In this document: positions 1 through 64,000 of the stretch, one piece after another | Numbering within the stretch: the first letter of the stretch is position 1 | Layout: every line of letters begins with the position of its first letter | NCBI GenBank assembly: GCA_036245805.1 | Contig: BTRK01000005.1 | Coordinates: 9,610,001 to 9,674,000 of the forward strand | Direction of reading: 5' to 3' | Source: Pristionchus mayeri | Lineage: Eukaryota > Nematoda > Chromadorea > Rhabditida > Neodiplogasteridae | DNA length: 64,000 bases | Translations under genes and position numbers: made by a program | Notes under the pieces: model-generated | Seen by the model: the letters and a program-made list of their open reading frames with translations, nothing else | What the model was told of the DNA's origin: nothing | Database searches by the model: none

Positions 1-110
1 TTCTTTGACAATAAAATCGAAATTAATAATAAATGTCCAGGTGAGGCTAATTTTCACTGTCCGAGCACTTATTGCAGAATTCTTAGTTTACAGCGTGCTA
101 CATATATGCG

Positions 111-811
111 CCATTGATAGACACTATGTGTGACAAACTTGACGCCAAAAATTAGCCAAATTAAAATATGTAAACAAAAACGGCGTAACTTTTCGTCAAG
201 CGGCTTCTAAGTGAGTTTCAGACCCAAACAGTCCCTTAGCTCCAACTGGCTTCAATTAGTCTCAGATTGGTCCAAAATCATCCAAAACAACATTTAGAAT
301 TGTTTACGGCCACATTACAGTACTAACACTGAGAAAAAATACGACAGGATCAGAAAATTGAAAATTGATTTTCAATCCCATCCCGACCTGAGTGATGGAC
401 CCATATGCACTAAGAGTTCGGAATATTCATATGATTATATTTACCCAGTTTAATCACTATCGGTTCTCAACTCTTTCTGAAAATTCGAAAAATCTATTAT
501 TTTTAGTAAATTTTTTATTACAGCTCTTTCAGCAGAGTGGTTTGGGACCGTTTTGAATTGTGATTCTTGTAGTGCTAACTGACCACTAGCTATTGGCTCA
601 ATTTGGACCGATTGGACCGATTCGATTGGACCGATTGGATCATTTTGGACCGATTTGAGTCTAATTGATACCAGTTGGAGCTAAGGGACTGTTTGGGTCT
701 GATACTCACTCAGGAGCTGCTTGACGAAAAGTTACGCCGTTTTTGTTTACATATTTTAATTTGGCTAATTTTTGGCGTCAAGTTAGTCACACATAGTGTC
801 TATCAATCGCG
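111..811. repeat. Foldback (inverted-repeat) element
   Basis: The stretch from about 111 to 288 returns as its imperfect reverse complement at about 634-811. Both outer ends carry the motif around gatagacactatgtgtga. Between the arms is AT-rich filler, and a short tandem of ggaccgatt units lies at 606-650. No transposase is visible, so it is read as a non-autonomous foldback or MITE-like element. I see no gene in bases 1-110 or 812-1370. Confidence 0.7.
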
Positions 812-1402
812 AATATTCATTGGGGTGAGTTTTTCCGATTTCCAAAGTCCGGTCATTTTTGGTCGACCACCCTGCACTGGGACGTACACAGGAAATGAAA
901 TGCACAACACAAAAGTTGTAAAGAAAGTTTTCAGCTTTCTTTCTAAAAAAGAGCGACATTCCATCGGCATCTTAAACGGAGTTATGATTATTTAATTTTG
1001 CTCGATTTGACACATGAAAAGTGAGTGTCCCAAGTTTGGTCTTCTTAAGCATGATAACCCAGATAGTACCACGTTTGGCTTCTGAATCTCGATGATGACG
1101 ATAGATATCGAAATTCTGACGATAAAGTTTGAAAGAGCACTATGTGAAGTACTTATCACCAAATTTGTTTCAAGATAGGACAAACTTGATTCCTACCGCC
1201 GCCGCGTGGTCGATTCTTTCGCGATTCTCCTCATATATTGAGTGGCAAATTTCAATAATGCGGGCCTAGGGCACTCCCCCACCACAGTGAGCTTCCACGG
1301 TTCCCGTTAATAGGGCAAACGTGTCCGCGGAGTGCTCGATTCTTACGGAGCGGGTCTCTTAAATGCACCTTTACATCTATTCCATTCAGTCGTGCGACTA
1401 TT

Positions 1403-2620
1403 GTGAGAGTGCTTCGAGAAATTCGAGCAATATCACAACTCGAAGATTCGAGAATTGTTAGATGCCACGACACTTGGATTGAGAGATCCTCCAGTGGGGT
1501 ACGGATAATTTTTACTATCAAGCGAAGAATATATTGTATTAACGAATTTGGATTCAGATGGGAAACCCATGCCATATATTCATGCAAATGCAGGTATTAA
1601 TAGGATCAAGTAAATGTGAAACAAATCAATTGATAATATACAGTTCTGCAACTACTCGCTTGAGAAGTGGCTTGCGCAAAATCGCACAGCAGATTCCCGA
1701 TCTTTGTATACTATTATGTTGTGGTTCGCACTAATTGTTTCGTGTGTCGACTACATTCATCAAAAAAACACTTATTCATCGAAATCTCAAGGTGTCGCTG
1801 TGCCCTTGATATTCTAAATCATTTATGAATTTCAGCCTTCCAACATTTTTCTAATTGATGAACACAGGGTAAAGTTGAGCGATATTGGACTCGTTACAGA
1901 ATTCGAAGCCAATTGTGAAAATTTTCGAAGCACGGGCATGTACATTAGCCCTGAACAGGTAAGAGGGAATTCTTGTTTAGCTTATGAATATGTTTCGCTG
2001 TTCAGTATGCGAAACGCCCATACACTTGGGAAGCGGACATCTTCTCTCTTGGACTCATTTGCGTCGAGATGTGCGCAGTTATGACAACGCATGGAGCCAT
2101 GCAGGTATTAGTACATGCTAGGAGAGCTCGGCTAATAAAAAAACAAAAAAAATCCTGAAAAGTATTAAGGACATTCAAAATATTTTAAATGCGCATTAAA
2201 TATTTTCATGTCCACGCATACATGCACCACACACTTCATTTCATAGGTTAGCAGTGCATTTTTGTATTAAAAATAATAACTTCATGGGTATTGCAGAGAT
2301 AAAATTCCCAATAAACCTTCAATTATTAGGTTTTCGAGGACTACCGTAGTGGAAATGATAACGGAATTTTGAATAACCTCCCAGAATTGGTAATGCTAAA
2401 ATTCGACCGGACTTTGAAATCAGTACTCTTGTAGAAAACATTTGTTAGATGGCTTACAAGCGTGAACGCTTCAGAGCGATCGAATTGCCAAATTATTCTC
2501 AAGAACTTGTTTCCAAAAAAGGTATTGTATTGATAAATTACAATCTGTTAATGAAGTTTTTCCAGAATCAACAATGGGGATCTGCTGACAAGTTTTTATC
2601 AGAGTAAGTAATATATGTAT
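1403..2620 (+). pseudogene. Decayed eIF2alpha-kinase-like (PEK/GCN2-type) protein kinase
   Basis: Kinase pieces occur in the correct order on the plus strand. An alpha-C-like segment (VLREIRAISQLEDSRIVR) lies at about 1403. A segment with SLEKWLAQN, then VDYIHQK, spans about 1640-1790. LIHRNLK lies just before a splice donor, followed after an intron by PSNIFLIDEHRVKLSDIG and STGMYISPEQ at about 1835-1960. ADIFSLGLICVEM lies at about 2035, and further C-lobe pieces run to about 2605. The pattern of KWL, LIHR.LKPSNIF and a GT.MY.SPEQ activation segment is typical of PEK/GCN2-like kinases. Two lesions are visible: a one-base shift in the A7 run before LIHR, and incompatible phases at the last two exons. 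The catalytic HRD Asp is Asn. The piece is probably dead, although one sequencing error in the homopolymer cannot be excluded. Confidence 0.6.
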
Positions 2621-2712
2621 ATGTATTTACGAATATACATACAATATGTCGAACTCTATCCGTATATTGAGAAATTATCTTGAGTCGTTTAATAATATTT
2701 CACAGTGAGACG

Positions 2713-4610
2713 ATGATGGAAGCTTTTCAAACTCGAATTAAACGAATGGAACTATGCAAAGATGTGATAAACGTACACACAGCAGTTAGTTTACTAAGAA
2801 TTTATATCATTCATAATTCCTTTGTAGAATTTTACAAGTCTGGGCAGGATACAAGGAGATGATTTCGTTGTTCCGAATTCCCTCAACGCCCTAATCTCAC
2901 GGATAGTGGAACTGGGCACAGGAAATTACGAAACTGTTTTGTGAGAACTCATTTTCACCCCCTCAATGCATCATTACTTGCTCGATCAGTATTGCCGATT
3001 TCGGCATTACGAAGAATCATTCATTAGCAATCAAGAGGTTCAACAAGCCCTTTGAAACAGTGGGAAACGTGATTATTGTTACCATATCGGTTAGCAGCAG
3101 TGAAACGCAGGCTAAGCACTGCTTTCGCGAAATACAACTTCTTCGTAGTCTCGACCATGAAAATATCGTAAAGATGAAATTCATGTACTCGACAGACGGC
3201 GCCATGAATTATCTAAACACAGCGTGAGAATTTGGCATACGATATTTCACAAAAAAAAATTTTTTGTTGTCACTGAGTTTGCCGGGTATGAGTTGCGAAT
3301 TCGACTCACCAGCGAGACTGTTGGCAACCATACATTCAGTCTGATTAGTTTTCAAACGATGATATCTGAGTTACTGCGAGCATTGAAATACCTCAAATCG
3401 GCGAGTGTAAGTTCAAGCTGTAAGGGGGCTCAACGAGGGGCTAACTTCCCAGGTGATGCTTCCACCATGTCTGATTCCACTCGCTATCAACGATAGTGGA
3501 AAACTGACTGTCCTCGGTATGTACGCTGAAATGTTCAATTCATTTTATTATTATTTAAACTAGTGATATGTAAACATTAAAATTGAAACAATAACAGGTG
3601 TTCGCAGGTATCGGATTTTCCACAACTAATGAATCGACTAGCATGACGGGAAATCCATGTACTACCGAGCACTCGAACTATACTGTTCCGATGCTACTAA
3701 CGAGAAAAGTTTGTTTACACGATACTTCTTTATTGTCGGTTTGCTGGAACTAGATGAAATTGATTAGTTTGAATATTTATCCGATATTAGAGTAATCGTT
3801 TCTTCGTTTTTTTTTGCTTAAAAGCACACTCTCTGTCGAATTATTGGCGAGAAAGTTTGACATCGAAAGAGGGGGAAAGTTCCAAACTTACATTTACTAT
3901 CTAGAAATTCTTGGACCCGTCCCCGAAAAATCTGCAATGTGGTCCATCGGAGCGATTCTATGCGAGATGATCACTGGCCAAATTCTATTCAAGGGCCGTT
4001 CCTCCTCAGAGAGACAATCCGGCTGTGACGGCGATATCCATTTGTGGCCCAATTCCTGAAAATGTCATTTGTGATCAGGTATGCCATTGATCATCGATTA
4101 ACTCATGGAGGGTTCCGTTTGCTAACGATATCATCCTGAGGAATTCAATGTTTAGACGATATTATAATGGCTAATTGCAGCAGGCATCTGTGCACTTGCA
4201 AAAAATACTTTTTTAAATAAAATTTCCAGATCGACCACGAGCCCAGCCGTAAATATGCTCGTGAAAGATCGGCCAAATGTGTTCGCATCGACTTCTTGAA
4301 GCACCTTGTTGAACATGGCCAACCGTGGCTGAAGAAGGAGATAATGCAAAACGACCGAGCACTCATGGACTTTATCGATCGAACGCTCGCACATGATCAC
4401 AAGGAGCGGTGAGCATTATTTCAGTTAAAACTTCGGAAAAATATGTTCAGAATGAGTGTGGACGAGGCGCTTGAGCACCCATTTCTTGCTGGAGTTCGGA
4501 GGCCGGACAAGGAAGTCGTCTCAAGACAAATCATTTACGATTTCGGTGAACGCTCAGGAATGGCGAAAGCTCATTTGGGAAGAGATCCAAGCGGCGCCTT
4601 TTCATCTTGA
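2713..4610 (+). pseudogene. Decayed p38-MAPK-like kinase gene
   Basis: Exons can be read at 2713-2784, 2828-2940 and 2990 to about 3223 with good phases. They give a Gly-rich loop (ELGTGNYETV), the beta-3 lysine in LAIKRFNKPFE (compare p38 VAVKKLSRPF), and FREIQLLRSLDHENIV. Later pieces are FFVVTEFAGYEL to LKYLKSAS (to 3406), 3453-3516, 3608-3708, MWSIGAILCEMITGQILF at about 3940, GPIPENVICDQ, and a C-terminal lobe ending MSVDEALEHPFLAG and a stop at 4608-4610. The HRDLKP motif is replaced by a Pro/Cys-rich stretch and DFG by GIG, so catalysis is lost. Frame breaks occur near 3224 (no usable acceptor before FFVVTEF) and near 4010 (KGR to DNPAV). It lies directly downstream of the other broken kinase. 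An AATAAA follows near 4800. Bases 4611-5300 hold no gene I can see. Confidence 0.65.
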
Positions 4611-5300
4611 TCAGCTTGATTGATCTGTTATGTTCTGTCTTCCGGAAAACAATCTAAAAGCATTCTTCATAAAGCTTCCTACATCGTTGACTCGAGCTCA
4701 TTTAAATACACTGGCACAGCACAACAGTAATACTTTCGATTGCTATGATCACGCTTTCATCGGCATCTCATACAAACAAAAAAATGTGCAGAATCGCTGA
4801 ATAAAGTTCAATACACTAAAATGTCATTCTGTGCGGATATAGAGGTCCCAATGGACATCTACCAATGTACCATCTTTGCTCCTCCCACTGCATATTCAGT
4901 GGAGCAGATAAGTTATAACGCATAAATGCATATAACGCATAAATGCATCAGTGTATCGAAGGAATGCGTGTCTAACTCATCTTACTGTTTGTCTTCGTGA
5001 CTGTTGATGCTCATCGAATTCGCACCGGGCTCCGTGAAGAGGCGAATAATTTTAAAGAATAATCATCATGATATAAACACGAACAATACAATCATCATTA
5101 AACAATGAAAATGGAAAGCAACAATATCGAGAGGAGAACATTAATGAACCAGCAATTCCCTAAAACGTCAAAAAGTTAGATCGATAATTGATATGCATTT
5201 TAGCAATACGAGCGAAACGACACGCAAATGAGGGACAAAAATAAATAAAATAATAAAATGTCCCGTCTCTCCATTCATTTCTTCCGTTTTCTCCTCACCA

Positions 5301-6168
5301 ATGCGGTTGATTCTCCTCCTTCTCGTTCTCTTCTCAATCAATGCAGAGGAATGGCAGGTGACGCTTTCGTGATATATTTTTTATCCATCACCAGGTTCGA
5401 ACCGAGAGACTGAATTATGACCTACCCAATTCTTTCTGCAGCAGTGGGCCTCACCTCACCTTGCGTCGTCGTCTCTTGATGTTAATTTGCTATTTTGATT
5501 ATAATATTTGTAGGTTCGCGTTCGTGGTCGTGTGAGCTGCGTAAAGACAGAAGGATACCTCACAATCATGATTAAACTGAAGGACGCTGACGTTGAGCTG
5601 TGGAGGAAATTTATCTTTGGTAAGTTGAGTGTCTTATAATCTGTGTTTGGCGTGTTAATTTTCTGTAATTTGCTCACTTCATTGTGAAATGTTACCTGTC
5701 CCTTTTCATGTTACCTGTGGACATGCTGAAAAACGGTGGGGTTGACCAGTAGCCAATGAAGTCGCTTTTCATTTTAATGTTATAGGTGACAGAAAAATCA
5801 GTACTGCAACAACAAATGAGAGAGGTATGTTCTCCATGGAAGGGAGCTGGGACAGTGCGAGTAATGGGGTGATCAATTTCTTCATTAAGTGGTATACATA
5901 TGACTCCAAACCGAATGCAAAGTTGTATTGGCGATGAACAGTTTGCATGCTCGATTTGAATGAACAACATTTTTTAACATTTTAAAATAAGTTTATATTT
6001 CAGACTGTTCCCGTATTTTACTTGTGGCTTCGCTTCCCATGTCACGCAGCTTCCAAATGTGATGACACAAACTATCGTAGAAAGCGAGTTTTAATACAAC
6101 TCAAGGTTGAAATTCAATTCATAGGTGCAACAGAGAAAGTACTGAATTTTACACATATTCAGTACTGA
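5301..6168 (+). CDS. Transthyretin-like (TTL) secreted protein
   Basis: The predicted exons are 5301-5357, 5514-5619, 5786-5856 and 6004-6168, giving 132 residues with matching phases. Exon 1 encodes a signal peptide (MRLILLLLVLFSINA). Exon 2 has VRVRGRVSC, the N-terminal beta-strand signature of nematode TTL domains. Exon 3 has GMFSMEGS, resembling the family's G-F-x-L-x-G-S. Exon 4 has FYLWLRFPCH, a Cys-rich stretch and NYRRKRVLIQL, resembling the family's P-x-L-x-I-x-H-x-C and strand H. The length fits the usual 130-150 residues. TTL proteins are small extracellular proteins whose roles are mostly unknown, so no ligand can be named. Exon 3 needs a GC donor (gcgagt at 5857) to keep phase, which is the weakest point of the model. 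An AATAAA lies near 6569. Confidence 0.65.
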
Positions 6169-8174
6169 ATTTTACACATATTACACATATAATCTGGATT
6201 CCATCTCACTACATATTCACCGATGGGGGAGAAAAGGTGATTGTACGGGCGTGTTCAAGTATCCACAGTAGTTCGGCGTTGTATCGATTAATATTTTTCG
6301 TTACGATGTGACTTTGTGACACGTCTTTGGAAAATATTAATCTAATTTTTGAAACCAAATGAACTGGATTGCACCGTAATGCATTCGTAAAATGCTTTCA
6401 TGTCTTCTGTAGTGTACCTAAACCGGTCGAGAAAGCGCGAAAATTCAAATTCCGTGATCTACCACATACTACATTTACAGACAACCTTCCCGTTCGACTT
6501 TCGACTGGGGCACAAGAACGGATATGTCTATAGCACCAAACCCGAACTTTGAGTTGATAGTATCATCAATAAAGAACATAATTATAATTCAAAAATGTGT
6601 CTTACTGAAAATATAATGGTATTGGTGAATGAATTCACTATTGGATTGTATATTGCATCACAATTTCCGCTCGATGCAAATTTACCATTCATCCTGTTAA
6701 TACATGGTTGTGAGAGGCGTCTTATCAAACGTACTAATTTATCGTATGCAATGGGGCATTGCTATTAGTTATATAAAGGACCTTGCCTTGTATCATTGAC
6801 CCCTCCGCCCTCTCTCCCTCGAGTGTTATTGATTGGCTCTGACCCTCTTCCCTTCTATTCTATTCAGTCTTGTCTCGTTTTGGAGTTGTTGAGCGGTGCT
6901 CGTGTTTTCTCTCTTGCTTAGATAAAGCTTCTCCGTCTATGTTCTTAGAGTTGGGACAGGCCAGCTACACAACACTATTCGTCTCTAAAATATGTATGGT
7001 GTGAATAAAATAATGAACAAATGAGCTATTTATATTTATTGCTGTCCATGTGCTACCAGGACTCAAGTGTGAACCGTTCACATCTCAGGTTGTCGGTTAT
7101 AGTACACACACATCTGCGAGATTGGCAAAGCCACCGTGGGTATTACTCGCACTTAGATATTTCCCCGAATGTTGTGACATCAGAACGACCTGAAATATTT
7201 AATGTCGGCATTGCAGTACCCATTTTCATTAAGCAATCAATAAAATGAAGAAATGGAAATTGCTGTTATGTATGCTTACCTTTTCACAGCATTCCTTAAA
7301 GAAGGAGTGTCAGTAAAGTTGAACTTTTGACGCTGTCATAGCCATGGCCTAGCTTTTCATAACCATGAGAGATTCTGAAAGTTTCAAAATCATACCTTTA
7401 TTTTGAATGGAGTTATCACTAGTTGGCAGAGTGTCATGGGCGCTGATAGTCCTTGATAGGGCAGGGACGTGCGAGAATTCAAATATTTCGAAGATTTGTC
7501 AAAAATCTTCGGGTGGGACTCGAACCCGCAACCTCCAGATCACATGGGAGCTGAGCTATGGGAACGAGGGTTCCTACACTCTTAGCTCGCGCTAGGATCA
7601 TTGGAGGGTTGGCTAGGTCGAGATTTGTCTACGAACCACTCTTCATTACCAGATAGGCCCGCCAACTGCGGATGTACATTCCACCGAAGGTCTTGATGCA
7701 ACGCTTACCCGATATTTCAGCTGCAGGAAATGTAAGGCTCTATACCGGATGATCATACTTGAATGCTAACCTTACGGATGATAAAAGCAAACAGTGCATG
7801 TTTACGGAATTCTCGAAGAAGTTGTTTTCATTATATTGGAGCATACTGAGAAAATTTTACAAAATGGCACAATTGTTGGTTATCATCCGACGGAGGTCTA
7901 AATCACCAAGCCCGAACTTTAAATTGATCGTATCATCAATAAAGATCATAATTATATATGAATTTGCAGCTTTTCTGATTTTTTCAAAGATATAATTACT
8001 TGCATCAGGCTACTCTCGTACGATTTATCCAAAGCATTCATTCGAAAGCTCTTCCTTTTTTCGTGAAATGCTCCAAAGTTCAGCACCAGAGCGACCACCA
8101 GATCAAAACCTGCACCACACTAGTATTTAAAATGTAGTTTAGTCGTGTAAAAACTGACGGATTGAAGAATAGGA
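6169..8174. other. Intergenic region without a recognisable gene
   Basis: This is AT-rich sequence between the transthyretin-like gene and the ferroportin cluster. It holds a short direct repeat at the start (a 23-bp unit around attcagtactgaattttaca, repeated at about 6140-6180). It also holds a tRNA-like segment listed separately and scraps of the TCGGATGA MITE family near 7745 and 7868-7895 (ggttatcatccgac). The open frames here are short and resemble nothing I know. Confidence 0.5.
7510..7570 (-). repeat. tRNA-like / SINE-like remnant
   Basis: On the minus strand there is an A-box-like ATAGCTCAGC and, about 30 bases later, a good B box (GGTTCGAGTCC) followed by CACCCG. The arms around it do not fold into a full cloverleaf that I can convince myself of. 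A tRNA-derived SINE or decayed tRNA is more likely than a functional tRNA gene. Confidence 0.4.
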
Positions 8175-8181
8175 TTGAAGT

Positions 8182-8403
8182 ATGTCCCTCATCACTACGC
8201 TCGTTTTTTTCCTCATCGGTCTCGTTCTTGTCAATCTCATTGTAAATATCAATATCATTGTGAATGTGAAATCAAAATCAACAACAACGTTTTCAAGTGT
8301 AGTTATTCTTCGAAATACGAAGTATCCCCCTCGTTTTCCCTTTTTCCGTTCGTCGATGATGAGAGATCAATTGGCGATCAGCATACGGGCACACACGGAC
8401 TAG
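8182..8403 (+). CDS. Hypothetical small membrane protein (weak)
   Basis: An open frame of 73 codons begins with MSLITTLVFFLIGLVLVNLI, a convincing single hydrophobic span, and then becomes polar. It lies about 450 bp upstream of ferroportin copy A and is followed by a purine-rich GAGAGA tract. I recognise no family and cannot see a clear splice continuation, so it may be a chance frame. Nothing else stands out in 8404-8854, the likely upstream region of copy A. Confidence 0.2.
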   Translation: MSLITTLVFFLIGLVLVNLIVNINIIVNVKSKSTTTFSSVVILRNTKYPPRFPFFRSSMMRDQLAISIRAHTD

Positions 8404-8854
8404 TGTGAGAGAGAAAGAGAGAAAGAGAAGAGTGGGAGAAGAGGTGGGCTGCTAGAGAAGAACGGGGAGGGAGGGACAATTAGCTGACCCGATCTTCTTT
8501 TTTTCACAAATGTAATGCGAGACCCGCAATTTACGCTTCCGATTTATTATAATTTGCGCGATTCAATAGTACTCAAAAAAAATCTGATCACCGATCGGTA
8601 TAATAATGACTCATCACTTGTCACTTTTCGAATTTCTCAGTAATCAAGCGATGCTATACGTGGTATATGAATTGCGACACTTCGATGCTTTTTGTTATTT
8701 ATCGTGCCCTATTGAAATGACAAATATGTGTTTTACATAATACTGCTGTGAACGGGGTATGTGTGGGTGGCGTAACGGCGTCAAAATGCTAGTACAGATT
8801 ATCCCGTTGTCATTGTCGAATTGCAGCGGATGCATGTTTTCAAATAATTTACAG

Positions 8855-11800
8855 ATGACATCGATACTTCTATTCGCTGCTTACTTGTGCACTAGTCTGG
8901 TAAGGTAACTTGAGACTTTTTAGAAATATTTCAAATTAGATCAATCATTATGTTGTTTACTTTCAGGAAGATCGAGCGTGGTCATTTGCTATCTCACTAT
9001 GCATGCAATTCCTCGGAGGCATTCAGCTCGTATCTATTGAGCAGTTGGTCACAGCTCTCGCACAGGTCCTCATCCCGTAATCCAAACATTCAATTTTTTT
9101 TGGAGCCACTTCAAGCGATTTTACAGTCGTCGATAGACGATTACGCTAGGTGGTGTAGTGCGGTGAGGCCGACTACTGTTTGGACTACGTATCCCTGCTG
9201 TCCAAGGTGCTTCTAGGGAACGATACATTTAGCGACCTGGGTCACTGCCAATTTACCGACCCCGGAGGGATAGAGGGCTTGGTCTGCCTCGGCGGGGGAT
9301 CGAACTCAGGTCCCTTGTATATCGAGTAGCGCCTCACACCACTGCGCCACCACGCCGGTTCAAATATCTCAATAGAAAAGCAGTTTAAGGACTTCACAGG
9401 CTTTAACTTCTCATTAAGATCATACAATGCTTCCAATTTCAGGTCGCATTTAGCGGGTCAGTGGGCAGATTGGTAGATCTGAGACGCGAACGCAAATGGG
9501 GTGAGTCTTTGACCGTGTTTACTTAATGTTGGCTTTTTAAGGAATAGTCTTATGCCTTCTCGGCAACAATGTGTCCATGATTGCATCTTGTCTACTATTC
9601 CTGCTGTGTCTGGCCATCGAGCGAAGCAATTGGATATACGTAAGTGATCAATTTCCCAGACTTTTCCTGCCGAAGCAAAGTTCTTTTCGCAGACATTCAG
9701 TCTGCTAGCTGGTCTTGTGCTCTGCTGCGCGTGGCGAGTTTTTCTCATAGCAGAACGCAATGCATTGGCAAGGTAAGACGTTGCATGAAAAAAATCGTTC
9801 CTAATATAGGATGAGGGAGTGTGAGTTTAAGTGTATTTGCAGAGACTGGGCCCTAGTATTGGTGTGCGAGAGAGGAACGATGAATAGGCGACTTGCACGT
9901 TAGTCCGTACTTTACTCCGGAGAAAATGGGAAAACCAATCATCTTTCCAGGAACGAATGCAATTTTGACGGCACTTGATCAACTCGCCAACGTGATTTCT
10001 CCGCTAATCCTTGGGGCTATTCTCTCTTTCGCGTCACTTCAAACGACTTGCATCATTCTCGCAGGTTTGACATAAACATTGGAAGTTTGGGCACAATTCA
10101 AAATAAACATCATTACATATTTGGAATCGAAGGAACGTTGTTCATGTGCGTTAAGGCTTATATTTGGGCGGAATCTCAATAATTTCGCAAAGGTCACGCA
10201 GAGTGAATTTTAGGTTGCATTTACATCTATCCAATAGTGTTTTTCTCAAGTGGTTGTTCGATGACCGCACTCCGATATGTGAGAATTAGGGATTAGGGTA
10301 CGACGGGGAAATGTGTCTCAATTAATCACTCACTCAAGTAACCATGGTTGGTCGCCGAACACATTGAGATATGATAGAACGGACTAGAGTCCGCAATTCG
10401 GGTCGCCGTCTCTTCAGTTTCCACACTCTCTCGTCCGGTCGAGTCGCGAGAGAGTGTGGAAACTGCAGAGACGGCGACCCGAATTGCAAACTCTAGAACG
10501 GACCTGAGAAAAACTGGATCGCGAAATCGATCACGCATCCTCAAAAGAGTGACTCTACTAAGCGCATGTTGTAGAAATTTTAGTACCGATCTGTTCAGGG
10601 TATTCTGGTGCTTCTTTCCTTCTGAAGGGTCTATTACTCATCACACTGTATGAACGCAACGATAATTTGAGCATAAAGGTTCAGAGAGTTAAATTCGGAA
10701 GAAATGTAATTGACTTTTCAGCATGAAGGCGAAGCAGCGACTGAAACAGTGGGGAAAGCTAAATCGATATCCGCTCGTATTTCAAGCCTCTTTTCCGTTC
10801 TCGCAACATACTATTCGCAGTCGGTAAATGGTGCTTTTGATTATTGATCTTTTTTAATATACTTTTTAAAAATATATTTTATAATTAATTTTAAATATTA
10901 TAATTAACATTCGATTTGCAGGTCTTTCCTGCAGCTCTCGGCATTGCTCTGCTCTACATGACAGTGCTCGCATACAACGGGGTTCGCATTTCAGTTCCTC
11001 GAACTGAAGCTCAATTTGATGAGAAAATCTTGATAGTTCTCTGCAGTGTAACACTAGAAAGAACAGTGATCACAGTGAAAAACAGTGATGGATATTGGAT
11101 ATTTGCATTGACTGAAGCACTATAGCTAGGCCTACATTACGGTAATTCCAGCTGGATATTGCGTATGGAAAATCGGTGGGGCTGCCCGAGAACGTGATGG
11201 GGTTCTTCCGCTCATTCGGCTCTGTGGCAGGTGATCTTTGATCTTTCGCCAATGTGATCGACGATCCATGATCAGGCGTCGCCGGCGCTTTGATGTACGC
11301 TGTCTTCGAGAGGCAGTTCGGCGTCCGACGAACCGGAGTCATCGGCATGATGGTACGTCCACAGTTCGAAGCTACATTTCGTGATTTTTCGATGTTTTTG
11401 GAGCGAGCATTCTCCACAACCGCGCTGAAAACATATTACAGCAAAATGTCCCGAATTAAAAACTTACAAATTAGGCAATTGCTGGATAAGCAGGCGATCG
11501 TATGCACATTTATGATTTCCTACCGTATTTTCGGACTTTGCATTTGCTTCCAGATTCAAGCAAGTCTGCTCTCCCTGTGCGTGGTGTCGATATGGCTACC
11601 GGGATCTCCCTGGGATCCCACTGCCTACTTTTCGACGTTGACGTCAGTTTGATCGCGTTGATTATTTCCATTTACAACATAGAGCTTCTCTTTCATTTGC
11701 GATAACAAGAAAGATTTGTATGATAATTGTACAGGGTGCGGAGAAAGTATGGAAACAAAGTTTGAACTCAAATATTTCATCATTCCTGGAAACCTGTTAA

Positions 11801-13882
11801 TACATGTTATAACACGATTTCGCAAATAGTAAGAGGTATTCAACGCGCACTTCAAATAGTTCCCCTAGTCATGGTTCAACCCCACCAGTTCCGGCAATCA
11901 ATTATTGACCTTTGGGCTACTGGAGAGAGATCAGCTGAAATCTCGAAGAAACTACGTGTATCCCGTCCGACCGTGTTCAAGACCATCCGCCGTTTCAAGG
12001 AGCTTGGCACGACTAAGGACCGTCCTAGTGGGCAGACCTCACTCCGCTGTCACTCAGAAGAACAAGAAAATCGTGCAGAAGCGAGTTGTACGCAATCCCA
12101 AGAGATCTATGAGGAAGATGGCCCATGCCCTCGGGATTGACGAGCATTTGGTCCGCAAGATCGTCCATTCTGGACTCATGTTTCACCCTTACAAGATGCG
12201 AAAGGGCCATGGTCTGACTGCCATTCACAAGGAAAAGAGACTGAAGAGATGCAAGAAGCTTTTGGCGTGGGCCGCACATCTCACGACTTTCTATTCGGAT
12301 GAGAATATGTTCACGGTGGAGCAGGCTTTCAACAGTGAAAACACGAGAGTGATCGCCCAGTCTGCCGAGCAAGCCAACGCCAGAGGCAGAACCGTCTCTC
12401 GAGTTTCGCACCCGCAGTCAGTGACGGTTTGGGCAGGATTGTGTTCCATCGGCAAGACTCCCCTTGTTTTTGTCAGCCCGGTGCCAAAGTGAACAAGCAC
12501 TATTACATCAAGGAGATCCTGGAGAATACCCTTCTTCCCTGGTCACGTTCCCACTTCAAAGGGCGACATTGGACCTTCCAGCAAGATTCTACCCCTGCTC
12601 ATTCCGCAAAAGTCACCCAGACCTGGTGCACAAGGCATCTTCCCGACTTCATTCCATCGAATGAATTGCCCTCCAACAGCCCCGATCTCAACCCCCTCGA
12701 CTTTAGCGTGTGGTCGGTACTGGAGAATGAAGCTTCCTCTACTCGCCACCCGAATCTGGAGAGTCTCAAGAACTCCCTTCAAAAGGCATGGAACAAGATC
12801 GACAAGAAGTACCTTCGGGCCGTCGTCAAGTCAGTTCCTTCTCGTCTCAAGGCTGTCATCAAGGCCAAAGGAAGTCAAATCGAGTAACCTCTTGTTGTTA
12901 TGTTCCTACTATCTCTGATAAATACTGTTTACCGTTTCAAAAGTGTGGGATGGATTTGAAAGAAAATACATGGTTAAATCCATGTTGCCATACTTTCACC
13001 GCACCTTGTAGGTGGTCGTCATGGTGGCACGCGTTAATTGGTAATTTCGTCTCTTCCCCGCTGACCAGTGAAGTGCCCACTCCACCTCCTGCTCATCGAC
13101 CAAGTGCTCATATCGGTGAGCCTGGCAGTTATCATATTAAATCTTGACATATGAGTAATCGTATCTTCACAACCGTTTTTTGCCGATCGAGATGATATAG
13201 AACAAGGGAAGAACTGGAGAAACCTTATCATATCTCAAACTCTACATCTAATACATCGAATAGCGATTACATATATGACACTGTAGATTGGTCGACAATG
13301 ACGACGTCAGACGGGAAGAGCGTCATCTCCATCTTCGCATTCCTCATCGCCATAGCAACTTCACGATTCGGTACAATCTTCGATCACTCTTAATTTAAAA
13401 AAAAATAATTTTAAAATTATAAAAATATATATATTCTTCATGCGACGATCGACGAAAAATGGGCAAGCATTGTGTCACTATTCTCATGTCTTTTTGTCCA
13501 GGTCTGTGGATGGCGGATCTCGCGATCACTCACATCATGCAAGTCGCCACTCCGGAATCACAGCGAAACACGGTTTTCGGAGTGCAGAATGCAATCTGCC
13601 AGACGTTCGCTGTACTAAAAGTGAGAATGACGTCCGGGGAATTTCTGAGACCAAAAACAAGATATACCCAGAGTCAATTTGCAGGACGCTCTGGTGATAG
13701 TACTTCCATCGCCAAACACATTCGGAATTTGCATAATTATCTCGTACGGCTTCAAGGTCGCAGGCTGCTGCTCATATCTGTACTATATAGCAACGGTTAA
13801 TTCTCAAGATCCACCAGAACAGAAAGGCGTATCCGACAATGAGGCTTCGGACCAAGCAATTACGGCTCAAACCGACTTTTGA
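8855..13882 (+). CDS. fpn-1-like: Ferroportin-like iron exporter, copy A
   Basis: Seventeen exons: 8855-8899, 8967-9065, 9443-9500, 9542-9639, 9693-9772, 9843-9898, 9951-10064, 10599-10678, 10722-10823, 10922-10981, 11152-11230, 11276-11352, 11554-11642, 13012-13115, 13287-13370, 13502-13620, 13685-13882. They join in phase to 513 residues without a stop. Family hallmarks are EDRAWSFAISLCMQFLGG (TM1), GSVGRLVDLRRERKWG, GNNVSMIASCLL, RDWALVLV, NAILTALDQLANVISPLILG, LYMTVLAYNG (TM7), FGVRRTGVIGMM, LWMADLAITHIMQ with PESQRNTVFGVQNAICQ, and LVIVLPSPNTFGICI. The family exports Fe2+ through a 12-span MFS fold. The start was chosen because copy B begins at the same place. The last exon continues to the stop without the final intron seen in the other copies. 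A mariner element fills most of the intron between exons 13 and 14. The gene is tail-to-tail with copy B, whose stop lies about 210 bp away; an AATAAA sits at 14069. Confidence 0.87.
9287..9356 (-). repeat. tRNA-like / SINE-like segment in copy A intron
   Basis: On the minus strand the A box is near-canonical (TGGCGCAGTGG) and the B box too (GAGTTCGATCC), at about the right spacing. The acceptor-stem halves do not clearly pair. It lies in the second intron of copy A, antisense to the gene. A tRNA-derived SINE is the best reading. Confidence 0.5.
10375..10505. repeat. Hairpin element with ACACTCTCTCG core, copy A intron
   Basis: Arms of about 58 bp pair almost perfectly around the core ccacactctctcg / cgagagagtgtgg, with outer ends around gaacggac. 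It lies in the 534 bp intron between exons 7 and 8 of copy A. Related hairpins occur at 24899, 28042, 30206 and 43626. Confidence 0.7.
11732..13008 (+). mobile_element. maT-type Tc1/mariner transposon (1277 bp)
   Basis: The ends are imperfect terminal inverted repeats of roughly 25-30 bp: left cagggtgcggagaaagtatg, right end read inward caaggtgcggtgaaagtatg. A TA target duplication flanks it at 11730-11731 and 13009-13010. It carries one transposase gene on the plus strand, which is frameshifted. It lies inside the intron between exons 13 and 14 of ferroportin copy A, flush with that intron's 3' splice site. Confidence 0.9.
11871..12887 (+). pseudogene. maT (DD37D) mariner transposase, two frameshifts
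   Basis: The frame starts MVQPHQFRQSIIDLWATGE and contains a helix-turn-helix (SAEISKKLRVSRPTVFKTIR). It then shifts frame near 12030-12045 and again near 12470-12490. Across the three frames about 335 residues are present. The catalytic triad is visible: Asp in TFYSDENMF, Asp in FQQDSTPAH, and Asp in NPLDFSVW. I count exactly 37 residues between the second and third Asp, which identifies the maT (DD37D) branch rather than Tc1 (DD34E) or mariner (DD34D). The enzyme would cut and paste the element into TA sites. With two frameshifts it is probably inactive, although the inverted repeats remain recognisable. Confidence 0.9.
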
Positions 13883-14094
13883 GTTGCTATTGGTACATGT
13901 ACATTTATTTTACTAAAAATCGTCAGAATATCTGCATACCGTTTATATTTTATCGCCATGTTTTACGACCTGTAGAATGTATTTTGGTGATTGATAATAT
14001 ATATATCTTCATATTTGATTTCCTCGATTTAATTACATCCAACTCTTCAAGACAATTTGGAATGTTGCAATAAACTATTGTAAAGAAGATTTTC

Positions 14095-17000
14095 CTATTC
14101 ATCATCGTTTTTGTTGACGGACAAATCTTTGAATTCTTCTTTCGAATACGTCTTCATCTCCTCATCCTTCGGTGCCTTCCGATTTACTGCGGAAGACTGC
14201 ATAGTATCTTTCGAATTGATATTCGTATATATTTTCAAATACTATCGATAATCAATAGTTACGCAAACGCCACCTTTACTATGTAGTACAGATACGAGCA
14301 GCAGCCTGCGACGTTGAAGCTGTACGCGGCAACGATGCAAATGCCGTAAGTGCTCGGTGATGGAAGCACGATCACCAGAGCATCCTGGGGAGTGCCTTTT
14401 GTTGTTCTAAGTTTCACATTCACTTTCATGGCGGAGAAGGTCATTCTGCCCTTTTAGCCAAATCGGCACCGAAACATGACAGCTCAGAATGTTCCAGCAC
14501 ATTAGAGTGCCATGTAGGGTCCCCTTGATGGAATTACTTGACTATTGGAGTTCCAAAAACCTCCACTCACTTCCAAATCGAACTCGCATACGAGCGGTGT
14601 ACAATTGTAATTTAATTCTAAATGGAATTCCGTTATGCAAAATGTCGAAATTGAGTGGAGACAATCAATGAAGATCCGGTAATCTATTCAAATGGAATTC
14701 CAAAAGTTCTTTTTCATTCCACCGCTCCGCGAAAAACCAAAAGTTCATGCCACCGCTCCGCACGAGGGAAATGAGTGGGATGTAATTGCGTCACTCTTTT
14801 GTCCTCACTATTGGAATTCCGGAATCAATTCCATCAAGAGAAACCCTAATGGCATGCTCACTTTTAGTACAGAAAACGTCTGGCAGATTGCATTCTGCAC
14901 TCCGAAAACAGTGTTTCGCTGTGATTCCGGAGTGGCGACTTGCATGATGTGAGTGATCGCGAGATCCGCCATCCACAAACCTAAGAATATCATTTAACCA
15001 GACTGAGTGGAATTCGTTTCGAATTCAATCGGCAGATTAAGCCGCTTTGCTTAAGAATTGAGAAGAGACTCACAAGGATTGCCCGCGAGGGTAGGTTGGA
15101 GTTTTAGAACGAGACCTAGCGGGATCGAAAGTGGATCAAATTCTAAGAACTTATACGTTTTTCATATCTGCTAAACGCCACTGTGGATGTCTGCGCTCAT
15201 AGTGGGGAGAGGTGCAAAACCATAAATTTCTCAGGCTATGTTCTGAAATCCCATTACAATCCAGCCGTCCACTGACTTACTGATAAGACATTTTGACAGT
15301 CTGTATGTGTCGATGTATGTTGAGATATTTGTTAATTGACATAACCGCAGACGAAAGTCGATTGCTCGCGCATACCAAGAGATACACGCAATGGAAACAA
15401 TCGACCATTCGAATATCGTTAGATACGAAAAATCATAGCCCTCAGCAGATATGAAACACGTAGAAGTTCTTAGAATTTGATCCTCTTTCGATCCCGCTAG
15501 GTCTCGTTCTAAAACTCCAACCTACCCTCGCGGCCATTCCTGGTCAGACATGAAGTGACCGTTGAATCGATTCCCGAACTTTACTATATATAAAGGGCCT
15601 ACAAACTCGTCATCGTAAAAGCTAGGTTGGCATTACTAGATATGCACAACTTGTCGTGGTTGGTAATGCTATTGCTCAGATTTATGCTACAAATAGCTCA
15701 GTAAGAAAAATATAACCAAACCGAATCGTGAAGTTGAAATAGCGATTAGGAAGGTGAAGATGGAGACGATGCTCGTACCGTTCGAATTCGTCATCGATGA
15801 CCAATCTATAAAAGTGTGTAGACACACGATCCCCTTCCTTCTTTGGTCCGCTATATATCTATCTTCCTCGTGTAGTTATGCCCCTTCCACTCGAATCCTT
15901 TAAAGATATTATTCATATTGCAAGTGTTTATCCTACAACAAAAAGAGAACTAGAGACTCGGCCACTCACTGATGTGCGCAAGAGGCAGAGCATCGCTAGT
16001 GTGATTCAGTGTGTCAATGGTCGCATTCAGGGACGATGGTGATACGAAATTGCCAAGCAGTGCTTGCCACCACGACGACCACCTTCAATCAGCGCTTTTC
16101 TTGGTATTCCCATGTCGAAATTGAGAAATGGGGAACGGAAGTGGGAAAGTTATTATTAAAAAAGGACGTCAACGTCGACAAGTAGGCGTGGGGATCCCAT
16201 GGAGATCCGGGAAGCCAGATCGACACCACACAGAGAGACAGCAGACAAGATTGCAGCTGAAAACATTAATATAAAAACATAATTACATAGAACTTACAAC
16301 TAAGTATGCAATTCACCTGAAAATGTGTAATATAATAGAGTTTGTGAACAGGAACATTTAATGAACACCTAACGATATTTGCATAGGACCGTACCATCAT
16401 CCCGATGACTCCGGTTCGTCGGACTCCGAACTGCCGTTCGAAGACAGCGTACATCAACGCGCCAGCGACGCCTGATTATTGATTGTTGATCATATTGTCA
16501 AATGATCAATAATCACCCGCGACTGAGCCGAGTGAGCGAAGGAAACCCATCACGTTTTCGGGCAATCCGACTGATTCTCCATATGCAATATCCAACTGGA
16601 AAGGCATGACGAATTAACGATTCACACTCGAACATATTGCATTATATCATACTTGGTGCACTAGGTGCACATCAAAAGCTAATCGCAAGCTCCACTAATG
16701 GAGCAGAAACACGAACTCCGCTGAATCCGAGTACTGTCATGTACAACAGGGCTAGCCCGAGTGCAGCGTTGAAGACCTGGAATGAGAATATGCACATGTG
16801 AATGACACAAATCAATAAACGGGTGAAAACATATCATGGGTTGGAAAACATAAAGATGTTTATAAATCACCGGTTGAGCATGATAAGTTGAGAGGACAGA
16901 GAAGAAACTTGCGATACGAGCAGACCGTGATGATGATGATGCTTCAGGTGATTCGGAATTCAATTCGAGCAATGCAGAAGTACGTCCTTTCTGAAAAATA

Positions 17001-20000
17001 GGAAAAAGTTGTCTGAAACTCTGTGATGTCAAAACCTTTTTGCTCAAATTTTCGCTTCTTTCATACAATGTCATGAGCAATAACCCCTTCAGGAGGAACG
17101 AAGCAGATGAATATCCTGAAAATATCGGTTTAGAGTGTTATTACCAACAAGCTGTTTTCATGATATTCAACAAACCTGTGATATTCCGTGCCCAGCTATA
17201 TACCTTAACAGACATGAACAATGTTCCTTCCATCCCAAATATATAATGCTATCTATTTTGAATTGTGCCCAAACTTCCAATGTTTATGTCAAACCTGCGA
17301 GAATGATGCAAGACGTCCGAAGTGACGTGAAAGAGAGAAGCGCCCCGAGCAATAGAGGAGAAAGGACGTTGGCGAGCTGATCGAGTGACGTCAGAATTGC
17401 ATTCGTTCATGGAAAATGATCAATTTTTTTCATTTTCTTCTGCTCGAAAATACAAACTTGCAAGTCGCCGATTCATGGTTCCGCTCTCGCAAACTAGCAC
17501 TAGGGCCCAGTCTCTGAAAATGTGATACTTCTGTCATTGATTTAGACGTGCGCTCAAAAAATAGTATAATATTTGTAAAATAGTGATGTTACCTCGCCAA
17601 GATATTTTTCTGTGCTATAATGAAGACTCTCCAGGAAGCACAAAGAACAATTGCGGTCAGGAGACTCACGGTCTGCAAATACACACGTTGATCGGGAAAG
17701 ATTCTGTTTCTGCTCACGTAAATCCAATTACTTCGCTCAATCGTCAGACACAACAGGAAAAGGAGGCAAGATGATATCATGGAGAAGTTATTGCCAATCA
17801 GACACATGATCATCCCTTTAATAAGGCGTTAATTGCATGAAATATGAGTGATCATTTACCCCATTTGCGCTCGCTTCTCAAATCTACCAATCTGCCCATT
17901 GTTCCACTGAATGCAATCTGTAAATACGGCATATTACGTTTGTTTTGTGAAACTATTACTAACGTATAACAGCGTACATTAAAGGAGTGCTCCGGGGAAT
18001 GTCCAGCAACCCGAACTGGCAAAAGGGTGTTGTAGAGGACACTCATCCGATCAGAGATCACTTTGTACGGAATGCTACAGTCGCTTCTAAGAGCTGCTAT
18101 GGCCTCTCAAAGCTTTGCAATCAGCGCAGGCAATGAGCGCAAATTCGAAAGATTTTAAATTTGAGATACTGTAATGGGAAAGAACGAGTTCGAAAAGTGA
18201 AGATGCTTTAGCAATAAACAGGAGCATTGGATAGGGATCAAACCCACGACCGATGGATCGCAAGACAAACCCCTTATCCACTAGGACACATGATCAGATG
18301 GGCGTCGGCTGTTGGTGGTTCTTTATCTCCCCTCAAAATCCAACGGTCACCAACAAATACGGGTTCACTTTGGAAAAAAAACAACTAACACTTTTACTAA
18401 AAGAATATTATTTAGCACCTTCTTAGTAGAAGAATAAGGAGCACGGAAATTGGAATTAGTGGTACTATTAGAAGAGCACCCTTCCTTACTCGCTCTGGAT
18501 TACTGAAAGAAAAATTGTCGGCTTACCTTCGAGTTTAAAGTGAGTTAAATGGTTTTTGCTTTATCACTGCCTCAAAACATCAATAAAAGAACAACTTGAG
18601 GATTCAACAAATAATCGAAAACAACAAGGTGGAGCAACAAAAACAACAAAAACAGATGGTCGATCCAGTGTTCGTGTGGTTGCAGTTAGTCTTTACAAAC
18701 TCCGTGTTTCCATTAGCTCTTCCGCATTCTTTGACGTCCCTTTCCTTCACGAGATTAGATCTTCTAGGATCGAAGTTCTTCTGAACTTGGACGAATCCCA
18801 CGGCCTTGAACGCCCTGAAAGGACATATTTGTGCGGGGAGTCGTTAAACAATTTTCCCCGAGGGCATGCAAGTATCAAAAAGCATGATGCCTCCACTATC
18901 CTATACTTATATATAAAGCGCAGCCTGATGGCGTTTATTCGGATTATGCAATCGGTCATGAAACAGAGAGCGCTCGTAAACACTCTAGTATCTTCCAACC
19001 AGTAGGTGGACAACTCTCCAACCACTGTATCCCAGTATCCCGACTAGTGGATGAGGAATTGCCCACCTAATGGTTGGAAGGAACCAGAGCAGGCTCCGCC
19101 ACGATTGATTACGAAACCTACTCTGCTGGCACGGGAGCACCCGCGAAAGGCGGGGGCGCAATCAGACTAGCTTATTATTTTTAAAAAAAGAAACAGGGGT
19201 TGTACCTGTAGGCGGTGGCAACGGGCGCGATGCATTACATTCAGCTTCTCGTAGAGGCCCGAGATTTTCTCCGACTGCAAGAGGGAAATAATATTGGCAA
19301 GATGATTACAAAGGACAAAACGGAAGGGAAACAAAAACAAGAAAGAAACAGACGAAACTACAGTAGCTTGAACAAGGAAAAGTGCTGACCTAGAGCGACC
19401 AGTTGTCGAGCTAGATCTTGATGGCGCCAGCGACGAGTCCTGCAACATCATCACTTGCGAAGGTGATTTAAGAACGAATATAGTATTTTTTTCCCGCAAA
19501 TGCAATGTAAGTGCATTTTGAGCTAGTAATAAATAAATAAATCCACAAAAGTACCTGAGTGTGGACGCTTCGCCGCACCGCCGATACCTTCCATGATATT
19601 CTTCACTCCAGGAGTCGGGGCGTCCTAGAAGTAGACACAATATATTGAGTGGGAAGTCTGTTCTCTGGTTGTTCTATGGTCTCTGGTCCGATTTTTCGCG
19701 TCGCAAAAGTAAATTATTTGAAAGACTCTCACCCTACTTCCAAAAAGTGAACTAGAAAAAGTGAACTAGTAGTAGTAGGACACTTTTTCAGGAGAATATT
19801 TACTGTAATATGACCCTACATATTCGGAGTTATCACAAGAACCAACTGGATACGCCTCTTTCAAGGTATTGGGTGAGGAAAACGTGATAGGACAAGTGGC
19901 CACTCACTTCTAACAATCCGCCAATTTGATTCCTTCCTGCGCTTCTTCGCTTCTCCATGGTCACGCACTCGTATGTTGAACTCCTCGCGTTGCTCTGGAT

Positions 20001-21001
20001 ATAAACCAAGATAAATAATCGAAATGCGATAATTAGACACCGATTAAACAGGAACGACAATACACGATAGTAAAGAGAGTGTTAAAATAACACGATCAAC
20101 TAACAAAGGGGGGTTCCAGCGTAGGTCGAGTGAGTCAACTACAGCTTCGAAAAGCTGCTTGTTCATTAAAAAATGCTAAGAAACGATTTTTATAATAAAA
20201 CAGCTATTTAACGCGGTTACCAATAAAAATCGCGTTTAGAATGGTCAGAAAAACGCGTTACTTTGCTACGTCGAAATTCGAACGATTTTGGTGCTCCAAG
20301 AAAGTGAACGCTATAAAAATCGATAGAGTACGCATCAAATTATCACAATTCAATAAACGCAGAATGAAAATAAAGCAAAAACAAACATTAGAAGGGGAAG
20401 AAACTGATGCTCGAATGAAGGCTTCAGTTTGCGATTTGTTGGCTAATTGCCAAGCCAATACCGTATTCACTTGAGAGCGCTAAATTTTCGTTGCGAGAGT
20501 TTTCATGTATGAATTCCCCGGAGCACTCCTTTAAGAAACGTACTATCGACCGACGTAAAAAATACTCCTGGCCGATAAATAAATAAATATGATCCAAAAT
20601 ATACTTTTCATCAGTATTTTTGCAAATATCAACATCTACCGGGGCCCGAAAAAAAATTTTTTTTTATTACCTGCGTGTTTTTTTTTATTACCTGCGCAAG
20701 TCCTTCAGCCAGTTGCTCGATTGAAACGAGCTGAATGCCCCCGAGGAATTGCATGCATAATGAGATGATGAATGACCATCCTCGATCTTCCTGAAAGAGA
20801 GCATATTGGCGGCTGAATCACTGTTGATATCAACTATTACTAGATGCTTGATTTCGCTAAAGATTCGTTAAAGGTTTCAGTAAAATCTGAAACATATTGC
20901 ACAGGGCGCGTGGTTGCTGAGAATCCCTCTTTAATCCTGAACACAAAATAACCTACCATGCAGGTGCACAAATAGGCAGAGTAGAGCAGCAGAGACGGCA
21001 T
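14095..21001 (-). CDS. fpn-1-like: Ferroportin-like iron exporter, copy B (splice-site damaged)
   Basis: Eighteen exons in transcript order: 21001-20957, 20790-20692, 17917-17860, 17815-17718, 17672-17593, 17513-17458, 17408-17295, 17115-17036, 16990-16871, 16776-16717, 16595-16517, 16471-16395, 16256-16168, 16082-15970, 15805-15722, 14980-14862, 14384-14274, 14196-14095. They would encode 527 residues, beginning MPSLLLYSAYLCTCM and EDRGWSFIISLCMQFLGG. They continue with GTMGRLVDLRSERKWG, SLDQLANVLSPLLLG, LYMTVLGFSG, FGVRRTGVIGMM and LWMADLAITHIMQ, and end in a Lys/Glu-rich tail. The one lesion seen is at 17409: the acceptor before the seventh exon reads AT instead of AG, and both read-through and the nearby AGs lead to early stops. 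If real, the gene is a very young pseudogene. The second intron is 2.77 kb and may hold a nested gene. It is tail-to-tail with copy A and head-to-head with copy C. Confidence 0.83.
15083..15535. repeat. Foldback element carrying a kinase fragment, copy B intron
   Basis: Arms of about 98 bp (15083-15180 and 15438-15535) are near-perfect reverse complements around gatcgaaagtggatcaaatt / gcgggatcg motifs. The interior holds, on the plus strand after a cag acceptor at about 15350, the codons for ARAYQEIHAMETIDHSNIVR, followed by a stop. This reads as the alpha-C region of a protein kinase similar to the broken PEK-like kinase at 1.4 kb. The element lies in the 741 bp intron of copy B between 15722 and 14980. 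Confidence 0.65.
18221..18289 (-). repeat. tRNA-like / SINE-like segment in copy B intron
   Basis: On the minus strand there is an A-box-like CTAGTGGATAAGG and a B box GGGTTTGATCCC. The acceptor stem does not close. It lies in the long second intron of copy B, sense to that gene, and its sequence differs from the tRNA-like pieces at 7.5 and 9.3 kb. Confidence 0.45.
18640..20010 (-). CDS. Possible nested spliced gene in copy B intron (unidentified)
   Basis: Several minus-strand blocks have splice-like edges and protein-like content. They are MEKRRSAGRNQIGGLLE (start near 19960, donor gtgagt near 19909), DAPTPGVKNIMEGIGGAAKR (about 19625-19555), DSSLAPSRSSSTTGRS (about 19450-19388), SEKISGLYEKLNVMHRARCH (19280-19207), and a Cys-rich block near 18800-18650 (VQKNFDPRRSNLVKERD and a C-N-H-T-N-T-G-S-T-I-C tail). 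Phases between the middle blocks do not all agree with one reading frame. An alternative frame (EQREEFNIRVRDHGEAKKRR onward) is phase-consistent over four blocks but less protein-like. I recognise no family. It may be a real nested gene, a decayed one, or chance. The rest of this 2.77 kb intron holds nothing else I can name. Confidence 0.25.
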
Positions 21002-21705
21002 GTTTCCTGTTTGAGGTTCAAAATATGCAAACGGATCAATTCATATGGGAAAAATGCATTCTATGCACGTCCAACAGTTATTTTAATTTTAAAACAAATT
21101 TTCGGTATTATAGGCTCCGACGATTTGAGAATCATATGCAATTATCCTGAGCGTCAGTACATTGAAAATATAAAGTAAATGGGCATCGAAACCAAGCGAA
21201 GAAAGAATAGGAGCGCTGTGTATGAGCAGATTCCGTGCGAAACTCAGCTTCTACCTCCACTTCTTCTTTAGCCGCTTTCCTTTCGCTCTCACAATACTCT
21301 TCGTCGCCCACTCTCTCTCTCTTTCTCTCCTTCCCTCAGTGTGTATACACAAACTGCACCCGAGACGTCGCACCTGGGCGACGCGGGGAGTGGGAAATGC
21401 GAAATTGCATCATTCTTAGTCGAGGTTATGGAGAATAATCCATTGGTAAATCGGAATTGCAATGAAAGGAGGCAATGTAAATTAATTGAAGAAAGTGAGT
21501 CACAATCCCTTGAGTGATGTAAGTCTCGAAACATTGCCAATGAAAGAGTGAAATAACCAGAAAGAGGGGAGAAAGGTGCAGTGAGTTGCTAGCCAGGGGC
21601 AGAAAGAGAGTGACTTGACTAACAACGAGAGGAGAGAGGGCAACGTGTCGGAGAGGAATAGTCGGATTCGGAAATTGATTTTGTGGTGTATTGAGAGCCT
21701 AGACA

Positions 21706-22545
21706 GTTCAGTTCAATCATTTCCTTACATTTATCGATCAAATAAGTTAGATTACGTTGAAAGAGCACGCACATTACAGACTTCAAAAAATTCGATTTTC
21801 AACCCTCCGATTTTTCCAAGTTTATGAGCATCCAGTTCAGGATTTACCCAGCTATGGAATTGAACTCAAAGTGTAATCAACAGTGGTGACTGACATGAGT
21901 ACATTCTGCCATTATGGGCTCTCCAAATGGTTCCATGACCTTGATTTACATGCTCGAACTTGCTGGATCGCGTTGGTTCAAAAACATCATAATGCTATTT
22001 TGAATGAATTTAAAAGAATATCCGACATTTTTGGTATCTAACAATCATATTTAGCGCAGGAGAGATGGAAAATGTTAAAATTGTGTTCATTTTCAAGACT
22101 GTTCAAAAATTCAAAATCTCAATGTTCAAAAATGTCATATTTTTTTAAACGTTGTTTTTGTTGTTACTGTGAGTATTTTCTATCTTAGTGTAACTCATCA
22201 TATTTATCCCTAATAGAAAAGGGCATAGACTCCTTGAAATTTAGTCAAAATAAAATTATGTTTCATTTGGACCAACGCGATCCATCAAGTTCGAGCATGT
22301 GAATCAAGGGCATGGTACAAACTGGAGAGCCAATAATGGCAGAATGTATTCGTATCAGTCACTACTGTTGATTACACTTTGAGTTCAATTTCATAGCTGT
22401 ATAAATCCTGAACTGGATGCTCACGAACTTGGAAAAATCGGAGGGTTGAAAATCGAATTTTTTGAAGTGTGTAATTTGCGTGCTCTTTCAACGTCATCTA
22501 GCGTCTATGATCGAGAAATTTAAGGAAATGATTGAACTGATCGAA
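21706..22545. repeat. Foldback element, about 840 bp (left arm)
   Basis: Arms at about 21706-22000 and 22262-22545 are reverse complements with scattered mismatches, sharing motifs such as cctccgatttttccaagtt and gatcgcgttgg. The loop is AT-rich with no coding content. It lies between copies B and C, and its mirror is at 63078-63917. Confidence 0.75.
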
Positions 22546-22945
22546 TGGAATGATGAATCTGCGAGATGAGAATTTTTCAATATTTGACATATCATGTTTT
22601 CGAGTTTCGGAGCTATACAGCGGAAAGGGGCCACCCTGAATCCGATTACTATTTTTTCTATATGCGGCTGGAGTTAAACTTCCATAACCTTCTATAAAAT
22701 TCACTTTGTTTGCTACTCACCGAGATGCTATGATTTTATTTGTACTCATAATTTCAGGTTTTCGCTCATATTTTCTGAAATCGAAGTCTTACGGTTTCAC
22801 TTTCAACATAAAAGTTGTTCAAAATAATTTTCCGCTTATTTTGAGCCCACTGCCAACTCTGTAGCGCATCTGGAAGCTGAAATACAGTAGGGCCGGTTGT
22901 AAAACCGGGAAATCCCTAAACGACGGCTCTGGGACCTGTGACCTA

Positions 22946-23859
22946 TTAGGTTGTTGCAAAAGTCCTGTGGAATTTTGATATTTTGCCTTCCATCTTTCTG
23001 TTGGATTGACAGATGAACTTCGGGATATTGATTACTAATGAGACCTTGCATACTTTTACATATGCGCACCCTATCATCATTGTCCAATGAGAGAGGCGAG
23101 AACAGGATCCAGTTAAAATCACGAAAATTCATCCATCGAAAACGCAACATTTTTCAATATTATGTTTCCTCTGAAGCATGAATGCTCAATTCATGGTGGT
23201 TATACGAAGCTCCCACCTTTACCCTATACACACTTTTTCTTATGCATGCTGGAAGTTAGATCATTTCGAGGAATGAGTTGATCTGCAAAATGACTGCATG
23301 TTGCATTTCTGTGTTCATTTTGCATATTTCTGAAAAATGAGGAATTCAGATTTCCTGAAAGGGGAAACAAGCAGGCGCCAATATTTCTTATGAGGAAATT
23401 GCCTCTTCGTGGGAGCATACAGCGTACACATGACGGAGCCTGTACGATTGGTCTTCCATTTAGAAAAGCAGGTACAAGGCACATGCAGCCTGGGTCTGCT
23501 CATATATTTGATATCGTGTGATTTGGTTCAAACCCTCTCACATGACATGTCTAACCTATTTTTTGAAAGAACATCAATGGTACTTCTCACTCAACATTAT
23601 GAAGTTGTTTCATGAATTTTCCCTTCAAATATCTAGATAAATAAATTTAAATCTAAATGTTGTGCTTTTTTTGCAATTGGGTTAATCATAATTGCTTGCG
23701 TTGGTTGCACGATCGGTTTGATTGAAATATACGTGAGCAAAGTTCAAGCGTATCCCTAAACAACACCACGTTGGTTGGCCATTGAGATTTGAGACACGCG
23801 AGTTATGATCGTTCAAAGTACTGACATAAAAAAACCACAAGACTTTTGCAACAACCTAA
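22946..23859. mobile_element. Mariner-like non-autonomous element (left arm)
   Basis: The element begins ttaggttgttgcaaaagtc and ends with the reverse complement of the same motif (about 25 bp with one mismatch), flanked by TA on both sides. That terminal sequence is typical of mariner elements. At 914 bp it is shorter than a full element, and I see no transposase catalytic motifs, so it looks like an internally deleted copy. The mirror copy is at 61764-62677. Confidence 0.75.
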
Positions 23860-24436
23860 TAGATTTTTCAAGAAGTTGGATCTAGTGTATGCTACCACAA
23901 TAATATGAACCGAAACAAAAAATAAAACTTGAAAATTGTTCCCACACACCTCCACTGACTCGTGATACCTGTGATATAGTTACAACTAGTTGTTTAACCT
24001 TTTTACACCACCCGGAAATCCACATTTAGGAGGGTTGAATATTGCGGTCCAAACTATAATTTTATCGTCGGATCCCATATCTTGAAGAGGCGTCAACTTT
24101 GCTCTCACTACACACCAGCATTCCCTTCCGTCCTTATCAGCGTATCATCGATTTATCTCTACCTCTCCTTTTTCGTGTCGCATGTTATCACACTTGCACA
24201 GGAACGGCTGATATTATTTTCTGTTCTCAATTATTTCGTATTGTGTGTTTTCTCCCACCATTTTTTGCGTTTACAATCTGTTACATATTGCGTTCTGCCA
24301 ATTCGCTTTAATCGACGTTAAACGCAATTTGACTGTCATTTAAAAGTTTTAAACGATTCACGCTTTGCGGATCAGTGAACACTACGATATTCTATCATGT
24401 GATCATGTGAAGTGGGAGGAACGAGTGGCACTCATA

Positions 24437-27400
24437 ATGCGCTTTGACACGAGATTCCAGTCGAGTGCGCTGCGGGTGAAGTGAGTAGCAACCTGTCATT
24501 TCGATTTCGTTCGGTGCTCGATTCGATCTTTCCTTTCAGCGCATTTCGCACTAGAGAGATGCAGTCGATGCTGCTGTACGCGGCATACTTATGCACGTGT
24601 CTGGTAAGGATAACAAGTCGGCTTTAGCAAATCAAATCGGTCAGAAGATTAGGATAGAGATTTCCCTTCCAATTTTTGTTACTTTCAGGAAGATCGGGCG
24701 TGGTCCTTTGCTATCTCACTATGCATGCAATTCCTCGGAGGCATTCAGCTCGTCTCAATCGAGCAACTGATTGAAGGACTTGCACAGGTCGACATTTCGC
24801 ATTTCGCATTTTGCGTAGCGTTGGCTTCTTAGGAAATAGTCTTCTCATCCTGGCTTCAGATCTCACTCGAACTCACTCAGAATTAGAGTTGGGGAAACGT
24901 TACCAGGCTCTCGTCACTGTATGCACTAACTTTCTCCTCGATCTAGAGAGTCTAGAGAGTTCTAGAGCGATCCAGAGAGTGCGTAGACTCAAGAGAGTAA
25001 AATATCCTTTCTCGAACTCTAAAAAATCCTAAGGACCGAAACGCCCGCCCGTACTTCTTAGGAAGCCTACCATCTCCCTTTCCTTTTTCGACTAGGAATT
25101 TTTTGAACCTATTTTCCCACTGTTTTTAAACACAGCATGAATACTCCTTTCCCATGAAGACTACATAAATTGAAAGCATACAAAAATGCATTTCCAGATT
25201 GGCTTCAGTGGATCAGTGGGAAGATTGGTAGATTTGAGAAGCGAACGCAAATGGGGTAAATGATATCGGAATGTTGTCTTACTTCTCACTGATGGTTCAT
25301 TAAAGGCATGATCATATGTGTGATTGGCAACAACTTCTCCATGATATCATCTTGCCTACTTTTCCTGTTGTGTCTGCCGATGGAGCGCAGTAATTGGATT
25401 TACGTGAGTGATCTGCTTAATACCCCGTCGGAAACAGAAGCAAACGTTTACTAAACATTCTGAGAAGCCAGGCTTCCCCACCTAACACCGCTGAATGTAT
25501 TCGCTACATCATCTCTGCCTGTCTTTTCTCTCTTCCTGATCCAAAACTCGCACTTCTGCAGACATTGAGTCTTCTCACTGCTCTAGTTCTATGCGCCACA
25601 TGGCGAGTCTTCATGATCGCCGAACGCAATGTACTGGCAAGGTGATAATTGCTGAATTTTATCGCGAATCAGCCATGCGAGACGAATTGCGAGAAAAAAC
25701 GACAATGGGCTCAATTTCGACCGTTGTGTATCAAATTTTGCTTTCATTGCAGCAGTAGTCGATGCTCTATCGATTTGTCTCATATATGAGAGGTGTGAAA
25801 TACGCATTGCATTTTCAGAGATTGGGCACTTGTGTTAGTGAGCGTACGAGGCTCGATGAATCGGCGACTTGCAAGTTTGTATTTCACTCCTGGAGAAAAG
25901 GCAAACATTTCTCATTTTCTAGGAACGAATGCAATTCTGACGTCACTCGATCAGCTCGCCAACGTCCTTTCTCCTCTACTCCTCGGTGCCGTTCTCTCGT
26001 TCGCATCTCTCCAATCGACTTGCATCATTCTCGCAGGTTCGTGCTACAATATCACACAATATTAATTGGATGACACTGGCTCCTCCTCCTTCCCCCCTGA
26101 TCCACCGATCCACTACTCTCATTCCCTTCCGTGCAAGATGATAAAAGCATTGTGTCGGTGGATTCAGTGGGACGGTATTAGAAGGACCATATATTTATCA
26201 TCTTGAACGGAAGGGAATAGAGAAATGGATCGGTGGATCAGGAGGAAATTGAAAGCCACTGTCATCCGACACAATTATACCGCTCGCATCTTCAGGATAT
26301 TCTGCTGCTTCTTTACTTCTGAAGGGCACATTACTGATCACACTCTATGAACGCAATGAGGACTTGCGCACAAAGGTTCTGATAGCTAAACTTTGAAGAA
26401 ACGTTAATAAATTCAGAAAGAACGCAGCCGTACATTGCTAGAGGCGACTGTTGACTCATCGAAAGAATCCGACCGAAAATCATCTCGCATTTCAAACCTA
26501 TTTATTGTTCTCTCAACATACTACTCGCAAACGGTAATTCATCTTATTTTTAGGCACTAGGTCGGATGATCACCGTCGGATGGTAACCTACTGGATGATA
26601 ACCAAAAAATGGACTCTTCTGTAGAACTTTACAGTAGGTTCCCAAAGTCTAAAAAATGATTCCGTAAAAGTTGTACAGAAGGGTTCATTTTTTGGTTATC
26701 ATCCGGTAGGTTACCATCCGACGGTGATCATTCGTCCTAGTGCCTATTTGTATGATGCTTGCAGGTCTTCTCTGCGGCCTTCGGCCTTGCACTCCTGTAC
26801 ATGACCGTGCTCGGATTCAACGGGGTTCGTATTTCACATACTGGTTGAATTATACATGTCTGATTTAAATTAAATGCGAAGATATAGTGCCTAACGTAGA
26901 TTTCGCCCAAGTAAATGCTATATGAGAGATTTTTCAAAAAGTCGCTCAGATGTAAATGTAACCAATGATGTGATGGCAATGTGTTCACATTTTCATTCCA
27001 GTTGGACATTGCCTACGGGGAATCGGTGGGTCTGCCCGAGAACGTGATGGCTTTCTTCCGTTCATTCGGCTCTGTCGCAGGTGGTCTTTGATCTTTGTTG
27101 AAAATTCTCGACGATCGATGGCCAGGCATAGCTGGCGCTTTGATGTACGCTGTCTTCGAGAGGCAGTTCGGCGTCCGACGAACCGGAGTCATCGGGATGA
27201 TGGTACTGTTCAGATCAAAATCTTAAATTCCTGAAGAATACAATAAAGAATATCTGTTAATTTGTTGGTATTATCATCTTAGGATGTCTGCGCGTTAATT
27301 TTCGCCTTTCTCTGAAACTTTTATAGCTTCCTTCAGATCCAAGCGAGTCTTCTATCTTTGTGCGTAGTGTCGATCTGGTTATCAGGATCTCCTTGGAATC

Positions 27401-30206
27401 CCACTGCCTACTTCTCGACGATGACGTCAGTTCTTCGAATATTCCTTAAATAATGCAAAAATGGAGCGGTCATCGGGGGGGGGGGGGGGGACAATTGCCC
27501 AAACGACAATAGCCCAACTCGTTGCCGTTCGCTTGAAATTTGGCGAAGTAACTTGGGAGTTATTTCATTGTAACCACTATATGCTCCGCTATATTTGCAT
27601 ATGTAACTCTTGTTACTAGGCGATCATGAATTTTACAATTCACCCACGACCCGGGGTTCATGGTCCAAAATTGAGAATTTTAGCTGAAAATCATGGCTAG
27701 ATAATCAGAGAGTACCGTAACCAATCGATATTCTAGTACCACAATATCTACGTTATCCCAGTAAAATGGTTATCGATTGGTTACTGCATTTGGTGATTAT
27801 CTAACCATGATTTTCCATTCAAATTGCCAATTTTGGATCATGAACCCCACATACATAGATATGGAGTGAAACTCAAGATCGGCTGGTAAGAGTGACATAT
27901 GCAAATGTAGTGCAGCACGTACTGGTTCCAATGAAACAACTCCCAAGTTGCTTCGCCAAATTCCAAGCGAACGGCGACGAGTTGTGCAATTGTCTTTTGG
28001 GCAATTGTCACCCTCCCCGGTCATCATGTGCACGAGAGTTCGAGAAACGATTCCACGCTCTCTTCATTCTACAAACTCTCTAGACCGGTCGATCGGCGAG
28101 AGAGTGTGTAGAATGAAGAGAGCGTGGTATCGTTTCTCGTACTATAATGTGCAGTGCAACAATGATGCACTAATTCACCGGACCTAGTTTCGCCATCATG
28201 CAATTCGAAGGTGGTCGTCGTGGTGGCATGCTCTGCTTGGCAATTTCGTGTCTTCCCCACAGCCGACGTCTAGCGAAGCGTCCACTCCCCCTCCCGCTCC
28301 TCACGCAAGTGCGCATATAGGTGAGTGGTAAGGTTACAGTAAGAATTCAGGAAACGATACGTCATTGCTTGCACTATTGTTCTATTTGCATCATAGGTGT
28401 CCAGAAATGGCGGCGGGGGGGGGGGGGGGGGGTGCTGCGCTCACATGTGAGGCGGTGCGCAAGGCATGAGTAGGGGGTCATGGAAAAATCGATTTGTAAG
28501 TCATGGTAGATCAAGCCTAAGTACCGTACCCAATCGATAGTACAGTACCAGTAGATACCGTATACCACTACCGTAATCCACGATTATCGCAAACTAACTG
28601 TATTTGTAAAAAGCCCTGGCACCGTGCCCAATCGATTCTACAGTACCCAAGTTACTACCGTAACCCAGTTCCTTTTTTTGCAAACGTTTTTCTAAAAATT
28701 CAAAATCGATCATAAAATGATTCTAGAGTAATGAAATATACGTTAGGATACTTTACAATAATTTAATGCTTGATTTTGGAATTTTAGAAAAATGTTTGAC
28801 CCAAGGAACTGGATCTGATCCAAGGAACTGGGTTACGGTAGTTACTTGGTTATTGTAGAATCGATTGGGCACGGTGCCAGGGCTTTTTAAAAATAAAGTT
28901 AGTTTGCGATAATCGTGGAATACGGTAGTGGTATACGGTATCGGGAGGTACTGTAGAGTCGATTGGTTACGGTACTTTAATTTTTTGAAAATAAAGTTAG
29001 TTCGCGATAATAGCGGGTTACGGTAGTGGTATACGGTATCTACTGGTCCTGTACTATCGATTGGGTACGGTACTTAGGCTTGATCTACCATGACTAACAA
29101 ATCGATTTTTCCATGACCCCCTATACATGCCTTACGCACGCCGCCGGCGTGGACACCCATGATTTGCATGTACTTTTTTCGAACCGTCATTGTACACAAT
29201 TTTCGAATTCTCTAATAAGATTGGACGAAAACTGCAGATTGGTCGACGATGGCATCGTCTGATGGCACGAGCATCGTCTCGATCTTCACATTCCTCATCG
29301 CAATTGCTGCCTCGAGATTTGGTGAGTAAGCGCGGCTTGAAATGCTAAATCACATACACGAATTGAAGATTAAACGGCAAACCGTCAATTTCATTAGGAA
29401 TGCCCCAAACAGAGAGAGTTACAGCATGGAAGCCAAATCATTAGCAGTTTCGAATGAATAACCAGCGATCCGCAGGTCTGTGGATGGCGGATCTCGCGAT
29501 CACTCACATCATGCAAGTCGCCACTCCGGAATCACAGCGAAACACTGTTTTCGGAGTGCAGAATGCAATCTGCCAGACGTTCTCTGTACTAAAAGTGAGC
29601 ATGACACTTCAATATGATGGGGCATTCTGAGCTTTCCTTGTGTATGTGTGTGTTGTCGGTGCTGATTTGCCTAAAATCAGAATGGATAAGCAGGTTAATG
29701 GGCCGGATGCGCCATTGGTATATGAAATATATTATACAAAGTGGCATGAGGCAATAGTTCGAATCAAATCTGAGGTCAATTTTCAGGATGTACTGGTGAT
29801 CGTGCTTCCATCACCAAGCACCTTTGGAATTTGCATTATTATCTCGTACGGCTTCAAGCTCGCAGGTTGCTGCTCGTATCTCTTCTACATAGCAAAGGTG
29901 ATGTCGCTGCGAATGATACGATTCAATATTATGTTGAAACTGCTAACCAAGTGCTCGTGAACATTTCGCATAATACTAAATGTAAAAAACAGCTATAATG
30001 TATAATTTCTTCGAGAATGGGCTTGTAGGAGAGCACTGCTGGGCCAGACTTGATTTGCACGGATTCGGTGACGTATAGAGTGAAAAGTCATGACAATATC
30101 TTACATATTTGATTCTCTAGATTTGCAGTCATCGGCTCAAGCGCGAAAGCTGACGAAAGACCAGGAACTTAGGAAGTTCTCTACAGAGGAAGCGAAGAAT
30201 CTCTGA
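24437..30206 (+). CDS. fpn-1-like: Ferroportin-like iron exporter, copy C
   Basis: Nineteen exons: 24437-24480, 24540-24603, 24689-24787, 25198-25255, 25306-25403, 25562-25641, 25819-25874, 25923-26036, 26296-26375, 26417-26533, 26765-26824, 27002-27080, 27126-27202, 27337-27425, 28211-28320, 29238-29321, 29476-29594, 29787-29897, 30129-30206. They total 1617 bp and 538 residues, with every phase consistent. Human ferroportin is 571 residues. Conserved blocks are EDRAWSFAISLCMQFLGG, SGSVGRLVDLRSERKWG, GNNFSMISSCLLFLLCL, ILTSLDQLANVLSPLLLG, LYMTVLGFNG, FGVRRTGVIGMM, WSSWWHALLGN, LWMADLAITHIMQ and LVIVLPSPSTFGICI. Fe2+ export across the plasma or intestinal membrane is the known family role. 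The first 44-bp exon is the least certain; Met at 24559 is an alternative start. Introns 14 and 15 are swollen to 785 and 917 bp by foldback repeats. The next gene, copy D, lies tail-to-tail. Confidence 0.9.
24899..25032. repeat. Imperfect hairpin element, copy C intron 3
   Basis: The two halves pair imperfectly around ctagagagtctagagagttc. The right outer end (cctttctcgaactct) matches the ends of the ACACTCTCTCG hairpin family. It fills part of the 410 bp third intron of copy C. The mirror is at 60591-60724. Confidence 0.5.
26049..26280. repeat. Hairpin repeat, copy C intron 8
   Basis: The stretch gatccaccgatccact followed by attcccttccgt and agatgataaa returns inverted about 60 bp later. 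The arms are about 75 bp. It makes up almost the whole 259 bp intron between exons 8 and 9 of copy C. The mirror is at 59343-59574. Confidence 0.7.
26552..26749. repeat. MITE of the CACTAGGTCGGATGA family, copy C intron 10
   Basis: This is a nearly complete self-complementary unit of about 198 bp. It starts ggcactaggtcggatgatca and ends with the inverted form (tgatcattcgtcctagtgcc). The inner arms carry gatggtaacctac and ggttatcatcc. Related shorter units lie at 34680, 34823 and 41261. The mirror is at 58874-59071. Confidence 0.75.
27471..28022. repeat. Foldback element, copy C intron 14
   Basis: Arms of about 260 bp face each other, with outer ends gggacaattgccca / gggcaattgtcaccc and inner motifs gtaaccaatcgata / ggttatcgattgg. 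A G homopolymer sits at the left outer end and differs in length between the palindrome arms. The element occupies most of intron 14 of copy C. The mirror is at about 57597-58148. Confidence 0.75.
28042..28145. repeat. Hairpin element with ACACTCTCTCG core, copy C intron 14
   Basis: This is an almost perfect hairpin with ends cgagaaacgat / atcgtttctcg and centre around the palindromic gaccggtcgatcggcg. Stem motifs include cgctctcttcattctac. It lies 20 bp after the preceding foldback in the same intron. The mirror is at 57474-57577. Confidence 0.75.
28400..29140. repeat. Foldback element, copy C intron 15
   Basis: Arms of roughly 270 bp carry repeated units such as gtaccgtacccaatcgat and ggtgccagggctttttaaaa in opposite orientation. 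The repeated gggtacggta / taccgtaccc motif gives a secondary periodicity. A G homopolymer sits near the left end. The element makes up most of the 917 bp intron 15 of copy C. The mirror is at about 56482-57219. Confidence 0.75.
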
Positions 30207-30300
30207 GCAGTCGTCTGACTCACTTTAGTTTCCACGCTCTCTCGTCTCTTTGACTGGCGAGAGAGCGTGTAAACTGAAGAGAGTCAGACCATTGCTCTAG
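30206..30300. repeat. Hairpin element starting at the copy C stop codon
   Basis: The arms gagcagtcgtctgactc and gagtcagaccattgctc enclose the ACACTCTCTCG-type core (cacgctctctcg / cgagagagcgtg). The left end overlaps the last base of the TGA stop of copy C, so the hairpin would form the start of its 3' UTR. The mirror is at 55322-55416. Confidence 0.7.
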
Positions 30301-30312
30301 TCAATGGCATAA

Positions 30313-32181
30313 GAGTGACTATCTGAGAGAACTGAGCAATTTCACCTATGTGCCGTACAGCAAAAAATAAAGTGTTCATTTTAAGATACCCCTCGGCGTA
30401 ACTTTTCACGTAGAGTTCGAAAATCGACCTTAGGAAGCCGTATCTCTGACCCCTGATTTTCTGTGGCGGGCCTCAACGATGAGGTCAGTTTTTGTAAATC
30501 GAGAACGGTTGATCCAAGCCCCATACATAGATAGTAATTCTGACAGAACTCGACGAGATAAGCATTTTTATTGTTGGAAGTGAAAGGCTAGCTCATCTAT
30601 GAAAAAAGTTGAGGCAGTTTTAATTATTTAAATAGTTATTGTGTAAACACTTTTCCCGGGGTGTAATTTTAAATATGTTTATTGGATTCCTCGTGAAAAG
30701 TTACCCCTATGAACAAATTTTCACTCTCGCGAGACAATGATGTTTCCCGAAATGCGGAATAAGGAAGCATGATGAATCACTGAATTTCGAAAATTTCGCG
30801 CCATTGCGATTTCAACATTTTACCAATTATGAAACGTTGCCAGTACTGTACTTCAACTTTTTATGCATAATTGGATAGTATTCTCTTTAATAGACATGCC
30901 TTACGATATCAACAAATCATTTTTTTCATATGCCAATTTCTCAAATTTGCACGTTGCAAACTCAACATTTCGAGACCACTTGACGCTGTAACTGTGGCCA
31001 TGCTGTAGTATGCCTCGACCTGAGTAAAAATTGGTGGAACAGTCCAACTCCAATATATCGGGGCTCCAGTTATTGACGCACGAATATGGCTTAAATGAAA
31101 ATGTCCGAAATATTTAAATTCATTTTGGGAGTTAATTTTGAGAATTCTCATTTAATATTGTCGTAAATAATGTTTTCGTAACCTGAGGAATCAAATACGT
31201 CTGGAAAAGCGATCGTTTGGACAATTTTTCAAAAATCGAAATTTTCAAATGTCTAAAATTTCGGAAATTTTGAAAAGGCAAGAGGTGTGTATTTTTGCAT
31301 ATAGTTTATCCATCAGATTACAAAAACATTATTTACAACAATATTAAATGAGAATTCTCAAAATTAACTCCCAAAATGAATTTAAATATTTCGGACATTT
31401 TCATTTAAGCCATATTCGGGCGTCAATAACTGGAGCCCCGATATATTCGAATTGGACTGTTCCACCAATTTTTACTCAGATCGATGCATACTACAGCATG
31501 GCCACAGTTACAGCGTCAATTGGTCTCGAAATGTTGAGTTTGCAACGTGCAAATTTGAGAAATTGGCATATGAAAAAAATGATTTGTTGATATCGTAAGG
31601 CATGTCTATTAAAGAGAATACTATCCAATTATGCATAAAAAGTTGAAGTACAGTACTGGCAACGTTTCCTAATTGGTAAAATGTTGAAATCGCAATGGTG
31701 CGAAATTTTCGAAATTCAGTGATTCATCATGCTTCCTTATTCCGCATTTCGGGAAACATCATTGTCTCGCGATTTTGCGAGTGAAAATTTGTTCCTAGGG
31801 GTAACTTTTCACGAGGAATCCAATAAACATATTTAAAATTACACCCCGGGAAAAGTGTTTACACAATAACTATTTAAATATTTAAAACTGCCTCAACTTT
31901 TTTCACAGATGAGCTAGCCTTTCACTTCCAACATAAAAAATGCGAGTTCTTTCGAGTTCTTTCAGAATTACTATCTATATATGGGGCTTGGATCAACCGT
32001 TCACGATTTACAAAAACCGACCTCAGCGTTGAGGTGCGCCACAGAAAATCAGAGGTCAGAGATACGGCTTCCTAAGGTCGATTTTCGAACTCTACGTGAA
32101 AAGATACCCCTAGGACATTATTTATTTGAAATTTCATTTTTTGCTGTACGGCCTGAGGTAAGTCCTCTCAGATAGTCACTC
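30313..32181. repeat. Large foldback element, about 1.87 kb
   Basis: The ends are the inverted pair agtgactatctgagaga / tctcagatagtcact. Arms of about 870 bp run inward to a short loop near 31200-31310. Open frames within the arms translate to the same peptide on opposite strands (MRILKINSQNEFKYFGHF); they reflect repeat symmetry, not genes. An AATAAA at 30366, the first I see after copy C, lies in this element. The mirror is at 53441-55309. Nothing is recognised in 32182-32529. Confidence 0.85.
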
Positions 32182-32529
32182 ATAATGATGCATAAAATTC
32201 TTTCAAAGAAGGCGTCGTACAAGTAATGTGATGCCTCAAAAATGCAACGTGGACACATTTCTGGCATAGTTCTGATTCAGTTTTCGGTCGTAATATTATT
32301 AATACGCACACAGTTCTAGACAGAATCCCATTCGTAATTCTTTCTCCCTCCTAATATCATAGATTCCAAATATAATCAGTGAGTTTTTTTTTCGTATCTT
32401 GTGTGTGCACAAGTTGTATGGACAACTCGTCTTCTTCACTGCAATTAGATCACAGACAAGTGCTTATCATATTCAAGTCTTGAACAGTGAAATTGATAAA
32501 AATTTCAAAATCCCGAATTCGTGATTGTG

Positions 32530-33893
32530 TATATCACGCGTCTTCTGAGAGAATGCATGAAAATGGACCCCTCGCGGAACCAGGAGCCCCAACTTTCAGC
32601 AGTATCCTCGAGATATGTATGCCAAAGTATATTGGGGACAAGAAAACTTTTGAAGTTGGCCTTTTTTTTCAGAACCGGCTTTTAGGCATTTTCCGGTTTC
32701 GTGTCCGGCTCTGTCATATTTCAGCTCCCAGATGAGCTGCAAGGATGGCGTTGGGCTCAAAATGTGCGGACAATTATTTCAAACAACTTTTATGATAAGG
32801 CGGAATCCTAGGTCGTCATCTTCATATAGAAAATTTGGAAAAAGTGAATCCAAGACCGGAAAATAATTCCTACTGGCTTTGGAACCCACCCTTTCTCCCA
32901 TTTTGCGTTGCATATTTGAATTCTACGACATCGACTTAGTCTAGGAAAATTAAGGTCTGGTCATGTCAGGCGTGGGGTAAGATTTTATAGGCCCCAAATA
33001 TTGGAAAAATGTAAAAAAAACTCGATTTTTTCGGTTTTCAATGTTCTTTATAAATCGAATTTCAGCTTCAGTCTTACAATAATTCGCTTAGAATAGTTTG
33101 AAACCATCATTTGATCATTCGCAAGGAATTTGGAGGGCATCCGAGAAAAAACATTTTTATTTATTTTTTCCATGTCTTAGAATGTCTTAGAATGTCTTAG
33201 AATCTTAGTCTTAGTCTTAGTGTCTTAGTCATGTCTTAGTCTTGTCTTAGAATGGGCATTTTTTTGTAAAAATAAAATTTTCTCGGATGCCCTCCAATTT
33301 CCTTGTGAATGAACAAATGATGGTTTCAAACTATTCTAAGCGAATTATTGTAAGACTGAAGCTGAAATTCGATTTATATTCAACCTTGAAAAATGAAAAA
33401 AAATCGATTTCTTTTGACATTTTAGCAATATTGGCGCCCATAAACGCTTAAGGGACCCCTACCGCGACCAGACTTTAATTTTTCTAGACTAACTCGACAT
33501 CGGTGAATTCAATTCTACAACTAAAAGTGGGAGAAAAGTGGGGTTCCAAAGCCGGTAGGAATTATTTTTCGGTCTTGGATTCACATTTTTCAAATTTTCT
33601 ATATGAAGATTAAGACGTAGCATTTCCTCGTTAACATAAAAGTTGTTGGAAATAATTGTCCGCACATTTTGAGCTCAATGCCATCCTTGTACCTCATCTG
33701 GGAGCTGAAATCTGACAGAGCCGGTCCCGAAACCGGAAAATGCTTAAAAGCCGGTTGTATAAAAAACGGCCAACGTCAAAAGTTTTCCTGTCCCCAATAT
33801 ACTTTGGCATACATATCTCGAGAATACTGCTGAAAGTTGGGGCTCCTGGTTCCGCATGGTCATGCAATCTCTCAGAAGACGCGAGATATATTG
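32530..33893. repeat. Large foldback element with CTTAG tandem loop
   Basis: The ends are gcgtcttctgagag / ctctcagaagacgc. Arms of about 640 bp face each other across a loop at 33174-33250 made of irregular cttag / gtcttagaat units. Mirrored frames (EPGAPTFSSILEICMPKYIG on both strands) are a by-product of the symmetry. The tandem loop is 66 bp longer here than in the right-arm mirror at 51795-53092. Bases 33894-34490 show no gene. Confidence 0.85.
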
Positions 33894-34490
33894 TATACAC
33901 ATTTAGTGAATTCAGATTAGAAACATCACATCCTCCTGTGATCTCCTTGCGTCATGTTGCTCATACAGCTTTGTAGAGACGACTTTATTCCTTGCTACTG
34001 AGCACGCCAGTAATCATTAAGACACATGCTTTGGTCGATTTTTATCGTTTCCTCTCTTCGTCACTCGTTCTTCTTCTCGTCAATTTCTGCTTCCCTGGCG
34101 CGCTCGCTATCTGAAACATGTTCAGCTATCTTAAACAATGTTTAATAAACATGTTCAATTTAATGCTCTTATCAAATACCCTTACTTTTTCGACCGATCG
34201 ATATAGGGTGTAGAATGAAGCGACAATTTCCCGAAATACAAACTATATTTTCAGGCATGCTTCATTATCGGAAGTGTGTACCTAGTTCTGCTTCTTCTAA
34301 CGTCTACTTGCAATCCCGATTAGATCTCTCATTTTACGATTGCACCTCCACCCCCTACACTCCCTGTCACATTCTTCCTCAGTGTGAGGAGAGTACATTT
34401 TCTTGTATCATAAAAGTTAAGTAATAATTCGTCTTTCGTTGCGCCATCGAGCGTAGATACAATATAAATATAATCCGTTATCCCTCTCGC

Positions 34491-37400
34491 TCACTCACCC
34501 ATTCCCACTTCCCCAAGTGGAATACTCGTCGTTTTCTCGTTCGACTTCTGCTTCCTCCTCTCGGACGTCGTCTGAAATATGGACAATTACACATTTTCAG
34601 TCAATGATCGGGATGTCTAATTTGTTGTCCATCGTGGAGGGGGGATCCTATAGTTAAATCCATTCTCCGCTCTTCATGTACTCGACAGGGTGAGAACTAT
34701 GACGGCACAGTTCTCATCCGACCTATAGTGCCCGATCTCATAGTTTAGCCAGAAATGACTCGCTTCTATTTCTGTTCTATTTCCTCATTTCTTATACAAT
34801 CAACACTTCTCATATTGGCGCTAGGTCGGATGATAACCTTCCGGATGATTACCAAAAAAAGATACCCTTCCGGCGATGATAATCCGACTTAGTGCCCTCC
34901 TACTGCGCACGCCCATTCGCCTCCACTCTGCCCACCTTGACGACGTAGTAGACGTAGGCTGCGAATCCGCTGCACACGAATGCGAACGAGATGAGAATGC
35001 AGATGCCGAAGGTCGAGGGATCGGGCAGCACGATCACCAGCAGGTCCTGCAGAGGGTCACTGTTCATTATTGATTAATTGATTAATTATTTGATTTATTT
35101 ATTATTGATCACACCAGGCAGTAGTGCTCAGGGGCCATATTCTGCATAGGTTGCGCTCCACCAATGGGGTCCAATGGCTCCCCTGAGGTCACCCCGCCAT
35201 CGAGTCTTGGGATGGCCTCATCCCCATCCGTCCATTACTTGCCCACGCTCTATCGCCACACCGCTAAGATAAATCAGGAAGTATTCATTAGCACGATTCA
35301 TTCGTGGAAAGGGAACCTCTATCAGAATGGAGTCTAAACGTACACCATTTCTTCAGGAGAATGCTTACTTTCATCACGGAGAACGCCTGGCAGATGGCGT
35401 TGTGCACGCCGAAGACGGTGTTCCTCTGCGACTCCGGCGTCGCCAGTTGCATGATGTGAGTGATGGCCAAATCAGCCATCCACAGACCTGTTAGATCGAA
35501 GATTATTATATTATATCTCTGTTACTTTCTGCATTACAGCCTGCTCAAATCGCATTTTGTTATAGTTCGTGGCAATATGTCCCGATGGATCTATTGTTTT
35601 TGATTGTTGTTTGCAAGATAAATACGCGTTTCTTTCCCAATTCAGTCATCGTCTCTTTATACTCTGACCGCTCGATCGCCTTAGATACCGTGAGAAATGC
35701 GGAGGAGATTACACTATTTTCGCACCCTACCCCTCACCGAATCGAGCCGTGGCGATTCCGGCGAAGAAAGAGAAGATGGACGCGACGCTCGTGCCATCAG
35801 AAGTCGTCCAATTCGACCAGTCTGCGAGGGGACATTTAGTAAGACTGCCGGAATACTGTACGAATATTTGCGTCTGAAAATGAATCTATTTTCGTAATTA
35901 GATCGCCTCTTTGCAAAATGCGGGCACTAGGGTCAACACGCCGGATGTGGGCCTCCCGGGGGTATGACAGAAGCGCAACGACAAAAGCGCAACTAGGTTT
36001 CAAAAAATCGCAACAACAAAAGCGCAACTCGAAATATCTTAGTGCAGAACGATGTATGAACTTCGTAGTTAGTATCAACTAATGTTCATGGTAAAAAATC
36101 GTGATAAAATTTGTGTTCGATCTATACGAGTTATCAATGCCCACACAATCTATGATACACCATCTTTAATTTGTCGGCTGCCGTATCCCGATACACCATA
36201 ATCCGGCTGACATAGGCTCAATAGTTGATGAACAACGACTCTGTTTTCTCGGCCAAATCTCAGCTAGATTATGGTGTATCGGGATACGGTAGCCGACAAA
36301 TTAAATATGGTGTCTCATAGATTGTGTGGGCATTGATAACTCGTATAGATCGAACACAAATTTTTATTACGATTTTTTACCATGAACACCTGAAAAAAGT
36401 GACGTCATACCCCCGGCCTCCCCAATGAGAAAAGAACCACAAAAAATGTAGTATATTACTCGGGTAGTTCTCCACAGAGTATGCATGCTTATCTGACCTA
36501 TCTTTGAGGGTGGAGGAGGAGATGCCGTGGGGGCATCGGGAGAAGGAGAGAAAGAATCGACGAATGCCTGCCACCACGAAGACCACCTGCAACGAATAGA
36601 CCATCAATGGACCTCACCATTGTATTAGCATTAGTATTGACGCTTCTGAGGGATCGGCATATTGCATTTTGTGTAGTTCATTACACGAAATAATATTTTT
36701 TTCTCAACTTTCATTTCATCGGATCGGATGATCTAAACAGGGTGCTACAGCGGAGTGTATGCTTGTAACAATACAAAATTCCCAAGTAGGTTGACCAACT
36801 CCCCAGCGAACGGCGCTCCGTTTCAGTTTTGTCGGTTGCCATTTTGTCTAAGCCCCGGAGAGGGAACGGTAAATAATCGGCAAAAATTCATAGCTACATA
36901 GCGCCATAACATAAATCTTTGGATGTTCTTCCGCTTCCAGTCAACAACGAGTGAAACATGCTGACGTGAGTGTGTCGAAGTAGGCAGCGGGATTGAAGGG
37001 CGATCCGGGCAGCCAGATGGAGACGACAGCGACGATGAGACAGCACTCTTGCAGCTGAGAGGAGCAGAGATCAAAGCTCAACGATCAACCAGAGACTCGC
37101 TAGTCTGTCCGACCGGTGTGATGGTATGCAACAGTGAGTCATTTCTCGATAAACCCTAATCTAGAGATCAAAGATTAACAATGGCACATTCACCCACAAT
37201 CATGCCAATCATGCCAGTCCGCATGACGCCGAAGCGGCGCTCGAACACCGCGTACATTATGGCACCAGCGACGCCTGAAAGAGAGTGATGCATCCTTTCA
37301 ACATTTCGCCTAGAGAACGAGACAAATTGCGCGATTATTCAGCTCTCAATCACGGATTGGCTTTGCATCTCGTCGATTTCAAGGTTGGAAGAGCAAGCAG

Positions 37401-40400
37401 GAAGAGAATTCCCCACGAATTCATCCACCTTTCTTTGAAGCCTTCGCTCACCTGCGGCGGATCCGAACGATCGGAACAACCCCAGAATGTTCTCCGGAAG
37501 ACCGACCGACTCGCCGTATCCGATAGCCAACTAAAGATGCTGTTTGGCTAACTGTAGGAGGTACGGTATCGCTCACTCCGTCGAATCCCATCACAGTCAT
37601 GAAGAGCAGCGCCATGCCGAGCGCAGCGGGGAACACCTGAGATGATAGATCAAAGATCAATTCCGAGTGCAATGCAACGAACAGATTGGGCGTAGTATGT
37701 GGAGAGAACTGAGAAGAGGGTGGCGATCCTCTTGGCGAGGGATGGCTTATTCGCCTCTGCTTCGACCACCTTCGGCGTCTCTTCCTCAGACGGGTCTTCC
37801 GGATCGCCCTACCATCAACAATTCCAGCAATTAATCTTATTATCAGGTAAACGCAGATGAATCGGCATGCTGTATTAGTGCACCTCAAGTGGTTCCCAAT
37901 AGCCCCGGTTGCGCTATAGCGTGCATCAATATATTCCGCTAATAAGCACGTTCGGATGAGAGCAACAAAAGGTCCATTCTACAGTATGCTCGCAGAGCAT
38001 TTTGGCAGCTTAAATATATCTCGAAAATATTGGGAAAGGGTATCCGGTTCTGCATGCTTTGTCCTGCGCTAAGGCGGATCGAAGATGCATTGCGCTCTAG
38101 TAGAACTAAAATTCTACTCGCCTTGACGCGTAGTCGCTCGTTGTTTCCATAGAGGACGTAGAGAAGAGAGGCTTTGATGATAAGGGAGATGACGGAGCAT
38201 ACTGTATTTGGGGATTATGGAAGAGGTATAGGGTAGAAGGATGTTGAAAAATGGTAAAGGTGTGGGTGCAGACACATCGTTCAATTGTACAGCCGTCAAA
38301 GCATGACTACGCTCGGCGAGCCCGACAGTTGCTCGGACTGCGTGCCCCTGCTGTCCAAAGTGCTTACATGTTTTGTGACAGGTATCATTATCAAGGAAAT
38401 GGAAGTAGGAAGATGAAATGATAGGCACCGGCGAGAACGATGCAGGCGATCTTGAGGCTGACGAAGGAGAGAAGGGCACCGAGAAGGAGCGGAGAGAGCA
38501 CGTTCGCCAATTGGTCCAGCGAAGTCAGGATCGCATTCGTCTCTGTCATGTATCGGATTGAAACATGCGGAATGATTTGCCAGAAATGGAGCAAGAAATG
38601 CCAGAAAATCGTGAAATTCATCATCTTCTCGATTTAAAAATATCGGCTTGATTCGAGAATGATGTTGCAAACAGGAATCAGCTATAGCATATTCTTATTA
38701 ATCTAAACATAACTGGACATGTGAAGCAACTCACTGGCGAGCGCGCTGCCCTCCTCCTTATGCCGCACGAGAACGAGCACCCAGTCTCTGCGAGCAATAC
38801 ATTTATGCTACATTTCTTTCTGTCTTTCCAAGGGAGTTGCCTCATTTCGAAAGTCGCTAGATTATACAGCGGTGTCTTCGGCGACGGCACTTTGCTCCTC
38901 GATGATCCGAATTTCGAATTATCTTCCTTACCTGGACGTCAAATTCTTTTCCGCCATCACGAAAACGCGGTACGATGAGCAGAAAAGCATGCCGAGCAGC
39001 AGACATAACGTCTGAAATCATGGGTGAATCCTTGTTCGATGTTGTTTGTTATTCGATAATGTTTGATTAACTCGGAGATTACCAGCAATCGGGGACGAAA
39101 TTAAGCTGAAGCTAGCCGTGCATCATAAATGCACATACGTCAAATGGGTCGTCTCCCAAAAGAGAGAAGGCACGTCGGCACTTTGGCCAAGGCCATATCG
39201 GCAATTCTTCGTTTTTGTGTTTTTAATTTTCAAATAATGACAGCATAAATGATACAAAATTATGTAAAATAGTTTAAATATAGATGCAGCATTCAGAACC
39301 GGAATGTTCAATAATTGAACAGAGAGCCGTGCATTTGCGTACTCAAAAAAATGGTATACTGTACCCTCATTTTATGAACTCAATCACTTTAAAAATTAAT
39401 AACCCATCGAATTTTGCATTAATTAAGGCGTTTTTTGCTTTAAAATACAATCTGAAACATTGAAATTATACTTATACCACAGCGCTCGTCCAAAAATGAG
39501 AAATACACGAATGTGACGTGCCCAAAGTTGACTCTCTGTTCAATTATTGAACATTCCGGTTCTGAATGCTGCATCTATATTTTAAAATATTTTACACAAT
39601 TTTGTATCATTTATGCTGTGATTATTTGAAAATTAAAAACACTGATTTGTGTTGCTGAATTGGCTTGTTATCAATACCGCAATTGTTTGTTTTGCATTTT
39701 TTATTATTACAAATGATTTTTATTTTTAAAAAAACGATGAAATGTCGATGTGGAATTGACCAATATTCCGACTAATTCCAAGTTATCCGTTGTTTAATTT
39801 TAAAATGATAATTTTTTGAAATATGATATGTTATTTTTGAGCGTATATTGATGTGTGTAGTATATAAAACAGAACAGATGTTCAGTGGCATAAGTTGCCA
39901 CGTTCAAAAATGGCTTGGCTGCAACGTGTAATGTGGCTCAAAAAATGACGGAAAGGATGATAGCATTGTGTAAATACTCAGCATGCCCAATGGCAAGGTT
40001 CTTCCTATGAACATCCATGGTCCGAGTGTTTATCGTCCGTTGACCTCTCGATCTTTTTAGGACGAGGAGAAGCATGCCTCTGGCGTTCGCAAATGCAGAT
40101 GAAAAGCGGCCGCATTCGACGTGAAAATTAAATTGACGATCATGCAAAACTAATATCAGATTTGAAATCAGTACTCAAAAACATTAATCTCCATATAATT
40201 CTGTGGTCAAGCATCTCCATATTATTTCATGGCGCGTGAGTGTCAGGACTTAAAAAATATGAATGAACTCTAATAACGATAGGATTAGTGTATTATTTTT
40301 TAAAGAGCAAGAAAATGTAATAAAAATGTGACATTTCATTAAATAATATGCATTTCTATCTCAATTTCAATTTCGTATCGAAAAAAATCGAAATTTCAGT

Positions 40401-41594
40401 TAAAAAATTACACTAAAATACGACAAATTACTGCGGATTGGCCACATCTGCAATTTTTTACGGATAGGCCACGCCGGCAAAAAAATGTAGGCACGTCGGC
40501 AAAAAATGAACAGCGAGACCCCATTTGGCGTATGTAAATGCAGTATCAGATTTCATAATGCCATGATATTTGATCTCCCCTCCCCCACTCACATAAACCC
40601 ATATGCTCCGATCGATGCTCAGGCAGACGGCGAACAGACTGCACGATGCGATGATGGAGAAGTTGTTGCCCATCAGACAGACGATCATCCCTGAGAGATC
40701 AGAGATCAACGATCAAAGATCAAAGATCACTCACCCCACTTCCGCTCGCTCCGACCATCAACAACGCGTCCGACAGCACCGCTGAAGGCGATCTGAGAAA
40801 AGAGGGTAGCGATTCAGTCTGAAACATCTTCTATTTTTTGTCTTATTTTGATTGTCTTCAATATGTTTCGGACACAGTTGTGTCCCAAAGACTGATTTTT
40901 TTTGATCGTTCGGACACAATTGTGTCCGAAGTGACAAAGGCCATTCTTCATTCCGACTCATTTGTGTCCGAACGCGCGCTATCGACCGGCTTTTTTTCAG
41001 ACACAAATTGCCAACCCTAGTGGCCGCCTGGCAAAGATCAAAGATCACCTGAGCGATGCCCTCGGCGAGCTGCTCGATGGACACCAGCTGCATGCCTCCT
41101 AGCAGCTGCATGCACAGCGAGATGGCGAACGACCAGCCTCTGTCTTCCTCAACCACTCAAATGTGTTTGGCAACCAAGGCGTGTGAAAGATTCGAGACAA
41201 GATTTCGATGCACGCTAAGCCCCGATCGTTCGATTTCAAAACGGAATGAGCGGGAGGCGGCACTAGGTCGGATGAGAACTATGACGTGATTCCGCCTTTG
41301 ATACATCAAAGGCGGACGTCATAGTTCTCATTCGACATAGTTCCCCGGAGGCGTAGTGAGCTCACTGCTGTGGAGTCAACCCTAGCGAATCCACAATAAA
41401 AGTCGGCGAGCCTTCGGTAATACGAACACATTTATTGTACGATGAAAGTAAGCAGCAGTTAGGCATTGATTAACCAAAAAAATTATATAAATGTATGAAA
41501 AATCGCCTACCAGACATGTGCATATGAAGGCGGCGTAGAGCAGAGCCTGCTGGCCCGTTCTCTTCATGTTGTCACTGAAAAATGATCTCACCAT
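34491..41594 (-). CDS. fpn-1-like: Ferroportin-like iron exporter, copy D (left arm)
   Basis: Eighteen exons in transcript order: 41594-41511, 41147-41049, 40792-40735, 40690-40593, 39011-38932, 38787-38735, 38542-38429, 38201-38122, 37808-37683, 37636-37577, 37530-37452, 37274-37198, 37054-36966, 36586-36498, 35821-35738, 35487-35369, 35046-34936, 34571-34491. They give 526 residues with consistent phases. The gene is richer in GC-ending codons than copies A-C and more diverged, but keeps each hallmark: EDRGWSFAISLCMQLLGG, AVGRVVDGRSERKWG, LTSLDQLANVLSPLLLG, FMTVMGFDG, FGVMRTGMIGMI, LWMADLAITHIMQLATPESQ and LVIVLPDPSTFGICILIS. Exon 8 ends at a GC donor. The tenth exon starts with Val where D' has Met. 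It is transcribed away from the palindrome centre and is tail-to-tail with copy C. An alternative start is the Met nine codons downstream. The fourth intron is 1.58 kb and carries a foldback. Confidence 0.88.
34680..34898. repeat. Two short TCGGATGA-family hairpins, copy D last intron
   Basis: The first (about 34690-34732) pairs gtgagaactatgacg with cagttctcatccgacc. The second (34820-34900) has outer ends gcgctaggtcggatgataac and gataatccgacttagtgcc. Both share the CACTAGGTCGGATGA terminal motif with the MITEs at 26552 and 41261. The mirror lies at about 50790-51008. Confidence 0.6.
36075..36392. repeat. Foldback element, copy D intron
   Basis: Arms of about 120 bp begin catggtaaaaaatcgtgat and converge on gccgtatcccgatacacc / ggtgtatcgggatacgg. 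A flanking block with repeated aacgacaaaagcgcaac units lies at 35965-36030. The element is in the 676 bp intron between exons 36586-36498 and 35821-35738. The mirror is at about 49296-49613. Confidence 0.7.
39217..39643. repeat. Foldback element, copy D intron 4
   Basis: Arms at 39217-39325 and 39531-39643 share ggaatgttcaataattgaac and atgatacaaaattatgtaaa in opposite orientation. It lies in the 1.58 kb fourth intron of copy D, the rest of which is AT-rich with no gene seen. The mirror is at about 46044-46470. Confidence 0.7.
41261..41345. repeat. Short MITE of the CACTAGGTCGGATGA family, copy D intron 1
   Basis: A nearly perfect 85-bp hairpin starts cactaggtcggatgagaact and closes on the palindromic gcctttgatacatcaaaggc. 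It lies in the first intron of copy D, 110 bp upstream of exon 2. The mirror is at 44342-44426. Confidence 0.75.
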
Positions 41595-41745
41595 ACATGA
41601 TTGAGCGACTGAAAGAGAAATACGTGATCATGTCACGACGATTTCTATTAAATATCGCAATTCGGAAAATTGTTTCTTATTTGGCAATACTGATGACGAT
41701 TGGTGAATAGTGCTTGCACATATTATGTGCGCAGATCTGCTTTTA

Positions 41746-42052
41746 CTAGTGTTGTTCGCTCGAGCGTTGCTAGCGAGCGCTCGCCGCTCGAGCGGTTAAT
41801 TTAGACGAGCGCTCGAGCGCCAATCGCTCAAGCGATCATTTCTGGGACTCGCTCGAGCGATGAATTCGAGCGATTTTAATCAATGCAAATTCAAGAAATG
41901 GCAAAATCACTCGACCGCTCGCCAAAAATCAATTTCTCGAGCGCCGCTTTCGCTCGAGCGATTTTCTAAAATGATCTCTCGAGCGATCGGCGCGCTCGAG
42001 CGCTCGCCAGTGATCAATCGCTCGAGCGACGAGCGCTCGCAAATAACACTAG
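41746..42052. repeat. GCTCGAGCG self-complementary element at the palindrome centre
   Basis: This block of about 300 bp contains well over a dozen copies of the palindromic core gctcgagcg or close variants. It is bounded by ctagtgttgttcgctcgagc on the left and gcgctcgcaaataacactag on the right, that is, inverted ends. The palindrome arm stops inside it at 41882. Only the left half (41746-41882) recurs in the right arm, at 43805-43941. Confidence 0.85.
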
Positions 42053-43305
42053 CTTTCACCCCTCAAAGGGCTATAAGTCTCCCCACCCCAAGAGAAGGCG
42101 TAGGACCGCCACTCAGTCTCTTCAGAAGAAAATGCTCTAGATTTGAGGCGAAAGGCATTGAGAGGATTCGAATTCTTTTATTCTGCTAGCATTTAGCTTC
42201 CGTAGAGATGAGGTGGGAGGAGAGACACGTAGAAAGACGCTTATGAGTGACGAGAGCAGAGGGCGGGAAGAAAAACAGTCAAAATTCTTTAGCAGAGCCC
42301 CCCCCCCCCCCCCGGGTGAGACAAAATCGCAACCGACAACAATGTTAAGGAACAGTTAGATATTAGAGTGAACTGATGGGGCTAACAGCGAGAGAGGTCT
42401 GTCTAACCGAGTAGAGGGGTCTGATAAGGAAAGAGAAAGGGAATCCCCGACCAATTCACTCTATGACAAAAATCTTTTCAGTTGCATGTGATCTTTTGAA
42501 TCATTCGTTGCGCTTGAAAGTGTTGAAAGAAGACAACGAATGTACAAGTTAAATTTCTCCAACATCTCATGTAGAAAAGAAGGAAAACAGTCAAAATTCT
42601 TAATGGAAACATGCAATCTCTGGATAGTTGCTCATATTAGCAACTTGGGGTTGACCAGACGATTTCGCGAAGGGAATAGCTACGCAGTATCGTTTACCCA
42701 ACACCACTGCATAAATTAAATAGGTAACGAATTCACGGAATACATGGTGCGAGGCAAAATTTCACGAGTCAGCAAGCGTGTTATCACTGATCATTCCCAA
42801 TCCATTCTTTCGCCCTGCATGCAACTGGACACTAGTCATCGTTAGTCGAGCGTCGACGAAAGATCAGAGCGATAAGAGACGTGCGTGGAATAGAAGACTT
42901 TGGCTGCTTATCGAACAGATGAAAAGCGATCAGTACATCATACTCATCACGATTCTAAATCGTTGAAGAACGAATGTTAGCCGCATCCCGCGATCGATGC
43001 ATTGTCTGCTTATCCTCGTTTTGCACACCCCTGTCGCCTTTTAGATATGGATAGTGAACATACAAATAGAAGATCATCATCAGACGAGTACTCCCGTAAT
43101 TAAATTGTGTAATCCACTCGATATGTGTAGAGATGGAATGGGCAGCAAGTGATTCGTGTGATTGGTGAAAAGTCTAAAGATGCACAACATGATGTTTCAA
43201 ACAAATAAAACAGGAAATCATTCAATTGCCCGGGTAAAGATAACTCCAAACTATCGTTCCTATGCAATCAACCGAAGAATAATTTTTAAAAAAAACACGT
43301 CTTGT

Positions 43306-43804
43306 TCATAAGTCATGGTCGTATTTCACATTAGATACATCTTCCGGTGCATATTTCCCGATTTCGATTTCCTGAAACTACAGTTATTGATGGTTCGAAA
43401 TTAGTCGTTAACCTGATTTTCCTCCGTGTCAACGTGGCTGATAACTTGCCGGTATAGAATCACTGAAATGAGAAAATCATGTTCCCTTTTCGACACAATA
43501 ATACGTGTGTACAATAATTGGCGGACACAACTTGACATGAATCATGCCATACATGTTTACTTCTTTTGACGACAAAAAATCGCATTTAGAGCGAGAAGTG
43601 AGCGAATGAACACCCAGTAACTAGTAGATCTCTTCATTTTACACACTCTCTCGCCTATCGACCTGTCTAGAGACTGTGCTGAATGAAGAGAGCGTCGTAT
43701 CGTTTCTCGAGCTCTAATAACAAACTAACCTGAGGAAATTCCCAGTGCTATCATCGCAACAAAGTAGACGTGTACTGAGATCAGCGGAGAGAGGAACATG
43801 ACGA
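43306..43804 (-). pseudogene. 3' remnant of a membrane-protein gene (possibly ferroportin-like) cut at the arm junction
   Basis: Three 3'-terminal exons can be read: 43804-43730 (cut at its 5' end by the arm boundary), 43462-43413 and 43371-43306, with a TGA stop. The first encodes a hydrophobic span (VMFLSPLISVHVYFVAMIAL). The second reads ILYRQVISHVDTEENQ and the third EIEIGKYAPEDVSNVKYDHD. Order, length and the V-x-x-L-x-P then hydrophobic then LYR pattern resemble the last span of ferroportins. The first intron is in a different phase from that in copies A-D, so the family call is tentative. No upstream exons are present. The ACACTCTCTCG hairpin at 43626-43707 lies in the first intron. 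Confidence 0.45.
43626..43707. repeat. Hairpin element with ACACTCTCTCG core, spacer
   Basis: Stem motifs ctcttcattttacacactct and agactgtgctgaatgaagag face each other, followed by cgtatcgtttctcgagctct. It is the same family as the hairpin at 28042-28145 and the only copy in the unique spacer. Confidence 0.65.
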
Positions 43805-44092
43805 TGATTAAAATCGCTCGAATTCATCGCTCGAGCGAGTCCCAGAAATGATCGCTTGAGCGATTGGCGCTCGAGCGCTCGTCTAAATTAACCGCTCGAG
43901 CGGCGAGCGCTCGCTAGCAACGCTCGAGCGAACAACACTAGTAAAAGCAGATCTGCGCACATAATATGTGCAAGCACTATTCACCAATCGTCATCAGTAT
44001 TGCCAAATAAGAAACAATTTTCCGAATTGCGATATTTAATAGAAATCGTCGTGACATGATCACGTATTTCTCTTTCAGTCGCTCAATCATGT

Positions 44093-47000
44093 ATGGTGAG
44101 ATCATTTTTCAGTGACAACATGAAGAGAACGGGCCAGCAGGCTCTGCTCTACGCCGCCTTCATATGCACATGTCTGGTAGGCGATTTTTCATACATTTAT
44201 ATAATTTTTTTGGTTAATCAATGCCTAACTGCTGCTTACTTTCATCGTACAATAAATGTGTTCGTATTACCGAAGGCTCGCCGACTTTTATTGTGGATTC
44301 GCTAGGGTTGACTCCACAGCAGTGAGCTCACTACGCCTCCGGGGAACTATGTCGAATGAGAACTATGACGTCCGCCTTTGATGTATCAAAGGCGGAATCA
44401 CGTCATAGTTCTCATCCGACCTAGTGCCGCCTCCCGCTCATTCCGTTTTGAAATCGAACGATCGGGGCTTAGCGTGCATCGAAATCTTGTCTCGAATCTT
44501 TCACACGCCTTGGTTGCCAAACACATTTGAGTGGTTGAGGAAGACAGAGGCTGGTCGTTCGCCATCTCGCTGTGCATGCAGCTGCTAGGAGGCATGCAGC
44601 TGGTGTCCATCGAGCAGCTCGCCGAGGGCATCGCTCAGGTGATCTTTGATCTTTGCCAGGCGGCCACTAGGGTTGGCAATTTGTGTCTGAAAAAAAGCCG
44701 GTCGATAGCGCGCGTTCGGACACAAATGAGTCGGAATGAAGAATGGCCTTTGTCACTTCGGACACAATTGTGTCCGAACGATCAAAAAAAATCAGTCTTT
44801 GGGACACAACTGTGTCCGAAACATATTGAAGACAATCAAAATAAGACAAAAAATAGAAGATGTTTCAGACTGAATCGCTACCCTCTTTTCTCAGATCGCC
44901 TTCAGCGGTGCTGTCGGACGCGTTGTTGATGGTCGGAGCGAGCGGAAGTGGGGTGAGTGATCTTTGATCTTTGATCGTTGATCTCTGATCTCTCAGGGAT
45001 GATCGTCTGTCTGATGGGCAACAACTTCTCCATCATCGCATCGTGCAGTCTGTTCGCCGTCTGCCTGAGCATCGATCGGAGCATATGGGTTTATGTGAGT
45101 GGGGGAGGGGAGATCAAATATCATGGCATTATGAAATCTGATACTGCATTTACATACGCCAAATGGGGTCTCGCTGTTCATTTTTTGCCGACGTGCCTAC
45201 ATTTTTTTGCCGGCGTGGCCTATCCGTAAAAAATTGCAGATGTGGCCAATCCGCAGTAATTTGTCGTATTTTAGTGTAATTTTTTAACTGAAATTTCGAT
45301 TTTTTTCGATACGAAATTGAAATTGAGATAGAAATGCATATTATTTAATGAAATGTCACATTTTTATTACATTTTCTTGCTCTTTAAAAAATAATACACT
45401 AATCCTATCGTTATTAGAGTTCATTCATATTTTTTAAGTCCTGACACTCACGCGCCATGAAATACTATGGAGATGCTTGACCACAGAATTATATGGAGAT
45501 TAATGTTTTTGAGTACTGATTTCAAATCTGATATTAGTTTTGCATGATCGTCAATTTAATTTTCACGTCGAATGCGGCCGCTTTTCATCTGCATTTGCGA
45601 ACGCCAGAGGCATGCTTCTCCTCGTCCTAAAAAGATCGAGAGGTCAACGGACGATAAACACTCGGACCATGGATGTTCATAGGAAGAACCTTGCCATTGG
45701 GCATGCTGAGTATTTACACAATGCTATCATCCTTTCCGTCATTTTTTGAGCCACATTACACGTTGCAGCCAAGCCATTTTTGAACGTGGCAACTTATGCC
45801 ACTGAACATCTGTTCTGTTTTATATACTACACACATCAATATACGCTCAAAAATAACATATCATATTTCAAAAAATTATCATTTTAAAATTAAACAACGG
45901 ATAACTTGGAATTAGTCGGAATATTGGTCAATTCCACATCGACATTTCATCGTTTTTTTTTAAATAAAAATCATTTGTAATAATAAAAAATGCAAAACAA
46001 ACAATTGCGGTATTGATAACAAGCCAATTCAGCAACACAAATCAGTGTTTTTAATTTTCAAATAATCACAGCATAAATGATACAAAATTGTGTAAAATAT
46101 TTTAAAATATAGATGCAGCATTCAGAACCGGAATGTTCAATAATTGAACAGAGAGTCAACTTTGGGCACGTCACATTCGTGTATTTCTCATTTTTGGACG
46201 AGCGCTGTGGTATAAGTATAATTTCAATGTTTCAGATTGTATTTTAAAGCAAAAAACGCCTTAATTAATGCAAAATTCGATGGGTTATTAATTTTTAAAG
46301 TGATTGAGTTCATAAAATGAGGGTACAGTATACCATTTTTTTGAGTACGCAAATGCACGGCTCTCTGTTCAATTATTGAACATTCCGGTTCTGAATGCTG
46401 CATCTATATTTAAACTATTTTACATAATTTTGTATCATTTATGCTGTCATTATTTGAAAATTAAAAACACAAAAACGAAGAATTGCCGATATGGCCTTGG
46501 CCAAAGTGCCGACGTGCCTTCTCTCTTTTGGGAGACGACCCATTTGACGTATGTGCATTTATGATGCACGGCTAGCTTCAGCTTAATTTCGTCCCCGATT
46601 GCTGGTAATCTCCGAGTTAATCAAACATTATCGAATAACAAACAACATCGAACAAGGATTCACCCATGATTTCAGACGTTATGTCTGCTGCTCGGCATGC
46701 TTTTCTGCTCATCGTACCGCGTTTTCGTGATGGCGGAAAAGAATTTGACGTCCAGGTAAGGAAGATAATTCGAAATTCGGATCATCGAGGAGCAAAGTGC
46801 CGTCGCCGAAGACACCGCTGTATAATCTAGCGACTTTCGAAAATGAGGCAACTCCCTTGGAAAGACAGAAAGAAATGTAGCATAAATGTATTGCTCGCAG
46901 AGACTGGGTGCTCGTTCTCGTGCGGCATAAGGAGGAGGGCAGCGCGCTCGCCAGTGAGTTGCTTCACATGTCCAGTTATGTTTAGATTAATAAGAATATG

Positions 47001-50000
47001 CTATAGCTGATTCCTGTTTGCAACATCATTCTCGAATCAAGCCGATATTTTTAAATCGAGAAGATGATGAATTTCACGATTTTCTGGCATTTCTTGCTCC
47101 ATTTCTGGCAAATCATTCCGCATGTTTCAATCCGATACATGACAGAGACGAATGCGATCCTGACTTCGCTGGACCAATTGGCGAACGTGCTCTCTCCGCT
47201 CCTTCTCGGTGCCCTTCTCTCCTTCGTCAGCCTCAAGATCGCCTGCATCGTTCTCGCCGGTGCCTATCATTTCATCTTCCTACTTCCATTTCCTTGATAA
47301 TGATACCTGTCACAAAACATGTAAGCACTTTGGACAGCAGGGGCACGCAGTCCGAGCAACTGTCGGGCTCGCCGAGCGTAGTCATGCTTTGACGGCTGTA
47401 CAATTGAACGATGTGTCTGCACCCACACCTTTACCATTTTTCAACATCCTTCTACCCTATACCTCTTCCATAATCCCCAAATACAGTATGCTCCGTCATC
47501 TCCCTTATCATCAAAGCCTCTCTTCTCTACGTCCTCTATGGAAACAACGAGCGACTACGCGTCAAGGCGAGTAGAATTTTAGTTCTACTAGAGCGCAATG
47601 CATCTTCGATCCGCCTTAGCGCAGGACAAAGCATGCAGAACCGGATACCCTTTCCCAATATTTTCGAGATATATTTAAGCTGCCAAAATGCTCTGCGAGC
47701 ATACTGTAGAATGGACCTTTTGTTGCTCTCATCCGAACGTGCTTATTAGCGGAATATATTGATGCACGCTATAGCGCAACCGGGGCTATTGGGAACCACT
47801 TGAGGTGCACTAATACAGCATGCCGATTCATCTGCGTTTACCTGATAATAAGATTAATTGCTGGAATTGTTGATGGTAGGGCGATCCGGAAGACCCGTCT
47901 GAGGAAGAGACGCCGAAGGTGGTCGAGGCAGAGGCGAATAAGCCATCCCTCGCCAAGAGGATCGCCACCCTCTTCTCAGTTCTCTCCACATACTACGCCC
48001 AATCTGTTCGTTGCATTGCACTCGGAATTGATCTTTGATCTATCCTCTCAGATGTTCCCCGCTGCGCTCGGCATGGCGCTGCTCTTCATGACTGTGATGG
48101 GATTCGACGGAGTGAGCGATACCGTACCTCCTACAGTTAGCCAAACAGCATCTTTAGTTGGCTATCGGATACGGCGAGTCGGTCGGTCTTCCGGAGAACA
48201 TTCTGGGGTTGTTCCGATCGTTCGGATCCGCCGCAGGTGAGCGAAGGCTTCAAAGAAAGGTGGATGAATTCGTGGGGAATTCTCTTCCTGCTTGCTCTTC
48301 CAACCTTGAAATCGACGAGATGCAAAGCCAATCCGTGATTGAGAGCTGAATAATCGCGCAATTTGTCTCGTTCTCTAGGCGAAATGTTGAAAGGATGCAT
48401 CACTCTCTTTCAGGCGTCGCTGGTGCCATAATGTACGCGGTGTTCGAGCGCCGCTTCGGCGTCATGCGGACTGGCATGATTGGCATGATTGTGGGTGAAT
48501 GTGCCATTGTTAATCTTTGATCTCTAGATTAGGGTTTATCGAGAAATGACTCACTGTTGCATACCATCACACCGGTCGGACAGACTAGCGAGTCTCTGGT
48601 TGATCGTTGAGCTTTGATCTCTGCTCCTCTCAGCTGCAAGAGTGCTGTCTCATCGTCGCTGTCGTCTCCATCTGGCTGCCCGGATCGCCCTTCAATCCCG
48701 CTGCCTACTTCGACACACTCACGTCAGCATGTTTCACTCGTTGTTGACTGGAAGCGGAAGAACATCCAAAGATTTATGTTATGGCGCTATGTAGCTATGA
48801 ATTTTTGCCGATTATTTACCGTTCCCTCTCCGGGGCTTAGACAAAATGGCAACCGACAAAACTGAAACGGAGCGCCGTTCGCTGGGGAGTTGGTCAACCT
48901 ACTTGGGAATTTTGTATTGTTACAAGCATACACTCCGCTGTAGCACCCTGTTTAGATCATCCGATCCGATGAAATGAAAGTTGAGAAAAAAATATTATTT
49001 CGTGTAATGAACTACACAAAATGCAATATGCCGATCCCTCAGAAGCGTCAATACTAATGCTAATACAATGGTGAGGTCCATTGATGGTCTATTCGTTGCA
49101 GGTGGTCTTCGTGGTGGCAGGCATTCGTCGATTCTTTCTCTCCTTCTCCCGATGCCCCCACGGCATCTCCTCCTCCACCCTCAAAGATAGGTCAGATAAG
49201 CATGCATACTCTGTGGAGAACTACCCGAGTAATATACTACATTTTTTGTGGTTCTTTTCTCATTGGGGAGGCCGGGGGTATGACGTCACTTTTTTCAGGT
49301 GTTCATGGTAAAAAATCGTAATAAAAATTTGTGTTCGATCTATACGAGTTATCAATGCCCACACAATCTATGAGACACCATATTTAATTTGTCGGCTACC
49401 GTATCCCGATACACCATAATCTAGCTGAGATTTGGCCGAGAAAACAGAGTCGTTGTTCATCAACTATTGAGCCTATGTCAGCCGGATTATGGTGTATCGG
49501 GATACGGCAGCCGACAAATTAAAGATGGTGTATCATAGATTGTGTGGGCATTGATAACTCGTATAGATCGAACACAAATTTTATCACGATTTTTTACCAT
49601 GAACATTAGTTGATACTAACTACGAAGTTCATACATCGTTCTGCACTAAGATATTTCGAGTTGCGCTTTTGTTGTTGCGATTTTTTGAAACCTAGTTGCG
49701 CTTTTGTCGTTGCGCTTCTGTCATACCCCCGGGAGGCCCACATCCGGCGTGTTGACCCTAGTGCCCGCATTTTGCAAAGAGGCGATCTAATTACGAAAAT
49801 AGATTCATTTTCAGACGCAAATATTCGTACAGTATTCCGGCAGTCTTACTAAATCTCCCCTCGCAGACTGGTCGAATTGGACGACTTCTGATGGCACGAG
49901 CGTCGCGTCCATCTTCTCTTTCTTCGCCGGAATCGCCACGGCTCGATTCGGTGAGGGGTAGGGTGCGAAAATAGTGTAATCTCCTCCGCATTTCTCACGG

Positions 50001-51197
50001 TATCTAAGGCGATCGAGCGGTCAGAGTATAAAGAGACGATGACTGAATTGGGAAAGAAACGCGTATTTATCTTGCAAACAACAATCAAAAACAATAGATC
50101 CATCGGGACATATTGCCACGAACTATAACAAAATGCGATTTGAGCAGGCTGTAATGCAGAAAGTAACAGAGATATAATATAATAATCTTCGATCTAACAG
50201 GTCTGTGGATGGCTGATTTGGCCATCACTCACATCATGCAACTGGCGACGCCGGAGTCGCAGAGGAACACCGTCTTCGGCGTGCACAACGCCATCTGCCA
50301 GGCGTTCTCCGTGATGAAAGTAAGCATTCTCCTGAAGAAATGGTGTACGTTTAGACTCCATTCTGATAGAGGTTCCCTTTCCACGAATGAATCGTGCTAA
50401 TGAATACTTCCTGATTTATCTTAGCGGAGTGGCGATAGAGCGTGGGCAAGTAATGGACGGATGGGGATGAGGCCATCCCAAGACTCGATGGCGGGGTGAC
50501 CTCAGGGGAGCCATTGGACCCCATTGGTGGAGCGCAACCTATGCAGAATATGGCCCCTGAGCACTACTGCCTGGTGTGATCAATAATAAATAAATCAAAT
50601 AATTAATCAATTAATCAATAATGAACAGTGACCCTCTGCAGGACCTGCTGGTGATCGTGCTGCCCGATCCCTCGACCTTCGGCATCTGCATTCTCATCTC
50701 GTTCGCATTCGTGTGCAGCGGATTCGCAGCCTACGTCTACTACGTCGTCAAGGTGGGCAGAGTGGAGGCGAATGGGCGTGCGCAGTAGGAGGGCACTAAG
50801 TCGGATTATCATCGCCGGAAGGGTATCTTTTTTTGGTAATCATCCGGAAGGTTATCATCCGACCTAGCGCCAATATGAGAAGTGTTGATTGTATAAGAAA
50901 TGAGGAAATAGAACAGAAATAGAAGCGAGTCATTTCTGGCTAAACTATGAGATCGGGCACTATAGGTCGGATGAGAACTGTGCCGTCATAGTTCTCACCC
51001 TGTCGAGTACATGAAGAGCGGAGAATGGATTTAACTATAGGATCCCCCCTCCACGATGGACAACAAATTAGACATCCCGATCATTGACTGAAAATGTGTA
51101 ATTGTCCATATTTCAGACGACGTCCGAGAGGAGGAAGCAGAAGTCGAACGAGAAAACGACGAGTATTCCACTTGGGGAAGTGGGAATGGGTGAGTGA
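44093..51197 (+). CDS. fpn-1-like: Ferroportin-like iron exporter, copy D' (right arm)
   Basis: Eighteen exons: 44093-44176, 44540-44638, 44895-44952, 44997-45094, 46676-46755, 46901-46953, 47146-47259, 47487-47566, 47880-48005, 48052-48111, 48158-48236, 48414-48490, 48634-48722, 49102-49190, 49867-49950, 50201-50319, 50642-50752, 51117-51197. They give 1581 bp and 526 residues. It is the mirror twin of copy D. The predicted protein differs at residue 1 of exon 10 (Met here, Val in D). The exon 8 donor is gcgagt at 47567. The short third intron (44953-44996) consists almost wholly of gatctttgatc units. The start at 44093 is in frame with no upstream exon. A tttttcag just inside (44105-44112) makes a start at 44120, with an unseen 5' exon, an alternative. 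D and D' are head-to-head across the spacer, so their promoters would lie within the GCTCGAGCG region. Confidence 0.9.
44342..44426. repeat. Short MITE of the CACTAGGTCGGATGA family (right arm)
   Basis: Mirror copy of the hairpin at 41261-41345, in the first intron of D', with no difference that I noticed. Confidence 0.75.
46044..46470. repeat. Foldback element, copy D' intron 4 (right arm)
   Basis: Mirror of the foldback at 39217-39643, inside the 1.58 kb fourth intron of D' (45095-46675). The remaining intron is AT-rich, and no nested gene is apparent. Confidence 0.7.
49296..49613. repeat. Foldback element, copy D' intron (right arm)
   Basis: Mirror of the element at 36075-36392, with the same gccgtatcccgatacacc centre. 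It lies between exons 49102-49190 and 49867-49950 of D'. Confidence 0.7.
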
Positions 51198-51794
51198 GCG
51201 AGAGGGATAACGGATTATATTTATATTGTATCTACGCTCGATGGCGCAACGAAAGACGAATTATTACTTAACTTTTATGATACAAGAAAATGTACTCTCC
51301 TCACACTGAGGAAGAATGTGACAGGGAGTGTAGGGGGTGGAGGTGCAATCGTAAAATGAGAGATCTAATCGGGATTGCAAGTAGACGTTAGAAGAAGCAG
51401 AACTAGGTACACACTTCCGATAATGAAGCATGCCTGAAAATATAGTTTGTATTTCGGGAAATTGTCGCTTCATTCTACACCCTATATCGATCGGTCGAAA
51501 AAGTAAGGGTATTTGATAAGAGCATTAAATTGAACATGTTTATTAAACATTGTTTAAGATAGCTGAACATGTTTCAGATAGCGAGCGCGCCAGGGAAGCA
51601 GAAATTGACGAGAAGAAGAACGAGTGACGAAGAGAGGAAACGATAAAAATCGACCAAAGCATGTGTCTTAATGATTACTGGCGTGCTCAGTAGCAAGGAA
51701 TAAAGTCGTCTCTACAAAGCTGTATGAGCAACATGACGCAAGGAGATCACAGGAGGATGTGATGTTTCTAATCTGAATTCACTAAATGTGTATA

Positions 51795-53092
51795 CAATAT
51801 ATCTCGCGTCTTCTGAGAGATTGCATGACCATGCGGAACCAGGAGCCCCAACTTTCAGCAGTATTCTCGAGATATGTATGCCAAAGTATATTGGGGACAG
51901 GAAAACTTTTGACGTTGGCCGTTTTTTATACAACCGGCTTTTAAGCATTTTCCGGTTTCGGGACCGGCTCTGTCAGATTTCAGCTCCCAGATGAGGTACA
52001 AGGATGGCATTGAGCTCAAAATGTGCGGACAATTATTTCCAACAACTTTTATGTTAACGAGGAAATGCTACGTCTTAATCTTCATATAGAAAATTTGAAA
52101 AATGTGAATCCAAGACCGAAAAATAATTCCTACCGGCTTTGGAACCCCACTTTTCTCCCACTTTTAGTTGTAGAATTGAATTCACCGATGTCGAGTTAGT
52201 CTAGAAAAATTAAAGTCTGGTCGCGGTAGGGGTCCCTTAAGCGTTTATGGGCGCCAATATTGCTAAAATGTCAAAAGAAATCGATTTTTTTTCATTTTTC
52301 AAGGTTGAATATAAATCGAATTTCAGCTTCAGTCTTACAATAATTCGCTTAGAATAGTTTGAAACCATCATTTGTTCATTCACAAGGAATTTGGAGGGCA
52401 TCCGAGAAAATTTTATTTTTACAAAAAAATGCCCATTCTCACTAAGACATGGAAAAAATAAATAAAAATGTTTTTTCTCGGATGCCCTCCAAATTCCTTG
52501 CGAATGATCAAATGATGGTTTCAAACTATTCTAAGCGAATTATTGTAAGACTGAAGCTGAAATTCGATTTATAAAGAACATTGAAAACCGAAAAAATCGA
52601 GTTTTTTTTACATTTTTCCAATATTTGGGGCCTATAAAATCTTACCCCACGCCTGACATGACCAGACCTTAATTTTCCTAGACTAAGTCGATGTCGTAGA
52701 ATTCAAATATGCAACGCAAAATGGGAGAAAGGGTGGGTTCCAAAGCCAGTAGGAATTATTTTCCGGTCTTGGATTCACTTTTTCCAAATTTTCTATATGA
52801 AGATGACGACCTAGGATTCCGCCTTAACATAAAAGTTGTTTGAAATAATTGTCCGCACATTTTGAGCCCAACGCCATCCTTGCAGCTCATCTGGGAGCTG
52901 AAATATGACAGAGCCGGACACGAAACCGGAAAATGCCTAAAAGCCGGTTCTGAAAAAAAAGGCCAACTTCAAAAGTTTTCTTGTCCCCAATATACTTTGG
53001 CATACATATCTCGAGGATACTGCTGAAAGTTGGGGCTCCTGGTTCCGCGAGGGGTCCATTTTCATGCATTCTCTCAGAAGACGCGTGATATA
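51795..53092. repeat. Large foldback element, short-loop version (right arm)
   Basis: Mirror of 32530-33893. The central loop is reduced to gcccattctcactaagacat, whereas the left arm carries a run of cttag units there. The arms otherwise match. It lies downstream of D', after a gene-free stretch at 51198-51794. Confidence 0.85.
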
Positions 53093-53440
53093 CACAATCA
53101 CGAATTCGGGATTTTGAAATTTTTATCAATTTCACTGTTCAAGACTTGAATATGATAAGCACTTGTCTGTGATCTAATTGCAGTGAAGAAGACGAGTTGT
53201 CCATACAACTTGTGCACACACAAGATACGAAAAAAAAACTCACTGATTATATTTGGAATCTATGATATTAGGAGGGAGAAAGAATTACGAATGGGATTCT
53301 GTCTAGAACTGTGTGCGTATTAATAATATTACGACCGAAAACTGAATCAGAACTATGCCAGAAATGTGTCCACGTTGCATTTTTGAGGCATCACATTACT
53401 TGTACGACGCCTTCTTTGAAAGAATTTTATGCATCATTAT

Positions 53441-55309
53441 GAGTGACTATCTGAGAGGACTTACCTCAGGCCGTACAGCAAAAAATGAAATTTCAAATAA
53501 ATAATGTCCTAGGGGTATCTTTTCACGTAGAGTTCGAAAATCGACCTTAGGAAGCCGTATCTCTGACCTCTGATTTTCTGTGGCGCACCTCAACGCTGAG
53601 GTCGGTTTTTGTAAATCGTGAACGGTTGATCCAAGCCCCATATATAGATAGTAATTCTGAAAGAACTCGAAAGAACTCGCATTTTTTATGTTGGAAGTGA
53701 AAGGCTAGCTCATCTGTGAAAAAAGTTGAGGCAGTTTTAAATATTTAAATAGTTATTGTGTAAACACTTTTCCCGGGGTGTAATTTTAAATATGTTTATT
53801 GGATTCCTCGTGAAAAGTTACCCCTAGGAACAAATTTTCACTCGCAAAATCGCGAGACAATGATGTTTCCCGAAATGCGGAATAAGGAAGCATGATGAAT
53901 CACTGAATTTCGAAAATTTCGCACCATTGCGATTTCAACATTTTACCAATTAGGAAACGTTGCCAGTACTGTACTTCAACTTTTTATGCATAATTGGATA
54001 GTATTCTCTTTAATAGACATGCCTTACGATATCAACAAATCATTTTTTTCATATGCCAATTTCTCAAATTTGCACGTTGCAAACTCAACATTTCGAGACC
54101 AATTGACGCTGTAACTGTGGCCATGCTGTAGTATGCATCGATCTGAGTAAAAATTGGTGGAACAGTCCAATTCGAATATATCGGGGCTCCAGTTATTGAC
54201 GCCCGAATATGGCTTAAATGAAAATGTCCGAAATATTTAAATTCATTTTGGGAGTTAATTTTGAGAATTCTCATTTAATATTGTTGTAAATAATGTTTTT
54301 GTAATCTGATGGATAAACTATATGCAAAAATACACACCTCTTGCCTTTTCAAAATTTCCGAAATTTTAGACATTTGAAAATTTCGATTTTTGAAAAATTG
54401 TCCAAACGATCGCTTTTCCAGACGTATTTGATTCCTCAGGTTACGAAAACATTATTTACGACAATATTAAATGAGAATTCTCAAAATTAACTCCCAAAAT
54501 GAATTTAAATATTTCGGACATTTTCATTTAAGCCATATTCGTGCGTCAATAACTGGAGCCCCGATATATTGGAGTTGGACTGTTCCACCAATTTTTACTC
54601 AGGTCGAGGCATACTACAGCATGGCCACAGTTACAGCGTCAAGTGGTCTCGAAATGTTGAGTTTGCAACGTGCAAATTTGAGAAATTGGCATATGAAAAA
54701 AATGATTTGTTGATATCGTAAGGCATGTCTATTAAAGAGAATACTATCCAATTATGCATAAAAAGTTGAAGTACAGTACTGGCAACGTTTCATAATTGGT
54801 AAAATGTTGAAATCGCAATGGCGCGAAATTTTCGAAATTCAGTGATTCATCATGCTTCCTTATTCCGCATTTCGGGAAACATCATTGTCTCGCGAGAGTG
54901 AAAATTTGTTCATAGGGGTAACTTTTCACGAGGAATCCAATAAACATATTTAAAATTACACCCCGGGAAAAGTGTTTACACAATAACTATTTAAATAATT
55001 AAAACTGCCTCAACTTTTTTCATAGATGAGCTAGCCTTTCACTTCCAACAATAAAAATGCTTATCTCGTCGAGTTCTGTCAGAATTACTATCTATGTATG
55101 GGGCTTGGATCAACCGTTCTCGATTTACAAAAACTGACCTCATCGTTGAGGCCCGCCACAGAAAATCAGGGGTCAGAGATACGGCTTCCTAAGGTCGATT
55201 TTCGAACTCTACGTGAAAAGTTACGCCGAGGGGTATCTTAAAATGAACACTTTATTTTTTGCTGTACGGCACATAGGTGAAATTGCTCAGTTCTCTCAGA
55301 TAGTCACTC
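53441..55309. repeat. Large foldback element, about 1.87 kb (right arm)
   Basis: Mirror of 30313-32181, with the same agtgactatctgaga ends. It begins about 350 bp after the preceding foldback and ends 13 bp before the hairpin (55322-55416) that abuts the C' stop codon. Confidence 0.85.
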
Positions 55310-55321
55310 TTATGCCATTTA

Positions 55322-55416
55322 CTAGAGCAATGGTCTGACTCTCTTCAGTTTACACGCTCTCTCGCCAGTCAAAGAGACGAGAGAGCGTGGAAACTAAAGT
55401 GAGTCAGACGACTGCT
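55322..55416. repeat. Hairpin element at the C' stop codon (right arm)
   Basis: Mirror of 30206-30300, with the same placement of the stem base on the last base of the stop codon. Confidence 0.7.
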
Positions 55417-58400
55417 CAGAGATTCTTCGCTTCCTCTGTAGAGAACTTCCTAAGTTCCTGGTCTTTCGTCAGCTTTCGCGCTTGAGCCGATGACTGCAAA
55501 TCTAGAGAATCAAATATGTAAGATATTGTCATGACTTTTCACTCTATACGTCACCGAATCCGTGCAAATCAAGTCTGGCCCAGCAGTGCTCTCCTACAAG
55601 CCCATTCTCGAAGAAATTATACATTATAGCTGTTTTTTACATTTAGTATTATGCGAAATGTTCACGAGCACTTGGTTAGCAGTTTCAACATAATATTGAA
55701 TCGTATCATTCGCAGCGACATCACCTTTGCTATGTAGAAGAGATACGAGCAGCAACCTGCGAGCTTGAAGCCGTACGAGATAATAATGCAAATTCCAAAG
55801 GTGCTTGGTGATGGAAGCACGATCACCAGTACATCCTGAAAATTGACCTCAGATTTGATTCGAACTATTGCCTCATGCCACTTTGTATAATATATTTCAT
55901 ATACCAATGGCGCATCCGGCCCATTAACCTGCTTATCCATTCTGATTTTAGGCAAATCAGCACCGACAACACACACATACACAAGGAAAGCTCAGAATGC
56001 CCCATCATATTGAAGTGTCATGCTCACTTTTAGTACAGAGAACGTCTGGCAGATTGCATTCTGCACTCCGAAAACAGTGTTTCGCTGTGATTCCGGAGTG
56101 GCGACTTGCATGATGTGAGTGATCGCGAGATCCGCCATCCACAGACCTGCGGATCGCTGGTTATTCATTCGAAACTGCTAATGATTTGGCTTCCATGCTG
56201 TAACTCTCTCTGTTTGGGGCATTCCTAATGAAATTGACGGTTTGCCGTTTAATCTTCAATTCGTGTATGTGATTTAGCATTTCAAGCCGCGCTTACTCAC
56301 CAAATCTCGAGGCAGCAATTGCGATGAGGAATGTGAAGATCGAGACGATGCTCGTGCCATCAGACGATGCCATCGTCGACCAATCTGCAGTTTTCGTCCA
56401 ATCTTATTAGAGAATTCGAAAATTGTGTACAATGACGGTTCGAAAAAAGTACATGCAAATCATGGGTGTCCACGCCGGCGGCGTGCGTAAGGCATGTATA
56501 GGGGGTCATGGAAAAATCGATTTGTTAGTCATGGTAGATCAAGCCTAAGTACCGTACCCAATCGATAGTACAGGACCAGTAGATACCGTATACCACTACC
56601 GTAACCCGCTATTATCGCGAACTAACTTTATTTTCAAAAAATTAAAGTACCGTAACCAATCGACTCTACAGTACTCCCCGATACCGTATACCACTACCGT
56701 ATTCCACGATTATCGCAAACTAACTTTATTTTTAAAAAGCCCTGGCACCGTGCCCAATCGATTCTACAATAACCAAGTAACTACCGTAACCCAGTTCCTT
56801 GGATCAGATCCAGTTCCTTGGGTCAAACATTTTTCTAAAATTCCAAAATCAAGCATTAAATTATTGTAAAGTATCCTAACGTATATTTCATTACTCTAGA
56901 ATCATTTTATGATCGATTTTGAATTTTTAGAAAAACGTTTGCAAAAAAAGGAACTGGGTTACGGTAGTAACTTGGGTACTGTAGAATCGATTGGGCACGG
57001 TGCCAGGGCTTTTTACAAATACAGTTAGTTTGCGATAATCGTGGATTACGGTAGTGGTATACGGTATCTACTGGTACTGTACTATCGATTGGGTACGGTA
57101 CTTAGGCTTGATCTACCATGACTTACAAATCGATTTTTCCATGACCCCCTACTCATGCCTTGCGCACCGCCTCACATGTGAGCGCAGCACCCCCCCCCCC
57201 CCCCGCCGCCATTTCTGGACACCTATGATGCAAATAGAACAATAGTGCAAGCAATGACGTATCGTTTCCTGAATTCTTACTGTAACCTTACCACTCACCT
57301 ATATGCGCACTTGCGTGAGGAGCGGGAGGGGGAGTGGACGCTTCGCTAGACGTCGGCTGTGGGGAAGACACGAAATTGCCAAGCAGAGCATGCCACCACG
57401 ACGACCACCTTCGAATTGCATGATGGCGAAACTAGGTCCGGTGAATTAGTGCATCATTGTTGCACTGCACATTATAGTACGAGAAACGATACCACGCTCT
57501 CTTCATTCTACACACTCTCTCGCCGATCGACCGGTCTAGAGAGTTTGTAGAATGAAGAGAGCGTGGAATCGTTTCTCGAACTCTCGTGCACATGATGACC
57601 GGGGAGGGTGACAATTGCCCAAAAGACAATTGCACAACTCGTCGCCGTTCGCTTGGAATTTGGCGAAGCAACTTGGGAGTTGTTTCATTGGAACCAGTAC
57701 GTGCTGCACTACATTTGCATATGTCACTCTTACCAGCCGATCTTGAGTTTCACTCCATATCTATGTATGTGGGGTTCATGATCCAAAATTGGCAATTTGA
57801 ATGGAAAATCATGGTTAGATAATCACCAAATGCAGTAACCAATCGATAACCATTTTACTGGGATAACGTAGATATTGTGGTACTAGAATATCGATTGGTT
57901 ACGGTACTCTCTGATTATCTAGCCATGATTTTCAGCTAAAATTCTCAATTTTGGACCATGAACCCCGGGTCGTGGGTGAATTGTAAAATTCATGATCGCC
58001 TAGTAACAAGAGTTACATATGCAAATATAGCGGAGCATATAGTGGTTACAATGAAATAACTCCCAAGTTACTTCGCCAAATTTCAAGCGAACGGCAACGA
58101 GTTGGGCTATTGTCGTTTGGGCAATTGTCCCCCCCCCCCCCCCCCCCCGATGACCGCTCCATTTTTGCATTATTTAAGGAATATTCGAAGAACTGACGTC
58201 ATCGTCGAGAAGTAGGCAGTGGGATTCCAAGGAGATCCTGATAACCAGATCGACACTACGCACAAAGATAGAAGACTCGCTTGGATCTGAAGGAAGCTAT
58301 AAAAGTTTCAGAGAAAGGCGAAAATTAACGCGCAGACATCCTAAGATGATAATACCAACAAATTAACAGATATTCTTTATTGTATTCTTCAGGAATTTAA

Positions 58401-61186
58401 GATTTTGATCTGAACAGTACCATCATCCCGATGACTCCGGTTCGTCGGACGCCGAACTGCCTCTCGAAGACAGCGTACATCAAAGCGCCAGCTATGCCTG
58501 GCCATCGATCGTCGAGAATTTTCAACAAAGATCAAAGACCACCTGCGACAGAGCCGAATGAACGGAAGAAAGCCATCACGTTCTCGGGCAGACCCACCGA
58601 TTCCCCGTAGGCAATGTCCAACTGGAATGAAAATGTGAACACATTGCCATCACATCATTGGTTACATTTACATCTGAGCGACTTTTTGAAAAATCTCTCA
58701 TATAGCATTTACTTGGGCGAAATCTACGTTAGGCACTATATCTTCGCATTTAATTTAAATCAGACATGTATAATTCAACCAGTATGTGAAATACGAACCC
58801 CGTTGAATCCGAGCACGGTCATGTACAGGAGTGCAAGGCCGAAGGCCGCAGAGAAGACCTGCAAGCATCATACAAATAGGCACTAGGACGAATGATCACC
58901 GTCGGATGGTAACCTACCGGATGATAACCAAAAAATGAACCCTTCTGTACAACTTTTACGGAATCATTTTTTAGACTTTGGGAACCTACTGTAAAGTTCT
59001 ACAGAAGAGTCCATTTTTTGGTTATCATCCAGTAGGTTACCATCCGACGGTGATCATCCGACCTAGTGCCTAAAAATAAGATGAATTACCGTTTGCGAGT
59101 AGTATGTTGAGAGAACAATAAATAGGTTTGAAATGCGAGATGATTTTCGGTCGGATTCTTTCGATGAGTCAACAGTCGCCTCTAGCAATGTACGGCTGCG
59201 TTCTTTCTGAATTTATTAACGTTTCTTCAAAGTTTAGCTATCAGAACCTTTGTGCGCAAGTCCTCATTGCGTTCATAGAGTGTGATCAGTAATGTGCCCT
59301 TCAGAAGTAAAGAAGCAGCAGAATATCCTGAAGATGCGAGCGGTATAATTGTGTCGGATGACAGTGGCTTTCAATTTCCTCCTGATCCACCGATCCATTT
59401 CTCTATTCCCTTCCGTTCAAGATGATAAATATATGGTCCTTCTAATACCGTCCCACTGAATCCACCGACACAATGCTTTTATCATCTTGCACGGAAGGGA
59501 ATGAGAGTAGTGGATCGGTGGATCAGGGGGGAAGGAGGAGGAGCCAGTGTCATCCAATTAATATTGTGTGATATTGTAGCACGAACCTGCGAGAATGATG
59601 CAAGTCGATTGGAGAGATGCGAACGAGAGAACGGCACCGAGGAGTAGAGGAGAAAGGACGTTGGCGAGCTGATCGAGTGACGTCAGAATTGCATTCGTTC
59701 CTAGAAAATGAGAAATGTTTGCCTTTTCTCCAGGAGTGAAATACAAACTTGCAAGTCGCCGATTCATCGAGCCTCGTACGCTCACTAACACAAGTGCCCA
59801 ATCTCTGAAAATGCAATGCGTATTTCACACCTCTCATATATGAGACAAATCGATAGAGCATCGACTACTGCTGCAATGAAAGCAAAATTTGATACACAAC
59901 GGTCGAAATTGAGCCCATTGTCGTTTTTTCTCGCAATTCGTCTCGCATGGCTGATTCGCGATAAAATTCAGCAATTATCACCTTGCCAGTACATTGCGTT
60001 CGGCGATCATGAAGACTCGCCATGTGGCGCATAGAACTAGAGCAGTGAGAAGACTCAATGTCTGCAGAAGTGCGAGTTTTGGATCAGGAAGAGAGAAAAG
60101 ACAGGCAGAGATGATGTAGCGAATACATTCAGCGGTGTTAGGTGGGGAAGCCTGGCTTCTCAGAATGTTTAGTAAACGTTTGCTTCTGTTTCCGACGGGG
60201 TATTAAGCAGATCACTCACGTAAATCCAATTACTGCGCTCCATCGGCAGACACAACAGGAAAAGTAGGCAAGATGATATCATGGAGAAGTTGTTGCCAAT
60301 CACACATATGATCATGCCTTTAATGAACCATCAGTGAGAAGTAAGACAACATTCCGATATCATTTACCCCATTTGCGTTCGCTTCTCAAATCTACCAATC
60401 TTCCCACTGATCCACTGAAGCCAATCTGGAAATGCATTTTTGTATGCTTTCAATTTATGTAGTCTTCATGGGAAAGGAGTATTCATGCTGTGTTTAAAAA
60501 CAGTGGGAAAATAGGTTCAAAAAATTCCTAGTCGAAAAAGGAAAGGGAGATGGTAGGCTTCCTAAGAAGTACGGGCGGGCGTTTCGGTCCTTAGGATTTT
60601 TTAGAGTTCGAGAAAGGATATTTTACTCTCTTGAGTCTACGCACTCTCTGGATCGCTCTAGAACTCTCTAGACTCTCTAGATCGAGGAGAAAGTTAGTGC
60701 ATACAGTGACGAGAGCCTGGTAACGTTTCCCCAACTCTAATTCTGAGTGAGTTCGAGTGAGATCTGAAGCCAGGATGAGAAGACTATTTCCTAAGAAGCC
60801 AACGCTACGCAAAATGCGAAATGCGAAATGTCGACCTGTGCAAGTCCTTCAATCAGTTGCTCGATTGAGACGAGCTGAATGCCTCCGAGGAATTGCATGC
60901 ATAGTGAGATAGCAAAGGACCACGCCCGATCTTCCTGAAAGTAACAAAAATTGGAAGGGAAATCTCTATCCTAATCTTCTGACCGATTTGATTTGCTAAA
61001 GCCGACTTGTTATCCTTACCAGACACGTGCATAAGTATGCCGCGTACAGCAGCATCGACTGCATCTCTCTAGTGCGAAATGCGCTGAAAGGAAAGATCGA
61101 ATCGAGCACCGAACGAAATCGAAATGACAGGTTGCTACTCACTTCACCCGCAGCGCACTCGACTGGAATCTCGTGTCAAAGCGCAT
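55416..61186 (-). CDS. fpn-1-like: Ferroportin-like iron exporter, copy C' (right arm)
   Basis: Mirror twin of copy C, with 19 exons in transcript order: 61186-61143, 61083-61020, 60934-60836, 60425-60368, 60317-60220, 60061-59982, 59804-59749, 59700-59587, 59327-59248, 59206-59090, 58858-58799, 58621-58543, 58497-58421, 58286-58198, 57408-57299, 56384-56301, 56146-56028, 55835-55725, 55493-55416. It predicts 538 residues. I found no coding difference from copy C in the segments compared. The two visible differences are G-run lengths in introns 14 and 15. It faces D' tail-to-tail and would share Fe2+ export function with C. If both arms are real, this gene dose is doubled. Confidence 0.88.
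56482..57219. repeat. Foldback element, copy C' intron 15 (right arm)
   Basis: Mirror of 28400-29140. The terminal C run (G on the gene strand) is three bases shorter than in the left arm. Confidence 0.75.
57474..58148. repeat. Hairpin plus foldback elements, copy C' intron 14 (right arm)
   Basis: Mirror of 27471-28145: the ACACTCTCTCG-core hairpin (57474-57577) followed by the gggcaattgtc-ended foldback (57597-58148). The terminal C run is four bases longer here than the G run of the left arm. Confidence 0.75.
58874..59071. repeat. MITE of the CACTAGGTCGGATGA family (right arm)
   Basis: Mirror of 26552-26749, in intron 10 of copy C'. Confidence 0.75.
59343..59574. repeat. Hairpin repeat, copy C' intron 8 (right arm)
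   Basis: Mirror of 26049-26280. Confidence 0.7.
60591..60724. repeat. Imperfect hairpin, copy C' intron 3 (right arm)
   Basis: Mirror of 24899-25032. Confidence 0.5.
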
Positions 61187-61763
61187 TATGAGTGCCACTC
61201 GTTCCTCCCACTTCACATGATCACATGATAGAATATCGTAGTGTTCACTGATCCGCAAAGCGTGAATCGTTTAAAACTTTTAAATGACAGTCAAATTGCG
61301 TTTAACGTCGATTAAAGCGAATTGGCAGAACGCAATATGTAACAGATTGTAAACGCAAAAAATGGTGGGAGAAAACACACAATACGAAATAATTGAGAAC
61401 AGAAAATAATATCAGCCGTTCCTGTGCAAGTGTGATAACATGCGACACGAAAAAGGAGAGGTAGAGATAAATCGATGATACGCTGATAAGGACGGAAGGG
61501 AATGCTGGTGTGTAGTGAGAGCAAAGTTGACGCCTCTTCAAGATATGGGATCCGACGATAAAATTATAGTTTGGACCGCAATATTCAACCCTCCTAAATG
61601 TGGATTTCCGGGTGGTGTAAAAAGGTTAAACAACTAGTTGTAACTATATCACAGGTATCACGAGTCAGTGGAGGTGTGTGGGAACAATTTTCAAGTTTTA
61701 TTTTTTGTTTCGGTTCATATTATTGTGGTAGCATACACTAGATCCAACTTCTTGAAAAATCTA

Positions 61764-62677
61764 TTAGGTTGTTGCAAAAGTCTTGTGGTTTTTTTATGTC
61801 AGTACTTTGAACGATCATAACTCGCGTGTCTCAAATCTCAATGGCCAACCAACGTGGTGTTGTTTAGGGATACGCTTGAACTTTGCTCACGTATATTTCA
61901 ATCAAACCGATCGTGCAACCAACGCAAGCAATTATGATTAACCCAATTGCAAAAAAAGCACAACATTTAGATTTAAATTTATTTATCTAGATATTTGAAG
62001 GGAAAATTCATGAAACAACTTCATAATGTTGAGTGAGAAGTACCATTGATGTTCTTTCAAAAAATAGGTTAGACATGTCATGTGAGAGGGTTTGAACCAA
62101 ATCACACGATATCAAATATATGAGCAGACCCAGGCTGCATGTGCCTTGTACCTGCTTTTCTAAATGGAAGACCAATCGTACAGGCTCCGTCATGTGTACG
62201 CTGTATGCTCCCACGAAGAGGCAATTTCCTCATAAGAAATATTGGCGCCTGCTTGTTTCCCCTTTCAGGAAATCTGAATTCCTCATTTTTCAGAAATATG
62301 CAAAATGAACACAGAAATGCAACATGCAGTCATTTTGCAGATCAACTCATTCCTCGAAATGATCTAACTTCCAGCATGCATAAGAAAAAGTGTGTATAGG
62401 GTAAAGGTGGGAGCTTCGTATAACCACCATGAATTGAGCATTCATGCTTCAGAGGAAACATAATATTGAAAAATGTTGCGTTTTCGATGGATGAATTTTC
62501 GTGATTTTAACTGGATCCTGTTCTCGCCTCTCTCATTGGACAATGATGATAGGGTGCGCATATGTAAAAGTATGCAAGGTCTCATTAGTAATCAATATCC
62601 CGAAGTTCATCTGTCAATCCAACAGAAAGATGGAAGGCAAAATATCAAAATTCCACAGGACTTTTGCAACAACCTAA
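61764..62677. mobile_element. Mariner-like non-autonomous element (right arm)
   Basis: Mirror of 22946-23859, with TA-flanked ttaggttgttgcaaaagtc ends in both orientations and no transposase visible. It lies upstream of copy C'. I see no gene in 61187-61763. Confidence 0.75.
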
Positions 62678-63077
62678 TAGGTCACAGGTCCCAGAGCCGT
62701 CGTTTAGGGATTTCCCGGTTTTACAACCGGCCCTACTGTATTTCAGCTTCCAGATGCGCTACAGAGTTGGCAGTGGGCTCAAAATAAGCGGAAAATTATT
62801 TTGAACAACTTTTATGTTGAAAGTGAAACCGTAAGACTTCGATTTCAGAAAATATGAGCGAAAACCTGAAATTATGAGTACAAATAAAATCATAGCATCT
62901 CGGTGAGTAGCAAACAAAGTGAATTTTATAGAAGGTTATGGAAGTTTAACTCCAGCCGCATATAGAAAAAATAGTAATCGGATTCAGGGTGGCCCCTTTC
63001 CGCTGTATAGCTCCGAAACTCGAAAACATGATATGTCAAATATTGAAAAATTCTCATCTCGCAGATTCATCATTCCA

Positions 63078-63917
63078 TTCGATCAGTTCAATCATTTCCT
63101 TAAATTTCTCGATCATAGACGCTAGATGACGTTGAAAGAGCACGCAAATTACACACTTCAAAAAATTCGATTTTCAACCCTCCGATTTTTCCAAGTTCGT
63201 GAGCATCCAGTTCAGGATTTATACAGCTATGAAATTGAACTCAAAGTGTAATCAACAGTAGTGACTGATACGAATACATTCTGCCATTATTGGCTCTCCA
63301 GTTTGTACCATGCCCTTGATTCACATGCTCGAACTTGATGGATCGCGTTGGTCCAAATGAAACATAATTTTATTTTGACTAAATTTCAAGGAGTCTATGC
63401 CCTTTTCTATTAGGGATAAATATGATGAGTTACACTAAGATAGAAAATACTCACAGTAACAACAAAAACAACGTTTAAAAAAATATGACATTTTTGAACA
63501 TTGAGATTTTGAATTTTTGAACAGTCTTGAAAATGAACACAATTTTAACATTTTCCATCTCTCCTGCGCTAAATATGATTGTTAGATACCAAAAATGTCG
63601 GATATTCTTTTAAATTCATTCAAAATAGCATTATGATGTTTTTGAACCAACGCGATCCAGCAAGTTCGAGCATGTAAATCAAGGTCATGGAACCATTTGG
63701 AGAGCCCATAATGGCAGAATGTACTCATGTCAGTCACCACTGTTGATTACACTTTGAGTTCAATTCCATAGCTGGGTAAATCCTGAACTGGATGCTCATA
63801 AACTTGGAAAAATCGGAGGGTTGAAAATCGAATTTTTTGAAGTCTGTAATGTGCGTGCTCTTTCAACGTAATCTAACTTATTTGATCGATAAATGTAAGG
63901 AAATGATTGAACTGAAC
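63078..63917. repeat. Foldback element, about 840 bp (right arm)
   Basis: Mirror of 21706-22545. It is the last identifiable unit before the window edge. Beyond it the arm still matches the left side. No gene is visible in 62678-63077 or 63918-64000. Confidence 0.75.
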
Positions 63918-64000
63918 TGTCTAGGCTCTCAATACACCACAAAATCAATTTCCGAATCCGACTATTCCTCTCCGACACGTTGCCCTCTCTCCTCTCGTTG

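What the first reader, a model, noticed from the sequence alone, without database searches (positions are those of the whole stretch)
21623..64000. Giant near-perfect palindrome: two arms of at least 20 kb around a 1.9 kb spacer
Seen directly: 21623-41882 recurs reverse-complemented at 43805-64000, with only a handful of substitutions and indels by eye, and the match is still running at the window edge. It carries two whole genes per arm. Palindromes of this size and identity are known from sex chromosomes, where arm-to-arm gene conversion keeps them alike, and from recent amplifications. Alternatively, it could be an assembly artefact. The unique spacer and non-random indels argue for a real structure, but that is inference.
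Basis: partly seen in the sequence, partly recalled or inferred. Interest (0 to 1): 0.88.

Follow-up and report, generated by a model that had tools for sequence, protein, structure and literature searches.

The report
Thirty-kilobase iron-exporter gene palindrome in worm
A roundworm chromosome carries a 30,000-letter stretch of iron-exporter-like genes followed by its own near-perfect mirror image, probably born by an inverted copying event and then apparently kept alike by one arm overwriting the other, in a species reported to have no sex chromosomes.

Summary
The palindrome is in the assembly and is larger than reported: left arm 11591-41882, single-copy spacer 41883-43804, right arm 43805-73308 (9.3 kb past the window). 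Aligned bases are 99.95% identical. The genome is Pristionchus mayeri, a selfing nematode whose sexes are published as genomically identical, so a sex-limited-chromosome reading fails. Each arm carries ferroportin-like (SLC40) genes g2, g3, g4 and the 3' part of g1, in alternating orientation. The left arm is ancestral: its inner edge lies in an intact dispersed hairpin element that the right arm cuts in half, and its outer edge lies in an intact g1 exon that the right arm cuts before entering a ~239-kb satellite. The right arm also lost ~730 bp of g2, with a 10-bp templated filler. A third copy (window 11591-32651), placed on contig C4, shares the right arm's deletion and satellite junction, yet is about 0.2-1.3% diverged by segment, while the two arms differ by 0.05%. 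Arm-to-arm gene conversion after an older inverted duplication explains this best. Exon E14 of g1-g3 shows conversion independently. No reads or C4 letters could be examined, and the C4 copy may be a misplaced allelic contig.

The parts
11591..41882 (+). left arm of the palindrome (30,292 bp), ancestral copy
   Evidence: polarity
41883..43804 (.). single-copy spacer, 1922 bp
43805..64000 (-). right arm (inverted copy); continues beyond the window to 73308 (L005:9308), where satellite begins
41747..42048 (+). intact dispersed hairpin element (MITE-like) straddling the left inner junction; the right arm begins inside it at the equivalent of 41882
   Evidence: 24 listed matches on C1-C6 other than the window run contiguously from query position 50 or less to 349 or more; the right-arm piece C5:9653805-9653987 covers only 1-183
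8855..13795 (+). g1, ferroportin-like gene (first to last exon found); the outer end of the palindrome (11591) falls inside its exon E12 (11554-11646)
14274..21001 (-). g2, ferroportin-like gene; exon E7 (about 17406-17293) has no AG acceptor; the right-arm copy lost E9 and most of E7
24559..29897 (+). g3, ferroportin-like gene
34936..41567 (-). g4, ferroportin-like gene
16661..17393 (.). left-arm segment absent from the right arm and from the C4 copy; in the right arm replaced by the 10-bp filler TTATATCATA, which repeats the sequence 19 bp upstream
11869..12918 (+). mariner-like transposase remnant between exons E12 and E14 of g1, present in both arms and in the C4 copy, with many dispersed relatives; DDE_3 match is below Pfam's cut-off
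44120..50752 (+). g4', mirror copy of g4 (coordinates projected through the arm alignment)
55725..61063 (-). g3', mirror copy of g3 (coordinates projected through the arm alignment)

Best explanation
This is a segmental inverted duplication of a nematode ferroportin cluster. Shown from sequence: an ancestral left arm, a 1.9-kb single-copy spacer, and a derived right arm that starts in the middle of a hairpin element and ends inside a g1 exon directly against a satellite array. Inferred: the chromosome broke or the fork stalled at the hairpin/spacer, synthesis or joining turned back along the sister or the same chromatid for 30 kb (fold-back or template-switch type), and the far end was joined to satellite. 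Inferred, with indirect evidence: after the right arm had its satellite junction and its g2 deletion, a copy of its outer part split off (now placed on C4), and gene conversion between the two arms of the C5 palindrome then erased most point differences while leaving the deletion, the junction and some small indels.
For: Arms and spacer. Left arm ancestral: hairpin element intact at 41747-42048 and contiguous in 24 listed copies elsewhere; g1 reads through 11591 as one exon. Right-arm deletion with templated filler. The C4 copy shares the deletion (6 bp between the two aligned pieces in both), the 2-bp shortening at 12250 (1808 bp in both, 1810 in the left arm) and the end at 11591 next to satellite. 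C4 divergence from bit scores: 0.19-1.3 mismatch equivalents per 100 bp by segment, against 14 mismatches in 29.5 kb between the arms. Arm differences are uneven: 1 of 12 substitution events in the outer 15.1 kb, 11 in the inner 14.3 kb, p = 0.002. Exon E14 of g1-g3: fourfold sites identical at 17 of 18, 18 of 19 and 19 of 19 against 52-59% in the other exons, with random-like flanks.
Against: By eye neither junction shows microhomology, whereas human fold-back junctions had 2-8 bp in 13 of the 18 non-repeat cases and insertions in the other five (PMC3907307, passages). The C4 match ends inside repeats at both ends, as a misplaced haplotig would. Small indels (12250, 20168) that conversion could have erased persist. 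The profile search lists g1 and g2 exon matches in the C4 copy but none for g3, although one search aligns that stretch at 99%; unexplained. The outer/inner split in the p = 0.002 test was chosen after seeing the data. No reads were seen.
Confidence: 0.6

Rival explanations
1. A very recent inverted duplication without gene conversion. The arms are alike only because they are young (about 0.05% divergence), and the C4 copy is long-branched for another reason: error-prone copying, a fast region, or a separate older duplication from which two patches (the end with satellite, and the deletion) were moved into the right arm.
For: Arm divergence is low throughout. With three copies the distances alone fit a long C4 branch. 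Small indels that conversion could have erased persist (12250, 20168).
Against: Needs roughly a tenfold or greater rate excess on C4, or at least two ectopic transfers that reproduce the deletion and the junction. Conversion within this cluster is seen independently in exon E14.
Confidence: 0.25
2. Assembly artefact: falsely duplicated or chimeric sequence (missed-adapter or amplification palindrome, or haplotype copies joined head to head).
For: Palindromic chimeras are a known product of whole-genome amplification (PMC6218980, abstract in search listing). No reads were available. There is a 500-N gap in the satellite at 181987-182486, and the C4 copy may itself be a misplaced contig.
Against: 1.9-kb unique spacer, private indels, unequal outer ends. 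The right arm's deletion and outer end recur in a second, diverged copy. The published HiFi preparation, from about 300 plates, describes no amplification (section 18). Arm differences are spaced closer than the 10-kb minimum read length.
Confidence: 0.1
3. Relic of a sex-chromosome palindrome: C5 might hold part of the ancestral X or of an XY pair, and the palindrome might have been favoured there.
For: P. mayeri carries a NigonE-NigonX fusion and probably descends from an XY ancestor (PMC11544036 sections 8 and 13).
Against: No genomic differences between sexes today (section 9). The cargo is ferroportin-like, not a recognised germline gene. Which Nigon element C5 carries did not complete.
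Confidence: 0.04

Closest known systems
C. elegans hsp-16 inverted repeat (hsp16-1/hsp16-48 modules)
   Same: Two gene modules as an inverted repeat around a short unique spacer (416 bp), for which gene conversion was favoured over recent duplication because flanks are diverged (PMC3966223, passages)
   Different: 1.9-kb modules rather than ~30-kb arms; different genes; no satellite junction in the passages seen
Gene-converting palindromes of mammalian sex chromosomes
   Same: Large arms over 99% identical, with frequent arm-to-arm gene conversion (PMC8981503, abstract in search listing)
   Different: Here in a nematode without sex-differentiated chromosomes, with ferroportin-like cargo; conversion only inferred
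Human inverted duplications with a disomic spacer (fold-back mechanism)
   Same: Single-copy spacer of kilobase size (766-70,466 bp, median 3,428 bp in 21 sequenced junctions; PMC3907307, passages) between direct and inverted copies
   Different: No inverted microhomology seen at the inner junction here; arms about 30 kb; nematode chromosomes are generally holocentric (PMC9071541, passages)
Ferroportin (SLC40A1, Pfam FPN1, PF06963)
   Same: Exon pieces score above the Pfam cut-off; the joined g3 model matches a solved ferroportin at E 9.2e-35; closest proteins carry FPN1 and several are named solute carrier family 40
   Different: Cluster of three close paralogues plus g4 in alternating orientation; transport function not tested

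Membership tests
Sex-chromosome-type gene-conversion palindrome | Inverted arms of 10 kb or more with over 99% identity and a short unique spacer | tested here: met
Sex-chromosome-type gene-conversion palindrome | Located on a sex chromosome | tested here: not met
   From the paper only: P. mayeri sexes have identical genomes (PMC11544036 section 9); ancestral-X content of C5 not determined
Sex-chromosome-type gene-conversion palindrome | Arm-to-arm gene conversion | tested here: inconclusive
   Indirect support from the C4 copy; no letters of C4, no population data
Fold-back inverted duplication with disomic spacer | Kilobase-size single-copy spacer between direct and inverted copies | tested here: met
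   1922 bp
Fold-back inverted duplication with disomic spacer | Inverted microhomology of 2 bp or more, or inserted sequence, at the spacer/inversion junction | tested here: not met
   0 bp by eye, no insertion recognisable; a hairpin element lies at the junction
Fold-back inverted duplication with disomic spacer | Inverted copy joined to different sequence at its far end | tested here: met
   73308/73309 passes from a g1 exon into satellite
Ferroportin (SLC40) | FPN1 profile match above the Pfam cut-off | tested here: met
   5 of 10 pieces given to (two further suspected ferroportin pieces gave none; two matched Pkinase and one DDE_3, all three below their cut-offs); 12 of 23 genome matches lie in this cluster; 0 of 14 control genomes matched
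Ferroportin (SLC40) | Iron export activity | not testable with these tools
   needs a transport assay
Sequencing/assembly palindrome artefact | Arms identical with little or no unique spacer | tested here: not met

The most novel reading that the evidence does not exclude
A 30-kb gene palindrome in a self-fertilising nematode without sex chromosomes has been maintained by long-tract arm-to-arm gene conversion: it is older than its identity suggests, as dated by an escaped copy of its right end and satellite on another chromosome, and it keeps doubled copies of an iron-exporter-like cluster that had earlier grown by repeated inverted duplication.
Probability: 0.5. Interest if true: 0.7.

Novelty: new member of a known kind. 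Interest (0 to 1): 0.55.

Why it matters
To my knowledge (recalled, and in line with the abstracts listed) large conversion-maintained palindromes are known mainly from sex chromosomes, and arguments for why they exist lean on the lack of a pairing partner. A case in a species whose sexes have the same genome would show that this condition is not needed. P. mayeri selfs, can be crossed, has several strains, and CRISPR works in it (PMC11544036, abstract and section 9), so arm-to-arm conversion could be measured directly.

Tried and rejected
Rfam (gathering threshold) and tRNA scans of the window found nothing. Sex-limited chromosome: rejected on the paper's coverage data. Right arm as ancestor: rejected because it halves a dispersed hairpin element and a g1 exon that are intact on the left. 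Nigon identity of C5: the marker search (COE family, PF16422) did not complete, and a passage search in PMC9297572 did not help. Literature: searches for ferroportin with nematode gene expansion (2 papers), nematode palindromes (15 of 100 listed), P. mayeri (and 10 papers) and Pristionchus duplications (10 of 618 listed) showed no title or abstract describing this palindrome, and the main text of the genome paper has no word beginning 'palindrom' or 'inverted'. That does not prove absence from print.
Full report
WHERE IT IS. The window is C5:9610001-9674000 of a 290,818,952-base genome in 73 contigs. The organism follows: the closest local-gene proteins are Pristionchus mayeri records PMAYCL1PPCAC_21944, 21946 and 21948, on a contig of 50,323,401 bases, the length of C5. 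The published P. mayeri assembly is 290.8 Mb in six chromosomes (PMC11544036 section 7). Of that paper I saw the abstract, sections 7, 8, 9, 13 and 18, and passages.

STRUCTURE. Self-comparison confirms the inverted repeat. With flanks added it spans 11591-41882 and 43805-73308 around a 1922-bp spacer. The three main blocks hold 14 mismatches in 29,501 columns; by position there are 12 substitution events and 7 indels. The spacer has one full-length match in the genome search, itself. The right arm ends at 73308 against a satellite with a 15-bp core (CGGATTTCCGTCGAA) that runs to about 312.4 kb in window coordinates, with a 500-N gap at 181987-182486. The satellite flips orientation near 77.6 and 86.6 kb, and its first 4.2 kb form their own inverted repeat at 99.06%. 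The left arm ends against mostly unique DNA.

GENES. Exon pieces match Pfam FPN1, ferroportin (5 of 10 pieces given). g3 exons were set by hand. The other three genes were found by a script that looked for homologous open exons with AG and GT or GC ends, so their splice sites are not independent evidence. The result: g1 8855-13795 (+), g2 21001-14274 (-), g3 24559-29897 (+), g4 41567-34936 (-), with 13, 12, 13 and 13 exons. Stretches between E7 and E9, between E12 and E14, and the C terminus, present in the NCBI model P0001, were not modelled. A tree of 21 proteins groups g1-g3 with their two NCBI records (100/98) and leaves g4 elsewhere. Coding identity is 81-86% among g1-g3 and 68-70% to g4 (unequal exons and E1, E6, E12 left out). 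So the arm already held an alternating +,-,+,- cluster, and the palindrome mirrors it. g2 lacks the AG acceptor before E7. In the right arm a deletion removes E9 and most of E7 of g2, and g1 is cut inside E12.

POLARITY. At the inner left junction a dispersed hairpin element is intact (41747-42048): 24 listed matches elsewhere run contiguously across it, while the right arm carries only query positions 1-183, ending at 41882. At the outer end, g1 exon E12 (11554-11646) runs through 11591 in the left arm; in the right arm it stops there and satellite follows. In the right arm, 16661-17393 is replaced by TTATATCATA, a repeat of the sequence 19 bp upstream. Such a templated filler is typical of polymerase-theta end joining (recalled, not from a call). 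All three features make the left arm the older form.

THE THIRD COPY. Searches with arm segments find one further long match, C4:4050300-4070671, equivalent to window 11591-32651. Nothing comparable on C4 was listed for 33900-41882 or for the spacer. It ends exactly at 11591, with satellite matches from 4070698 to 4076441 beside it (list cut, so a lower bound), which change strand after about 4.2 kb as on C5. It lacks the same segment of g2, with 6 bp between the aligned pieces in both, and is 1808 bp where the right arm is 1808 and the left 1810. So it shares right-arm states. Yet by bit score it differs from the left-arm query by 0.72, 0.42, 0.19, 0.71, 1.06 and 1.3 mismatch equivalents per 100 bp in six successive, partly overlapping segments (indels counted in, including those shared with the right arm). 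In the same region the two C5 arms differ by 3 substitution events plus indels. If the right arm and C4 copy share an ancestor that already had deletion and junction, the two arms must be at least as old as that split; their near identity then calls for gene conversion or for a much faster C4 branch. The distances alone cannot separate these. One oddity: the FPN1 profile search lists g1 and g2 exon matches in the C4 copy but none for g3, although one search aligns that stretch at 99%.

SECOND SIGN OF CONVERSION. Exon E14 of g1, g2 and g3 is 115-117 of 119 identical, with fourfold sites 17/18, 18/19 and 19/19 the same, against 53/101, 86/146 and 53/102 in the other comparable exons (Fisher p 0.0004, 0.001, 0.00002; the pairs are not independent). 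The 60 bases on either side match at 15-24 of 60. g4 shares only 4/14, 3/14 and 4/15 fourfold sites in this exon, so a general constraint is unlikely. Conversion tracts of this length are usual in C. elegans paralogues (mean 117 bp in one study; PMC3966223, passages).

UNEVEN ARM DIVERGENCE. One of 12 substitution events lies in the outer 15.1 kb and 11 in the inner 14.3 kb (p = 0.002); the largest gap without substitutions has p = 0.001. The split point was chosen after seeing the data.

MECHANISM. A kilobase single-copy spacer is the mark of fold-back inverted duplications in people (PMC3907307, passages). Here neither junction shows microhomology by eye (for the outer one the satellite's original neighbour is unknown), so the strict microhomology-primed version is not met; breakage in the loop of a hairpin element is the likelier trigger. 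[quoted passage not shown] These steps are inferred.

LIMITS. No reads were seen. The C4 copy ends in repeats on both sides and could be an allelic contig placed wrongly; the conversion argument would still hold, since an allele of the right arm would then be more distant than the opposite arm. 

Noticed in passing
17979-20534: A 2.56-kb element between exons E2 and E3 of g2 has eight near-full-length copies at 94-99% elsewhere in the list, plus partial ones, so it looks recently mobile; type not identified.
   Followed up: no
30310-32184 and 32530-33890: Self-palindromic hairpin elements (90% and 83% arm identity) with many dispersed relatives; the C4 copy ends inside the second one.
   Followed up: partly
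L005:9309 onward (window frame 73309 to about 312400): A roughly 239-kb satellite of a 15-bp core with orientation flips and a scaffold gap; the listed matches of one 501-base probe lie only here and in a small block on C4 (list cut).
   Followed up: partly
1818-4056: Protein-kinase-like exons upstream of the ferroportin cluster; two pieces match Pkinase below its cut-off.
   Followed up: no
L002:3298-8332 (window frame -26702 to -21668): Another inverted repeat in the left flank, 1.9-kb arms at 99.6%.
   Followed up: no
104-816: Inverted pair of 182-bp repeats, 92.9% identical.
   Followed up: no
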